This document shows, piece by piece, positions 1-64,000 of a DNA stretch of 64,000 bases; position 1 is the first letter of the stretch, and every line of letters begins with the position of its first letter. This stretch comes from Conchocele bisecta (lineage: Eukaryota > Mollusca > Bivalvia > Lucinida > Thyasiridae): assembly GCA_029237695.1 (NCBI GenBank), contig CM055277.1, positions 44,612,242-44,676,241 of the forward strand, written 5' to 3'. The notes under the pieces were generated by a model that saw nothing but the letters and a program-made list of their open reading frames with translations, searched no databases and was not told the DNA's origin. Both the position numbers and the translations under genes were made by a program.

Positions 1-3000
1 AGGTGGCTGCGGCCTGCATAAAAACCTTAACCAAGGTTGACTAAAAAACTTAACCAAGGGAAATTAAGTAAGTAATTCAAGGTTAAATGTAGGTCAATGA
101 CAGATATATAGGTCAGGGGTTATTGATGTACATCACTAGGAGATGAAGTTTTCCAAGTATGGTTGCTGTAGGCCCAGGAGTATTCCATATACAAGCTTGA
201 CTAAAAACCTTAACCAAGGGGAAATAACTAAGTAATCCAAGGATAAAAGTAGGTCAAGGTCAAATATAGGTCAGGAATTATTGATGTACATCACTAGGAG
301 ATGAAGTTGTCCAAGTATGTTTGATGTAGGCCCAGGAGTATTCAATATACAAGCTTGACTATAAACATTAACCAAGTAATTCAAGGTTAATTGTAGGTGA
401 AGGTAACATATAGGTCAGGGATTATTCATGTACATCCCTATGAGAAAAAGTTATCCAAGTATGGTGTCTGTATGCACAATAGTATTCCATATACAAGCTA
501 CAAAAAACCTTAACAAGGCTAACTACCTTAACCAAGGATGACTAAAAACCTTAACCAAGGGGGATTAACTAATTAATTCAAGGTTAAATGTAGGTCAAGG
601 TGAACTATAGATCAGGGGTTGTTGATGTACATCACTAGGAGATGAAGTTGTCCAAGTATGGTTGGTGTAGGGCCAGGAGTATTCCATCTACAAGGTTGAC
701 TAAAAACCTTAACCAAAGAGAATTAACTATGTAATTGAAGAGGAAATGTAGGTGAAGGTCAAATATAGATCAGGGGTTAATGATGTACATCCCTATGAGA
801 AAAGGTTGTCCAAGTATGGTGTATGTATGCACAATAGTATTCCATGTACAAGCTTGAGTAACAAAAGCTGTAGGAGAACAGCATAGCTCGACTACGAGGG
901 TTGTCGATGTACACATAGCTTGAAAAAGAAGGTGGCTGCGGCCTGCATAAAAACCTTAACCAAGGTTGACTAAAAACTTTAACCAAGGGAAATTAAGTAA
1001 GTAATTCTAGGTTAAATGTAGGTCAATGTCAGATATAGGTCAGGAGTTATTGATGTACATCACTAGGAGATGAAGTTTTCCAAGTATGGTTTCTGTAGGC
1101 CCAGGAGTATTACATATACAAGCTTGACTAAAAACCGTAACCAAGGGGAAATAACTAAGTAATCCAAGGATAAAAGTAGGTCAAGGTCAAATATAGGTCA
1201 GGGATTATTGATGTACATCACTAGGAGATGAAGTTGTCCAAGTATGGTTGATGTAGGCCCAGGAGTATTCCATATACAAGTTTGACTATAAACATTAACC
1301 AAGTAATTCAAGGTTAAATGTAGGTGAAGGTAAAATAAAGGTCAGGGGTTATTGATGTACATCCCTATGAGAAAATGTTATCCAAGTATGGTGTCTGGAT
1401 GCACAATAGTATTTCATGTATAAGCTTGATTAAAAACCTTAACTAAGGTTGACTAAAAACCTTAACCAAGGGGAATTAAGTAAGTAATTCAAGAGGAAAT
1501 GTAGGTGAAGGTCAAATATAGGTCAGGGGTTATTGATGCACATCACTAGGAGATGAAGTTGTCCATGTATGGTGGGTGTAGGGCCAGAAGTAATTGAAGA
1601 GTAAATGTAGGTCAAGGTCAAATATAGATCAGGGGTTATTGATGTACATCCCTATGAGAAAAGGTTGTCCAAGTATGGTGTATGTATGCACAATAGTATT
1701 CCATGTACCAGCTTGACTAAAAACGTTAACCAAGAGGAATTAAGTAAGTAATTCAAGAGGAAATGTAGGTGAAGGTCAAATATAGATCAGAGGTTATTGA
1801 TGTACATCACTAGGAGATGAAGATGTCCAAGTATGGTGGGTGTAGGGCCAGTACTATTTCATATACAAGCTTGACTAAAAACCTTAACCAAGGGGAATTA
1901 AGTAAGTAATTCAAGAGGAAATGTAGGTCAAGGTCAAATATAGATAAGGGGTTATTGATGTACATCCCAATGAGAAAAGGTTGTCCAAGTATGGTGTCTG
2001 TATGCACAATAGTGTTCCATGTACAAGCTTGACTAAAAACCTTAACCAAGGTTGACTAAAAACCTTAACCAAGGGGAATTAACTAAGTAATTCAAGAGGA
2101 AATGTAGGTGAAGATCAAATATAGATCAGGGGTTATTGATGTGCATCACTAGGAGATGAAGTTGTCCAAGTATGGTGGGTGTAGGGCCAGTAGTATTGCA
2201 TATACAAGCTTGACTAAAAACCTTAACCAAGGTTGATTAAAAACCTTAACCAAGGGGAATTAACTAAGTAATTCAAGAGGAAATGTAGGTCAAGGTCAAA
2301 TATAGATCAGGGGTTATTGATGTACATCACTAGGAGATGAAGTTGTCCAAGTATGGTGGGTGTAGGGCCAGTAGTATTGCATATACAAGCTTGACTAAAA
2401 ACCTTAACCAAGGTTGATTAAAAACCTTAACCAAGGGGAATTAACTAAGTAATTCAAGAGGAAATGTAGGTCAAGGTCAAATATAGATCAGGGGTTATTG
2501 ATGTACATCACTAGGAGATGAAGTTGTCCAAGTATGGTGGGTGTAGGGCCAGTAGTATTCCATATACAAGGTTGACTAAAAACCTTAACCAAGGCGTGAC
2601 GGTGACGCCAACGCCGACGCGACAACATAAGCTCTACTTATTCTTCGAATAGTCGAGCTAAAAACCTTAACCAAGGTTGACTAAAAACCTTAACCAAGGT
2701 GACTTAAGTAAGTAATTGAAGAGGAAATATAGGTCAAGGTGAAATATATATCAGGGGTTGTTGATGTACATCACTTGGAGATGAAGTTGTCCCAAGTATG
2801 GTGGGTGTAGGGCCAGTAGTATTCCATATACAAGCTTGACTAAAAACCTTAACCAAGGGGAATTAACTAAGTAACTCAAGAGGAAATGTAGGTCAAGGTC
2901 AAATATAGATCAGGGGTTATTGATGTACATCGCTATGAGAAAAGGTTGTCCAAGTATGGTGTCTGTATGCACAATAGTATTCCATGTAGAAAGCTTGACT

Positions 3001-4168
3001 AAAAACCTTAACCAAGGTTGACTAAAAACCTTAACCAAGGGGAATTAACTAAGTAATTCAAGGTTAAATGTAGGTCAAAGTCAAATATAGGTCAGGGATT
3101 GTTGATGTACATCACTAGGAGATAAAGTTGTCCAAGTATGGTTGGTGTAGGGCCAGGAGTATTCCATCTACAAGCTTGACTAAAAACCTTAACCAAAGAG
3201 AATTAACTAAGTAATTCAAGAGGAAATGTAGGTCAAGGTCAAATGTAGGTCAAGGTCAAATATAGATCAAGGGTTATTGATGTACATCCCTAGGAGATGA
3301 AGTTGTCCAAGTATGGTGGGTGTAGGGCCAGGAGTATTCCATATACAAGCTTGACTAAAAACCTTAACCAAGGAGAATTAACTAAGTAATTGAAGATGAA
3401 ATATAGGTCAAGGTTAAATATAGATCAGGGGTTATTGATGTACATCCCTATGAGAAAACTTTGTCCAAGTATGGTGTCTGTATGCACAACAGTATTGCAT
3501 GTACAAGCTTGACTAAAAAGCTTAACCGAGGTTGACTAAAAACCTTAACCAAGGGGAATTAACTAGGTAATTCAAGGTTAAATGTAGGTCAAGGTCAAAT
3601 ATAGGTCAGGGGTTGTTGATGTAGATCACTAGGAGATAAAGTTGTCCAAGTATGGTTGGTGTAGGGCCAGGAGTATTCCATCTACAAGGTTGACTAAAAA
3701 CCTTAACCAAAGAGAATTAACTAAGTAATTCAAGAGGAAATGTAGGTCAAGGTCAAATATAGATCAGGGGTTACTGATGTACATCCCTAGGAGATGAAGT
3801 TGTCCAAGTATGGTGGGTGTAGGGCCAGGAGTATTCCATATACAAGCTTGACTAAAAACCTTAACCAAGGGGAATTAATTAAGTAATTGAAGAGGAAATG
3901 TAGGTCAAGGTCAAATATAGACTCGGGGTTATTGATGTACATCCCTAAGAGAAAAGGTTGTCCAAGTATGGTGTCTGTATGCACAATAGTATTGCATGTA
4001 CAAGCTTGACTAAAAACCTTAACCAAGGTTGACTAAAAACCTTAACCAAGGGGAATTAACTAAGTAATTCAAGAGGAAATGTAGGTCAAGGTCAAATATA
4101 GATCAGGGGTTATTGATGTACATCACTAGGAGATGAAGTTGTCCAAGTATGGTGGGTGTAGGGCCAGT
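1..4168. repeat. Satellite-like tandem array, 160-181 bp units, with a ~930 bp higher-order period
   Basis: About 25 diverged units run head to tail. Each contains 'aaaaaccttaaccaagg' (often twice), 'aaatgtaggtcaaggtcaaa', 'gttattgatgtacatc' and 'ttgtccaagtatggt'. Two subtypes tend to alternate. One has 'cactaggagatgaag' then 'gggtgtagggccag'; the other has 'ccctatgagaaaag' then 'gtctgtatgcacaat'. Units with one 'aaccttaaccaagg' box are near 160 bp and those with two near 181 bp (compare 2161, 2342 and 2523). The motif 'ggtggctgcggcctgc' occurs at 2 and again at 931, marking a ~930 bp higher-order repeat. Non-unit DNA lies at about 865-930 and 2594-2655. Short open frames here are repeat translations, not genes. 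If the P2X exon at 4757 is functional, this array lies in its first intron. Confidence 0.93.
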
Positions 4169-4560
4169 AGTAAATGATTTCGAGAGCTCTCCAAATCATT
4201 TAGAGATAGCTCCAAATGATTTAGAGAGCTCTCCAAATCAAGTTATATAATGCTCGCTACAAATGATTTCGAGAGCTCTCTAAATGATTTCGAGATATCA
4301 TTAATTGATTTCGAGAGCTCTCCAAATGATTTCGAGAGCTCTCCAAATCATTTAGAGATAGCTCCAAATGATTTAGAGAGCTCTCCAAATGATTTAGAGA
4401 TAGCTCCAAATGATTTATAGAGCTCTCCAAATCAAAGTTATATAATGCTCGCTACAAATGATTTCGAGAGCTCTTTAAATGATTTCGAGATATCATTAAT
4501 TGATTTCGACAGCTCTCCAAATGATTTCGAGAGCTCTCCAAATATTTATTGCTAGCTCCA
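4169..4560. repeat. Short tandem array, 21-22 bp units rich in GAGCTC
   Basis: Units alternate between 'aaatgatttcgagagctctcc' and 'aaatgatttagagatagctcc' types. A longer block containing 'gttatataatgctcgctac' and 'gagatatcattaattgatt' occurs at about 4240-4325 and again at 4437-4525, so a ~200 bp segment was itself duplicated. Most units carry the 6 bp palindrome GAGCTC. No coding content is seen. Confidence 0.9.
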
Positions 4561-4588
4561 AATATTTGTTGCTAGCAATATATATTTG

Positions 4589-4657
4589 AGTTTATGTAGA
4601 TTTGGCGTTCCATTCACCCTCTAGAGGGTGAATGGAACGCCAAATCTACATAAACTC
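4589..4657. repeat. Long near-perfect palindrome
   Basis: The left arm begins 'gagtttatgtagatttggcg' and the right arm ends with its reverse complement. The arms meet at 'ctctagag' near 4620. Total length is about 70 bp with essentially no loop, so the strand could form a cruciform or hairpin. It lies at the edge of the 21 bp array, about 100 bp from the P2X splice donor. Confidence 0.88.
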
Positions 4658-4756
4658 CCGTCTACTGTATTACTATTACACAGGTTTTTTGATACACGTA
4701 TAGCATGTATAGATGAAAACAAACAAAACTACAAGTCAAACAAAGCTATTACTTAC

Positions 4757-4893
4757 CCAATAACGTAGCCAATTATACCAAGCTGTAGCAATCTATTAAT
4801 GACACCGACCTTCTTACTACGTATGTGCACAATTCGCGGGGTGTCATATTCGAATACAGTCCCGAGTACACCGCTCGCTACCTTAGACGCCAT
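4757..4893 (-). CDS. P2RX: P2X purinoceptor (ATP-gated cation channel), first coding exon only
   Basis: P2X subunits form trimeric ATP-gated cation channels in the plasma membrane. This exon encodes 45 residues plus two bases: a short cytosolic N-terminus and the start of the first transmembrane helix. Diagnostic are FEYDTPRIV (residues 14-22), which includes the conserved Thr-Pro-Arg kinase-site region, then IRSKKVG and INRLLQLGIIGYVIG at the membrane entry. The start is ATG at 4893 in the context 'caaaatggcg', and FEYDTP lies 13-14 residues in, as in vertebrate P2X4. An in-frame ATG farther upstream (5073) lacks conserved sequence and is not preferred. The exon ends in phase 2 at 'GG|gtaagt' (donor 4751-4756). 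The other exons, with the ectodomain and second helix, must lie left of the window beyond the satellite array. Which paralogue this is cannot be told from one exon. It could also be an isolated duplicated exon. Confidence 0.85.
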
Positions 4894-5055
4894 TTTGTTT
4901 ATTGTTATCACGGTCACATGATAGTGAGCAAAGAATGTATAATACATAGACTGTCGACTGAATATCGACATCGAACGTGCGGTAGGAAAACGGGGTTTAA
5001 TTATTATGTGGCGGTGAAGAAATGGGACGTATAAAATCTGTATATCGGCTGTATG
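4894..5055 (-). promoter_or_regulatory. Presumed 5' UTR and proximal promoter of the P2X gene
   Basis: This is the DNA immediately upstream of the P2X start codon. No TATA box at a clear distance and no start site can be read. It contains 'atgtataatacatag' near 4935, which could be TATA-like, and 'gtcgactgaatatcgacatcg'-type short inverted segments. The assignment rests only on position. Confidence 0.35.
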
Positions 5056-5461
5056 ATATGCGCATTCATTCACATAGTCGAGGCGCGGATCCAGGATTTC
5101 GGGTTGGGTGGGGGGAGGGCGTAACTATTTTGAAATACTTGACTTTATTATCGAACGAGCTATCGGGATAGCGCTACAGTGTAGGGGGGCATCCCCTCCC
5201 CAGGATTTTTTTTTTAAAATCTACATCGCATTTCCTGTGTTCTGGCGCATTTTGGAGCAAACATATTGACACTGTCACAGTATGGTAATTTAGACATGAT
5301 TTTTTATTGAAAACGTTTACATTTTGAAACAATAAGACAACGACCGAAAAATACATGGCATGAAACGTGCCTTGTAACTTGTAAAAAATCTTTACTCGGC
5401 GAATTTTAGGGTATATGCATATGCGCATTCATATGTATATGCGCATTCATTCACATAGTCG
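5056..5461. repeat. Insertion-like segment bounded by 25 bp perfect direct repeats
   Basis: A 25 bp sequence ending 'cgcattcattcacatagtcg' is present at 5056-5080 and identically at 5437-5461. The ~356 bp between starts 'aggcgcggatccaggatttc', contains G-rich and T-rich runs and has no clear terminal inverted repeats. It could be an insertion with an unusually long target duplication, or a local tandem duplication with divergent filler. It lies just upstream of the P2X first exon. Confidence 0.7.
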
Positions 5462-6574
5462 GATTAGGCCCACCGTTTTGTTGACTGCTGGCAGTGATAT
5501 TAATCATATTACTTCGGTGATTGCGAGGCTCAATTGGATACTGTTTGTTGGTAGCACATGCTAGACGCATAATGCACAGGGTAGACCCTGGTCAAATTGC
5601 ACAAATGTTCATACTGATTTTGTGGTTTGTGGCGGGGGGGGGGGGGGTGTATTTACAGAAAACAAAATAGTATAGTAAGCCTTGAAATCTGAATAATCAT
5701 CTGATCTGGTGCCAGGTCTTCATCAAATCAGAATCAGTTAGTCATAAGTAGTCGATCGGTCTCAGATTCAGGCACATATGGGAAATGGTGTTCACTTTAT
5801 GTTTGATATCGGATCTAAATCGGGTTATTCTTGCGCACACGATGAAACCGGCCGATCTATTTTAAAAGGTGCACAAAGTTGTCCTCCGGGCCATTTAAAA
5901 ACCACACCCAATGGGCATGGTTTTGAGCTAGTGGGGATTTGTACAATTGTTAAATGGTAATCGATTGTAATGCTTTTGGTGTCGATTTGTAGGTTTTCAG
6001 GTGTGTTGAGGCCGATAAAACAAAAATCAATATCAAACATGACCACCATAAGGTTTAAAATTCAAAATGGCCGCCAAAACAGTGTAAAATTGCGTACTTT
6101 GTTTATAATGTTTGAAATGGGTCATTCCAATTAATTATAGATGTGTACCGTTGTTATTTCTGACATACATGTTCGCTGATAATAAAAATAACATTCAAAA
6201 TGGCCGTCATAAGAGACATAAAAATCAAAATGGCAACGAAATATTATAATTATGTTCAGATTTGTGAAAATTGTTAATTATATAGATATTTGAAATGACG
6301 TTGAGACATACAGCAAGGCGATACCTGTGCATTTAAAATAGCTTCAATGTTGTATAATTATATGATTCAACCATTATATTAATAAGTTTCGTGAAACAGA
6401 CAGTAGTGTACACATATGTGACATGTTGGCGACTAGAAGTATATGGAGTCTCGAGACACACCTTATGTTTTATGAATCTTCCGTCCCCTGATGTTATACA
6501 CATTTCCAGTGACAAATAACCGTATAGTACAGTCTTTATTTCGTGCACATATGTATCAGTAATTCGTTACCAGA
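5462..6574. other. Intergenic, no gene seen; dispersed repeat fragments
   Basis: A G run lies at about 5632-5647. 5650-5765 is a partial copy of the ~410 bp dispersed repeat seen at 20245 and 21600 ('acagaaaacaaaata', 'ctggtgccaggtcttca'). 6040-6240 has repeated 'caaaatggccg' motifs of the kind also seen at 63270 and 63510. No convincing coding region was found. Confidence 0.6.
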
Positions 6575-7117
6575 CATGGCGACATCAATACCGTCATTTC
6601 CCAAGTTAGACATCAATTCTGATAAACATTCCGTTGGAATCTGCTGGACTAAATACGTCCAGAAGGTGGAGAACATGTTTGTTGGCATGTCCGTTGTGTC
6701 CAAGAAGAGAAGAAAAACGTTGTTGCTCCACTATTCTGGAGACGAAGTCTTTGAAATTTACGACACATGGGCCAACACCGGTGGTGAATCTGATTATGAA
6801 ATGACAAATCACGCTCTTGAATGTTTTTTTTTCAAGCCACACCATTACGACGAAACGCGCTGAAGGACAGTATGGACTTGTCTGAACTACTATTAGCGGC
6901 CCGAACCATGGAAATTGAGAATAGGCAAGCTGACAAAATGGGGAGCGATTTGGACCGCCATGGGAAAAACGCTGTCGAGAAGAAGCCGATCAGAGCAGCA
7001 TACCGGAGACAACAAGAAAGACGACAAACGCCGCGTCAGTTTCACCACTGCGAAATCGAAACCATCAGCCAAACACAATTCAGTATATCGAACTTGTGGT
7101 GGAATTTATCCACACCC
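6575..7117 (+). pseudogene. gag remnant of the Ty3/gypsy element
   Basis: The frame from the ATG at 6575 reads as a gypsy-type capsid start, including 'WTKYVQKVENMF' and 'GDEVFEIYDTWANTGG', a pattern common in invertebrate gypsy Gag. The frame ends at 6861 and continues in other frames to about 7117, where 'YRTCGGIYPHP' resembles the Cys/Pro-rich lead-in to a zinc knuckle. Frameshifts and a deletion in the middle make it a pseudogene. Confidence 0.75.
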
Positions 7118-7350
7118 GGGGCCCGTTTCACTAAGCTTCGTACGACTAAAGTGCAAATTTGGGATCTTCTGGAAATTTAAATTCATGGATTTACATTTAT
7201 TGAGCATAGGCTGCATATGCAGCCTATGCTCAATAAATGTAAATCCAATAATTGTTTACAATAAAACTTTGTTAATGTGACATTTACAGACTATCATAAT
7301 TTTGCACTTACGAATATTTTAGTCGTAAGAAGTTTAGTGAAACGGCCCCC
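7118..7350. mobile_element. Foldback element, copy 1, inserted in gag
   Basis: Ends are inverted: 'ggggcccgtttcactaa' on the left and 'ttagtgaaacggcccc' on the right. Internal inverted 'acgactaaa' and 'tttagtcgt' follow. The centre is a perfect 60 bp palindrome at 7187-7246. A second copy lies at 20462-20734. It carries no coding capacity and splits the cysteine-rich part of gag. Confidence 0.85.
7187..7246. repeat. Perfect 60 bp palindrome at the core of the foldback element
   Basis: The arms read 'ggatttacatttattgagca...' and meet at 'gcatatgc' with no spacer. An identical 60 bp palindrome is at 20541-20600 in the second copy. Confidence 0.95.
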
Positions 7351-7639
7351 AGAATGGCTGTCCGGCGTACGGTAAAACGTGTAATTATTGTAAAAAACCA
7401 AACCACTCAATGTTTGAAAAGAAAGCGAAGAGAGCGGTAAGTAACATAAATTGAGAACACGGAAAATTCAAACTACAATTCTGAAAGTGAAAAGGAGGAA
7501 GAGTGTTCATTTGGAGTTCGGACACACAGTGTAAACACAAAACGATAATTGCCGAAAACGACAGTGAAAATAAATGATCACGAAACAAACCTTCTAGTGG
7601 ACACCGGACGTTCCATTAATATTCTGGATGAAAGTGTGT
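7351..7639 (+). pseudogene. Zinc knuckle and protease start of the gypsy element
   Basis: 7366-7440 encodes CPAYGKTCNYCKKPNH, a cysteine/histidine knuckle of the kind found at the Gag nucleocapsid end, though the final cysteine is not conserved. About 7585-7625 encodes LLVDTGRSINIL, containing the Asp-Thr-Gly active-site triad of retroelement aspartic proteases. The frame is interrupted at 7640 by a SINE. Confidence 0.75.
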
Positions 7640-7927
7640 GGAGCGCCGTGGCGTAATGGTTAGTGTGTCGGACTACAGATCCAAGGGTCGTGGGTTCGAG
7701 CCTGACTAGCGGCGTGCGTTGTGTCCTTGAGCAAGACACTTTATCCACACTGCTCCAGTTCACCCAGCTGTAAATGGGTACCGATAATTCGTAGTTGCTC
7801 TGTAAATACGAATTACCGGCTTCTCTCAAAATCTCTACCTCCGTTCTTTCTCCCATTCTTGGGAGACGGCATGCAAGGTCCTAGAGCCAGTGCCGCCGTT
7901 AAATATAAGCTAAAAAAAAAAAAAAAA
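7640..7927 (+). mobile_element. tRNA-derived SINE with poly(A) tail and 14 bp target-site duplication
   Basis: The head is tRNA-like. It has an A box in 'tggcgtaatggttagtg' and a B box 'gggttcgagcc' at the right spacing for RNA polymerase III. The body contains 'gagcaagacactttatcc' and 'cagctgtaaatgggtacc', which resemble conserved central domains of widespread animal SINEs. The tail is an A run ending at 7927. The 14 bp 'ggatgaaagtgtgt' lies directly before (7626-7639) and after (7928-7941), a clear target-site duplication made by LINE-driven retrotransposition. The target is the protease region of the gypsy element. Confidence 0.93.
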
Positions 7928-7941
7928 GGATGAAAGTGTGT

Positions 7942-9562
7942 ACCTGAAAATGAAAAACAGACCGACATTGTCCAAACCGGACACGAAAGCCTTTGCATAT
8001 GGCTTATACGTTATATCTGGTAATTTTGGATCACTATTGAGCTACAACACTGCCGTTGATTTGAATATCGTACCAGCCATCAATTCCGTCGGCACATCAA
8101 AGACTGATCAGTTACTTGGCGAATATGGAGACTTGTTCTCTGGTTTCGGAAACTTAAAAGAGAAATCCGTCAAATTCCACATTGGTCAAAATGTAACACC
8201 AGTCGCGATACCACACAGACGTATACCGTTCCATGTTCATGATGTTCGAAAACAAGTTGAGAAAGAGCTAGAGCGTTTAGAAAATTCGGACATTATTGAG
8301 AAAGTTGCAGACGGCCAAATCCCCTGGGTTTCCCCGATTGTTGTCGCGCCAAAACCGAAGAATCCGGACGACATAGTTACGCATTTGTATTGACATGAGA
8401 AAAGCAAATGTAAGCAATTCAGCCAGAGCGACACATTACGACCACCATAGATGACCTGATTTTGCAATTAAATGGTGCAACGGTATTTTCATCATATGAC
8501 CTGAAAAACTGCATCCCATCACATATCGTTATCTCGTGAATCGAGAAGTATGACAACGTTTTCAACACACGCGGGTCTCTGGCGATACAAACGGCTAAAT
8601 TTTGGAGTTTCGAGCGCAACAAATATATTTCAAAATGAAATACGTCAAGTTCTAGAGAGACTAAATGGTGTTTGTAACATCAGCGATGGCATCATCGTGT
8701 ATGGGAAAGCCAGCCAAAACTCGCAGTTTTCGGTTATGTGTTCTCGGCGCCCGGACTATCCGCGGATCCGCAAAAAGTTGAAGCTATAAAAAATGCTGCC
8801 TCACAAAGTACTCCGTCGGAGGTGCGTAGTTTCCTCAACGATTACCGAGCCGATACGACCTCTCACACGGGAAAATGAACATCGACAGTGGATAGTTCTG
8901 GGGAATTGAACATTTCCATCTGTATCTATTCGGACATACATTCAGTTTGATCACGGATCACAATCCGCAGGTGGCCATATTTAACAGCCCGAAAAACAAA
9001 CAGCCCCTTATGCAGGACCGGGAGACTCCGCGCCGGCAAGAAGAACATTGCCGATTACCTGTAAATGCATCCACGAACATGTACGATTTATGAACCTTCA
9101 GTTGCAAACGACTTTGTGCGTTAAATAGCGCAAAACGCGGTTCCCAAATCAATCAATTAGTGACGTTTCAATGATAAAACACTGATGAAAGTCATTAAAA
9201 TCTGAGAAATCTGACAATTGGGAAGTCCGAATGCAAAACATGTTGTACAATGCATATGCCAAACTGAAGGACAGATTAACTGTCGTTGAAATTGATGGAA
9301 AAGATGTTCTGTTGCGGAACATTACACCAAAATGTGATTGCCCTTGCACATGAAAGAATTGTGAAAACAAAGGTATTGTTATGAAAAAATGTATGGTTTC
9401 CAGGCATAGACGATCTGGTGGACAAAACGTGCATTCCGTGCTATGCAGTAACGCCAACAATGACGACAGAGCCGGTTAAAATAAGTGATCTACCGACGAG
9501 GCCCTGGAACGAGGTCTCCGTGGACATTTTCGGCCCGATACCATCTGGAGAGTATAAATTAT
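7942..9562 (+). pseudogene. Reverse transcriptase, RNase H and integrase N-terminus of the gypsy element
   Basis: After the SINE the protease continues to about 8090. The RT approach region follows, with 'PHRRIPFHVHDVRKQVEKEL' and 'SDIIEKV..'; 'PWVSPIVVAPKPK' is the conserved RT entry. Frames then shift. 8445-8510 reads DDLILQLNGATVFSSYDLKN. 8575-8715 reads a GLWRYKRLNFGVSSA segment and ends in a degenerate active-site box (NISDG in place of the usual YxDD). 8920-8975 reads HLYLFGHTFSLITDHNP, typical of RNase H. 9400-9560 reads the integrase zinc-binding Cys pair and the NEVSVDIFGPIPSGEY catalytic-core start, where it is cut by the insertion at 9563. Confidence 0.85.
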
Positions 9563-12421
9563 GCGAAAACCGGGCTTAATGACACAATTTTCAGTTTTTA
9601 CTTTTTCGCGCATTCTGAATTGTACATGTTTTAAAAGCCATATTCCGCTAAAATTATCAATGTATCCCAATTATCTTTCATTTTAGAAGTATTTTTATGA
9701 CGCGTGATAAAAACTTATATGACGTTTTAGATTAATGACGTCGAAATTACGTTTTTATCAACCGCGTATACAAGGGGTGTTGATAAAATACCCGGACAAG
9801 TCCTATATATTTGTCATCCTTTATCGCATGTCAACCAAATTTGGATATCTCGTAGCCTGGAAAAGTGTCTCCCATTAGGCCAAGACAAAGTATGAAAATA
9901 ATGTTTATAGCTCGTGTTGCAGTTGCTAATGTAACGTCATGTTTTTGGATTGCGGCCCAAGTAATGTAATTTCGTATGAATAATTTTCAAATAAGGCAGA
10001 GTGAGAAGTGTTGGCGTTTCCCTGTTGTTTGCTGCTGTCTGAAATAATTTTGGGGAATAATAGCGACATTATTTAACATTTCGTATGCGGAAACATATTT
10101 TAAAACATCTGACATCATGATCGGAAATGACGTAGTTTAACGACTGCCAGCTCTGTGTAAGAGAATATGCCCAAAAAACAAGAGATTATATTAAAGTTTG
10201 TATTTAACACACAACACGAGATATTGATGATGAGATAAAGTCCATCATCGGGATGACAATATACGAACGATACAGTCGGATAGACAATGGACATGAAGGC
10301 GCGAAAGGCTAGGCCAGCCATGGACGTCCAAAAGTGACGTAGTCAGACGTTGTGACCCAAAGTAAAAGTCGTGAAATGCCAGATCGGTTGAACTCATAGT
10401 GTGATTAAAAAGATTTAAATATGATGAGACATATGGCTAGATGGATCCCGATGATGGTGAACATGTAGCAGAAGGCCAGGCGAGTTATCAATTTCTCTCG
10501 AGTTTTAGGATAGTTGAAATGACATATGTACATTTTTCCAATTTAGTGGTTACAGTGGATGAATCTATTATAAAATATCGTCGATTGAGGCGTTATTCAA
10601 TCCTTCATATTCGCCCAATCTTGCCCCATGTGATTTTATTTTTAATACCGTACACGAACAGCCGCCTAAAGAGAATCCACTTCGACAACGTCAGCAGTCA
10701 ATAATGTTAACCAAACGCATATTGATGTTGCAGCATAATAATAATGGTTATTCAACCAACACTGGAAATCGGAAACTCTTACAAGCAACCTAACTCCGAT
10801 GATCGGTGGCTGGTAATAATATGATGCGTTGGCAGATTCAACATTAGCCACACGAGTGACCGTACAACTTTGTGTACATATTGTGCTTGCAAATCTTCTA
10901 AAATTATTCCGCGGGAACGTTACACAAACCGCGTAAATATAATACATAATTGGATGTTGCAGTTGCAGGTTATGCATATGGGATGCCCATCCCCCATATA
11001 AATCAGCCAAAGCTGGAAGCTCATTTTAGATATGTGTGACGAATGACTTTCATACATGTATCATGATAAAGTGGTGTTATTTTAATTACTACAGACCAAC
11101 ATAAATAGAAAGAAGTGATAAAAAGATCACGTAAAAACTTTAAATTTCTTTTTCTTTTCATTTCAATATGAAATACATTTCAGACACACCGATTGACATT
11201 CAGGGATGAACTATATTCCCAAGGGACACTTGTCCCCAAACCCCAACGGATCATATGATTGTGCCCACACGTAATTTTTACGATGATTGTTTTCTATTCC
11301 AATATTATATCATAAGGATGTGTAAATGGAGTATTTATTTGTAGACAGTGCACGTGTACTTCTGTAGTAGGCCGCTTATAACATTAACTTTGTGACAAAA
11401 CACGACGTCGGGCAGATTTGGTAATGTGATACCTTATACTTACCGCCGTGTGTCTTTCTTGAGGATCGCATTACCATCACTTGATAAACAGTATTATGCA
11501 GTCAAGTGATAAGCTGATGATTTGATACTACAAATCGTGCGAAAAGCAAGTTTATGACTATCAAATTTCCAATTAATTTCAAGACTTTTCGAAAACTCCA
11601 CTGACCTCACTGTGTGTTTTGTGCATGATGTATTGCTTATACACAAACAATCAAAAAGCTGCATTGAAATCACTGATTCTGAATCTATTAGTGAGATTTT
11701 GATGCATTTGTTTTGCCAAATTCAATACAAACCCCGGATATAAATGTAATTATATAGCTGCGTGTCTACCTCCGTTTATGATAAAATGAGTGGTATTAAA
11801 TAGCATATCATTCGCTAAGTACTGGCTAGAATTGTTCAAAAGTCTCAATTTACCAAGATAATAGATGGTAATATCGTTGGCATACACTAGGTTCATATTT
11901 AAGATTATGTAGGGATCAAAGTGCAGTGTAAGTAAAGACTTCGCTGATATGTAGCCAGTTAAATTATGCGTTCACCATTTTGAATTCATATAAAGACAAC
12001 TGACGAAAAAGTGACAATGTCAAAGAACGACAGTTGGGCGACAATGTACAGCCCTCAAGCATTTGTAAGCCATTGATGCTGTGAGGAACTCGTGTAAGTA
12101 TCCTTGCTATAATATTTTGTCACGACACCATGGCCATAACGTCAAACATGGATTCACGTTCAGTGAAGTACGTGACGTCACGTCACGTCATTACGTCATA
12201 ATATGTGTACTGAGGTACAAGGAATCGCGTCTCAGATTAGTGAAAGTTACAGTAAGTTATCATTTTCCGTTTTCTGTTCACACTTAATGTTAACCGACAC
12301 TAATAAACGTAAATGGGAGGGCAACATGTAAACTTTTACGACGACGTTAGGCAATTTGAATCGTCGTTTTTCCGACGTCTTTTACCGCTTTTCATGACGT
12401 TGTCATTAAGCCCGGTTTTCG
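9563..12421. mobile_element. 2.86 kb terminal-inverted-repeat DNA element inserted in integrase
   Basis: Left end 'gcgaaaaccgggcttaatga' is matched by the reverse complement of the right end 'tcattaagcccggttttcg', about 20 bp of inverted repeat. 'tat' flanks both sides (9560-9562 and 12422-12424), fitting a 2-3 bp target duplication. Deleting the insert and one 'tat' rejoins the integrase core in frame. Near the right end it is rich in 'gacgtcacgtca' motifs. No convincing transposase was found. A short frame at 10441-10704 with 'VDESIIKYRRLRRY' weakly resembles a piggyBac-type catalytic region, but TTAA is absent at the ends. Confidence 0.8.
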
Positions 12422-12424
12422 TAT

Positions 12425-12571
12425 GGCGCGGCCCAATTATATTGGTAATCATAGACGATTACAGCCGATTCCCTGTGTTGTAGGTTTTAACGTCAACATC
12501 TGCGGACGCCGTTATTCCCCGTCTGGGCAATGTTTTCAGTCTAATGGGAATTCCCTCAGTTGTAAAGAGTG
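12425..12571 (+). pseudogene. Integrase core, middle segment of the gypsy element
   Basis: It reads LVIIDDYSRFPVV in the retroviral-type integrase core, with the second catalytic-region aspartate, then 'TSADAVIPRLGNVFSLMGIP'. It is bounded on the left by the 2.86 kb element and on the right by the TTAA element. Confidence 0.85.
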
Positions 12572-12575
12572 TTAA

Positions 12576-12892
12576 AGGTACATGCCCACGCAGTAGGCAC
12601 AAACTGTTCTTTATAGGAATTAAATAAGTGTATAATTATGTCACTATTCCACCAGTTCTAAAAATTACGAGTGCCCGCTATACAAATATAATCATTTATT
12701 AATTTATTAATTATCAATTTACTGTTAGCGACGCGCGGCGGTAACAGTCTATTTTGATAATGTGCGGGGACGACGACTTTCACATCACGGCTTGCGGTGC
12801 GCATGTGCAGCAGCATACTACGCGCAGTAGGCTTCCCAATAATTATGTAAACAAGACTATCAACATGTCGAAACGTCCAGGACGGAAAATTG

Positions 12893-12952
<60 letters not shown>

Positions 12953-12960
12953 AGGGTTTA

Positions 12961-13004
<44 letters not shown>

Positions 13005-13220
13005 CCATGGTTACTATTGGCGACCAGATCACCAAATGGAAAGTTACGTGGAGATTTACATTTGGACTCGAATAGAGATTTTTCTTCTCAACTTCCGATA
13101 CTTCACTGCGCATTTCAAAGATGTGATAAAATAACTCGTTAGTGGGTAGACAAATGGCTCATATAAGACAGAAAATGAAAAGTAGTAGTACAGTGTAACC
13201 TGCTGCGTGCGCATGTACCT
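12576..13220. mobile_element. TTAA-flanked non-autonomous element, copy 1
   Basis: Terminal inverted repeats are 'aggtacatgcccac' with 'gcagtaggcac' on the left and 'gcgcatgtacct' on the right, with TTAA on both sides (12572-12575, 13221-13224). Internal sequence 'ttaaataagtgtataatt' and 'tattccaccagttctaaa' is shared with copies at 22758-23342 and 28892-29379. This copy also contains a GA microsatellite. It has no transposase. TTAA target duplication is the hallmark of piggyBac-type transposition, so a piggyBac-mobilised element is likely but unproven. Confidence 0.88.
12894..13004. repeat. GA microsatellite
   Basis: Two runs of (ag)n are separated by 'ggagggagggtttagaggg', inside the TTAA element. 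An open frame spanning it (12754-13134) is a low-complexity Arg-Glu translation. Confidence 0.95.
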
Positions 13221-13224
13221 TTAA

Positions 13225-13570
13225 CGGACCTCCGTTTAATTCCCACCAATTCAGCCAATTTGCGGATTATCTTGGATTTCGACAGAGAATAACGCCTCTA
13301 CACCCGATTTCCAATGGACATGCCGAAAAGTTAATGCAACCATTGCAAAAATTTGCTGCAAAAATGTATCAAAGCAGCAAATATAGAAGGTCACAATTAC
13401 AAGCTATCGAGCTACACCACACCAAACAACGAATGTATCCTGCTGAAGCCATGTTTTCACACAAAATGAAGAAAAGGTTGCCAGCATACACTACGCTGAC
13501 TATAGTCGCGCCTTCTGCTAAAGCCAGCGGACAAAAATGGCATTGTTATTATGAAGCTAATCCCTAGGAC
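13225..13570 (+). pseudogene. Integrase C-terminal part of the gypsy element
   Basis: The first codons read GPPFNSHQFSQFADYLGF, then ITPLHPISNGHAEKLM, containing the conserved Ser-Asn-Gly and the final catalytic glutamate of the DDE core. The following 'RSQLQAIELHHTKQRMYPAEAMF' matches the usual post-core region. It ends at a stop at 13566. No 3' long terminal repeat was recognised beyond it. Confidence 0.87.
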
Positions 13571-14411
13571 ATTAGGGCAAATATTATTGAAATTGGTGAA
13601 GCAGTTAAGGAGTTATTGAGAAAATATTAAAAACTCAAACGCAGTTGCCTTACAAACAAGTGATTGATTGATTGGTGTTTAACGGCCTATCGACAGCTAA
13701 GGTCATTTAAGGCCGGGATCGATCTTACATATACGCAGCTAAAATGGAAGCTGTCTTAATAAATAAATGATTATCTTGGATTGTGACCAGCATTTAAGTA
13801 GGATTATTCACTGTTGTCTGCACCATAACTTAGTACATTACATGGGCCGCTATCAGTGTAGCACTTCCCCTCGCAAATTGAAGGACTGGGGTAAAGTTCG
13901 ACTATTTGAAGAGATCAGTGAAAGGAAGGGGTTAGCCCCCTTATTACAATGACCACTCCATTTTAAATCAATACACAAAGCTGTAAATAAATGTAATACT
14001 AATAGTATGTCAGGTAGTACATGTGTATCACTAATCACACACAATTAAATGCATTTCAGTAGAGGCAAATGGAAGCTACTGGCTCCTGAGTGATAAACAT
14101 GCTAGGTGAAACGAAAATGGGAGACAAGACAATTAGTGGATTAATTTCTGTTTACATCCGTTCAACAGCACGGTCATATACAGACAGGAAGGCATGATGA
14201 GAATACTCATACATTCAACAGCAATGTCATATACGGACGGGAATGTACCTGTCTGTGGGAGTTTTGAACAAATTACCACCGAAATTACAATACATAATAT
14301 ATAATGATATGGTTCCAGGAAAACGTACTATGCCATATCACTTGGCCACAGGTATGAATTCCAGTAAGATTCCCTGTTAAGCGATGAATCCCTATGGGTG
14401 GATTCATCTTT
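13571..14411. other. Intergenic; one fragment of the ~410 bp dispersed repeat
   Basis: 13661-13740 is the left end of the dispersed repeat ('ttggtgtttaacggcctatc', 'agctaaggtcatttaaggcc'). The rest shows no gene. 14145-14260 has two similar 'catatacagacaggaa'-type stretches. 14388-14410 forms a short hairpin around 'gatgaatccc' and 'gggtggattcatc', just before the LINE. Confidence 0.6.
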
Positions 14412-14425
14412 AAGATTTGCATACA

Positions 14426-17400
14426 GGGTAGGTGCGTATCAGACTGCGCGGATGCGCATGCTGATCCGGCTCTACACTGGTCGCATAGACCAAATCACAG
14501 GGGCATGTAACATAGTGTTCATGGTATATGGGTTCTTACGATGAATAAAATCAGTTTTGATATGATACACTTCGCTGTGGACTTTAAGACCCAATTTGTC
14601 ACAAGTTAATATTAGGCATATGCGGCGAATCATCCTTTTTGTGTGGCGATATTGTGCTTTGCACTGAAATACATGTACATTGAGTAGCTGGACACTGGGT
14701 GTCGGTTAAAAACAAACAATAATGAACATAATTAGGTAAAACATGTATGCATTATGAAACTCTCATTCTGCCTGATAGAGCTACGCGTCTGTATGAGGGG
14801 TGCAGCACTTTTTCGCCCGATAGTGACATTACATGCCCTCAGGGTAAAAATGAAATTGTCAGATACGGTGAATGTCAGAATGTCATTATCTAAACGATAC
14901 ATGCTGCACCCCCGTACATATTGAGATATTCGGCGTTGTTCATTAATTTGCCCTCATATATGCATTTGAGCATGTATTAGGTACTTGTCTCCAGACTAAT
15001 GTATGTTTGTGGATGCAAAATGCTTGTACAACTGTCCCACATAGCCATGCTATTCAAGAAACATGCACACCTTGTATATCTTTCATCCAGCCTGTTTTAG
15101 ATACATTCATAATAGTGTATGCCTTACAGTAAATGTTCAACACCTTGCGGTATAAAGTGGTAAAATGCACATCAAACCATAATTCACCATGGAGCTACAA
15201 ATAGGAACATTCAATGTCAAAGGCTTAGGGGCAGCCAATAAACGGACACAAGTCTTCCAATGGTTAAAAGATAAAAAGTACTCAATATGTTTACTGCAAG
15301 AAACACATTTCACGGCACAGAATAAAAATCAATGGGAAAGAGAATGGGGGCATCAAATATTTTTTAGTGGCAGCTATAGTAACAAAGAGGGAGTGGGCAT
15401 TTTAATAAACCCCGACATAACATATAAAGTTATTTCTTACTCTGAAATTATATCCGGTAGGTTACAAGCTCTAACATTAAAATATATCGGAAAATGATTA
15501 CACAATAATCAATGTATATGGGCCAAACAACGATAACACATTAGTTTACGATAAAATGGACGAATATATAAAAGAACATGCTACAGAAAAGTTTATTATA
15601 GGAGGTGATTTTAATACAGTCCTTGATCCAAATATAGACAAGAAAAATGGCATCAAGGTACAAACAAACAAACACGAAATAAAATAAAAACTATATTAGA
15701 CACATATACATTATGTGATATATGGAGATTACAAAATCAGAACTCACGAAAATACACATGGCATTCGAATAATCGACCAACAATATTTTGCCGTTTAGAT
15801 TATTTTCTGATTTCTGAAAATATAATAAATCGCTCTTCTAATTGTAAAATATCATACGCCTATAAATCGGACCACTCTATGGTCAGCTTTAAACTACAAA
15901 TATCAAATATTAGTAGGGGTCCAGGGTATTTCAAATTAAACAATAGTCTACTTCTAGATACAGAATATAAAGAATTAATATGTAACACAATCCATGAAAC
16001 CGCAACTATAAACGGAGAGGAAAATCCAAATACACTATGGGAAATCATTAAGGGAAATATTAGAAATGAAACTATAACTTATGCGACAAGGAAAAAAAGA
16101 AAGGAAAGGTCGAGGGAAAATGACATTCAAAAAGAAATAGAGAAACTGGAAACAGAATTAATAAATGATCCAATGAATAATAACATAAGAATCCAAATTG
16201 AAAATAATAAAGTACAACTTGAAAATATCTATGAGAAACGGGTAAACGGTATAAGGCTTCGATCCAAAGCCGAGTGGGTCGAAGGTGCAGAAAAAAATGA
16301 GAAATTATATATAGCCCTAGAAAAGAAAAACTCTGAATGCAAAACAATTTTACGATTAAATGTTAATGGACAAACAATCACAGAACAACCAGAAATACTG
16401 AAGGAAGAGGAAAAATACTACAAAAAACTATACACTAAGAAAGAAATATCAGCAACTACACACACTTTCTTTCCAGCAAATGACAACAACAGAATAACAA
16501 ACCAGGATAAACAATCATGCGAAGGTTCACTAACAGAGTACGAATGCAAGATATGAAAAACAATAAAAGTCCAGGATCAGATGGTCTAACAGTAGAATTT
16601 TACAAAATATTTTGGAATAATATTAAAATGCATCTTGTAAATTCGCTAAACTACTCTTTTGAAACAGGAAACCTTACCGATCTTCAGAAACAGGGTATTA
16701 TAACGTTACTCCCAAAAAAAGACAAAGAGTTATCATTATTATCAAATTGGAGACCTATATCACTTCCTTAACGTAGATTATAAAATAGCCACGAAATCAA
16801 TTGCAAACAGACTCAAGAAAGTATTACTTCAATAATCAGCGGCTCACAAACAGGTTTCATAAAAGGAAGATATATCGGAGAAAACATTAGATTACTATTC
16901 GAGTCAATAGAACTCTTAAATGAAACTAACACACCTGGAATATTATTTTTCTCAGATTTTGAAAAAGCATTTGATAGTGTTGATTACGAGTATATGATGA
17001 AGACTCTGAACTATTCAATTTTTGGAGATGAGTTTATTAAATGGATTAAATTGTTTTATTCAGATGCTAGAAGTTGTGTTAGCAACAATGGACACCTATC
17101 CGATTTTTTCAATATAGGCCGTGGAGTTCGCCAAGGCTGCCCCCTATCACCTTATCTTTTTATAATAGCTATAGAAATATTATCATTAGCTATTCAAAAT
17201 GACAATGAAATAAAAGGAGTTAACATATATAATCAAACAGTTAAAAGCACAATGTTTGCAGATGATGCAACTTTTTTTACTGACGGCACAGAACACTCAT
17301 TCAATAAGTTAGTAGAAACAATAGACGAGTTTGGTAAATTCACCGGTCTGGTCTTGAATATTAAAAAGTGCACTGTTCTTCGGGTAGGATCATTATCTAA

Positions 17401-19338
17401 ATCGTCTTTACATTACCTTCCCAATAAGCAATTTGCATGGACCTCAGAAAAAGCCCAAACTTTAGGTATGACATTTTCCAAATGACGCAAATTTGATCTA
17501 TCAATACAACATTGATCCAAAAATTAAAGAATTCGAAAACTGTCTAAATAAATGGAAAGGCAGGCATCTAACTTTGATAGGTAAGATAAATATAATTAAA
17601 ACATTCGCCCTACCAAAATTAATATATCCGTTAACAGTCATTCAAACACCCCCAGAGAACACTATAAAATATATCAAGAAAAAAATGTACGAATTTTTAT
17701 GGGATTCTAAACCAGACAAAATCAAAAGAAATGTAATAACCCAAAGTTACGAAAATGGAGGAATCAATATGCTTGATATTGATTTGTTTATAATTTCATT
17801 AAAGGCTAGTTGGGTAAAGAGACTTTGCGATGAAAATAATACTGGGATATGGAAGCAAATATACATCGAACAACTAAAACAATTTGGTGGAACTTTTATT
17901 TTTGAATGTAATATTAAATATGAAGATGCAAACAACATTCATAAACACAAATTTATAAACAGCATACTTACAGCATGGTCAAAAATTAACTTCACAGAAT
18001 CAAATGATATCATATCAAAACAAGTATTATGGAATAACTCGCACATCAAAAATGACGCAAAGATACTATTTTACAAAGACTGGCACGATAAAGGTGTTCA
18101 ACGGATAGAACATATTTTTGATTTTAGGACAAAACATTTTTACCTATTCTCAGTGTTTGCGGAACTATATTCAATCAGAATTTCAGACTTTCTAAAGTAT
18201 TACACATTAACAAGGAGTATACCTGCACAATGGGTAGAACATATGAAAACAGAAAGCATTAATTCAGTGCAAAATACTCCGAACCTTGTTCATGTAGTAC
18301 AAAAATGTAAAGGTATAAATAAAAAACTATACAATATGCAATTAGGAAAAATAACAAGGGAGAACATAAAATCAGAACAAAAATGGCGAATATATTTCCA
18401 GATCAAATCCTGAATTGGAAAACAATATACTCTATTACCATACGGAGCACCATAGATACAAGACTTAGAACCTTTCAATACAAATATTTGATGAGAATCA
18501 TAGGTACCAACAAACTGATGGCCAGGTGTAATATAGTAGAGTCTAGTATATGTGATTTTTGTAACATGAACATAGAAACATTCAATCATTTGTTTTGGGA
18601 ATGTACAGTAATACAACATTTTTGGTCACAAATGACTAACTTTTTAATACAAAAGGGCATTACAGTGAACATCAATTTTTATACTACTTCATTTGGAATA
18701 ATCGAAACGGTAGAGCATGAAAAGCAATTACAATATATCTTAATCCTAGCAAAATATTATATATTTAAATGTAAATATAATAAGTCTAATCTACGTTTCG
18801 ACAATTTTTTATCGTACTTAAAACATAGTATTACGGTAGAAGAAATTATAGCGCAAAGGAAAGGAAAAATGGAGATACATCAAAATAAATGGAGGGATTT
18901 TGATTTATAATATTACACGATCAGAACGAGCATCATTCAATATGGACTAAATCGAAAACTAGTTACACTTCACTACATGCTGTGTTGTGTTGCTGAAAAT
19001 GACTGTTTTGTACCGCAAGGGGTACATGTTGTATGCATAGGTATCGTCCTTATATATGGCATACAAACGAAAACATAAGTTGTATTATGAAATTGCAAGT
19101 GTTTTACTTTTGTTTTACACGTGCATGCACGTGCTTACATAGAACATGAATGTTACAGGCTGGATAAACTATTCTCTTAATGTCTTTCGCTTCCTAGCTG
19201 GAACTCAGCTTAACACCTTCTTCCCATTCTATTATTTTCAACTTCTTTCTATCTATACTAAAAAAAACACAATTGTTTTCTCATGTAATATTGTAATTGT
19301 ATACTTGTATGAATGTAACATATTCTGAGAAATAAATA

Positions 19339-19370
<32 letters not shown>
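14426..19370 (+). mobile_element. Structurally full-length non-LTR retrotransposon (LINE, L1/Tx1 type)
   Basis: It runs from a ~760 bp 5' leader through endonuclease and reverse transcriptase to an A tail (19341-19370). The 14 bp 'aagatttgcataca' lies immediately before (14412-14425) and again after the A tail (19371-19384), so the insertion boundaries are defined to within a few bases at the A-rich end. Domain order (apurinic-type endonuclease, RT, C-terminal CCHC knuckle) and motifs fit the L1/Tx1 group. No ORF1-like gene was seen in the leader. The coding region is broken by several frameshifts, so this copy is not autonomous. Confidence 0.93.
15189..18910 (+). pseudogene. LINE endonuclease-reverse transcriptase, frameshifted
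   Basis: The start MELQIGTFNVKGLG is a typical endonuclease N-terminus, followed by 'CLLQETHF' with the catalytic glutamate. After a frameshift near 15495 come 'GGDFNTVLD' (about 15602-15628), RLDYFLIS (about 15795) and SDHSMV (about 15868), all endonuclease motifs. RT motifs are SPGSDGLTVEFYK (16568), LLSNWRPISL (16735), DFEKAFDSVDY (16957), GVRQGCPLSPYLF (17122) and FADDATFF (17257), where ADD is the catalytic pair. The C-terminus has a zinc knuckle, CDFCNMNIETFNHLFWEC (18547-18600). Frames change near 15495, 16540, 16770, 17485 and 18400, so the protein is not intact. Normal RT motif spacing implies a fairly recent loss. Confidence 0.93.
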
Positions 19371-19374
<4 letters not shown>

Positions 19375-19480
19375 TTTGCATACACTCCCACCCACCATAG
19401 TAGACGTGAAAGTGGACCACTCTTCCACACACATCACACTTGCCTGTGGAGGGCTGCTGGACAAGTAATTGACAAGTTAA

Positions 19481-19965
19481 CTACTGTCTGTTCCAGGTTT
19501 TGCTGCCGACGAACTTTTGTCTATTCAACACATTAAATGTAAAAAATATTTAAAAGTAAGTACTTTTTTATCAATAACAAAAAAGTCACCCTCCTCAATT
19601 TTTTTTGTTTGACGAAATTCCATCAAATATTGATTTTATTGCGAAAAAACTATTTTAATATGGGAATTTAACATGTGGAGTCAATTTCTCCGAAACCTGA
19701 TAGTTTGAAAATGATGTAATTAAGAAAACAAAAGTTAGATTTTGAAAATCGGTCCACAAATAATTTTTTTTTAAAAAAAATCCATTTTTAGCCCCCATGT
19801 TAAATTCCCATAGGAAAATCGTGTTTTCGCATTAAAATCAATTTTTTTTGGGGCGGGTGACTTTTTTGTTATTGATGAAAACGTACTTACTTTTAAATAT
19901 TTTTTAGATTTAATGTGTTTAATAGCCAAAAGTTCGTCGGCAGCAAAACGTGGAACAGACAGTAG
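19481..19965. mobile_element. Foldback element with ~120 bp inverted arms
   Basis: The left arm starts 'ctactgtctgttccaggttt' and continues 'gctgccgacgaacttttg' and 'aaaatatttaaaagtaagta'. The right arm (about 19845-19965) is the inverted copy with a few differences. The middle contains T- and A-rich DNA with further weak inversion ('catgttaaattcccat' near 19797 and its inverse at 19660). There is no coding region. Confidence 0.88.
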
Positions 19966-20244
19966 GTGTGGAAGCGATGATGATGTCGTTTAGTAATCAA
20001 GATTAATGCCAATGAAGTATCAATACAATACTAGATAGTGTTAATAGCGCTGAACACATCATAAATTAAATGTTTGAAAGACATGTGACCAGACACTTGT
20101 AATACATAGAACATGGTGTATACTTATTTGAAGGTCTTGTCTCAAGTCTATGTTGTATCCATGTTTTATCCACTAATCGGCCGGTGTTCATAATGTAGCA
20201 CAGGGAACCAGTTTTACTTGAGTACAGTATAGTCTACACAATGC

Positions 20245-20835
20245 CTCTTAAAAATCAATTAGTATATTTACAGAAAACAAAATATTCAGCATTGAAATTA
20301 AAATAACCTGATTTGGTGCCAGGTCTTCACCACACCAGAATCACTTAGCCCTTCTATAAAAGTAATAGGATCAGTACTAATGTTACTGCAGATACATTTA
20401 TAATTGGGTATAACCGGATTCAAATCTCAAATAACAAGAAAGCCAAACATATTATGTACCTGGGGCCCGTTTCACTAAAGTTTGTATGACTAAAATGTTC
20501 TTAAGTGCAAATTTAGGATCATCTGGAAATTTCAATTTATGGATTTACATTTATTGAGCATAGGCTGCATATGCAGCCTATGCTCAATAAATGTAAATCC
20601 AATAATTGTTTACAAGAAAACGTTGTTAATGTGAAATTTAGATAACAGACTAATGTAAATGTGAAATTTACAGACTATCATAATTTTACCCTTACAAACA
20701 TTTTAGTCGTACAAAGTTTAGTGAAACGCGCCCCTGAAGACCAAACCAGGGATATCAGGATTCAGGTAAGGATGAACCCCATCATTAAATTTACCATTCG
20801 CATGCTCCTGACCAGCCGTCCACAGTAAAGCTATT
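20245..20835. repeat. Dispersed ~410 bp repeat copy, interrupted by foldback copy 2
   Basis: The segments 20268-20461 and 20735-20835 align with the intact copy at 21720-22010: 'ctggtgccaggtcttcacc', 'gggtataaccggattcaa', 'ggtaaggatgaa' and 'cgcatgctcc'. The foldback element at 20462-20734 lies between them, so it inserted after this repeat. Confidence 0.8.
20462..20734. mobile_element. Foldback element, copy 2
   Basis: It has the same ends as the copy at 7118 ('ggggcccgtttcactaa' and 'ttagtgaaacgcgcccc'). The same perfect 60 bp palindrome is at 20541-20600. A short internal duplication around 'atgtgaaatttaca' makes it longer than copy 1. Confidence 0.88.
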
Positions 20836-21599
20836 CTAACCTTTCTGAGTGAATGCACAAGAGGAACAATTATCTTCACTTGTTGCACATGTTGTAGGAT
20901 ACCATTTCTCAGCCAGTGGCTCATTTCAGAAGTGATCTGACAATATTGTGTGCATTACCATTGTGATGACTGTAGACCTAGACTAGTTTGTGAATCTAGA
21001 CTAAAAACAACACAAGTGCTGGAGAGCGTTGAAAAGGTTGGTTAAGGCCATTTGAATGACACTGGGTCGTTAGCCATCAATGTGAGGAGCTACTGATGAA
21101 GTTTGGTAAAGATCCAACATATTGAGCATAATATTTACACAATACATATTCAAAATTTGAACATTCAAGTTTTTCTGGACATGACCTATACTTCGAAAGA
21201 AGGTGATCACACACCTACGAAAAATGTAGGTCAATGTCACCTGGATGAAGATCTCACTATAGGGTTAAATGTATTGTAATTTTGATAATACGCCGCAAAT
21301 TTCAAAATTACAATGCGGTTAACCTATTTCCATATTGAAATAATTTGCGACCGTTCATCAACAATGATATACCTGTAATGTATGACCATCAGCCAATCAG
21401 ATTGGGTGATATTTATAGTGTGGATTAGAATAACATATCAAGAGATATGCAAACTTGGACTAACATTGGTAATGTCGTTGTCGCTGGAATTGTCACCTCT
21501 ATGTCTGACATTCCTATACAGTGGCTATCATGTTCAATATTCACATCTATTATACCAACATCACCTGTGTTATTAATATTTGACTGCATCAGAATAACA
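20836..21599. other. Intergenic; fragment of a dispersed element
   Basis: 21255-21425 ('attgtaattttgataatacg', 'tgatggtcat'-type sequence, 'ccaatcagattgggtgatat') matches 28065-28335 in inverted orientation, so it is part of the same element family. No gene was seen. Confidence 0.55.
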
Positions 21600-22010
21600 T
21601 TTTATTTATTGGTCTTTAACAGACTATCAACAGCTAAAGTCATTTAAGACCGGGCCAACGGGTTCGACCCCGTATATAACCTGCTGCATTGGGGGGAAAA
21701 TCCCAAAATCACATTTATATCATTAAATGTATATTCAGCCCTGAAATTAGAATAACCTGACCTGATGCCAGGTCCATACCACACCAAAGTCACTTGACCC
21801 CTTCCCCTAAAATAGGATTACGAATAATCATAATACAATGTACTCACATAAAGGATATAACCAGATTCAACTGTCGCATACTAGAATGCCAATGACGTAC
21901 GTGAGGGCCACACCAAGGTCTCCGGTCGGGATTCCGGTAAGGATGAATCCCGATCATTAAATTACCTATCGCATGCTCCCACCTGCCACCCACTCATCAG
22001 AATAAGAATG
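21600..22010. repeat. Dispersed ~410 bp repeat, intact-looking copy
   Basis: It begins 'ttattggtctttaacagact', contains a B-box-like 'gggttcgacccc' at about 21660 and ends 'cgcatgctcccacctgccac'. Near-complete copies are at 24204 and 40266. The B-box-like motif could mean a tRNA-derived SINE origin, but no clear A box was found. Confidence 0.82.
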
Positions 22011-22394
22011 CTGACCATTATTTATACATGTCAGAAATGTACCTAACGTCAGTTAATAGAGAGGAGGGGCTCCCAGAACTGCCGCCTGACCTAACAAAGA
22101 ACAACTTTATAGCCAATTTTGCTAAAATGTTGACATTGTGTCATGTGTGGGCTATTGAATGAAAATATGCACGATTATACATACAGTATAAAGTGTCAAG
22201 GCAATCATTGTAACAGATCAAAAATCAACACAAATGTTACAGCCAGATGGACAAACTCAGTGGACACAATCAGAGACTACCAGATGTAAATAAATATTTA
22301 AAGCTATACCCCTTGACATGATGCATGTAGATGTGCCAGGTGTACATGAAAACCAGATTTGTCACATGTTGGCACCTATAAAAATATAAATTAA

Positions 22395-22400
22395 TTTATT
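22395..22400 (-). terminator. Candidate poly(A) signal of the ACADS-like gene
   Basis: On the minus strand AATAAA lies 15 bp after the stop codon. That is very close to the stop, so a downstream signal may be used instead. Confidence 0.3.
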
Positions 22401-22415
22401 CTGTCCATACATTCA

Positions 22416-22571
22416 CTAACTAGCCGCATATTGCTTCAGCAGCGCGGTGGCTATCACAAGTCTCTGTATTTCACTTGTCCCCTCGTATATCTCCGTAATC
22501 CTGGCGTCCCTGTAGTGCCGCTCAGCTGGCATGTCCGACACGTAGCCCATACCTCCCAGTACCTGGATGGC
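22416..22571 (-). CDS. ACADS: ACADS terminal exon
   Basis: It encodes 51 residues and a TAG stop, starting [20 protein letters not shown] and ending in LLKQYAAS. It contains the catalytic glutamate (EIYEGTSE). The acceptor reads 'aaccag|GCC'. Confidence 0.96.
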
Positions 22572-25500
22572 CTGGTTAAATAAAATAAAAAAGACGCGGC
22601 TTATTTCTTAACACATTATACTGCATCTCGGATGCAGCATTTTTACTGATGGAAAACTTGTAAATAAATTTCTTTATTTCTGTAGCATTAATTCTGTCAC
22701 CTAAATGAAATATTTTAGAACCTTTTTGTTTATCGGAATACCAGGAATCAGTATTAAAGGTGCCCACACAGAAGGTACAAAAATGTTCTTTAATAAAAGA
22801 AATTAAATAAGTGTAATATTTCCTGTCACTATTCCACGAGTTCTAAAGATTCCACGAGTGTCCAGCTATACAGATTAATCAATCATTTAGTTAAAAAAGA
22901 ATAAAATTAATTTTGTATTTTTTTCTGATAGTTGACGCGCGGTTGGTATCAAGAACTGTTTGCAATATGCAAACAATGGAGGCATGTTATTTTTTAATTT
23001 TTTAATTTATTTAAACATAACTTAAAATGCGTCACCTGAAAAAAAATAATGTTTTTCAACACATTATAAGTACGGTCATTGGCGCATCAAAAACCTAAAG
23101 ATACAGATGAATAAATTAGTTAATGTCCGTTTAAACATTTTAAGGGAAACACGATTAAATTGCCCCTGATAATCAGTGTGGGCAAAATTTGCATTCTGAT
23201 ATAAAATGCTAATAATAAATGCCAATCAATACGTGGGGTAATGGTGATGAATGAATGTTTATTTTGCCAGAAAATGTCTCAGAATTGATGTCTTCTGATA
23301 ATAAAGAACATTTTTGTGGCTTACTGAGTGGGCAATGTACCTTTAACATTTCACCAACAAAGCAAATATCAGAATGACAAGTAAACAATATAAACATTAT
23401 GTAACATGTATCCATTAAGACATCAACTAGTATTAGGCTTTTAAACCGTTACTGGTATGAACTTTATAATTTTTTATTATTTCTCAATGAAAGTATATGT
23501 TGTGACCACTCATTTGAACCGTCTCGATGAGACGGTTCAAATGGTGGTCACGACATATACTTCCAAGCATATATAAAGAAAATATTTAGAATTTTCCACA
23601 AAACAAAATGATGTATCCGCAGCATGAAATACATTACTGCATGTTCTTCTGTACGACCTACTGTCAAAATACAGTGATTGTCAGCCCCGAAATTGATCCT
23701 TTGAAACAATGTTTGTCGCATCTTTTCCTGCCAAAACGACAGGTGAGGCATGAATGCTCTATAAACATTTTATAGATCTCAGCCATTGATGTTGGCCCAA
23801 GTACTAACCTGGTGGCTCACTGCAGTAGCTGCCTCGGATGCTGCCAATTTTGCCATCGCTGCCTCCTACAATGAATAGTAGTATATGTATGCAAACACAT
23901 TAGTGAATGTTTCATATTTTTGGCAGTTTTTGCACCAAATACAATGTGTACAATAGAGTGATGTTTCAGTTATAGAATGGTAAACTGCTGGTACTGATCA
24001 AATGTGTTGAGCTGATAAACACATACAAAACTGAGCGATGATATTGATGGCGTAATGAATGCAAACAAGAAATCAGTAGTACTAATAGATGTACCTCTCA
24101 ATAATGTGAATGCAAATTTCATTTGTCATTTGACATTGACCCTGTGCACAGGGCCCACATGATGTGGGCTAGAGTATATTTTTCAGGGCACATAACAAGA
24201 CTGGTTTGTTATTGGTGTTTAATGGCCTATCAACAGCTATGGTCATTTAAAGCCGGGCCAAGGCGTTCGATCCTGCATTTAACATGCTGCATTGGGGGGT
24301 GGGGGGTGGGGGGAATCCCAAAATTAGAACAGAATATTTACATCAAGATAAATATATATTCAGCCCTGAAATTAGAATAACCTGACCTGGTGCCAGGTCC
24401 ATACCACACCAAAGTCACTTGGCCCCTTCCCCTAAAAGTAATAGGATTACGAATAATCGTAATACTCACATAAGGGGTATAACAAGATTTTACTGTCACA
24501 TACAAAAATGCCAAAGACGTAAGTGAGTGCCAAACCAGGTCTCCGGTTGGGATTCTGGTAAGGATGAACCCTGATCGTTAAATTACACATCACATGCTCC
24601 CAATTGCCACCCACCATAACAAGACTAGATAGCCACGGCCCGCGTATCACGCCCGCTGAGGCTTTGATAGTGTACGGAAAAACATTACCCAAAAACTTTA
24701 ACCTGGACGCACGTACGTATGTACGTAAGGACGGACAGATACACATACGCCAATGTGCCAACTATATCCCGCTGTCAGCAAGTGGGCCAATGTGGACAAT
24801 TAGCAAACCAATGCGTCCGGTGACAGATTGGAGAAACTCAACTTCTCAACCAGACACACACTGTTTGCCTTTTTTTTCTTCTTCAAATAATGATCTCTGG
24901 TGCTAATACTATACAAGATATGAGACACAGCCACAAACGCCGTTTTTATAAGACCAGACAATAAATGTGAGCATAAACATAGAATATAGTACGATTATTT
25001 TATGGAAACATCAAGATAAAGTATTTTTTCTGCGCATAACATGTCATAGGTGTATTGAATTTTACCCATACCACCGCCTCTGACCACACAAGCTCATCCC
25101 TCCACCCAGCCTCGACTTATCAAATAGTTTTTTATCGTTATCATGCTCTACGAGGGAATAAGATCCGATGACGAGATACCCTGGACAAAGTGAAAGTGAC
25201 TGGATTTTACGTCCAAGCAACAGTTAATGTCATATAGAGATGAGACCTTGGTTTCAAGTCACATACGACGGACCAGTGGGATGAAATACTATTATTTTTT
25301 ACGCCTAGGGCGGGGATTGAACTCAACCTCTGGTATTGAAGTCCAGTGTCCTAACCTCTAGGCCACAATCCATCCCTATACTTTGGACAAAAATCCAGCC
25401 TTTTTGTTTATCTTGGAGCACAATATTTCAGTAGCATTTCTCTATTTTAAGATATATATCAACAGTTACCTTGGTATATGGTTCGCCAGCGTCTTTAAGC

Positions 25501-28500
25501 ATGGCAGCCTTCCAGGTGAGGAGTCTCGCGCTCTCTATCTTCACTTCCATGTCCGCCAACTTCATCTGTCACCAATACACGTACATATGTGGCTATCACT
25601 CGAGAAATCGGGCGACCAGTGTAGATCCAGATCAGCCTGTGCATCTGCACAGTCTAATCAGGATATGCACTGTTTGCCATTCCATTAATTAAACTCCTGT
25701 TATGATTCCAACAAGGGATACATAACAAGACTATATGTACGTACAGACACCAGTAATGCTATATCAATGATTCTATATTTTATGTACATCTTGGTGCCGT
25801 TTTTCTAGTTTTGAGATAGAACCAATAATTAATTAAACGGTGTTTATTCCATTGGATGACAGTCCAGGTGCTACATTTATAATAGTATAGCCAATTGTTC
25901 TCGTCATTTTATTTATTTTATTTCCACTTCAAGGGACCAGGGGTCTCAGAAATGTCATTTCCGTTACGTACATTTACATGACGGAAATATAGGTTTACAT
26001 TTCCATTTTTTTCTTTTCAACGGCATAAAACATAAAACTGAAAGGGCATCTATTAACAAAAGTGTCAAAAATATGGTAAGCTAATTGTATTAGTTTGAAA
26101 CAGAGCAATTTAGTAGCAAGTCGTGGAATTTCTCATTTATGGTAACCCAATAACATGTATTTAATATGAATCAGTAAAGTTAAAGAAAACAAAATAGCTT
26201 GGCATGTAACAGAATGCCGTGCTTTACCACATGTACCAAACATCGTTATAAAGCTACATTTAATTAATAGCAGCCTCCAAAAATATGGCGTAACGGAAAT
26301 GACAAAATGTAACGGTAATGACAAAATGTAACGGTAATGACTCTCCATTTATTTAAAATACTAATACAGCATATATAACAAACATATTTATACTTTGCAT
26401 ATGCTGTACAATATAACTTTAAGTTAATATTTACTTTTAATGTGATTGCCAATAGAAACCCACACTCCTGGAAGCTGTGTCTGTTTTTTGTTGTTTCAGA
26501 GCTTTTACGAATTAAATCCTGACATATAAATGTTGTAGGTCTGAATAAATGTGCCATTACTGACCGACAACTGATGGAACCTGGTTTATATCTAATTGAC
26601 GCAAGAACTGACTGGTTAGTATGGTAATTTATCATTGCCGTTACACGATTGTCATTACCGTTACACAATTTTGTAATGGAAATGACCGTAACGGTAATGA
26701 TTTTTCTTTAAAAACTCCCATTTTTCACCCCTCTGTATACAACTCATCATGAAGGTAGAATATGCAAATGCAACGTTGTAAGTGTGTCTATCCACCCATT
26801 TTAGTTTCAGCCGACCTACATACATATGGACGTGTATAAACGCCGAACGGTAATGATGCATGTAATGTGTAACCTTAAAATTCTGAATACAGACAGGCCT
26901 CGTTCTCGGTAATGACTTAAGTTGTGTTACCACCGTGTTTATTTATAAATCGGGCGCCCATAAACAGTTTTCATTGCATTAGTAGCTGAACATAGGAAAG
27001 GGAGGTTACTCTGATTTTACATTTTTTGTTCAGCGTAACGGTAATGATTTGATTTCGTGGGACAGATACATTAACGTCAGTATTTTTTACAACAAAATGC
27101 AAATTTATTGCAGAATAACTTAATATAAATGTTAAACTATTTTAATTCAGATGCAATGTATAGCAAAGTACAAATGGACAAGATTTGAGAATTACGGGCT
27201 TGTGAACAGTGCTAATTGATGACCGGGACATGCCCATTTGGTGAACCACACGTATGCCAACAACAGAAAATAATAACTAAACACACATAACAAGAATTGT
27301 AAATACTGTTTTCTTAATGGATTGGTATTATACATAGTTTCTTTACTGAAAAAAATGTTCCTTATAAATTGTGTGATTTGTCAGTAAATTACACCAGATG
27401 TACATAAAATATAGAATCACTGATATGCCACACTAACCATTTGAAGTGCCCTTTTTTTCGATTAGCACCCTGCCACTTTTTCATCCTGGGGGAAACACTA
27501 ATTTCATTGTGAATTAAGTACACCACAAATTATGGGGTACAACTTAACGCTCTATTGAAGACTGTGATCATCATTGTGCACTTATAAAGTTTTATCCGGT
27601 CTTAACCAATTCCATGCAGGATACTGATACACAGACAGGTATCAAAATGTTCCAACGAATTCTTATATATTTTATTTATTCATGAAAGTATATGTTGTTA
27701 CTCGAGTGGTAACAACATATACTTTAGAGTAGAAGTAAAGAAAATAGATAAGAATTGGTTGAACATTTTGATTCATGTTTATCTTAATTGGTTAAGACCG
27801 GATACAACTGGCTTGTGTACCAAGAATGACAATCAAAGAATAGTTATCTGACTCCAATATGCACACCACATTGTGAGAAAAATGGTGAATCTTCAGTTTG
27901 AAATGTGTTAAAATAGTTTAATTTCGGTTTACTAAGACTCTTCAGTCCACTGTGGGTATAATGTTTATATGTTACCTGCATAGCATGTACCGTCGTGCTC
28001 TATTGAAGATTGTTATCATTATAGTACACTGGCAAGTTTTGCACAGTTGAATTTTGTTTCTAACGCACTCTATAAATATCACGCAATCTGATTGGCTGAT
28101 GGTCATACATTACAGGTATAATTATCATTGTTGATGAACGGTCGAAAATTATTTCAATATGTATTCCTACGCCAGTAGTAAAGGAATGCATTAGAAATAG
28201 GTTAACCACATTGTAATTTTGAAATTTGCGGCGTATATCAGAAAATGATAGGTCGGAAAACATGTTTAAGATTTTCCGACCTATCATTTTCTGATATACG
28301 GTGCAAATTTCAAAATTACAATACAGTTAACCCTATAATATTACCTGTATGGCCTGCAGCTTGGCGATGGGGCGACCAAATGCTTGTCGTGTCTGGGCAT
28401 AATCTATTGCACATTCCATGGCAGCCTGCAAACCACAAATGGACATGAAATGTACAGGGTGTCCCAATAAAACGGGCACATGATTCAAATCAATCAATAG

Positions 28501-31500
28501 TTAACACATAATGCTCTCTTACGTGTGGTTAAAATGGTAAAATGGTAAAATGGTAAAAACATGAAAAATTCAACAAGGGAGGCAACTCTGGATAACTTTG
28601 CACATTAACTTAACCATATTAATCCATATTATATTATGAATATTTGAAACTTTGTTCAATGGTAGTATAATTGGTGAACATGTATTCATTTGATTAACAT
28701 ACTACAGCTATTTGAACTAGGTCCCCGTTTCTTTACACCCTGTACATGGAGCTCTCAATCTGCATAACTTTCTTTCTCAAACGAGTTACTAGTAAATAAT
28801 CTGGCTTCATGCTCGTACAAATTGAATTACAGTTCTTAACCATTTCATCCCTAAGTAACTGGAATTGAAAAGTGAAAGTGAATGGGTTTAAAGGTACATG
28901 CCCACTCAGTAGGCACAAAATGTCTTTTATAGGAATTAAATAAGTGTATAATTGTGTCACTATTCCACCAGTTCTAAAAATTACAAATGCACGCTATAAA
29001 GATATAATCATTTAGTAATATTTATTTTACTGATAGTGACTCGCGGTGGTATCAATATATTTTCATATGCAAATGAGGCATGATATTTTTTAATTATTTA
29101 TACTAATTAACTACGTCACCTGAACAAAATAATATTTTTGACAGATTATAAAGTATGATCATTGCACATCAAAAAATAAATACAGAGAATAAATAGTAAT
29201 GCAATTAAGGAAACACGGTTATCGCCCCTGATATCAGTGTGTAAATTTACGTCTGATATAATAAAATGTATAATAATGCCGTCAATACGTGGGGTAATGG
29301 TGAATGAATGTTTATTTTGCCAGAAAATGATGTATTTGCTATAAAGAACAGTTTGTGCCTACTGAGTGGGCATGTACTTTTAACGTCCTAGCAAAGGTCA
29401 TTTATGGACGGGACCTTGATTTCAAGTCTCACCAAATGGGATGGAAATGCTATGAAAGTATATCTGATGCCTATTTCACGAACATTGCAAAGTATACTTT
29501 TCTAGCAAAGTATACTTTGAGGGAGAAATTTTAAATTTTAGGATAAATTTATTATTTTTTATTATACTGAATTTATTACATTATCACAGCCATTTTGGCA
29601 TATTTTAATCCTCAAATATATGCAGTTGTTAGTTCTATATGAAATAATGCATTTCAGGTAAAATAAATGATTACTCCCTCAAAGCACTAGAAAAGTATAC
29701 TTTGCAATGTTGGTGAAATCGGCTACTGATGCCTCAGGCGAGGTTTGAACCTACAACCTACAGATTGGATGTTGTAGGTGTTCTTATCCCTAGGCCACAA
29801 CCCATCCCAACTGGAATTGAATGTTCAGTTTTAGTATTCAGAAATTTCACTAATCAGACAAGGTCAAATTTGATGAAAACTTAGAAAAATATCCACACAT
29901 AGTGCAGGTCCGGATGAGACTGCTCACGATGAACCAGCACAGCTGGATCTACGCTATTTACAAAGACTAGCATAGAGGCTTGTGTATTGTTAAAAAGGTT
30001 AATAATATTATTGATGCAACTTTGATTGGTATTTTTTGGAAAATTCTAGTCATTTGACTTGTTCAGTGCTGATTTTCTTTTCCAATCATATGCACTAAGT
30101 CAAATATTGAAATTTAAGTCCGAAAGCAATGACACATACTACATTAACTTTTTTTATTATTACCTATTTCTCAGCCTTGGACTTGCAAGTACACTTATAC
30201 GATAAAATTATATAATTCCAGCACAAAAATATTTACACAATTCCCTAACATTTCATTGACCAGTAGCAAGTCTCTGTCCAAAATTTATATCCCAGTAAAC
30301 TCCCATGCCAAACTACTTTCCATAACCGTGAGGCGCAGTTAAAATAATTCTTAAGAAAACGGAAAATAGACACATTTTCTTGATGAATTTATTTCAAATG
30401 CTGGAATTATAAGGAATGAATGGCTTTTTTGTGGAATTTATCGGGGATATAAACTTGGAAAAGTCGCAGGAATACTGGACGAGGCCAGTCTTATCTCTGA
30501 AAGTGCATGCCACCTTGAAATAGACTATATTAAAATAAGTGTTTCATCGTTATGCATACCTGGGCTATTCCTAAAGCTTGTGATGCGATGCCAATTCTTC
30601 CAGCATCCAGGGTTTGCTGCAAAAGAATATAGTGTACGTGGATTTATGCTTTGTAAAACAAGGCATACATTTTTTTAAAGGGAGACAACTCCATAAATAC
30701 CAAAATTAATTCTGCCTTCTTACCAAAACTCAAAATTAACTTTGCACATCTACACACTATATAAATATTGTTATATTATAATACATGTACACCCATTAGC
30801 ATGTGTAAGGCAATTTGATATGTTGAATAACATCTGCACTAATACTCGAGTAGTCAAATCATTTCAAAATCCAATAGACTGGGTAATGTAACGAGATAGC
30901 AACATCCTTAACTCGAGCGTCACAAACCAAATGTTAACAATCGGAAATTTGTAATTCCTAAGGTAAGTTTTTATTCTGTATTGAATAGTTTTGTTACTTT
31001 ACTTATTTGCATTGTTTGCAATTTACTGTTCCACTCAATGAAGGAAGCACATGTTAACTTACCATCGCGATTTTGAATCCATATCCGGGCTTCCCGAGCA
31101 TGTTCTCCCGTGGTATGCGACAATCCTCAAATATGAGATTGCAGGTGGAGGACGCCCGGATACCCAGCTTGTCTTCCTTCTTGCCCAGCGACAGTCCGGG
31201 GGTTGGTTTGGGCACCAGGAATGCACTGATACCCTGTCAATGTATGCGCCGCAGGCTGATGAAATGGTCTGGAGGACAGGTGTGACCATTATAGATCGGC
31301 TTATAAACAGGTTACCAAACTGGAAAATCACAAGTAGCTTCCCATAGAACTACTGCTGGGGATCAACGTCGTTGGAATGGCTATATTAACTATCGGCTAC
31401 ATATTGGAACTAAGCTGCATGACATCAAATCTACAAATTTCACCAATTCTAATATTAATGATGCCCCGTTGTTCTAAGGGAAATTACTCATGATTTTCCA

Positions 31501-34500
31501 ATTTTGGTAACTTTGAATATTGGTCCTGAATCAGGACATATGAGGATCCAATTTTGGTACCCTTGAATATAGGTCCTGAATCAGGACATATGAGGATCCA
31601 ATTTTGGTAACCTTCAATATAGATCCTGAATCAGGACATATGAGGATCCAATTTTGGTAACCTTGAATATTGGTCCTGAATCAGGACATATGAGGTTCCA
31701 ATTTTGGTAACCTTCAATATAGATCCTGAATCAGGACATATGAGGATCCAATTTTGGTAAACTTGAATATAGGTCCTGAATCAGGACCTATATTCAAGGT
31801 TACCAAAATTGGATCCTCATGTATATTTGTACAGTCGACGAAGTGGTCAAGGCTGCTATAAGGTTTAGAAGCAGCATGATATTGACCGAATGGCTACTCG
31901 ACAGGGGCCTGACTACCCTACATACAATTTGGGCCTGACAATATAAGTCAGTGAAAGTTGCATTTGAATTTAACTTTTTGACACTAGGGTCTGTCACAGC
32001 TCCATTTAAGGTGCGTAATTTGATCAACTTTGGGGGGAATTTGTTATTTCTTCACCGAAAATGGTAAGTTGGGAGTGCTTTAGAATCATCTCATTGAGCC
32101 AAAAATGGCAAGTTGGGAGTGCTTTAGAATCGTCTCATTGAGACGATTCTAAAGAACTCCCAACTTACCATTTTTGGTGAAGAACTAAGACAAATATCAA
32201 ATATTTGGTCAAATTACGCATCTTAACTGGAGCTCTGGTCTGTTATCAATAAAACTTTCTGAGCATTTACTTGCATCTCATACTCCAAATTAGGCAGTTG
32301 GATTGGTCGAGGCTGAGCTGTACTCAGTCTTAGCCAATGACACTGTTTAATATTGAGCGCAGATTTTGAGACTGTGCTCTGACAGGAAATATTATAATCA
32401 CAGACCTAAATATAGATTACTGTCTCAGAAAATCAACATTATACAAGTGTATCGACTAGCCTATCACATGAAGTTATACCAGGGCATAGGCGGATTGCCT
32501 TTCAGTCACCGACATCCTTATTGTTTTCCCCGAGTTTCTCATTCAATGAAAGCATAGCATTTCATCTCAATTAATTGTTGACAATATTGTACACATTATG
32601 TCAAACTTGTTGTCACAAGTTACCACATTTGCATGCACAGAATTGTATCGCAATTTGAAAGCGTGTTCAGGTGCAGTGCTGCATTCAAACAAACATGTGC
32701 ATGCGAAGGGTGCAGGCTAAACAATAAGGTTATAGTTCACGTATTTAATTTTTAATAAGTTAATTTCTACGCTAGCTACTGGCTCGAAATAAATTGACTA
32801 AAAATTCAATATATTACCTATTACTATTACTTACTGGCATCATGAACATGATTAAATCCTAATCATACTGTCTGAATGTTCAAGAGGATTGAGGTTCACA
32901 GTTATTGCTAATGCTACCAGGTGCCTGTTGTAGCCATTGTGTCATAGTACAGGGGAACCTCTCTAAACTGGACACTCTGGGTGGTCCCCAGAGTGTCCGA
33001 TTTAGGGAGATTCCACTGTAATTAAGCAATCCAATTTGTGTCATTTTCAATCATGAACAGATAAGGTTATGAAATGAATTACAATGAAACCCATCTAAAT
33101 TAAACACAATTGGGTTCCCAGTGTGTCCGGTTTAGAGAGGTTCTACTGCATTCATGCTTCCACAGCACAGGAATCTTGCAGCTAAATTGTGGAATGCATA
33201 GCACGCAAATGGCATAATTAAAACAATTACAAAATGTATTTTAATAATTTTAAACTAACCTGATGCTTTTTGCTTTTATCTGTGGTTGCAAAAACCTGCA
33301 AGAAGAAGTACCATGTTACAGCTAGGTGCCTGATGATGACATCCAACAACATAATATGGAAATTAACAATATTAATTGTGCAAATATTCCAAATTGAAAT
33401 CTCCTGTTGTGTACACATTATTATTTATTAATATTCCTATTGTTCAAACAAGGCCACATCCAACAACATTGACCATAATATGGAAATGAACAATATTAAT
33501 TTTGCAATTATTCCAAATTGAAATCTCCTGTTGTGTACACATTATTATTTATTAATATTCCTATTTTTCAAACAAGGCCAGTCAACATGGGGAGATAAGT
33601 CACTGAAAACGATTAGCGTTCTTCATCTTGCCTTGATAAACATGTATAGTAAATTTGGTTATGATCCGTCAAGTAGAACTTGACTTATTGTGTGGACAAG
33701 GATACATTCCGAAAATTAACAAGAAACAAGGCAAAGCCACGAAGGCCAGGTTTTTTCCAAGCATGGACACTTGGATAACATAATTATACCCACTTTTTGT
33801 AGACTAGATGGCCGTGGTCTGCATGTCGCGCCTTGGGGCGAGGCATGGACACTAAAAAAATAGATATAGTAGATGGAAAAATTTTAACGAAAAAACTTTA
33901 ACCGGACACTCGGACGTATGGACGGACGGACGGACGGACGTATGCCAAAATGCCGACGATATCGCGCTTTCCGCAAGCGGGTGCGACAATGATGATAAAC
34001 ACCCATGTGAAGTATCAAGGTAATGGGTGAAGCAGTTGCAGAGATATAGTACACAAAAAAACTTTAAGAAATAAATTCAAAGTAATTTGACCTTGACATT
34101 GATCACAGGGGCCGCACGGTTGGGGGTTAGAATGAAAATATGGACGATGATAAACACCCATGTGAAGTTTCAAGGTAATGGGCGAAGCAGTTGCAGAGAT
34201 ATAGTATAACAAAAAAGTTTTAACCCAAAAAAAAAATTTAACCAGACGTACGTTAAAAAGTTAACGTTGAAAATGGCTAAGTCAATTACGTAGAAATAAT
34301 AGGTGAAGGTAAAAAAATGGTCACATGTTGGATAGTTGTATGTGGTAGGCACCCCTTGGTTATGAAGCTGTGAAAGTTTGGTGGTCCTAGGTGGTACAGT
34401 ACCAAAGAAATGGACTTAAACTCGAAAACTTAACATTGTAAACGCGAAAACTTAACATTGAAAATGGCTAAGTTGACTGCGCGGAAAAAATGGGTGAAGT

Positions 34501-37500
34501 TAAAAAAAAAGTAACATGTTGGATAGTGATATGTGGTGGGCACCCCTTGATTATGAAGCTGTGAAAGTTTGGTGGTCCTAGGTGGTACAGTAACAAAGAA
34601 ATGGACTCAAACACGAAAACTTAACATCGATTGTGGACGCCACCCACCGCCCAACGCCCGCCCGGCTTTCGCCAATCCAATAGCCTGGATTTTTTAAAAA
34701 AAAACCTGGCTAAAAATGGCAGCCAATGGGAGTAAGTCATCGGAAAGTTTTGAAATCCAATAGGTGTCTTCGTCTTGTTGTGATTAACATGAATACCGAA
34801 TTTGGTTATGATTGGTCAAGTGGAACTTGACGACTTATTGCGTGGACAAGAATATAAAGTGCGAAAATTAAAAATGGTCGCCAAATGTCTTTGAAAATTA
34901 ATAGGGTTCTTCATCTTGCCGTGATAAAGATGAATACCGAATTTGGTTACGATATGTCAAGTAGAACTCTAGTTATTGCGTGGAAAAGCTGTGCCCGCCC
35001 CCCCCCCGTACAAGGTAAATACATAATACGGCATGTTTTTTCTAACGGGCGTATAAAAAGAAATGAATGGATCACCTGAATAAATTAGGATATATTAATT
35101 CACTAGCAAATAACAAGAACTCAGTAACACTGATGGATGTACCCCTAACAAACTTTGGTAAAAGTTATATGACTTTAACCTTGTGCATAGGGGCCACATG
35201 GGTGGGCTATAGAATGAAAATATGGATAATGAGAAATAAATAAGCATATGAAGTTTCAAGCCAATCCGACTTATGGTAACAAAGATAGTAGGTAGCCTAC
35301 AACTTTACCGCAAATTACGGACACACAAGCGCACAGACGGACAGGGTGGAACATTTATTATTTTCCAGTACAATAATAAGAATTTTTTTTTTCTGTGTTT
35401 TTCAATCATGAAGATACATTATCAAGGATAAATAACAATGGAATGGAATTTATTACTGACACTTTCTGGGTGTCTGGTTTAGAGAGGTTCTAGACAGGTT
35501 TGTTCATGGTGCGACTACATACCTCAACCATCTAGACAGGCAGTATTAGAAATTGGCAGCCATACTTAAAACAGCAGTCTCCAGTTTTCTGAATGTCCGG
35601 TTTGGAAAGGTCCTAGTGTTTATGCCGAGACAACATATTTGAACCAGTTTGATTATGCAGCTTAGTTACCAAATGGCAACCCTACTTAAAGCAGCAGCGT
35701 CTGGGTGTCTGATTGCGAGAGGTTCTACGATATGTGTTGTGACCACACATTTGACCGTATTGATTGGCCAGATTAGTTGCCAAATTGGCAACCCTACTTA
35801 AAGAAGTCGCAGGTTGTCTGTGTGTTTGATTGTCAGAGGTTCTACAGTGACCTCACATTTAAACCATGATTGGCAAATTGACAATTTACATAGTTGCCAA
35901 ATTGACAACCATATTTACAACTGTAGCCTCCAGTTTACCGTGTGTTAGAGAGGTTCTACAATTCATGTTTGACCACATGTTTAAACAGCATTGATCGATC
36001 AGTTAAGAGATTGGCTACCATAATTAAACAAGTTTCTGGATGTCCGGTTTCTAGATTTCAATCATCTCTATTGTCCAGTTCGAGAAAGTCGCCATGCACA
36101 CTTACAACTGTGGCCTCTGCCTCGTAGCCATTGGTGATCCAGGACTTTGTGCCGTTGAGCACCCACGAGTCGCCGTCCTCTTTAGCCGTGGTGGACGCTG
36201 CCCCCGCATCACTGCCGTTACCTGAAATTGCCATTGGTTCACTGATTGATTGGGGTTTTAAGTCCGTGCAACAGCAAGGTCATGTGAGACATAACATGTG
36301 ATTTTGTACCTAAGATTATGTGCGATATCTCATGAAAAATATTTACAAAATATTTGTTCTTAAATGACATCAAAAGTTGACGAAATTTTCATAGCAAATG
36401 TGGAAAATGTTGTCATCTTTCAACGTCATTTATAGAAAATAACACAATTTCGATAAATATAATTCATGAAAAATACACATGTTCTTAGGTACAAAATCAT
36501 TTGGTGTGTCTCATAAATGACGGGAGAAATTGGTCTGGTGTCAAGTTTTAATGCAATTTTCACTAATATAGTGAGGCCCAAATTATGTATAGTTACCAAT
36601 TAGTCAGTATAATGTTACTTCTGAACCTGATAGGATTCCATTGACTCGGAGACATATACAGAGACGGGTAACTCGTTATATAAGGTATCAATCAATTACG
36701 CTTACCTGGTGTGCCTTTATATTCGACCGAGACACTGGGACAATTGTTCACCAGCCAATCATTGCAAAACTACACCAAAGTCCATCGCTACTAGTTTTTT
36801 ATTTCTTGCTATATTTGGATGATTTCTTTTGTAATAACAAGATTAACCATTTCCTCATAGGATAGAGTACTTTTAAGCAATTTTAAGTAAATATGCACAT
36901 TTTTGGTTTCATATCTCAATATAAATACAACATTAATATTGCATTTTAGCCATTTCTAGTAGACGCAAATTCGCTTACTAGTATTACAAGGCGTGCTAGG
37001 TAGTGAGACGTGCATGCGTCAACTGGTATTCAATGTGTACAGTAATGAGACATGCATGCATTAACTTAACCCTTACTATGCAGAATTAAATGTTGTCGTC
37101 TGCTGGAAATGTTTTATTTTCAATATTTCCCGATAAAAACCTGTTTTGGCAGCGCATGAGAATCGTCTCCACTGGAGACGATTCTCATGTGCTGTCAAAA
37201 CATTTATTTTTTTTTGTGAAGAATTAAGGCAAAAATGAAAAACAGCAGACTACAATTTTCGTCTCCCGCATAGTGAGGGTTAATCCTCTCAAGTACTCAT
37301 AACGAATGACAGGCAGGCCAGGTTTGCCGAGAAAATGCGATGTTACATATCCTTCTAAAAATAAATACTTGATGGACTGTACAAGTACATAGGTGGCTGT
37401 GATAGGATAAATGAGGACTATAGGTTTTGTGACCAGTGTAGCTCCTGTAGCCTATTTCACCAACATTGCAAAGTATACTTTTCTAGCAAAGTATACTTTG

Positions 37501-40500
37501 AGGGAGACATTTTCAATTTAAGGATAAATTTTTAAATTTTTATTATACTGAATTTATTCAAATAAATTCAGTATAATAATTCTGCATACTTTTAATCGTC
37601 AAATATGTGCAGTGGTTAGTTCTATATGAAATAATGCATTTTGGGAAACATAAATAATTACTCCCTCAAAGTATACTTTGCTAGAAACGCATACTTTGCA
37701 ATGTTGGTGAAAATAGGCTACTGGTGAAATGGTACATTCCTGTAGCCTAATAATGATCCATTTCTCCAGTAACAGCCAAATATATAGACGGGAATTGCAC
37801 ATGTCTGGGGGAGTACCATATAGTCAGCATTACAATTACAAAATTGGCATGAGTGGCTACAACATATACTTTAATAATGAGAATTAAAAAGAATAACAGC
37901 TATTACAGGAGTGATCACAATACCCCCACAAACATCGCTTCGATACATGAACAGATTTAATATCAGAAATAGTGACAGCTAAGTGACCTTCGACGTAGAC
38001 ACGTGTGTATTGAACGCGACACATCGTCTCATCATGGCAAACATTTGTGGCAAATTATTTGAAAATCCATTCATCTGTTTAGAACATATAGAAACGAAAC
38101 AAAATTTGACCTTTGATCTCTAAGTGACCTTGGCCATAGATGTAGACACGTGGGTATTGAACGTGATACATTGTCTCATGATGGTAAACATTTGTAGCAT
38201 TTTTAAAAAAATAAAAATTTATCGGTTTAGAAGTAAATAGCGCGGAAACAAAATTTCCAACAGACAGACCAACACACAAGCTGACTCCTAAACACCCCCT
38301 AAACTTCGTTTGTGGGGGTAAATAAATATTTAAAAATTTGAAAATGTTAAAGTATCGGTACCATTAAGGATGCGCCACTTGACACACTGCCCACCTGCCA
38401 CCTACTGAAATTAGTTTTAGATGGCTACTTACCAGGTTCACTTAAAGCAAAGCAGCCCACGCGGTCGCCATTTAGGAATGGTGTCATGAATGTTTCCTTC
38501 TGGGCAGCAGTGGCATACTTGCTGATAGGTCCTAAATATAGCGACTGAAAAATAAATGTGTGGCTGTGACAGGAGAAATAGGGATTTTGTTTATTTCGTG
38601 ATTTTTTTGTGACCAGAGTAGATCCAGATCAGCCTGTGAATCTGCACCAAATCAGGATCTGTACCGTTCGCAATTCCATCATTGAAACACCCGTCATGCT
38701 TCTAACAATCAATATTGATCGTTATCAGGCTACAGGAGTGTGCTATTTGATCTGGTGCTACACTGGGTGCAATTCCCATAAACCCAATTTCTCAGTCACA
38801 GTCACAAATATGAATCCAGGGCTCCAGATAAGGAATTAGTAATTGAGTATTTTCACTCCATTATTTCTGAAGCAATAGGATATTTCAAAATTTTAACTAG
38901 AAAAAGTCGATGGCGCGCCATCGCAATATACCCACTTTCCCCAAATGCTAAGTCCGAAAGGGGGAGGTAATCCATGATGGAGGGTCGGATAAAAAATCCG
39001 AATTCACTTTGCGCATCAGCACATCAAAATGAAGCTACGAACCAAATATCAGACGCGTAGGTATTAAGGTGAAAAAGTTTTTCGAGTTACAAGGAAAAAA
39101 TGGGAAATTCTGAGTCCGAAAGGGGGAGATAATCCATGATGGAGGGTCGGATCAAAAATCCGAATTCACTTTGCGCATCTGCACATGATAACGAAGCTAC
39201 ATACCAAATATCAGGCGCGTAGGTATGAAGGTGAAAAAGTTTTTCGAGTTACAAGAAACGTGACGGACGGACGTACGGACGGACGGACGGACACCCGTGA
39301 CGAAAACAATATACCCATTTTTTTTTTACAAAAAAGTGGGTATAATTAGGTAAAATAAAATCATACTACTGTTTACACATCAACAGACAGCAATTATTGA
39401 TTACTTTGCTTCAAAATGAAAACATGTGTTGGCATTTCATTAGAATTGTCTCCTTGGAGACAATTCTAATGAAATACCAATACATGTATGTGTTTTCGAG
39501 GAATATAAGAAAAATATGCTATATTTGTGGTCTGTTTATTGTTTTCTGCAGCATGATAAAGGTACCACAAAATTGTTATTGCTTTTTGATACTCGCTACT
39601 TCTGATTTCAATTGGGTTTTTGGCAATTTTAATTGGGTATTTAAGCAAATACGCAGCTTATCTGGAGCTCTGTGATTCACAAATGACGACTTAGCTACTA
39701 GTGTCCAATTGTAACAGAGTGGTGCCTGTGGTTTTAAATTTGGGATAAACATATATTACAGTACTGCAGAAAAATGGGGAAAATGGTATACAAAAAATAG
39801 CTGGCTGGAAACATAAATTCTCGCCTACTGTTGTATTGTATCATATCTTCTTTCTCAATGAAAAATGTTTGACAGCTCTTTAGAATCCTTTCAAAACCAT
39901 GTTTTTTATGAGAAAACTAAGACAACAAAATGTACATGTAACCAGAGTTTTCAGTTGACTCTTTTTAAAAGGCAGTTTGACCCTTGAAAGTTTGAAAAAT
40001 CAGTTTTTGATCCTTGAAAATTCCACTTCAGGAGTCAAATATATCCACATTAATAGGAAATATGTTAAACTAGATTTGTCAGTAAGCGAGGCTTGCGGAA
40101 TACCTCCAGCGTGGGCCCAGGTACCCTAAATATGTAGTTATGACATATTTCTCTGATGTTAAGTTTAATGACGGACGGACACACAGACGGATGCACGGAC
40201 GGACGGACAACCCGACTCCAGAATACCCTCCCACAACTCGTTTCAAGTCTGATCTGAAAGACCAGTGGGTTTGTTTGTTTGTTTGTTTATTGGTGTTTAA
40301 CAGCCTATCAACAGCTAAGGTCATGTAAGGCCGGGCAAATGGGTTCAATCCCGTTTTAACCTGCTGCATTGGGAGAAAAATCCCAAAATCAGAACGGAAT
40401 ATTAACATCGAGAAAATATATATTCAGCCCTGAATTTAGAATAACCTGACCTGGTCCCAGGTCCATACCACACCAAGTCACTTGGCCCCTTCCCGTAAAA

Positions 40501-43500
40501 TAGGATTACGAATAATCGTAATACTCACATAAGGGGTATAGCCAGATTCACGTGCCCCATACAAAATGTCAAAGACGTATGTGAGGGCCAAACCAGGTAT
40601 CCAGTCGGAATTCCGGTAAGAGTGAACACCGATCGTTAAATTACCTATCGCATGCTCCCACCTGCCACCCACCAAAGAAAGACCAGTGGCATGGAAATAC
40701 TAAGAAAGTATGTTTTGATGTCCAAGGCAAGGTTTGAACCCACAAACTCCGGATTGGAAGTCACAGGTTCTAACCTCTAGGCCACAACCCGTCCCTAGCA
40801 GGCAGTAGAACTTACGCTGTTGACACACATGACATTGTTGACTGTACACCGGGTCATATAAACCAGTAGAACTTACGCTGTTGACACACATGACATTGTT
40901 GACTGTACACCGGGTCATGTAAACCACTAGAACTTACGCTGTTGACACACATGACATTGTTGACACACATGACATCGTTGACAGTACCCCGGGTAATATA
41001 AACCAGTAGAACTTACGTTGTTGACACACATGACATTGTTGACTGTACCCCGGGTAATATAAACCAGTAGAACTTATGTTGTTGACACACATGACATTGT
41101 TGACTGTACCCCGGGTAATATAAACCAGTAGAACTTACGGTGTTGACACACATGACATTGTTGACTGTACCCCGGGTAATATAAACCAGTAGAACTTACG
41201 TTGTTGACACACATGACATTGTTGACAGTACCCCGGGTAATATAAACCAGTAGAACTTACGCTGTTGACACACATGACATTGTTGACTGTACCCCGGGTC
41301 ATATAAACCAGTAGAACTTACGCTGTTGACACACATGACATTGTTGACACACATGACATCGTTGACTGTACCTCGGGTAATATAAACCAGTAGAACTTAC
41401 GTTGTTGACCAGTAGAACTTACGCTGTTGACACACATGACATTGTTGACTGTACCCCGGGTAATATAAACCAGTAGAACTTACGTTATTGACACACATGA
41501 CATTGTTGACTGTACCCCGGGTAATATAAACCAGTAGAACTTACGTTGTTGACACACATGACATTGTTGACAGTACCCCAGGTAATATAAACCAGTAGAA
41601 CTTACGCTGTTGACACACATGACATTGTTGACTGTACCCCGGGTCATATAAACCAGTAGAACTTACGCTGTTGACACACATGACATTGTTGACAAACATG
41701 ACATCGTTGACTGTACCCCGGGTAATATAAACCAGTAGAACTTACGTTGTTGACACACATGACATTGTTGACTGTACCCCGGGTCATATAAACAAGTAGA
41801 ACTTACGCTGTTGACACACATGACATTGTTGACTGTACCCCGGGTCATATAAACCAGTAGAACTTACGCTGTTGACACACATGACATTGTTGACAGTACC
41901 CCGGGTCATATAAACCAGTAGAACTTACGTTGTTGACACACATGACATTGTTGACTGTACCCCGGGTCATATAAACCAGTAGAACTTACGTTGTTGACAC
42001 ACATGACATTGTTCACTGTACCCCGGGTCATATAAACCAGTAAAACTTACGCTGTTGACACACTATAAGTTATTGTGATTCTACACAGGCTATATGGTGT
42101 AATATTGCCAGTCTGGAGGTATGTTCACCCGAGGGTGATCATACATTCAGACGGGCAATATTACACCACATAGCCTGTGTAGAATCACAATAACGTATTT
42201 GTCATACCGCAGATCCTGTATTTGGTCGTATAAACATATCTCTTCTTTTGATCTTTGCGTTTTTTCAGGAAGAAAAATAATCCGAGATTCGATTTTCTAC
42301 CGTCAGTCTTAATATAAAGGCGTAAATGAACATTTTGTTTTTTTATTAAACGAAAACAAACTAAATATGGAGTAAGAAATCCATCGAAAACGACTTTATG
42401 ACAGTTTTTTTTATATTGTGTAATTTAATATATATTCCACTGCTCTATCGATCTGCTCTCCCTTTGGCGCCTCTAGAATAATGCGACTGGTTCCCAAAAA
42501 TTCGCTGTCATTGCTACGCCGCGGTTTCGTGAGTGGAACCCATAGTTTGTGACGTAAATATAGCCGTGTCACGAAGTCGAGCGTGTTGAGATTTGAAAAG
42601 CAATTTTCGTTATTCTGGCTAATTTTTCGCTCATATTTTGATGAGCGAAGAATATTTATGGAAAAATAAACAGTAAAGACTGGTTTTGAGTGTACAATTT
42701 GTTACTTGTATTGATCAATTCGGGGTTTTATTGTGTTTAGTGAGGAATACAATTCGCAATCGCTAGACGCTTTCAAAATGTGTCTTCATTGGATGCGAGG
42801 CGCCGGAGGGGAATCGCAATTTCTCTATGTTCGACGGCCTTGGCAGGTCATATAATATATATGACCAGGCAAGCTAGCCAATCAAAAGCCGAGAAACTTA
42901 TCTGCGTATGACAAATGACATTGTTGACACACATGACATTGTTGACAGTACCCCGGGTCATATAAACCAGTAGAACTTACGCTGTTGACACACATGACAT
43001 TGTTGACTGTACCCCGGGTCATATAAACCAGTAGAACTTACGATGTTGACACACATGACATTGTTGACAGTACCCCGGGTCATATAAACCAGTAGAACTT
43101 ACGCTGTTGACACACATGACATTGTTGACACACATGACAATGTTGACAGTACCCCGGGTCATATAAACCAGTAGAACTTACGCTGTTGACACACATGACA
43201 TTGTTGACAGTACCCCGGGTCATATAAACCAGTAGAACTTACGCTGTTGACACACATGACATTGTTGACTGTACCCCGGGTCATATTGTAAGGAAATGAT
43301 CCTTACAATTTGATCAGATTTATTACCCTTTTTTGACTGCAAATACTTTATTAATAAGCACATTCACAGTGATGCATATTTTGGGTGATGAACTACATAA
43401 CTGCTAAATAAGCCATACCATTCACATTCTGCCGTGTGAATCACAACAGAATGAAATGTAATGGCCTTTGTTGACTGTTGACATGGATTGACACTTCTGT

Positions 43501-46500
43501 GGAGGTCACGTGACCACCTTTATTGGGCCAGTTTGTGCTGGGTCATCTTTACCATGGTGCCATACATACATATGTTGGTAGCTCAACCCTCCCCCTTAGT
43601 ATTTGCATAGGTGATCATATCTCGGACGTCATAATATCTACATTATTCTAATTATTTGTTCCGCAGTGCTCACAAAGTTTTGTGACCGCCATTATTTGAC
43701 TGTCAACTCACGCAGTCTTTCTGTTTGGCGGTCACTCATTAAATGAATGTTTATCTTCACAACTTTACACTTACCTGATGTATTCTGACATGCACAATCA
43801 TCTGGACATCTGACCGTCACGATATCTTAGCTATCTACGCTGTATTGTTAACATAAAGCCTAAACACGTAACTTTCAAATCCAAGATGGCGGAAACTTGA
43901 CAGTCAACGCTTGGCTGACTCTCAAATTTCCTGGCTACCGATTGGCTGACTGTCAGATCCAGTTTCTATATAAGGAATGATTCTCACAGATTCTCACTTC
44001 GGTCACTTCGATCACTTCGGTCACAAAGAGCAGACCAACGCTCAAATGCAGAACTTTCACTTTCACTAAAACTTCGTTCGGTCATTAGTTGTTGTTGTTA
44101 TAGATTCTTCCAGCCACTAATATTTCGGCTACTGCTAGTACTAGGCCTACAGTGTAATGCCATCCTGACAAACAATCGTGATAGAAATAATAAAGAAACT
44201 GAAACTTGTATCTTGTTTAGTCTACTCTAAACTGCCAACCAGGGTTTAGCTGCTAGCCTAACAATTAGTGTCAGAAGTGGGATGAAGTAACTTCATCCAG
44301 TGATAGAACCCACCTGGAACTGTATCAGTGTATGGAACTGCATTAAGAAAAAAATAATAATTCTACCGTATACATCATAACAATTAATTCGCATAAGTAG
44401 ATGAACAGTTGTATTGTATTAATACACTTACTCTATTGCTACAGAAGCAGATGAAATCCAGAATAAAGACAGTGTCTAAAAAAAAACCCACAAAACAAAA
44501 ACAGTCACACCAGCAACAAATTGCAACATAAACTTTTATTAACAACCTAAGTGTAATGATTATACTGGAAACAAATTGCAACATAAAGTTTTAGTTACAA
44601 AGTGGCGATATTTGATGTTTACAACCGTATAATGATAAATAATTAAATAAATCAGTGTTTTATTGTGAAAGTGGACATCAAGTGGGGAAAAAAACCAAGT
44701 AACACTTATGTCAAGTTCTATTCCCGAAGCCCAGCGTCATGAGAACAGTGGACAGTCTGAACAACAGCAGATAATTGGATCGATAGGCCTACATTAGATG
44801 AAGATTACCTGTACCTTGGTGTACCATTTGATAATAGAGAAATGTCACACTCTGGAGCAAACTCACCTTTGTTCGACTATGACAACGCAGTCAATGATAT
44901 CGACCATGTACCTACTATCAAACCAGAACCATTCGATGGGAACTCCGATTGGGAAGCCTTCTTCGCCCATTTTACCATCTGCACCGAACTTGGGAAATGG
45001 AATCAACGGACCAGGACATTAGTACTTCAGACATGCATGCATGGTGAAGCATGTGTGTTTCTGCTCTCTCTCCAAAGAAGAAAGAAGTTCATACAGCACT
45101 TTAGTGGATAAATTTAGCAGCCGATTTGGATACGCCAACAATGAGAGCATGTGGCTAGAATCTTTTAACGGCAGACAACGGAAACCTGGGGAGTGTATAG
45201 CAGCATGTGCTGATGACATTCATAGGTTAGTCAGGAGAGCATATTCTGCACTGAATTGCGCTGCACATGAAATTTTATCACTTCACCAGCTGTACAAATC
45301 TCTTTCCAAAAGAATGCGATACCAGTGTGCAATATCCCATTACACATCCATGGACATGGTGGTGAACATTGTCACAACGTACGAGAGCATCCTGGGACCT
45401 GATATTGAACAATACAGTGCAGCCACCGAAATACCAAATGGGAGTGACCGGAGTCAAACAGACAATGATGTGCCGCAAACGATGTCCTACAGACCGCGGC
45501 GTGGAGACATTGGTTGGGACATGGAGTTCGTCTAGAGAAAATAATAGAAAAAAACAGAAAAAAAACAAAAAAAACAATAAAAATCGCAAAACTAACTTTT
45601 CGATAAACTGGACAACTGCTTTGAACTAAATATATATATTGGACTTACTATGAGACAATCAATAACTGTGAGTGCATATAATCCACATACTGAAATGAAG
45701 CGATCAGTTACTACTTCTAATTATAATGTAGGAGACAGTATCTGCTGAAGACTTGTTTATCGAAATTGTTGATGACCATCAATGACAATAGTATTATAAT
45801 TAAATTGTCGGAATTCTGAGCAAGGTGTAACTAACTAGACCTAGGTCGTGATAGTCAGCGCTATTTAGTACCGGTACTACATTTATTGAAGAGTGCATAG
45901 TTGAATTAACGGAGGATTTAGATGGCTTTATACGGAGAGATGTCGATTGTGAAATACAGGAACACATAAAAAAAACATGTTAAATGGGAACGCGTTGTGT
46001 AAACGCATGTGATATGGATAGAGTCTAGTGCCGTTGCGACGATGATATTGGTTGGGTTCGAGGCTGATCAGCGAAATCATTATCTAAACAAATATGCTAT
46101 CTGTGTAGGGACTGGCCTGATCAACCGGTTGCTTACGAACGATGTATTGTGTCTATGGGCAAGAACGTTAGGTTAGTGGTTGTGGTATAGTCATCAACAG
46201 GTATTTAATTGACCGATGGCCGGGACTGCCATAGCCACTTCCGTGTGCCGTGATCTATATGTTAATTACTATTGGAGGAGTACCGTCGGCATGATACGGC
46301 TGGAAGACTAGACTATTTTGTAGAAAAATGTGGTTCCTGTGATGTCGAGGTGTCAGCAGCTATGGTTGCGTGCTGATTTTTGATGTCTCCGTCTACCCGT
46401 GGATTTATGTAAACTACCACACCGTGAAGACCGATAGCCTGGCTGAACTACCAAGTTGATGTGTATCTTGAATGGCCACCAAGATACTACTAACGGGAAC

Positions 46501-49500
46501 TTGCAAAGGACAAACTAAGTAAAACCACAGGAACTGTGCTCACAGTAATTATACCTTTATTGAAGATTCAAGTACATGTTAGAATGTATTGTCAACCGTC
46601 ATAGTAGCATGCATAGTAGTATACGGTATTTCTTATCTAAAGTATTGTTTAACAGATACAGTGTTACAACTGATTGCTAATATTTGGACAACAAATGGAA
46701 TTGTAACTGTAAATCACCATGCTCAACAGGGCAATATGGTATAATATGGAACGTATCCACCGTGTACAACGTGTACATTGGTGAAATAGAAATAACATAC
46801 ACATTTATAATATTCAGAACTAATAATAATTATGTATCTGGTATAGTCGGACAGACAAAACTACTTACTGTCTTTAACGGTGTGAACTATGTATTAGTCT
46901 TATGACTTAAGGTGGGGGGAGTGTAAGGAAATGATCCTTACAATTTGATCAGATTTATTACCCTTTTTTGACTGCAAATACTTTATTAATAAGCACATTC
47001 ACAGTGATGCATAATTTGGGTGATGAACTACATAACTGCTAAATAAGCCATACCATTCACATTCTGCCGTGTGAATCACAACAGAATGAAATGTAATGGC
47101 CTTTGTTGACTGTTGACATGGATTGACACTTCTGTGGAGGTCACGTGACCACCTTTATTGGGCCAGTTTGTGCTGGGTCATCTTTACCATGGTGCCATAC
47201 ATACATATGTTAGTAGCTCAACCCTCCCCCTTAGTATTTGCATAGGTGATCATATCTCGGACGTCATAATATCTACATTATTCTAATTATTTGTTCCGCA
47301 GTGCTCACAAAGTTTTGTGACCGCCATTATTTGACTGTCAACTCACGCAGTCTTTCTGTTTGGCGGTCACTCATTAAATGAATGTTTATCTTCACAACTT
47401 TACACTTACCTGATGTATTCTGACATGCACAATCATCTGGACATCTGACCGTCACGATATCTTAGCTATCTACGCTGTATTGTTAACATAAAGCCTAAAC
47501 ACGTAACTTTCAAATCCAAGATGGCGGAAACTTGACAGTCAACGCTTGGCTGACTCTCAGATTTCCTGGCTACCGATTGGCTGACTGTCAGATCCAGTTT
47601 CTATATAAGGAATGATTCTCACAGATTCTCACTTCGGTCACTTCGATCACTTCGGTCACAAAGAGCAGACCAACGCTCAAATGCAGAACTTTCACTAAAA
47701 CTTCGTTCGGTCATTAGTTGTTGTTGTTATAGATTCTTCCAGCCACTAATATTTCGGCTACTGCTAGTACTAGGCCTACAGTGTAATGCCATCCTGACAA
47801 ACAATCGTGATAGAAATAATAAAGAAACTGAAACTTGTATCTTGTTTAGTCTACTCTAAACTGCCAACCAGGGTTTAGCTGCTAGCCTAACAATATAAAC
47901 CAGTAGAACTTACGATGTTGACACACATGACATTGTTGACTGTACCACAGGTCATATAAACCAATAGAACTTACGTTGTTGACACACATGACATTGTTGA
48001 CTGTACCACGGGTCATATAAACCAGTAGAACGTACGCTGTTGACACACATGACATTGTTGACTGTACCCCGGGTCATATAAACCACTAGAACTTACGTTG
48101 TTGACACACATGACATTGTTGACACACATAACATCGTTGACTGTACCCCGGGTCATATAAACCAGTAGAACTTACGTTGTTGACACACATGCTGTTTGAT
48201 GTACGGGTCATATAAACCAGTAGAACTTACGTTGTTGACACAACATTGTTGACTGACCCCGGGTCATACCAGTAGACTAGCTTTGACACCCCATGAAAAC
48301 ATGTTGACACATGACTTGTTGACTGTTACGAGGGTCATATAAACTAAAACTTACGCTGTTGACACACTTGACATTGTTGACACTGACATGTGACGTTACC
48401 GGGTATAGTACAGTTACTACGCTTGTTGACACCTGACATTGTTGACTGTACCCCGGTCACCAGTAACCTTATGCTAGTTGACACATGACATTGTTGACAC
48501 ATGACATGTTGACTGTTACTCCGTATATTCAGTAGAACTTACGTACTACGCTTACGGTGAAACACATGACATGTTGACACACATGACATTGTTGACTGTA
48601 CCCGGGTCATATAAATTCAGCGGGTCACATGCTTTTGTGACCCCCATCAGTAAAACTTACCTTGTTGCACACATGAGCATTGTTTGACTGGGACGTACAT
48701 ATGACATTACTAGCTTACGTTGACACACATGACATTGTTGACGTACCCCCCGTCATATAAATTCAGTACTACCGTCATATTACAGACACACACTGACATT
48801 ATAAACCAGTAGAACACTCATGACATTGTTGACTGTTACTGTATACCAGTACGACACGTGTGGGCACAAACATTGACATGTGACTGTACGGGTATACCAT
48901 TAGACTACGCTGTTATATAAACAGTAGAACTTAGTTGTTGACAAACAAGACATTGTTGACTGTACCCCGTATATAAACAGTAAAACTTACGCTGTTGACA
49001 CACATGAAAAGTTGACACACATGACATTGTTGACTGTAACCCCGGTCATATAAATCAGTAAAACTTGCGTTGACACACATGACATTGTTGACAGTACCCT
49101 ATATAAACCCGTATATACACACTGTCGAACTTACCAGTGCTTAGTTGACACACAGACATTGACTTGTGTCATGTACGGGTCATACATTACCAGGGTCAGA
49201 AAACTTACGCTGTTGACACACATGACATTGTTGACGTGACCCAGTCATGCGGTAAACCAGTAGAACTTACGCTGTTGACACACATGACATTGTTGACAGA
49301 TCCGGGTCATATAAACCGTAAAACTTACTGTTTGACCACACATGACATTGACACACCCCGGTCATTTAAAACATAGAAACTTACGCTGTTGACACATGAC
49401 ATTGTTGTACACCATGACATCGTTGACTGTACCGGGTCATACCATAGAACTTATGTTGTTGACACATGACATTGTTGACAGTACTTGGGGTCTATAAACC

Positions 49501-52500
49501 AGTAGAACTTACGTGTACACACATGACATTGTTGACTGTAACCCCCGGGTCATATAAACCAGTACTTAGTTGTTGACACACATGACATTCTTGACGTACC
49601 GTCTATAAACCGTAGAAAAAACTTACGCTGTTGACACATGACATTGTTGACTACCCCCCCCCGTCATATAAACCAGTACTTACTCTGTTACACACATGAC
49701 ATTGTTGACGTACCCCGGGTCATACCAGTTAGAAACTTCGTTGACACACATGACATTGTTGACTGTACGGGTCATATAAACAGTAGACTTATGTTGACAC
49801 ATGACATTGTTGACTACCCCCCGTACCGTCATGTTGACACATGACATTGTTTTGACTGTACGGGGTCATATAAACCAGTAGAACTTACGTTGTTTGACAT
49901 TGTTGACTGACACTGTCATATAAACCAGTAGAACTTACGTTGTTGACACACATCATTGTACCCCGGGTCATATAAACCATAGAACTTACGCTGTTGACAC
50001 ACATGACATGTTGACTGTACCCCCCCCTGTCATATTAAACCACAGAACTTACGTTGTTGACACACATGACATGTTGACACACATGACATGTTGACTGTAC
50101 CCCGGGCATATAAACCAGAGAACTTATTGTTGACACACATGACTTGTTACTGTACCCCGGGTCATACCAGTAAAACTTACGCTTGACAATGACATTGTTG
50201 ACTGACCCCGGGTTTATATAACCAGTAGAAACTTACGCTGTTGATACACATGACATTGTTTGACACACATACATTGTTACACCCCGGGTCTATAAACATT
50301 AGAACGTACGCTGTTGACACACATGACATTGTTGATGACAACTGACATTGTTGACTGTACGGGTCATATAACCAGTAGAACTTACGCTGTTACAAACATG
50401 ACACACATGATTGTTGACACATGACATTTTGACTGTACCCCCGGGTAAACAGTATATCGTTGAACAGTGACACGTTACTACCCCGTCATATACACCCAGA
50501 AACTTACTGACACACATGACATTGTTGACTGTACCCCCCCAGGGTCATAATAAACCAGTGAACTTACGCTGTTGACACGTTCATAATACCATAGAACTTA
50601 CGTTGTTGACACATGACATGTGGGACACATGACATGTTGACTGTACCCCGGGTCATATAAACAGTAGAACTTTCAGTGTTACTACACATACATTGCTTAG
50701 ACACACATGACATTGTTGACTGTATCCACGGTCATATAAACAGTAGAACTTACGCTGTTTGACACACATCAGTTACTGTACCGCTTGACACAAACATAGT
50801 TGCCCCACACATGACATGTTTGACTGTACCCCCGTCATATAAATCCAGTAAAATTACTTACGCATTGTTGACATCACACATGACATTGTTGACAGTACCC
50901 CGGGTTCATATAATCACCGTAGAACTTCGCTGTTGACTACACATGACATTGTTGACAACTGACATGTTGACTGTACCCCGGGTATATAACCAGTAGAACT
51001 TACGTGTTGACACACATGACATTGTTGACACACATGACATTGTTACTGTACCCCCGGGTCATATAAACCAGTAGAAAAACTTACGCTGTTGACACACATG
51101 ACATTGCTGACACCACATGACAAATTGTTGACTGTACGGGTCATATAAACCAGTAAGACACACATTACGTTGACTGTTACCCCGACAGGTCATATAAACC
51201 AGTAGAACTTACGTTGTTGACACACATGACATTGTTGACTGTACCACGGGTCCTATAAACCAGTAGAACTTACGTTGTTGACACACATGACATTGTTGAC
51301 TACCACCCCCGGGTCATATAAACCATAAACTTACGCTGACAAACATGAACATTGAAACACATGACATTGTTGACTGTACCCCGGGTCATATAAACCAGTA
51401 GAACTTACGCTGTTGACACACATGACATTGCTGACACACATGACATTGTTGACTGTACCCCGGGTCATATAAATCAGTAAAACTTACGCTGTTGACACAC
51501 ATGAAATTGTTGACACACATGACATTGTTGACTGTACCCCGGGTCATATAAATCAGTAAAACTTACGTTGACACATTGACATTGTTGACAGTACCCCGGG
51601 TCATAATCAGTAGAACACGCTGTTGACACACATGACATTGTTGACTGTACCCCGGGTCACCAGTAGAAACATTACGTGTTGACACACTGACATTGTTGAC
51701 TGTACACCGGGTTCATATAAACGTTAAAACTTACTGTTGACACACATGACATTGACACACATGACATTGTTACTGTACCCCGGGTCATATAAACCAGTAA
51801 AAAACTTACGCTGTTGAACACTGACATTGCTGACACACATGACATTGTTGACTGTACACCGGGTCATATAAATTAGTACTTACGCTGACTTATGGACATT
51901 GTTGACACACAGGACATTGTTGACAGTACCCCGGGTCATATAAACAGTAAAACTTACGCTGTTGACACACATGACATTGTTGACACAGAAAACTGACAGT
52001 TGACAGACCCCGGGGTCATATAAACCATAGAACTTACGCTGTTGACACACATGACATTGTTGACAGTACCCCGGGTCATATTTAAAAAAACCAGTAGAAC
52101 TTACGCGTTGACACTCATGACAGTGTTGACGTACACCGGGTATATAAACAGTAGAACTTATGTTGTTGACACACATGACATTGTTACTGTACACCCGGGT
52201 CATATAAACCATAAAACTTACCTGTAAAACACACACGACATTGTTGACAGTACCCCCCCCCTGGGTCATACCAGTACTTACGTTTTGATTGACACACTGA
52301 CATTGTTCCATTACCCCGGGTCATATAAACCAGTAAAATTACTGTTGACACACAGACATGTTACTGTACCCCGGGTCATATAAACCAGTAGAACTTATGT
52401 TGTTGACACACATGACATTGTTGACAGTACCCCGGGTCATATAAACCAGTAGAACTTACATTGTTGACACACATGACATTGTTGACTGTACCCCGGGTCA

Positions 52501-55500
52501 TATAAACCAGTAGAACTTACGTTGTTGACACACATGACATTGTTGACTGTACCCCGGGTCATATAAACCAGTAGAACTTACGTTGTTGATACACATGACA
52601 TTGTTCACTGTACCCCGGATCATATAAACCAGTAAAACTTACGCTGTTGACACACTATAATTTATTGTGATTCTACACAGGCTATATGGTGTAATATTGC
52701 CCGTCTGGAGGTATGTTCACCCGAGGGTGATCATACATTCAGACGGGCAATATTACACCATATAGCCTGTGTAGAATCACAATAACGTATTTGTCATACC
52801 GCAGATCCTGTATTTGGTCGTATAAACATATCTCTTCTTTTGATCTTTGCGTTTTTTCAGGAAGAAAAATAATCCGAGATTCGATTTTCTACCGTCAGTC
52901 TTAATATAAAGGCGTAAATGAACATTTTGTTTTTTTATTAAACGAAAACAAACTAAATATGGAGTAAGAAATCCATCGAAAACGACTTTATGACAGTTTT
53001 TTTTATATTATGTAATTTAATTTATATTCCACTGCTCTATCGATCTGCTCTCCCTTTGGCGCCTCTAGAATAATGCGACTGGTTCCCAAAAATTCGCTGT
53101 CATTGCTACGCCGCGGTTTCGTGCGTGGAACCCATAGTTTGTGACGTAAATATAGCCGTGTCACGAAGTCGAGCGTGTTGAGATTTGAAAAGCAATTTTC
53201 GTTATTCTGGCTAATTTTTCGCTCATATTTTGATGAGCGAAGAATATTTATGGAAAAATAAACAGTAAAGACTGGTTTTGAGTGTACAATTTGTTACTTG
53301 TATTGATCAATTCGGGGTTTTATTGTGCTTAGTGAGGACGCTAGACGCTTTCAAAATGTGTCTTCATTGGATGCGATGTGCCGGAGGGGAATCGCAATTT
53401 CTCTATGTTCGACGGCCTTGGCAGGTCATATAATATATATGACCAGGCAAGCTAGCCAATCAAAAGCCGAGAAACTTATCTGCGGTATGACAAATGACAT
53501 TGTTGACACACATGGCATTGTTGACAGTACCCCACCTCATATGACAAATGTTAGCACCTTACCGTTGTTACACACATGGACATTGTTGACTGTACCCAGG
53601 GTCGTCATATACAGTAGAACGGGTACGTTAGTTAATTGTTCACAGACATGTTGCACCCCTGACACGTTGTTGACTGTTACCACCCCGGGTCATATAAACC
53701 AGTAGAACTTACGCTGTTGACAAACATGACATTGTTGAAACACATGACATTTCTGACAGTACCCCGGGTCATATACAGTAAAACCTTACCGCCTGTTGAA
53801 AACACCCCACCATTGAACATTGTTGACTGTTACCCCGTCCCATATAAACAGTAGAACTTACGGTGTTGACACACATGACATTGTTGTGACTGTACCCAAA
53901 GGGTCATATAAACATAGAACCTTACGCTGTGACCCACAAACATTACAAAAAAAATGTTGAAGGGTACCCTGTCATATTAAACACCCCATAATGACAATTG
54001 TTGACACCAGGGTTCAATATATAAACCGTAGAACATACGCTGTTGACACACATGACATTGTTACAGTGTCATATAAACCAGTAGAACTTACGTGTTGACA
54101 CACAATGACATTGTTGACAGTACCCCGGGTCATAACCAGTAGAACTTCGTTGTTGACACATTGACTGTACCACGGGTCAAATAAACCAGTAGAACTGACA
54201 TCATTGTTGACTGTACCCCGGGTCATATAAACCAGTAGAACTTACATTGTTGACACACATGACATTGTTGACTGTACCCCGGGTCATATAAACCAGTAGA
54301 ACTTACGTTGTTGACACACAGACATTGTTGACTGTCACATACCAGTAAGAACTTACGTTAGTTGACCACACATTGACATTGTGAACTTGACGTTGTTACG
54401 TATATAAACCAGTACTACGTACTGTTGCACACTGACATTGTTGACTGTCCACCCCTATATTACAGTCATATAAACCAGTAGAACTTTACTTGTTGACACA
54501 CATGACATGTTGACTGTTACCCCGGGTCATATAAACCAGTAGAACTTACGTTGTTGACACATGACGTTTACACCGTCATACCAGAAAAACTTTACTTGTT
54601 GACACACATGACATTGGACTGACCCCGGGTCATATAAACCAGTAGAAACTTACGTTGTTGACACATGACTGTTACCATTTTGCCATCATATAAACCATGA
54701 AACTTACGTTGTTGACACACTGACATTGTTGACTGTACCCGGGTCATATAAACCAGTAGAACATACGTTGTTGAACACACATGACATTGTTGACTGACCC
54801 CCCGGGTCCATATAAACGGGGTTAGAACTTACGTGTTTGACACACAAGTCATTGTTGACTTGTACCCCTGTTATATAAAACCAGTAAGAACATACGTGAC
54901 ACACAATGACTTGTTGACTGTACCACGGGTTATAATTAAACCAGTAGAACGTACGTTGTTGACACACATGACATTGTTGACTGTACCCCGGGTCATATAA
55001 ACCAGTAGAACTTACGTTGTTGACACACATGACATTGTTGACTGTACCACGGGTCATATAAACCAGTAGAACTTACGTTGTTGATACACATGACATTGTT
55101 GACTGTACCACAGGTCATATAAACCAGTAGAACTTACGTTGTTGACACACATGACATTGTTGACTGTACCCCGGGTCATATAAACCAGTAGAACTTACGT
55201 TGTTGACACATTGACTGTACCACGGGTCATATAAACCAGTAGAACTTACGTTGTTGACACACATGACATTGTTGACTGTACCCCGGGTCATATAAACCAG
55301 TAGAACTTACGCTGTTGACACACATGACATTGTTGACTGTACCCCGGGTCATATAAACCAGTAGAACTTACATTGTTGACACACATGACATTGTTGACTG
55401 TACCCCGGGTCATATAAACCAGTAGAACTTACATTGTTCACACTCATGATGACGCCGGTGGTGGCACAGCCGCGACTGACCTCCTCCATGGCGATGGCGT

Positions 55501-58500
55501 ATGCAAGGTAGTCGAGCCCTGTCCCGCCCTCGTCATCCGGTATATCCACACACAGCAGCCCGATCTCACCCAGCATCTTCACCTACAGACAATTTAAACA
55601 AGCCATGTGATTTTGTATCTATCTATTTATTTATTTAATCCTTTCAACAGTACAGACCTCTATAGCGGTGTTTGCAAACAGTGTAGATCCAGTGTATCTA
55701 TCTATTTATTTATTTAATTGTGTTTAACAGCCAGTCACAGAGCTCCAGATAAGCTGCGTATTTTACGCAATTATTTTACCTGAATAAGCATTGATTATCG
55801 TACAAAATACGCACAGCAATGTGCAAATGCGCATTGGATTTCAAATCGAGTAGTGAAAATACTGTCACAAAGTTGAACATTCACTTAGTTGAGCTGCAAA
55901 AAGCAAACAGTGTTTGCTTTTTGCAGCTCAAATAAGTGAATGTTTAAAATTGTTATATTTTTTTTATCATTTGTTCCCTATTTAGTAATGAACACAAGAA
56001 TTCCGCCACGGAAGCGGTGTTGCGCCTACCGAGGCATTTGACTGTGAACATTACAAGTAAATAAATTACCTTGACCTTCAGAATTTGGATGTGGGGGTGT
56101 GTGTAATGAAGCATCATCCGTAGACAAACATTGATGTGAAATATTATCAATGTCTGGAAAGGGGTTAAAGAGATATTGTGAAAAAACAATAACTTTAACG
56201 CATTTCTGTTACAAATCCGGTGAACATTACAAGTAAATAAATGACCTTGACCTTCAAAATTTGGATGTGGGGGTGTGCGTAATGAAGCATCATTCCTAGA
56301 CAAACATTGATGTGAAATATTATCAAAGTCTGGCAAGGGGTTAAAGAGATATTGTGAAAAAACAATAACTTTAACGCATTTCTGTTACAAAACCGGTGAA
56401 CATTACAAGGAAATAAATGACCTTGACCTTCAAACTTTGGATGTGGGGGTGTGCGTAATGAAGCATCATCCCTAGACAAACATTGATGTGAAATATTATC
56501 AATGTCTGGCAAGGGGTTAAAGAGATATTGTGAAAAAACAATAACTTTAACGCATTTCTGTTACAAAACCGGTGAACATTACAAGTAAATAAATGACCTT
56601 GACCTTGAGAATTTGAATGTGGGGGTGTGCGTAATGAAGCATCATCCCTAGACAAACATTGATGTGAAATATTATCAAAGTCTGGCAAGTGTTAAAGAGA
56701 TATTGTGAAAAAACAATAACTTTAACGCATTTCTGTTACAAATCCGGTGAACATTACAAGTAAATAAATGACCTTGACCTTGATAATTTGGATGTGGGGG
56801 TGTGCGTAATGAAGCATCATCCCTAGACAAACATTGATGTGAAATATTATCAATGTCTGGCAAGGGGTTAAAGAGATATTGTGAAAAAAAAATAACTTTA
56901 ACCCATTTATGTTACAAAACCGCTGAACATTACAAGGAAATAAATGACCTTGACCTTCAAAATATGGATGTGGGGGTGCGCGTAATGAAGCATCATTCCT
57001 AGACAAACATTGATGTGAAATATTATCAAAGTCTGGCAAGGGGTTAAAGAGATATTGTGAAAAAACAATAACTTTAACGCTTTTCTGTTACAAATCCGGT
57101 GAACATTACAAGTAAATAAATGACCTTGACCTTCAAAATTTGGATGTGGGGGTGTGCGTAATGAAGCATCATGCGTAGATAAACATTGATGTAAAATATT
57201 ATCAATGTCTGGCAAGGGGTTAAAGAGATATTGTGAAAAAAACAATAAGTTTAACGCATTTGCCTTAAAAAAAAACTGGACGACGACTCGGACGACGACG
57301 ACGCGGACGACGACGGAAAATACGACGACTATAGCGACAAAAATCAATAATTCACTTGTAAAAGTAAAATACGCAATGATTTTGAAATCAGGGGCTATAG
57401 TACGCTTTATACACAAAGCTTATCAGGAACTCTGCAGTCAACAGCTATGGTCATTTTAGGCCAGGTATTTTGTATCTAAGATGTGTGATTTCTCATGAAA
57501 TATCTAATTTCAGATACTTTCTGTAAATGGCGTCAAAAGTTGACGAAAATTTCAGAGAATTCTGCATTTGCTATGAAAAATTCCATCAACTTCCGACGTC
57601 ATTTACAGAAAATATCACAGTTTCTGTAAATAGTTTTCATGAAAAAGTGCACATCTTCTTAAATACACCAGATGGCTGCGGCCCGCATGTCGAGCCCTCC
57701 CAGGCATTTGATGGTATTTTTACAAACTTGAACGCAGATTTCGAACGGACGGACGACCCACCAATAGTGAAGAAGGGGCCATTTCCATTTTTCTAGATCA
57801 AAGAGATGGCCCCTGGTAATGAATAGAATAAGGGGCCACACGGAATAAATCAAAGGATTATTTTGTGTTAGGCTCCGCCCCATGGCCCCTTCTACACTCT
57901 TGGTTGCTCGGACAGACGGACGCACGGACGTCATTGTGATCACTATGTCTCGCTTTCCGTAAGCAGGCTCGACAAAAATCACATGGCTTGTCTCAAATGC
58001 GGTGTCTTCATTTCATACGTTGTGATTTAACATTTGCAGTTGAACTGATTAACATCACGTTTGTCAATGGAAATTTTCAATTAGAGATTATTCCACCGTA
58101 TATTTTGAAAAGCAGGAAATAATGCACTCAGCAACTTCACCTACATGTACATGGACAAAACTGTCGACTTTGTTTCATAAGTTGTGATTCAAAATTGGTA
58201 GATAAAACGAACACGACCCTTTCACCCCCAAATATCTGGTGACGTTAACAGTTCCATACCCATTTTTAGAATATTCTATTAATCATGTACCATATTTATT
58301 CTAATAATAGCCCCCCCAAGCCCCCAACCAACCCACATATAGCCCCCCTCCAAACCACCCCACCCCCCCCCCCCACCCCCACCCTCCCCTCTCTGAAATA
58401 CTAGAGCCCACTCCTATAAATTTCTGTGTTTTTATGCAATTACCAATACAATGCAAGAATTGCTTCAGAAAATCAATGAAACACCCATTATGCTTCTAGC

Positions 58501-58689
58501 TAGCAAAACAGATCGTTATCAGGCTACAGTAGTCTGCTATAAGCCCCATTTCTCCAGTCACAGCCACATATGTGAACCTGTTTTGCTGGGTAGGTGGAGT
58601 CTTTGTCAATCTGGCCAGCAATTGGCTTCAATTCATGGTCGGCGAAGTCGCGACATGTTTGCTGCAAGATCCTGTGGGTCTCTGGCAGG
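22416..58689 (-). CDS. ACADS: Short-chain acyl-CoA dehydrogenase, mitochondrial; gene of 11 identified exons (first exon not found)
   Basis: The enzyme is an FAD-dependent homotetramer in the mitochondrial matrix. It makes the first double bond in short-chain acyl-CoA (mainly butyryl-CoA) during beta-oxidation and passes electrons to ETF. Eleven exons, all bounded by GT-AG, join in frame to about 380 codons, close to the mature human protein. FAD/substrate signature ALSEPGNGSDAG spans exons 4-5. The second family signature, [20 protein letters not shown], and the catalytic-base glutamate in [10 protein letters not shown] are in the last exon. Exons are 58578-58689, 55433-55582, 38433-38544, 36106-36221, 33260-33295, 31063-31233, 30560-30616, 28345-28425, 25470-25565, 23809-23865 and 22416-22571. 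The missing first exon should encode the mitochondrial targeting peptide; it may lie above 60.7 kb or outside the window. Introns are greatly expanded. Exons 2 and 3 adjoin minisatellites made from their own splice junctions. Confidence 0.95.
22758..23342. mobile_element. TTAA-flanked non-autonomous element, copy 2
   Basis: TTAA lies at 22754-22757 and 23343-23346. The left end is 'aggtgcccacacag' (diverged) and the right end 'actgagtgggcaatgtacct'. The interior shares 'aaataagtgtaat', 'cactattccacgagttcta' and 'gttggtatcaag' motifs with the copies at 12576 and 28892. It lies in the last intron. Confidence 0.85.
23484..23562. repeat. Hairpin repeat
   Basis: The left arm 'gaaagtatatgttgtgacca' and the central 'tgaaccgtctc' are mirrored by 'gagacggttca' and the inverse of the arm, meeting at about 23526. 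The arms resemble the palindrome at 27685-27732. Confidence 0.88.
23809..23865 (-). CDS. ACADS: ACADS exon 11
   Basis: It encodes [19 protein letters not shown] (19 codons). The acceptor is 'ttgtag|GAG' and the donor 'CAG|gttagt'. In the family this is a helix of the C-terminal domain that packs near the FAD. Confidence 0.95.
24204..24620. repeat. Dispersed ~410 bp repeat, third copy
   Basis: It begins 'ttattggtgtttaatggcct', contains 'ggcgttcgatcctgcattt', a G-rich stretch at 24294-24311, 'ctggtgccaggtccatacc', and ends 'cacatgctcccaattgccac'. It lies in intron 10. Confidence 0.85.
24624..24795. repeat. 'actagatggc...' dispersed element, copy 1
   Basis: It starts 'actagatagccacggcccgc' and ends 'cgctgtcagcaagtgggcca', with 'aaaaactttaacctggacg' and short 'gtacgta' repeats between. 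Related copies are at 33804 and 57666. The start resembles the higher-order marker of the satellite at 1 and 931. Confidence 0.7.
25222..25382 (-). mobile_element. tRNA-derived SINE, minus strand, copy 1
   Basis: On the minus strand the head reads 'gtggcctagaggttaggaca' (A box) and 'gagttcaatccccgcc' (B box). The body continues to 'tttcaagtcacat'-type sequence at 25250. The same family is at 29395-29812 and 40680-40797. Confidence 0.78.
25470..25565 (-). CDS. ACADS: ACADS exon 10
   Basis: It encodes 32 residues from [20 protein letters not shown] to GEPYTK, matching the KLADM...[15 protein letters not shown] region of the family. The acceptor is 'gacag|ATG' and the donor 'AAG|gtaact'. Confidence 0.95.
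25925..27055. repeat. Segment with scattered 'gtaacggtaatgac' motifs
   Basis: About ten copies of a 13-14 bp motif or its inverse are spread through this intron 9 segment. They occur near 25968 (inverse), 26285, 26310, 26329, 26637, 26655, 26690, 26850, 26910 and 27037. No coding region or clear ends were found. Confidence 0.6.
27585..27812. mobile_element. Foldback element with nested palindrome
   Basis: Ends are 'gttttatccggtcttaacca' and its near inverse 'tggttaagaccggatacaac'. The core 'gaaagtatatgttgttactc' and its inverse meet at 'ctcgag' near 27705. Nearly the whole ~228 bp folds on itself. Confidence 0.88.
28060..28336. repeat. Dispersed element with an inverted-repeat core
   Basis: 28225-28335 is an inverted repeat: 'ttgaaatttgcggcgtatat' and 'cagaaaatgataggtcgga' against their inverses, with a short loop near 28265. 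28060-28215 matches 21255-21425 in the opposite orientation ('ctgattggctgatggtcat'). Confidence 0.8.
28345..28425 (-). CDS. ACADS: ACADS exon 9
   Basis: It encodes [20 protein letters not shown] then AKLQAIQ (27 codons), the family motif 'R.AFG.P...LQ.IQ'. The acceptor is 'tttgcag|GCT' and the donor 'CAG|gtaata'. Confidence 0.96.
28892..29379. mobile_element. TTAA-flanked non-autonomous element, copy 3 (best-preserved ends)
   Basis: TTAA lies at 28888-28891 and 29380-29383. Left end 'aggtacatgcccactcagta' and right end 'tactgagtgggcatgtact' form a ~24 bp terminal inverted repeat that continues through 'ggcacaaa' and 'tttgtgcc'. It is 488 bp with no coding capacity. Confidence 0.92.
29395..29812 (-). 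mobile_element. tRNA-derived SINE, minus strand, copy 2, split by a MITE
   Basis: The tRNA-like head (minus strand: 'gtggcctagggataagaaca' and 'ggttcaaacctcgcctg') is at 29733-29812. The body continues at 29395-29463 on the other side of the element at 29472-29725. Confidence 0.8.
29472..29725. mobile_element. MITE with 8 bp flanking duplication, copy 1
   Basis: Terminal sequence 'tatttcacgaacattgcaaa' is inverted at the right end as 'tttgcaatgttggtgaaat'. 'ctgatgcc' flanks both sides (29464-29471, 29726-29733). The 8 bp duplication fits hAT-type transposition. It is inserted in a SINE. A second copy is at 37448-37720. Confidence 0.83.
30560..30616 (-). CDS. ACADS: ACADS exon 8
   Basis: It encodes [19 protein letters not shown] (19 codons), the conserved 'LD.GRIGIA.QALGIAQ' helix. 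The acceptor is 'ttttgcag|CAA' and the donor 'CAG|gtatgc'. Confidence 0.97.
31063..31233 (-). CDS. ACADS: ACADS exon 7
   Basis: It encodes 57 residues starting [20 protein letters not shown], then [10 protein letters not shown] and [20 protein letters not shown], covering the end of the middle beta domain. The acceptor is 'gacag|GGT' and the donor 'ATG|gtaagt'. Confidence 0.97.
31498..31812. repeat. 50 bp tandem repeat ending in an inverted unit
   Basis: Six units start at 31501, 31551, 31601, 31651, 31701 and 31751 with an exact 50 bp period. Each contains 'ccaattttggtaacc' and the hairpin-capable 'gtcctgaatcaggac'. The array then inverts: 31782-31812 is the reverse complement of a unit, so the right end folds back. 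Confidence 0.95.
31995..32237. mobile_element. Foldback element with 'cagagctcc' ends, copy 1
   Basis: Left 'cacagctccatttaaggtgc' and right 'gcatcttaactggagctctg' are inverted. The arms continue inward to the hairpin 'tagaatcgtctcattgagac' near 32140. Part of the left arm ('ggcaagttgggagtgcttta') is duplicated. Related larger copies lie at 38816-39672 and 55737-57434. Confidence 0.87.
32238..33259. other. Intron 6, left part: no gene seen
   Basis: It is AT-rich. 32940-33150 has two stretches resembling 'ctctctaaactggacac' and 'gtgtccggtttagagaggtt', the same motif that heads the ~115 bp array at 35440. Confidence 0.5.
33260..33295 (-). CDS. ACADS: ACADS exon 6 (36 bp micro-exon)
   Basis: It encodes [12 protein letters not shown] (12 codons), the loop joining 'AVVFASTD' and 'KGISAF' in vertebrate enzymes. 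The acceptor is 'gcag|GTT' and the donor 'CAG|gttagt'. Both neighbouring exons join in frame only through it. Confidence 0.93.
33340..33580. repeat. Tandem duplication of ~118 bp
   Basis: 'atccaacaaca', 'attccaaattgaaatctcct' and 'gttgtgtacacattattatt' occur twice, about 120 bp apart, a few tens of bp upstream of the micro-exon. Confidence 0.85.
33600..35440. repeat. Dense dispersed repeats in intron 5
   Basis: 33804-33990 is the second 'actagatggccgtggtctgc' element, ending 'gctttccgcaagcgggtgcg'. 'gaagt(a/t)tcaaggtaatggg' plus 'gcagttgcagagatatagt' occurs at about 34010 and 34163. A ~185 bp block with 'cacatgttggatagt', 'caccccttg' and 'ggtggtcctaggtggtacag' occurs at 34320 and 34505. 'acttgactt/acgacttattgcgtgg' segments recur near 33675, 34820 and 34960. 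No coding region was seen. Confidence 0.7.
35440..36060. repeat. Degenerate ~115 bp tandem array beside exon 5
   Basis: Five to six diverged units each carry a 'tgtc(t/c)g(g)ttt...agaggttcta' box, 'ttgaccgtattgattgg'-type sequence and 'ggcaaccctacttaaa'. Boxes fall at about 35470, 35593, 35703, 35825, 35940 and 36035. The array ends less than 60 bp from the exon 5 donor. Confidence 0.75.
36106..36221 (-). CDS. ACADS: ACADS exon 5
   Basis: It begins in phase 1 (completing Gly), then [20 protein letters not shown] and [18 protein letters not shown]. It completes the FAD/substrate-binding signature. The acceptor is 'tttcag|GTA' and the donor 'GTT|gtaagt'. Confidence 0.97.
36286..36512. mobile_element. 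Palindromic MITE, 'gattttgtacctaaga' family, copy 1
   Basis: The left end starts 'gagacataacatgtgatttt' and the right end is inverted ('aaaatcatttggtgtgtctc'). 'tcatgaaaaata' and 'gacatcaaaagttgacg' also pair with their inverses, so the whole 227 bp can fold. Copies are at 57462-57994 (interrupted) and 60894-61095. Confidence 0.87.
36520..37447. other. Intron 4, left part: no gene seen; one hairpin
   Basis: 37145-37195 is a hairpin: 'catgagaatcgtctccactg' and its inverse. It resembles hairpins near 32140, 39455 and 23526 in the central 'gtctc...gagac'. Confidence 0.55.
37448..37720. mobile_element. MITE, copy 2 of the family at 29472
   Basis: Left 'tagcctatttcaccaacatt' and right 'aatgttggtgaaaataggct' are inverted. 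Inside, 'actgaatttattcaaataaattcagt' is a further short palindrome. No clear 8 bp flanking duplication is present in this copy. Confidence 0.85.
37721..38432. other. Intron 4, right part: no gene seen
   Basis: Two diverged copies of 'acacgtg(t/g)gtattgaacg' with 'gacacat(c/t)gtctcat' occur at about 38000 and 38148, so a ~148 bp local duplication is present. Confidence 0.5.
38433..38544 (-). CDS. ACADS: ACADS exon 4
   Basis: It encodes [30 protein letters not shown] and CFALSEP plus one base, the first half of the FAD-binding signature. The acceptor is 'tttttcag|TCG' and the donor 'CCTG|gtaagt'. Exon 3 ends ...IMSVNN, and VNN-SLYLGP is the normal family junction. Confidence 0.97.
38816..39672. 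mobile_element. Foldback element with 'cagagctcc' ends, copy 2, with a nested element
   Basis: Ends are 'gggctccagataagg' and 'cttatctggagctctg'. It contains the element at 38927-39344 and a hairpin at 39420-39490 ('agaattgtctccttggagac'). Confidence 0.7.
38927..39344. mobile_element. Element bounded by 'tatacccactt' inverted repeats, with internal duplication
   Basis: 'tatacccacttt' at the left and 'aaagtgggtata' at the right are inverted. A ~160 bp block with 'gtccgaaagggggag' and 'tccatgatggagggtcgga' occurs twice (38950, 39113), followed by 'gacggacggacg' repeats. A perfect 16 bp palindrome 'cgatggcgcgccatcg' lies just outside at 38908. Confidence 0.78.
39673..40265. other. Intron 3, left end: no gene seen
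   Basis: It is AT-rich. 40140-40210 contains a 'gacggacgga' stretch like the ones at 33920 and 39245, near 'agtaagcgaggcttgcgga', probably the remains of a dispersed element. Confidence 0.5.
40266..40672. repeat. Dispersed ~410 bp repeat, fourth copy
   Basis: It starts 'tgtttgtttgtttattggtg', contains 'gggttcaatcccg', 'cctggtcccaggtccatacc' and 'ggggtatagccagatt', and ends 'cgcatgctcccacctgccac'. Confidence 0.87.
40680..40797 (-). mobile_element. tRNA-derived SINE, minus strand, copy 3
   Basis: The minus-strand head is 'gttgtggcctagaggttaga' (A box) and 'gggttcaaaccttgcc' (B box). It abuts the donor-site minisatellite at 40799. Confidence 0.8.
40799..42064 (-). repeat. Splice-donor minisatellite, block 1 (near-perfect units)
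   Basis: Units are ~61 bp, or ~82 bp when one segment is doubled. On the minus strand each reads 'gtcatgtgtgtcaacaa(c/t)' then 'gtaagttctactggtttat' then 'gacccggggtacagtcaa'. The first part copies the last codons of ACADS exon 3 (ATC ATG AGT GTG AAC AAT) with three changes. 'gtaagttctactgg' copies its splice donor and intron start exactly. Units here are very similar to one another. Confidence 0.96.
42065..42912. mobile_element. ~0.85 kb hairpin/TIR element inside the donor array, copy 1
   Basis: 42070-42193 is a ~124 bp inverted repeat ('ttattgtgattctacacagg' and its inverse). It is followed by 'atttgtcataccgcagat' (about 42199), whose inverse 'atctgcgtatgacaaat' is at the right end. Near the right end 'gtcatataatatatatgac' is another palindrome. 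There is no coding region. A second copy in the same array context is at 52657-53492. Confidence 0.85.
42913..43286 (-). repeat. Splice-donor minisatellite, block 2
   Basis: Several near-perfect ~61/82 bp units lie between the hairpin element and the LTR retrotransposon. The last unit is cut at 'gggtcatat', where the LTR element inserted. Confidence 0.96.
43287..44263 (+). repeat. 5' long terminal repeat
   Basis: It runs TGTAAGG...CTAACA with TG/CA ends. The first 21 bp form a hairpin (tgtaagga / tccttaca). A TATA box 'tatataag' is at 43967-43974 and a poly(A) signal 'aataaa' at 44189-44194, giving plausible U3, R and U5 regions. 'cacttcggtcacttcg' repeats lie just after the TATA box. Confidence 0.95.
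44264..44841 (+). other. Leader of the LTR element
   Basis: It begins 'attagtgtcagaagtgggat' directly after the LTR, where a primer-binding site is expected. The priming tRNA was not identified. Two ~60 bp similar stretches ('caaattgcaacataaa') occur at 44516 and 44572. No gene was seen before the gag ATG. Confidence 0.6.
44842..45535 (+). pseudogene. gag of the LTR element, broken by one frameshift
   Basis: The first frame (44842-45111) contains [19 protein letters not shown] and '[12 protein letters not shown]', the usual start of a Ty3/gypsy capsid domain. The second frame continues to 45535 with '[13 protein letters not shown]' and '[15 protein letters not shown]'. The shift lies in a CT run near 45063-45075 and looks like a one-base loss. 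No zinc knuckle is visible downstream. It is a remnant or a passively carried gag. Confidence 0.82.
45536..46908 (+). other. LTR element interior without recognisable coding sequence
   Basis: Pol would be expected here but none of its motifs was found. An A-rich tract (45540-45590) follows gag. A 73-codon frame at 46684-46905 has no recognised similarity. Confidence 0.6.
46909..46921 (+). promoter_or_regulatory. Polypurine tract
   Basis: 'aaggtggggggag' lies immediately before the 3' LTR, the expected primer for plus-strand DNA synthesis. Confidence 0.9.
46922..47892 (+). repeat. 3' long terminal repeat
   Basis: It is nearly identical to 43287-44263. Differences seen are 'cataattt' for 'catatttt', 'gttagtag' for 'gttggtag', 'ctcagattt' for 'ctcaaattt', and one missing 'tttcac' unit. 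Confidence 0.95.
47893..52656 (-). repeat. Splice-donor minisatellite, block 3 (irregular centre)
   Basis: The same unit as block 1. Units at 47893-48230 and about 52370-52650 are clean. From about 48180 to 52350 units show frequent small insertions and deletions, homopolymer changes ('accccccccccgtc') and lost segments. Most still keep 'acttacg(c/t)tgttgac' (the donor on the minus strand). Open frames here are repeat translations. Confidence 0.93.
52657..53492. mobile_element. ~0.85 kb hairpin/TIR element inside the donor array, copy 2
   Basis: It is nearly identical to 42065-42912, including the 52662-52785 inverted repeat. It lacks a ~15 bp stretch near 53337. The preceding array unit shows the same variants ('ttgttcactgtacc', 'agtaaaacttacgctg') as before copy 1, so the element was copied together with flanking array. 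Confidence 0.88.
53493..55432 (-). repeat. Splice-donor minisatellite, block 4, abutting exon 3
   Basis: 53493-54950 is irregular. 54950-55432 is clean and runs directly into the exon 3 donor at 55427-55432, which is itself the last 'gtaagttctactgg' of the series. The array therefore starts at the real exon-intron border. Confidence 0.95.
55433..55582 (-). CDS. ACADS: ACADS exon 3
   Basis: It encodes 50 residues: [40 protein letters not shown] and [10 protein letters not shown]. The acceptor is 'ctgtag|GTG' and the donor 'AAT|gtaagt'. The last 18 bases and the donor are the source of the minisatellite that fills intron 3. Confidence 0.97.
55583..55736. other. Intron 2, start: low-complexity and half MITE
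   Basis: 'aagccatgtgattttgtatc' is one end of the palindromic MITE family at 36286. 'atctatctatttatttattt' occurs twice. Confidence 0.6.
55737..57434. mobile_element. Foldback element with 'cagagctcc' ends, copy 3, carrying a 176 bp tandem array
   Basis: Left 'cagagctccagataagctgc' is inverted at the right end ('aagcttatcaggaactctgc'), with a few changes. Near the left end is a ~70 bp hairpin (55876-55945; arms 'acattcactta' and 'gagctgcaaaaagcaaaca'). The interior is mostly the tandem array at 56040-57275, followed by 'gacgacgacg' repeats. Confidence 0.72.
56040..57275. repeat. 176 bp tandem array, seven units
   Basis: 'acaaacattgatgtgaaata' recurs at about 56124, 56300, 56476, 56652, 56827, 57002 and 57178. 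Units contain 'gaccttgacctt', 'gtgggggtgtgcgtaatgaa' and 'gttaaagagatattgtgaaa'. Overlapping ~105-codon open frames on the minus strand are copies of the repeat, not genes. Confidence 0.95.
57462..57994. mobile_element. Palindromic MITE, copy 2, split by a nested element
   Basis: The left half starts 'attttgtatctaagatgtgt' and the right end is 'aaaatcacatggcttgtctc'. 57666-57975 ('gatggctgcggcccgcatgt' to 'cgctttccgtaagcaggctc') is the third copy of the element at 24624, inserted near the right end. Confidence 0.75.
57995..58577. other. Intron 2, right part: no gene; C-rich low complexity
   Basis: 58308-58395 is C-rich ('ccaccccacccccccccccc'). 58430-58560 resembles 38650-38800 ('acacccattatgcttcta', 'gatcgttatcaggctaca'), another dispersed repeat. 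Confidence 0.6.
58578..58689 (-). CDS. ACADS: ACADS exon 2
   Basis: It encodes (S)[20 protein letters not shown] and [17 protein letters not shown]. The donor is 'CAG|gttcac'. The acceptor chosen is 'tggccag|C CTG CCA', which places LPETH where the vertebrate enzyme has ELPETH. The same acceptor and first ~26 exon bases are present in every unit of the adjoining array, so the acceptor actually used cannot be fixed from sequence alone. Confidence 0.92.
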
Positions 58690-60718
58690 CTGGCCAGGCA
58701 GGACACCCCTCTAGCCTGCTTCAGCACAGTACCTACAACATAGCAAGATCCTGTGGTCTCTGGCAGGCTGGCCAGGCAGGACACCCCTCTAGCCTGCTTC
58801 AGCACAGTACCTACAACATAGCAAGATCCTGTGGTCTCTGGCAGGCTGGCCAGGCAGGACACCCCTCTAGCCTGCTTCAGTACAGTACCTACAACATAGC
58901 AAGATCCTGTGGTCTCTGGCAGGCTGGCCAGGCAGGACACCCCTCTAGCCTGCTTCAGTACAGTACCTACAACATAGCAAGATCCTGTGGGTCTCAGGTA
59001 GGCTGGCCAGGCAGGACACCCCTCTAGCCTGCTTCAGCACAGTACCTTGAACATAGCAAGATCCTGTGGGTCTCAGGTAGGCTGGCCAGGCAGGACACCC
59101 CTCTAGCCTGCTTCAGCACAGTACCTACAACATAGCAAGATCCTGTAGTCTCTGGCAGGCTGGCCAGGCAGGACACCCGTCTAGCCTGCTTCAGTACAGT
59201 ACCTACAACATAGCAAGATCCTGTAGTCTCTGGCAGGCTGGTCAGGCAGGACACCCCTCTAGCCTGCTTCAGCACAGTACCTACAACATAGCAAGATCCT
59301 GTGGGTCTCAGGCAGGCTGGCCAGGCAGGACACCCCTCTAGCCTGCTTCAGCACAGTACCTACAACATAGCAAGATCTTGTAGTCTCTTGGCAGGCTGGC
59401 CAGGCAGGACACCCCTCTCGCCTGCTTCAGCACAGTACCTTGAACATAGCAAGATCCTGTGGGTCTCCGGCGACAGCAGCAGTACTAGAACACCCCCTAG
59501 GCTCTAGCCTGCTTCAGCACAGTACCTACAACATAGCAAGATCCTGTGGGTCTCCGGCAGGCTGGCCAGGCAGGACACCCCTCTAGCCTGCTTCAGCACA
59601 GTACCTACAACATAGCAAGATCCTGTGGTCCTCTGGCAGGCTGGTCAGGCAGGACACCCCTCAGCCTGCTTCAGGCAGTACTACAACATAGCAGATCTTG
59701 TGGGTCTCCCCGGCCGCTGGCCACAGGACACCCCTCACCTGCTTCAGGCCACACAGGTACCTAAACAAAGCATGATCCTGGGTGGTCTCCCGACAGGGCT
59801 GGCCAGGCAGGACACCCCTCTAGCCTGCTTCAGTACAGTACCTACAACATAGCAAGATCCTGTGGGTCTCCGACAGGCTGGCCAGGCAGGACACCCCTCT
59901 AGCCTGTTTCAGCACAGTACCTACAACACAGCAATATCCTGTGGTCTCTGGCAGGCTGGCCAGGCAGGACACCCCTCTAGCCTGCTTCAGCACAGTACCT
60001 ACAACATAGCAAGATCTTGTGGGTCTCCGGCAGGCTGGCCAGGCAGGACACCCCTCTAGCCTGCTTCAGCACAGTACCTACAACATAGCAAGATCCTGTG
60101 GGTCTCCGACAGGTTGGCCAGGCAGGACACCCCTCTAGACTGCTTCAGCTCAGTACCTACAACATAGCAAGATCCTGTGGGTCTCCGGTATGCTGGCCAG
60201 GCAGGACACCCCTCTAGCCTGCTTCAGCACAGTACCTACAACATAGCAAGATCCTGTGGATCTCCGACAGGCTGGCCAGGCAGGACACCCCTCTAGCCTG
60301 CTTCAGCACAGTACCTACAAGATAGCAAGATCCTGTGGTCTCTGGCAGGCTGGCCAGGCAGGACACCCCTCTAGCCTGCTTCAGCACAGTACCTACAACA
60401 TAGCAAGATCTGTGGATCTCCGACAGGCTGGCCAGGCAGGACACCCCTCTAGCCTGCTTCAGCACAGTACCTACAACATAGCAAGATCCTGTGGGTCTCC
60501 GACAGGCTGGCCAGGCAGGACACCCCTCTAGCCTGCTTCAGCACAGTACCTACAACATAGCAAGATCCTGTGGTCTCTGGCAGGCTGGCCAGGCAGGACA
60601 CCCCTCTAGCCTGCTTCAGCACAGTACCTATAACATAGCAAGATCCTGTGGTCTCTGGCAGGCTGGCCAGGCAGGACACCCGTCTAGCCTGCTTCAGCAC
60701 AGTACCTACAACATAGAA
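58660..60718 (-). repeat. Splice-acceptor minisatellite, 78/79 bp, about 26 units
   Basis: On the minus strand each unit reads 'ttgtaggtactgtgctgaag', 'caggctagaggggtgtcctg', 'cctggccag' (the acceptor), then 'cctgccggagacccacagga' and 'tcttgctatg'. The part after the acceptor copies the first ~26 bases of exon 2. Units of 78 bp have lost one C of 'acccac'. That keeps the repeat open in one frame, while 79 bp units meet a TAG. 59460-59780 is more degenerate. The array adjoins exon 2 on its upstream side. Confidence 0.96.
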
Positions 60719-60893
60719 TCCGAATGCAGCACCTTTTTTCCAGAAATTGTGAAGGGGCTTGGGCCTTCTGATTTTGTGAAATATAAGCGTGGTTTTCACT
60801 AAAATTGTGAAAAAGTGAGATTTTCACCAACATTGTGAAACAGATTTCACACAGCTGTAAATGGATATCAGCTAGATACCAGTAACCTCATTT
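60719..60893. other. Intron 1, upstream of the acceptor array
   Basis: It has three short similar stretches around 'attttcac(c/t)aacattgtgaaa'. No exon was recognised. Confidence 0.5.
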
Positions 60894-61095
60894 GAGACAG
60901 GCCATGCGATTTTGTACCTAAGAAGATATGAAAAGTATTTACAAACTTTACGATATTTTCTGTAAATGACGTCAAAGTTCACAATTTTGCATTTGATATT
61001 AAAATTCAACTTTTTACGTCATTTACAGAAAGGATCACAGTTTCTATACATACTTTTCATGAAAAATCGCATATCACAATAATATGGCTTGTCTC
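60894..61095. mobile_element. Palindromic MITE, copy 3
   Basis: Left 'gagacaggccatgcgatttt' and right 'cttgtctc' with 'aaaatcgcatat' are inverted. Interior 'ttttctgtaaatgacgtcaa' pairs with 'cgtcatttacagaaa'. The same family is at 36286. Confidence 0.88.
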
Positions 61096-62570
61096 ATTTA
61101 AGTTAACCTTTTTCGGTCCCAAAGTACATATGAGCGCCGCTGTGTGATTTCCAACGTTAGGCTCAAAATAACGTTACGTCGGAAATCCTGGTTTTCTGAC
61201 GTCACCATGTGGAGCAGGCGATGTTTCAGAATTGAGTCGCTAAACGTCTAACGTCAATTTATGTGACAAACTTAGCTGGCAAACTGAGAGTCGACGATTT
61301 CGATCTAAGTAGAAACTTTACATATAGTTTGATTATTGATTTTTGTATGATTCGTGAGCTCTTGTGTCTCTACTCTAGTCTATATAATCGATGAATACCG
61401 ACTACGTTAAGTACTGAGTATGCCTACCGAATCGTTTCGATGTTTGACAAACGGTTTGGATTCAGGAAGGAACGTAAACGATGCATACATAGCCTACATA
61501 GTGTTTCTGCCACCACATACTAGTTTAGTATATTTATTTTGTTACAACGTGAAAATAAACTGTTAACTAATTAATATTTCGTCTGAAAATTTGATTTGAG
61601 GCGGATTTCACAAGGTTGTTTATACATTACTACAATCCCGAGAGGAGTTGCTTCCCTAGCCGATCGATAAAAGTCAACAGTTTATCGCTGAAGCCATGTC
61701 GGCCTTGGTGGCCGAGTGGTTTTGTGCTGTGTTTGATTTACGGAAGTGGTGGCTGGAAGTTGGGTGGACGACATAAATGTATGATAGGTTTGAGTAATAT
61801 GTTTAGCAACGTTGTCAAAAATGGATTACTGTGGAAGTATGGAGGGACAAACGTGCGTACGCATTGACGAATAGTGACCTGCTTTGTCCGATCCGCTTTG
61901 CCCGACCTTCTACATTGCAATCAATGTCATCAGGAACAGAAACGTGACAATACAAATCACCATACCATGCACTGTTACTGGGATAACATATATTAAGAAA
62001 TTCAATGCGATGTATTCATTATACAATTTAAGTAAATACATCAAAACTGATGCATTAGTGAAATTAGAAACTGAAACATGAAACCGGTTGATTGCTTTCT
62101 TGTATATCACAGTATTTTCTGTCACATTAAATGAACTCACGTGACATAGTCTCGTGATGTAATACAATATGCCCTTGATAAATCAGGTGACGATGCAATC
62201 ACCGACGTGACTCACTGTGGTACAATACAACCCATATTAACTGGGCGGCTACGTGTATCGAGCACAGTGAGGCAGGTAACTGTAAACCTTCATTTTGTTA
62301 CATCCTGATATCAATACATATAATTTGCACGTAGCAGCAAGATGTTGATGATTTATCAAAATTTAAGATATATCCACAATAATTGTACTTGGTTGCATAC
62401 ATCGGATCCAAACATACATGTTGCACCAACACAATATAATTGTTTGCTATGCCCCTGGATATGGTACAACCGTACCAATAGTATAAGATAATATGATCTG
62501 CTCTTTATATATGCAATGTACCAATATTATGCGTATGTGATATTTATATGAGTATTATATAAATACATGC
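61096..62570. other. No gene recognised; expected neighbourhood of the missing ACADS first exon
   Basis: A CRE-like 'ctgacgtcac' is at about 61195 and the sequence is locally less AT-rich (61120-61250), which could be a promoter, but no targeting-peptide exon with a usable donor was identified. 'ggccttggtggccgagtggt' at 61699 resembles a tRNA A-box region without a convincing B box. Confidence 0.45.
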
Positions 62571-62800
62571 ATATGAAGTTTCAAGTCAATGAGTGAAGCA
62601 GTTGAGGAGATACAACATACGTAAAATCTTTAACGCAAAGTTTACAAAAACTTTAACGCAAACTTCTAAGACATTTGACCTTGACCTTGGGCATGTGGGC
62701 AGCATGGGTGTTGCGCACAGTGAATATTTGGAAGACGGTAAACATGCATATTAAGTTTCAAGTCAATGAGTGAAGCGGTTGTAGACGGCCCGCCAAGGCC
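62571..62800. repeat. Dispersed repeat with internal duplication
   Basis: 'agtttcaagtcaatgagtga' followed by 'agc(a/g)gttg' occurs at about 62577 and 62753. 'aactttaacgcaaa' and 'gaccttgaccttgggcatgt' lie between. It resembles sequence at 34010-34215 and in the 176 bp units. Confidence 0.7.
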
Positions 62801-64000
62801 AATAAAAGGCCTCCAATAAAGTTTTTATGGCATTTTTTGTTACAAATGGGTACCCATGCTGATCAACTTCTATGATATGTAAGCTGTTGGATAGAGGTGG
62901 GTACCCCTGCAGATTTGACCTTTAGGTGTAATTCTTTAGGTCATTTAGAGGTCATATTGATCCAAAATTTCTGATTGACATGGGTGTATGAATGCCCGTA
63001 TATGATTTATAACAGCATTGATAGCCGTCTGATGATGAACTATTTTGGTAGCTATATAAATAGGGATTCGGAAAATGCCGAACTAATGTGGAACAATCAT
63101 GTCTGAAATTAAAGATGCCTAAGAAACAAGAATATATGTTGTATGTCATATCATTGTTGATATTTAAGCTATTTCAATAGCGATACTGATAATAAGTATA
63201 TTTTTTGATGGAGAAATTGTTTACAAACATACTGATACCATTTTTCTCAAAGTTACTTTTCGTAAATTCAAGATGGCCACCAAAACAGTACGTTTCATTA
63301 AATTCGTTCTCATTTAGCCCATTGCTGACAATGCAGAGAGTTCCCATTAGCATGTCATTTTCATGGAATTTGCGACTAATATTATCCTTCAGTTTGTATT
63401 ATTGCTTAAACTAGTCGGATAATGTCAAAATATAAATTGTATGAGGTTTCCTCGCTAATTGTTACATGGTATGTGGCAATTTAGAGCTGAGTTAATCAAA
63501 ATTTTAAAATCAAAGATGGCCGACATCTACAATATTGATAAACATATAATAATGTGTGTATGCGGAAATAGCGGGCACACCATGTGTTACCACTAATTTC
63601 AGCATGACAATCCTTATAAATGGTAATGTGTTCTCTCCACGCTCCCAAATCATAAACCTTTGCTAATTAATCAACAGAATTGATCTTCTTCAATAAGATG
63701 CTTCAGATTCTCCAGATATCTGCAGATAACAATACCACTATGACAACTGTAATACAGTGCATTATCAACATTACAAAACGTTGTTATTGTATTATTTGTC
63801 AGTTTATATACATTCCCTTTTTTGGTGGGACTGTATACCGCTTTACCCGTTGTCATGGTTCGCTATGTATCATGTGTTGTGTTTTTGTGTTGCTGTCTCT
63901 GTTGGCATTACTAAGGTACATGTAGCTCTTTACATTCTGCAAATAAACGTACAGTACTTGTAGTTGTAGTTGACCAGCCACTGTAAAATACAACAAATTC
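62801..64000. other. No gene recognised
   Basis: It is AT-rich. 'caagatggccaccaaaa' (about 63270) and 'caaagatggccgacat' (63510) match the repeat fragments near 6065 and 6200. Short open frames have no recognised similarity. Confidence 0.5.

Follow-up and report, generated by a model that had tools for sequence, protein, structure and literature searches.

Minisatellites spanning two splice junctions of the ACADS gene in the bivalve Conchocele bisecta resemble the mirages of amphioxus

Minisatellite-like duplications of intron-exon boundaries, known as mirages, have been described in amphioxus globin genes, where they occur at both borders (Ebner et al., 2010; PMC3087553). In that paper, amphioxus Adh3 is cited as an earlier case, the data are said to suggest that regular splicing is undisturbed by mirages, and mirages are proposed as a route to intron gain; another paper adds amphioxus PGBD5 and troponin C (PMC3902484). 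Intron gain by tandem duplication has itself been discussed, with potato RdRp, ATP2A1 and fission yeast among the cases given (PMC4974935). In searches of an open-licence library, junction minisatellites were found in amphioxus alone; subscription journals lie mostly outside that scope, and a mollusc report may exist. Introner elements are dispersed repeat families that carry splice signals at intron borders.

Here we describe two arrays in the short-chain acyl-CoA dehydrogenase gene (ACADS) of the bivalve Conchocele bisecta, within a 64,000-nucleotide stretch of contig CM055277.1 (C13:44612242-44676241; assembly GCA_029237695.1), hereafter the window, to which all positions refer. Structures of this kind are already known; the phylum is new as far as the search reached, and in this genome they are common. 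As in amphioxus, the repeat units span an exon-intron boundary (10 bp of intron plus 69 bp of exon in one array; 17 bp of exon, the donor and intron in the other), the copies carry AG/GT signals (25 AG|GTAC and 97 GTAAGT, respectively), and several unrelated genes of the same genome are affected, at 14 of 97 exons sampled from three families. The ACADS arrays differ from the amphioxus mirages (BflGb6, BflGb9 and others) in their bivalve host, in occurring as two arrays in one gene and in having a measured frequency, and they are known here from genomic DNA alone. In the amphioxus work the two haplotypes of BflGb6 have 6 and 3 units, compared with 26 copies in one ACADS array and roughly 135 unit lengths in the other, although the latter figure is unreliable. 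Introners, too, bring repeated splice signals to the borders of introns, but they are dispersed families, whereas each ACADS unit was found at a single locus. A duplicated AG|GT segment is shared with intron gain by tandem duplication, and the potato case, in which an intron end is joined to an exon start, resembles the 79-bp unit (PMC4974935), but the ACADS copies sit within existing introns.

ACADS was located by tblastn, with a human ACADS protein sequence as the query, as ten coding pieces on the minus strand from ~58.7 to 22.4 kb. Among 120 proteins listed, the joined ACADS protein is nearest to that of Mya arenaria (83%), followed mostly by other molluscs. Exon 2 (58572..58732, minus strand, 161 bp) was placed by tblastn, frame and splice sites, and bivalve protein alignment, with a putative start. 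Exon 3 (55433..55582, minus strand, 150 bp), which ends ...ATCATGAGTGTGAACAAT|gtaagt, was placed by tblastn, frame and splice sites, and a register match; and exon 4 (38433..38544, minus strand), placed by tblastn, frame and splice sites, closes an intron 3 of about 16.9 kb. Intron 3 falls between the residues VNN and SLYL, a position that we take to be old among animal introns. A loose rule gave six candidates for exon 1, none of them convincing, nor could a piece of ~12 residues expected between exons 5 and 6 be placed; 11 exons is therefore a minimum for the gene, and the start of exon 2 rests on homology and signals. The source is one assembly, of 1.89 Gb, from one individual.

The acceptor-type array occupies 58664..60716 (minus strand), where TRF reports 26.0 copies of a 79-bp unit in which 10 bp from intron 1 are joined to 69 bp from exon 2. 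Its final copy is the beginning of exon 2 itself (69 bp, 58664–58732); upstream of the true exon stand 25 units, which measure 79 bp (12 units), 78 bp (10) or another length (3). The joints read ATTC|TATGTTGTAG at the left, TTGC|TATGTTGTAG between units and TTGC|AGCAAAC at the right end, the pattern of a simple tandem duplication in which a single base is shared; the unit is contiguous gene sequence. An initial sequence-only reading had described this unit as an acceptor, 'cctggccag', joined to the first ~26 bases of exon 2. The origin from the junction stands, but that acceptor and the exon length do not: the reading frame through 'cctggccag' aligns with coding sequence in Saccostrea, Pinctada, Mytilus and Tegillarca, and less well in Mya (the aligned segment is NARSLSSLADLPDTHRML in Saccostrea and TVRSLSSLAELPETHQML in Mytilus), so exon 2 starts further upstream and 'cctggccag' is very probably wrong as its acceptor. 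The most likely site of the true acceptor is TTGTAG|GTACTG at 58732, judging from homology and splice signals. Counting this site, the array holds 25 AG|GTAC sites; it and the nearest three (58810, 58888 and 58966) each lead into exon 2 by an open frame, and the other 21 run into a stop.

The donor-type array, at 40803..55449 (minus strand), has a 61-bp unit composed of the terminal 17 bp of exon 3, the donor GTAAGTTCTACTGG and intron sequence, and is interrupted by inserted elements. In the TRF call the array reaches 17 bp into exon 3, which ends at 55433. Aligned in register, the first intronic unit is identical to the exon 3 end at 15 of 17 bases; across the 44 exon bases before these, 12 match the unit, which is the chance level. 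The sequence-only reading had proposed a copy of the exon 3 end joined to an identical donor, of which the exon part holds, whereas the 'identical donor' is trivially that of the array's first unit. The triplet preceding GT is AAT in both exon 3 and the first unit, and before the 97 GTAAGT of the whole array stretch, inserts included, it is AGC in 38 cases, AAC in 32 and AAT in 4. After subtraction of the inserts the array extends over ~8.4 kb, and its copy number is uncertain because the indels of its middle part are in part probable consensus error. Taken with the unit structure, the joints of the 79-bp array and the confinement of each unit to one locus, the 15/17 match supports the earlier proposal that both arrays derive from splice junctions of ACADS itself.

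Other exons of the genome were surveyed for the same kind of structure. The sample comprised 97 exons from three Pfam families only, many of the myosins being paralogues of one cluster: ACAD C-terminal domain (13 of 16 listed rows used), myosin head (71 of 71, with 65 of 269 candidate matches scored) and E1-E2 ATPase (13 of 17). ACADS itself (L045), two bacterial-type ORF rows (L048 and L049) and four bacterial-type E1-E2 ATPase rows were excluded. For each exon edge, defined as the end of the domain match ±10 bp, a second copy of a 60-bp piece straddling the edge was sought within the adjacent 250 bp outside the exon, and in the final automatic rule the outermost copy was taken. In a first pass over 76 exons (152 junctions), 11 junctions scored 54–115 and the remaining 141 scored at most 31, leaving a clear gap; by the same comparison the exon 2 acceptor of ACADS scores 120, its exon 3 donor 54 and its other 18 edges at most 27.

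The final automatic rule returned 10 donors and 5 acceptors, out of 97 each. Inspection by hand added the donor of L059, where the match stops 12 bp short of the donor, and dropped the acceptor of L066, which is a simple CAAT-type repeat, so that the total remained at 15 of 194 junctions: 11 of 97 donors (L050, L054, L059, L060, L063, L066, L072, L090, L091, L102 and L129) and 4 of 97 acceptors (L072, L093, L110 and L137), at 14 of the 97 exons. None of the final eight myosin exons added to the sample carried a junction duplication. At five donors, TRF found arrays of at least 2.5 copies: a 31-bp unit over at least 1.5 kb (L050); a 62-bp unit in 9.1 copies (L054, presumably an ACAD8-like gene); a degenerate 64-bp unit with a short exon part in 5.9 copies (L059); and units of 68 bp in 7.1 copies (L063) and 110 bp in 2.7 copies (L091), both continuing to where the sequence examined ends. 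The arrays inspected in these other genes have units of their own, each built from its own exon end and donor. Nine of the 15 duplications comprise no more than two extra copies, and the donor has been lost in at least one case (L060). Mirages, described in the literature reached from a handful of amphioxus genes, are here found in a mollusc, and often enough to be counted, at about one sampled exon in seven. Junction duplication thereby becomes measurable genome-wide, and counts in bivalve genomes with RNA data could tell whether it matches the intron rate or favors donors, and whether the copies contribute to exon or intron gain. Two near misses were left uncounted: a 29-bp array that starts about at the donor (L103) and a 38-bp array that starts slightly inside the intron (L092).

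Control points were scored automatically under a three-try rule, whereas the junction counts of the survey were inspected by hand. Intronic points of the ACAD loci were positive in 40 of 361 cases; leaving out the four loci with donor arrays brings this to 23 of 276. Window positions 1–40700 together with 40 kb upstream gave 39/975 on the strand of the gene and 43/971 on the other; points in exon interiors gave 6/278, five of these six in a single match with internal stops (L074). A simpler count that keeps the bulk of long arrays gave 103/499, 7/76, 88/674 and 46/648 in four sets of non-coding windows. Junctions (15/194) are duplicated as often as ACAD-locus introns (23/276; P = 0.86) and more often than exon interiors (6/278; P = 0.0055). 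Against a pooled non-coding control (62/1251) the junctions taken together do not differ (P = 0.12), and acceptors likewise show no excess.

We therefore favor, with a probability of about 0.78, the reading that both ACADS arrays are mirages produced by pervasive local tandem duplication that is tolerated at exon edges. Local tandem duplication outside coding sequence would be so frequent that exon borders are struck about as often as nearby introns, and each array would have begun as one such duplication that happened to straddle a border. One junction would be left intact, and the surplus copies of the exon end and splice site would fall in the intron and be removed with it; because an intact junction remains and the surplus pieces are intronic, a duplication straddling an edge would escape selection, unlike one within an exon. 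Later growth may have followed the course of other minisatellites, by unequal exchange or slippage. In the donor array the first donor is presumably the one used, and in the acceptor array the last acceptor, or possibly one of its three in-frame upstream copies. Two such arrays in one gene had been thought hard to ascribe to chance. At the rates of the survey, however, an ACADS gene of 11 exons, with 20 internal edges, is expected to have ~1.5 junction duplications, and the probability of two or more is 0.47, so no special cause is needed for the pair. Two multi-copy arrays are less ordinary, with 0.6 expected and a probability of two or more of ~0.12.

The strongest competitor is a targeted origin at 5' splice sites, in which U1 or a stalled spliceosome on the nascent RNA, R-loops or a chromatin step at exon ends would raise the rate of duplication. 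Donors exceed the pooled non-coding control (11/97 versus 62/1251, P = 0.016; 10/97, P = 0.033 by the automatic count), and when the placement of multi-copy arrays was examined for 76 exons and 94 kb, 5 of 12 lay at donors, against an expectation of 0.59 (P = 5e-5, or P = 0.003 once acceptors may count as well). The 11 duplicated donors also outnumber the 4 acceptors (P = 0.10), but this scarcity of acceptors may simply reflect a stronger disturbance of splicing by a duplicated acceptor. The two controls disagree on the donor excess, which is seen against the pooled non-coding points and is not clear against the ACAD-locus introns (10/76 versus 23/276, P = 0.26). Moreover, both the donor and the placement tests were framed after the first cases had been seen, and the placement result is best treated as a lead. 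Breakage or slippage aimed at junctions, by R-loops or U1 as the sequence-only reading had suggested, is accordingly not required at a junction rate equal to that of ACAD introns, though donors do exceed the broader control. The runaway intron gain that the same reading raised is conjectural. We regard a targeted origin as possible but doubtful, and are just as hesitant about its quantitative form, in which donors are preferred starting points of minisatellites and a process tied to the 5' splice site raises the rate of tandem duplication there two- to eightfold relative to other sites. If donors are preferred in this way, introns would hold a standing supply of donor-plus-exon copies, a source of new exons or introns.

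Untargeted duplication also accounts for the arrays better than a selected function as decoy or sponge, in which rows of donor copies would bind U1 and act in splicing or shield long introns from premature polyadenylation. The 14.6-kb stretch of the 61-bp array does contain 97 GTAAGT, compared with 10 on that strand across the remainder of the window, but the predominance of duplications with only one or two extra copies, the loss of the donor in L060 and the breaking up of the 61-bp array by inserted elements all speak against such a role, and none of the tests made gave any sign of selection. We consider it very unlikely.

Equally improbable is that the 61-bp unit resembles exon 3 by chance or that the array is an artefact of assembly. 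The exon part is just 17 bp long and the middle of the array is rich in indels, with insertions and deletions amounting to about 8–22% in the 500-bp bins from 48 to 54.5 kb, a figure inflated by an 18-bp sub-repeat that the script scored as an insertion; these mid-array indels are probably in part consensus error, resembling that of unpolished long reads. The outer parts are much cleaner (2–5% in the bins at 55.0–55.4 and 41–42 kb, and 9% in a short last bin), and the same phenomenon recurs in other genes. Of 20,000 shuffled 61-bp units, none reached the observed score when the register was held fixed, and 8 of 20,000 did so when any of the 61 rotations was allowed, so that chance resemblance is rejected and the exon match is, as had been asked of it, better than that of random units; outside the array, 0 of 98,256 positions reached the exon 3 score of the unit.

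Least probable of all is a mobile intron-making (introner-like) element or a dispersed satellite that landed at splice sites: although the 61-bp array begins at an exon edge and the genome is repeat-rich, the best candidates scored across 1.89 Gb place every match at the ACADS locus (75 of 75 for a dimer of the 61-bp unit, at 40818–55432, and 25 of 25 for a dimer of the 79-bp unit, within its own array), and the arrays inspected in other genes are built from their own exon ends, so this origin is largely ruled out within the reach of that search. Among those best candidates neither unit was found elsewhere in the genome, which is strong rather than absolute evidence, and neither has similar copies dispersed in many genes as introners do. 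The exact 14-mer GTAAGTTCTACTGG occurs 57 times in the genome, 50 times in the array and 7 times elsewhere, and the reversed control pattern occurs 39 times.

The elements inserted in the 61-bp array bear on its history. A putative LTR-type element (43287..47890, minus strand, edges within a few bases) lies inside one 61-bp unit, and is recognized by two direct repeats of ~0.97 kb that are 99.1% identical and by an ATAT target duplication. An element of 0.8 kb with a palindromic end lies within the array at 52670..53495 (minus strand), and a second copy with similar joints to the repeat lies at 42070..42925 (minus strand). Because the LTR-type element sits inside one unit and the 0.8-kb element occurs twice with similar joints, the array must predate the insertions and have been rearranged since. 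The two copies of the 0.8-kb element are 97.3% identical, flanks included, and the second is best read as having been carried along when array material was duplicated.

The 61-bp minisatellite in ACADS intron 3 contains an LTR-type element (window 43287–47890, minus strand), the end repeats of which are 99.1% identical. Because this element was inserted inside a single repeat unit, it provides a relative date for the array. The same array carries two copies of a 0.8-kb element (52670–53495 and 42070–42925, minus strand) with similar joints; one end of this element is a long imperfect palindrome. The distal end of the array is adjoined by a SINE-like sequence with a CAAA tail (40270–40800, minus strand), judged by eye to be a putative tRNA-derived SINE, and portions of it are repeated at 24.2–24.6, 21.6–22.0, 29.7–29.8, and 25.3–25.4 kb of the window.

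Two further tandem repeats are present. A 176-bp array of 6.9 copies lies in ACADS intron 2 (56044–57261, minus strand) without contact to any exon, and a higher-order satellite with periods of 158, 181, and 339 bp occupies positions 1–4172; 158/181-bp repeats related to the latter were also found at L057, a locus from the survey of other genes. Four successive reading frames on the plus strand (15627–18910) have the appearance, on visual inspection, of a broken LINE-type reverse transcriptase.

Elsewhere in the bivalve assembly, a cluster of myosin-head exons (C3:20661166–20908647) includes several highly similar copies of the exon for domain positions 28–82, which may represent alternative exons or separate gene copies. 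Bacterial-type genes with uninterrupted frames, an acyl-CoA dehydrogenase frame of 574 aa and P-type ATPase frames of 776–916 aa, are carried on contigs C400 and C895, the latter at least 1.84 Mb long; the assembly thus seems to include bacterial DNA, from a symbiont or a contaminant.
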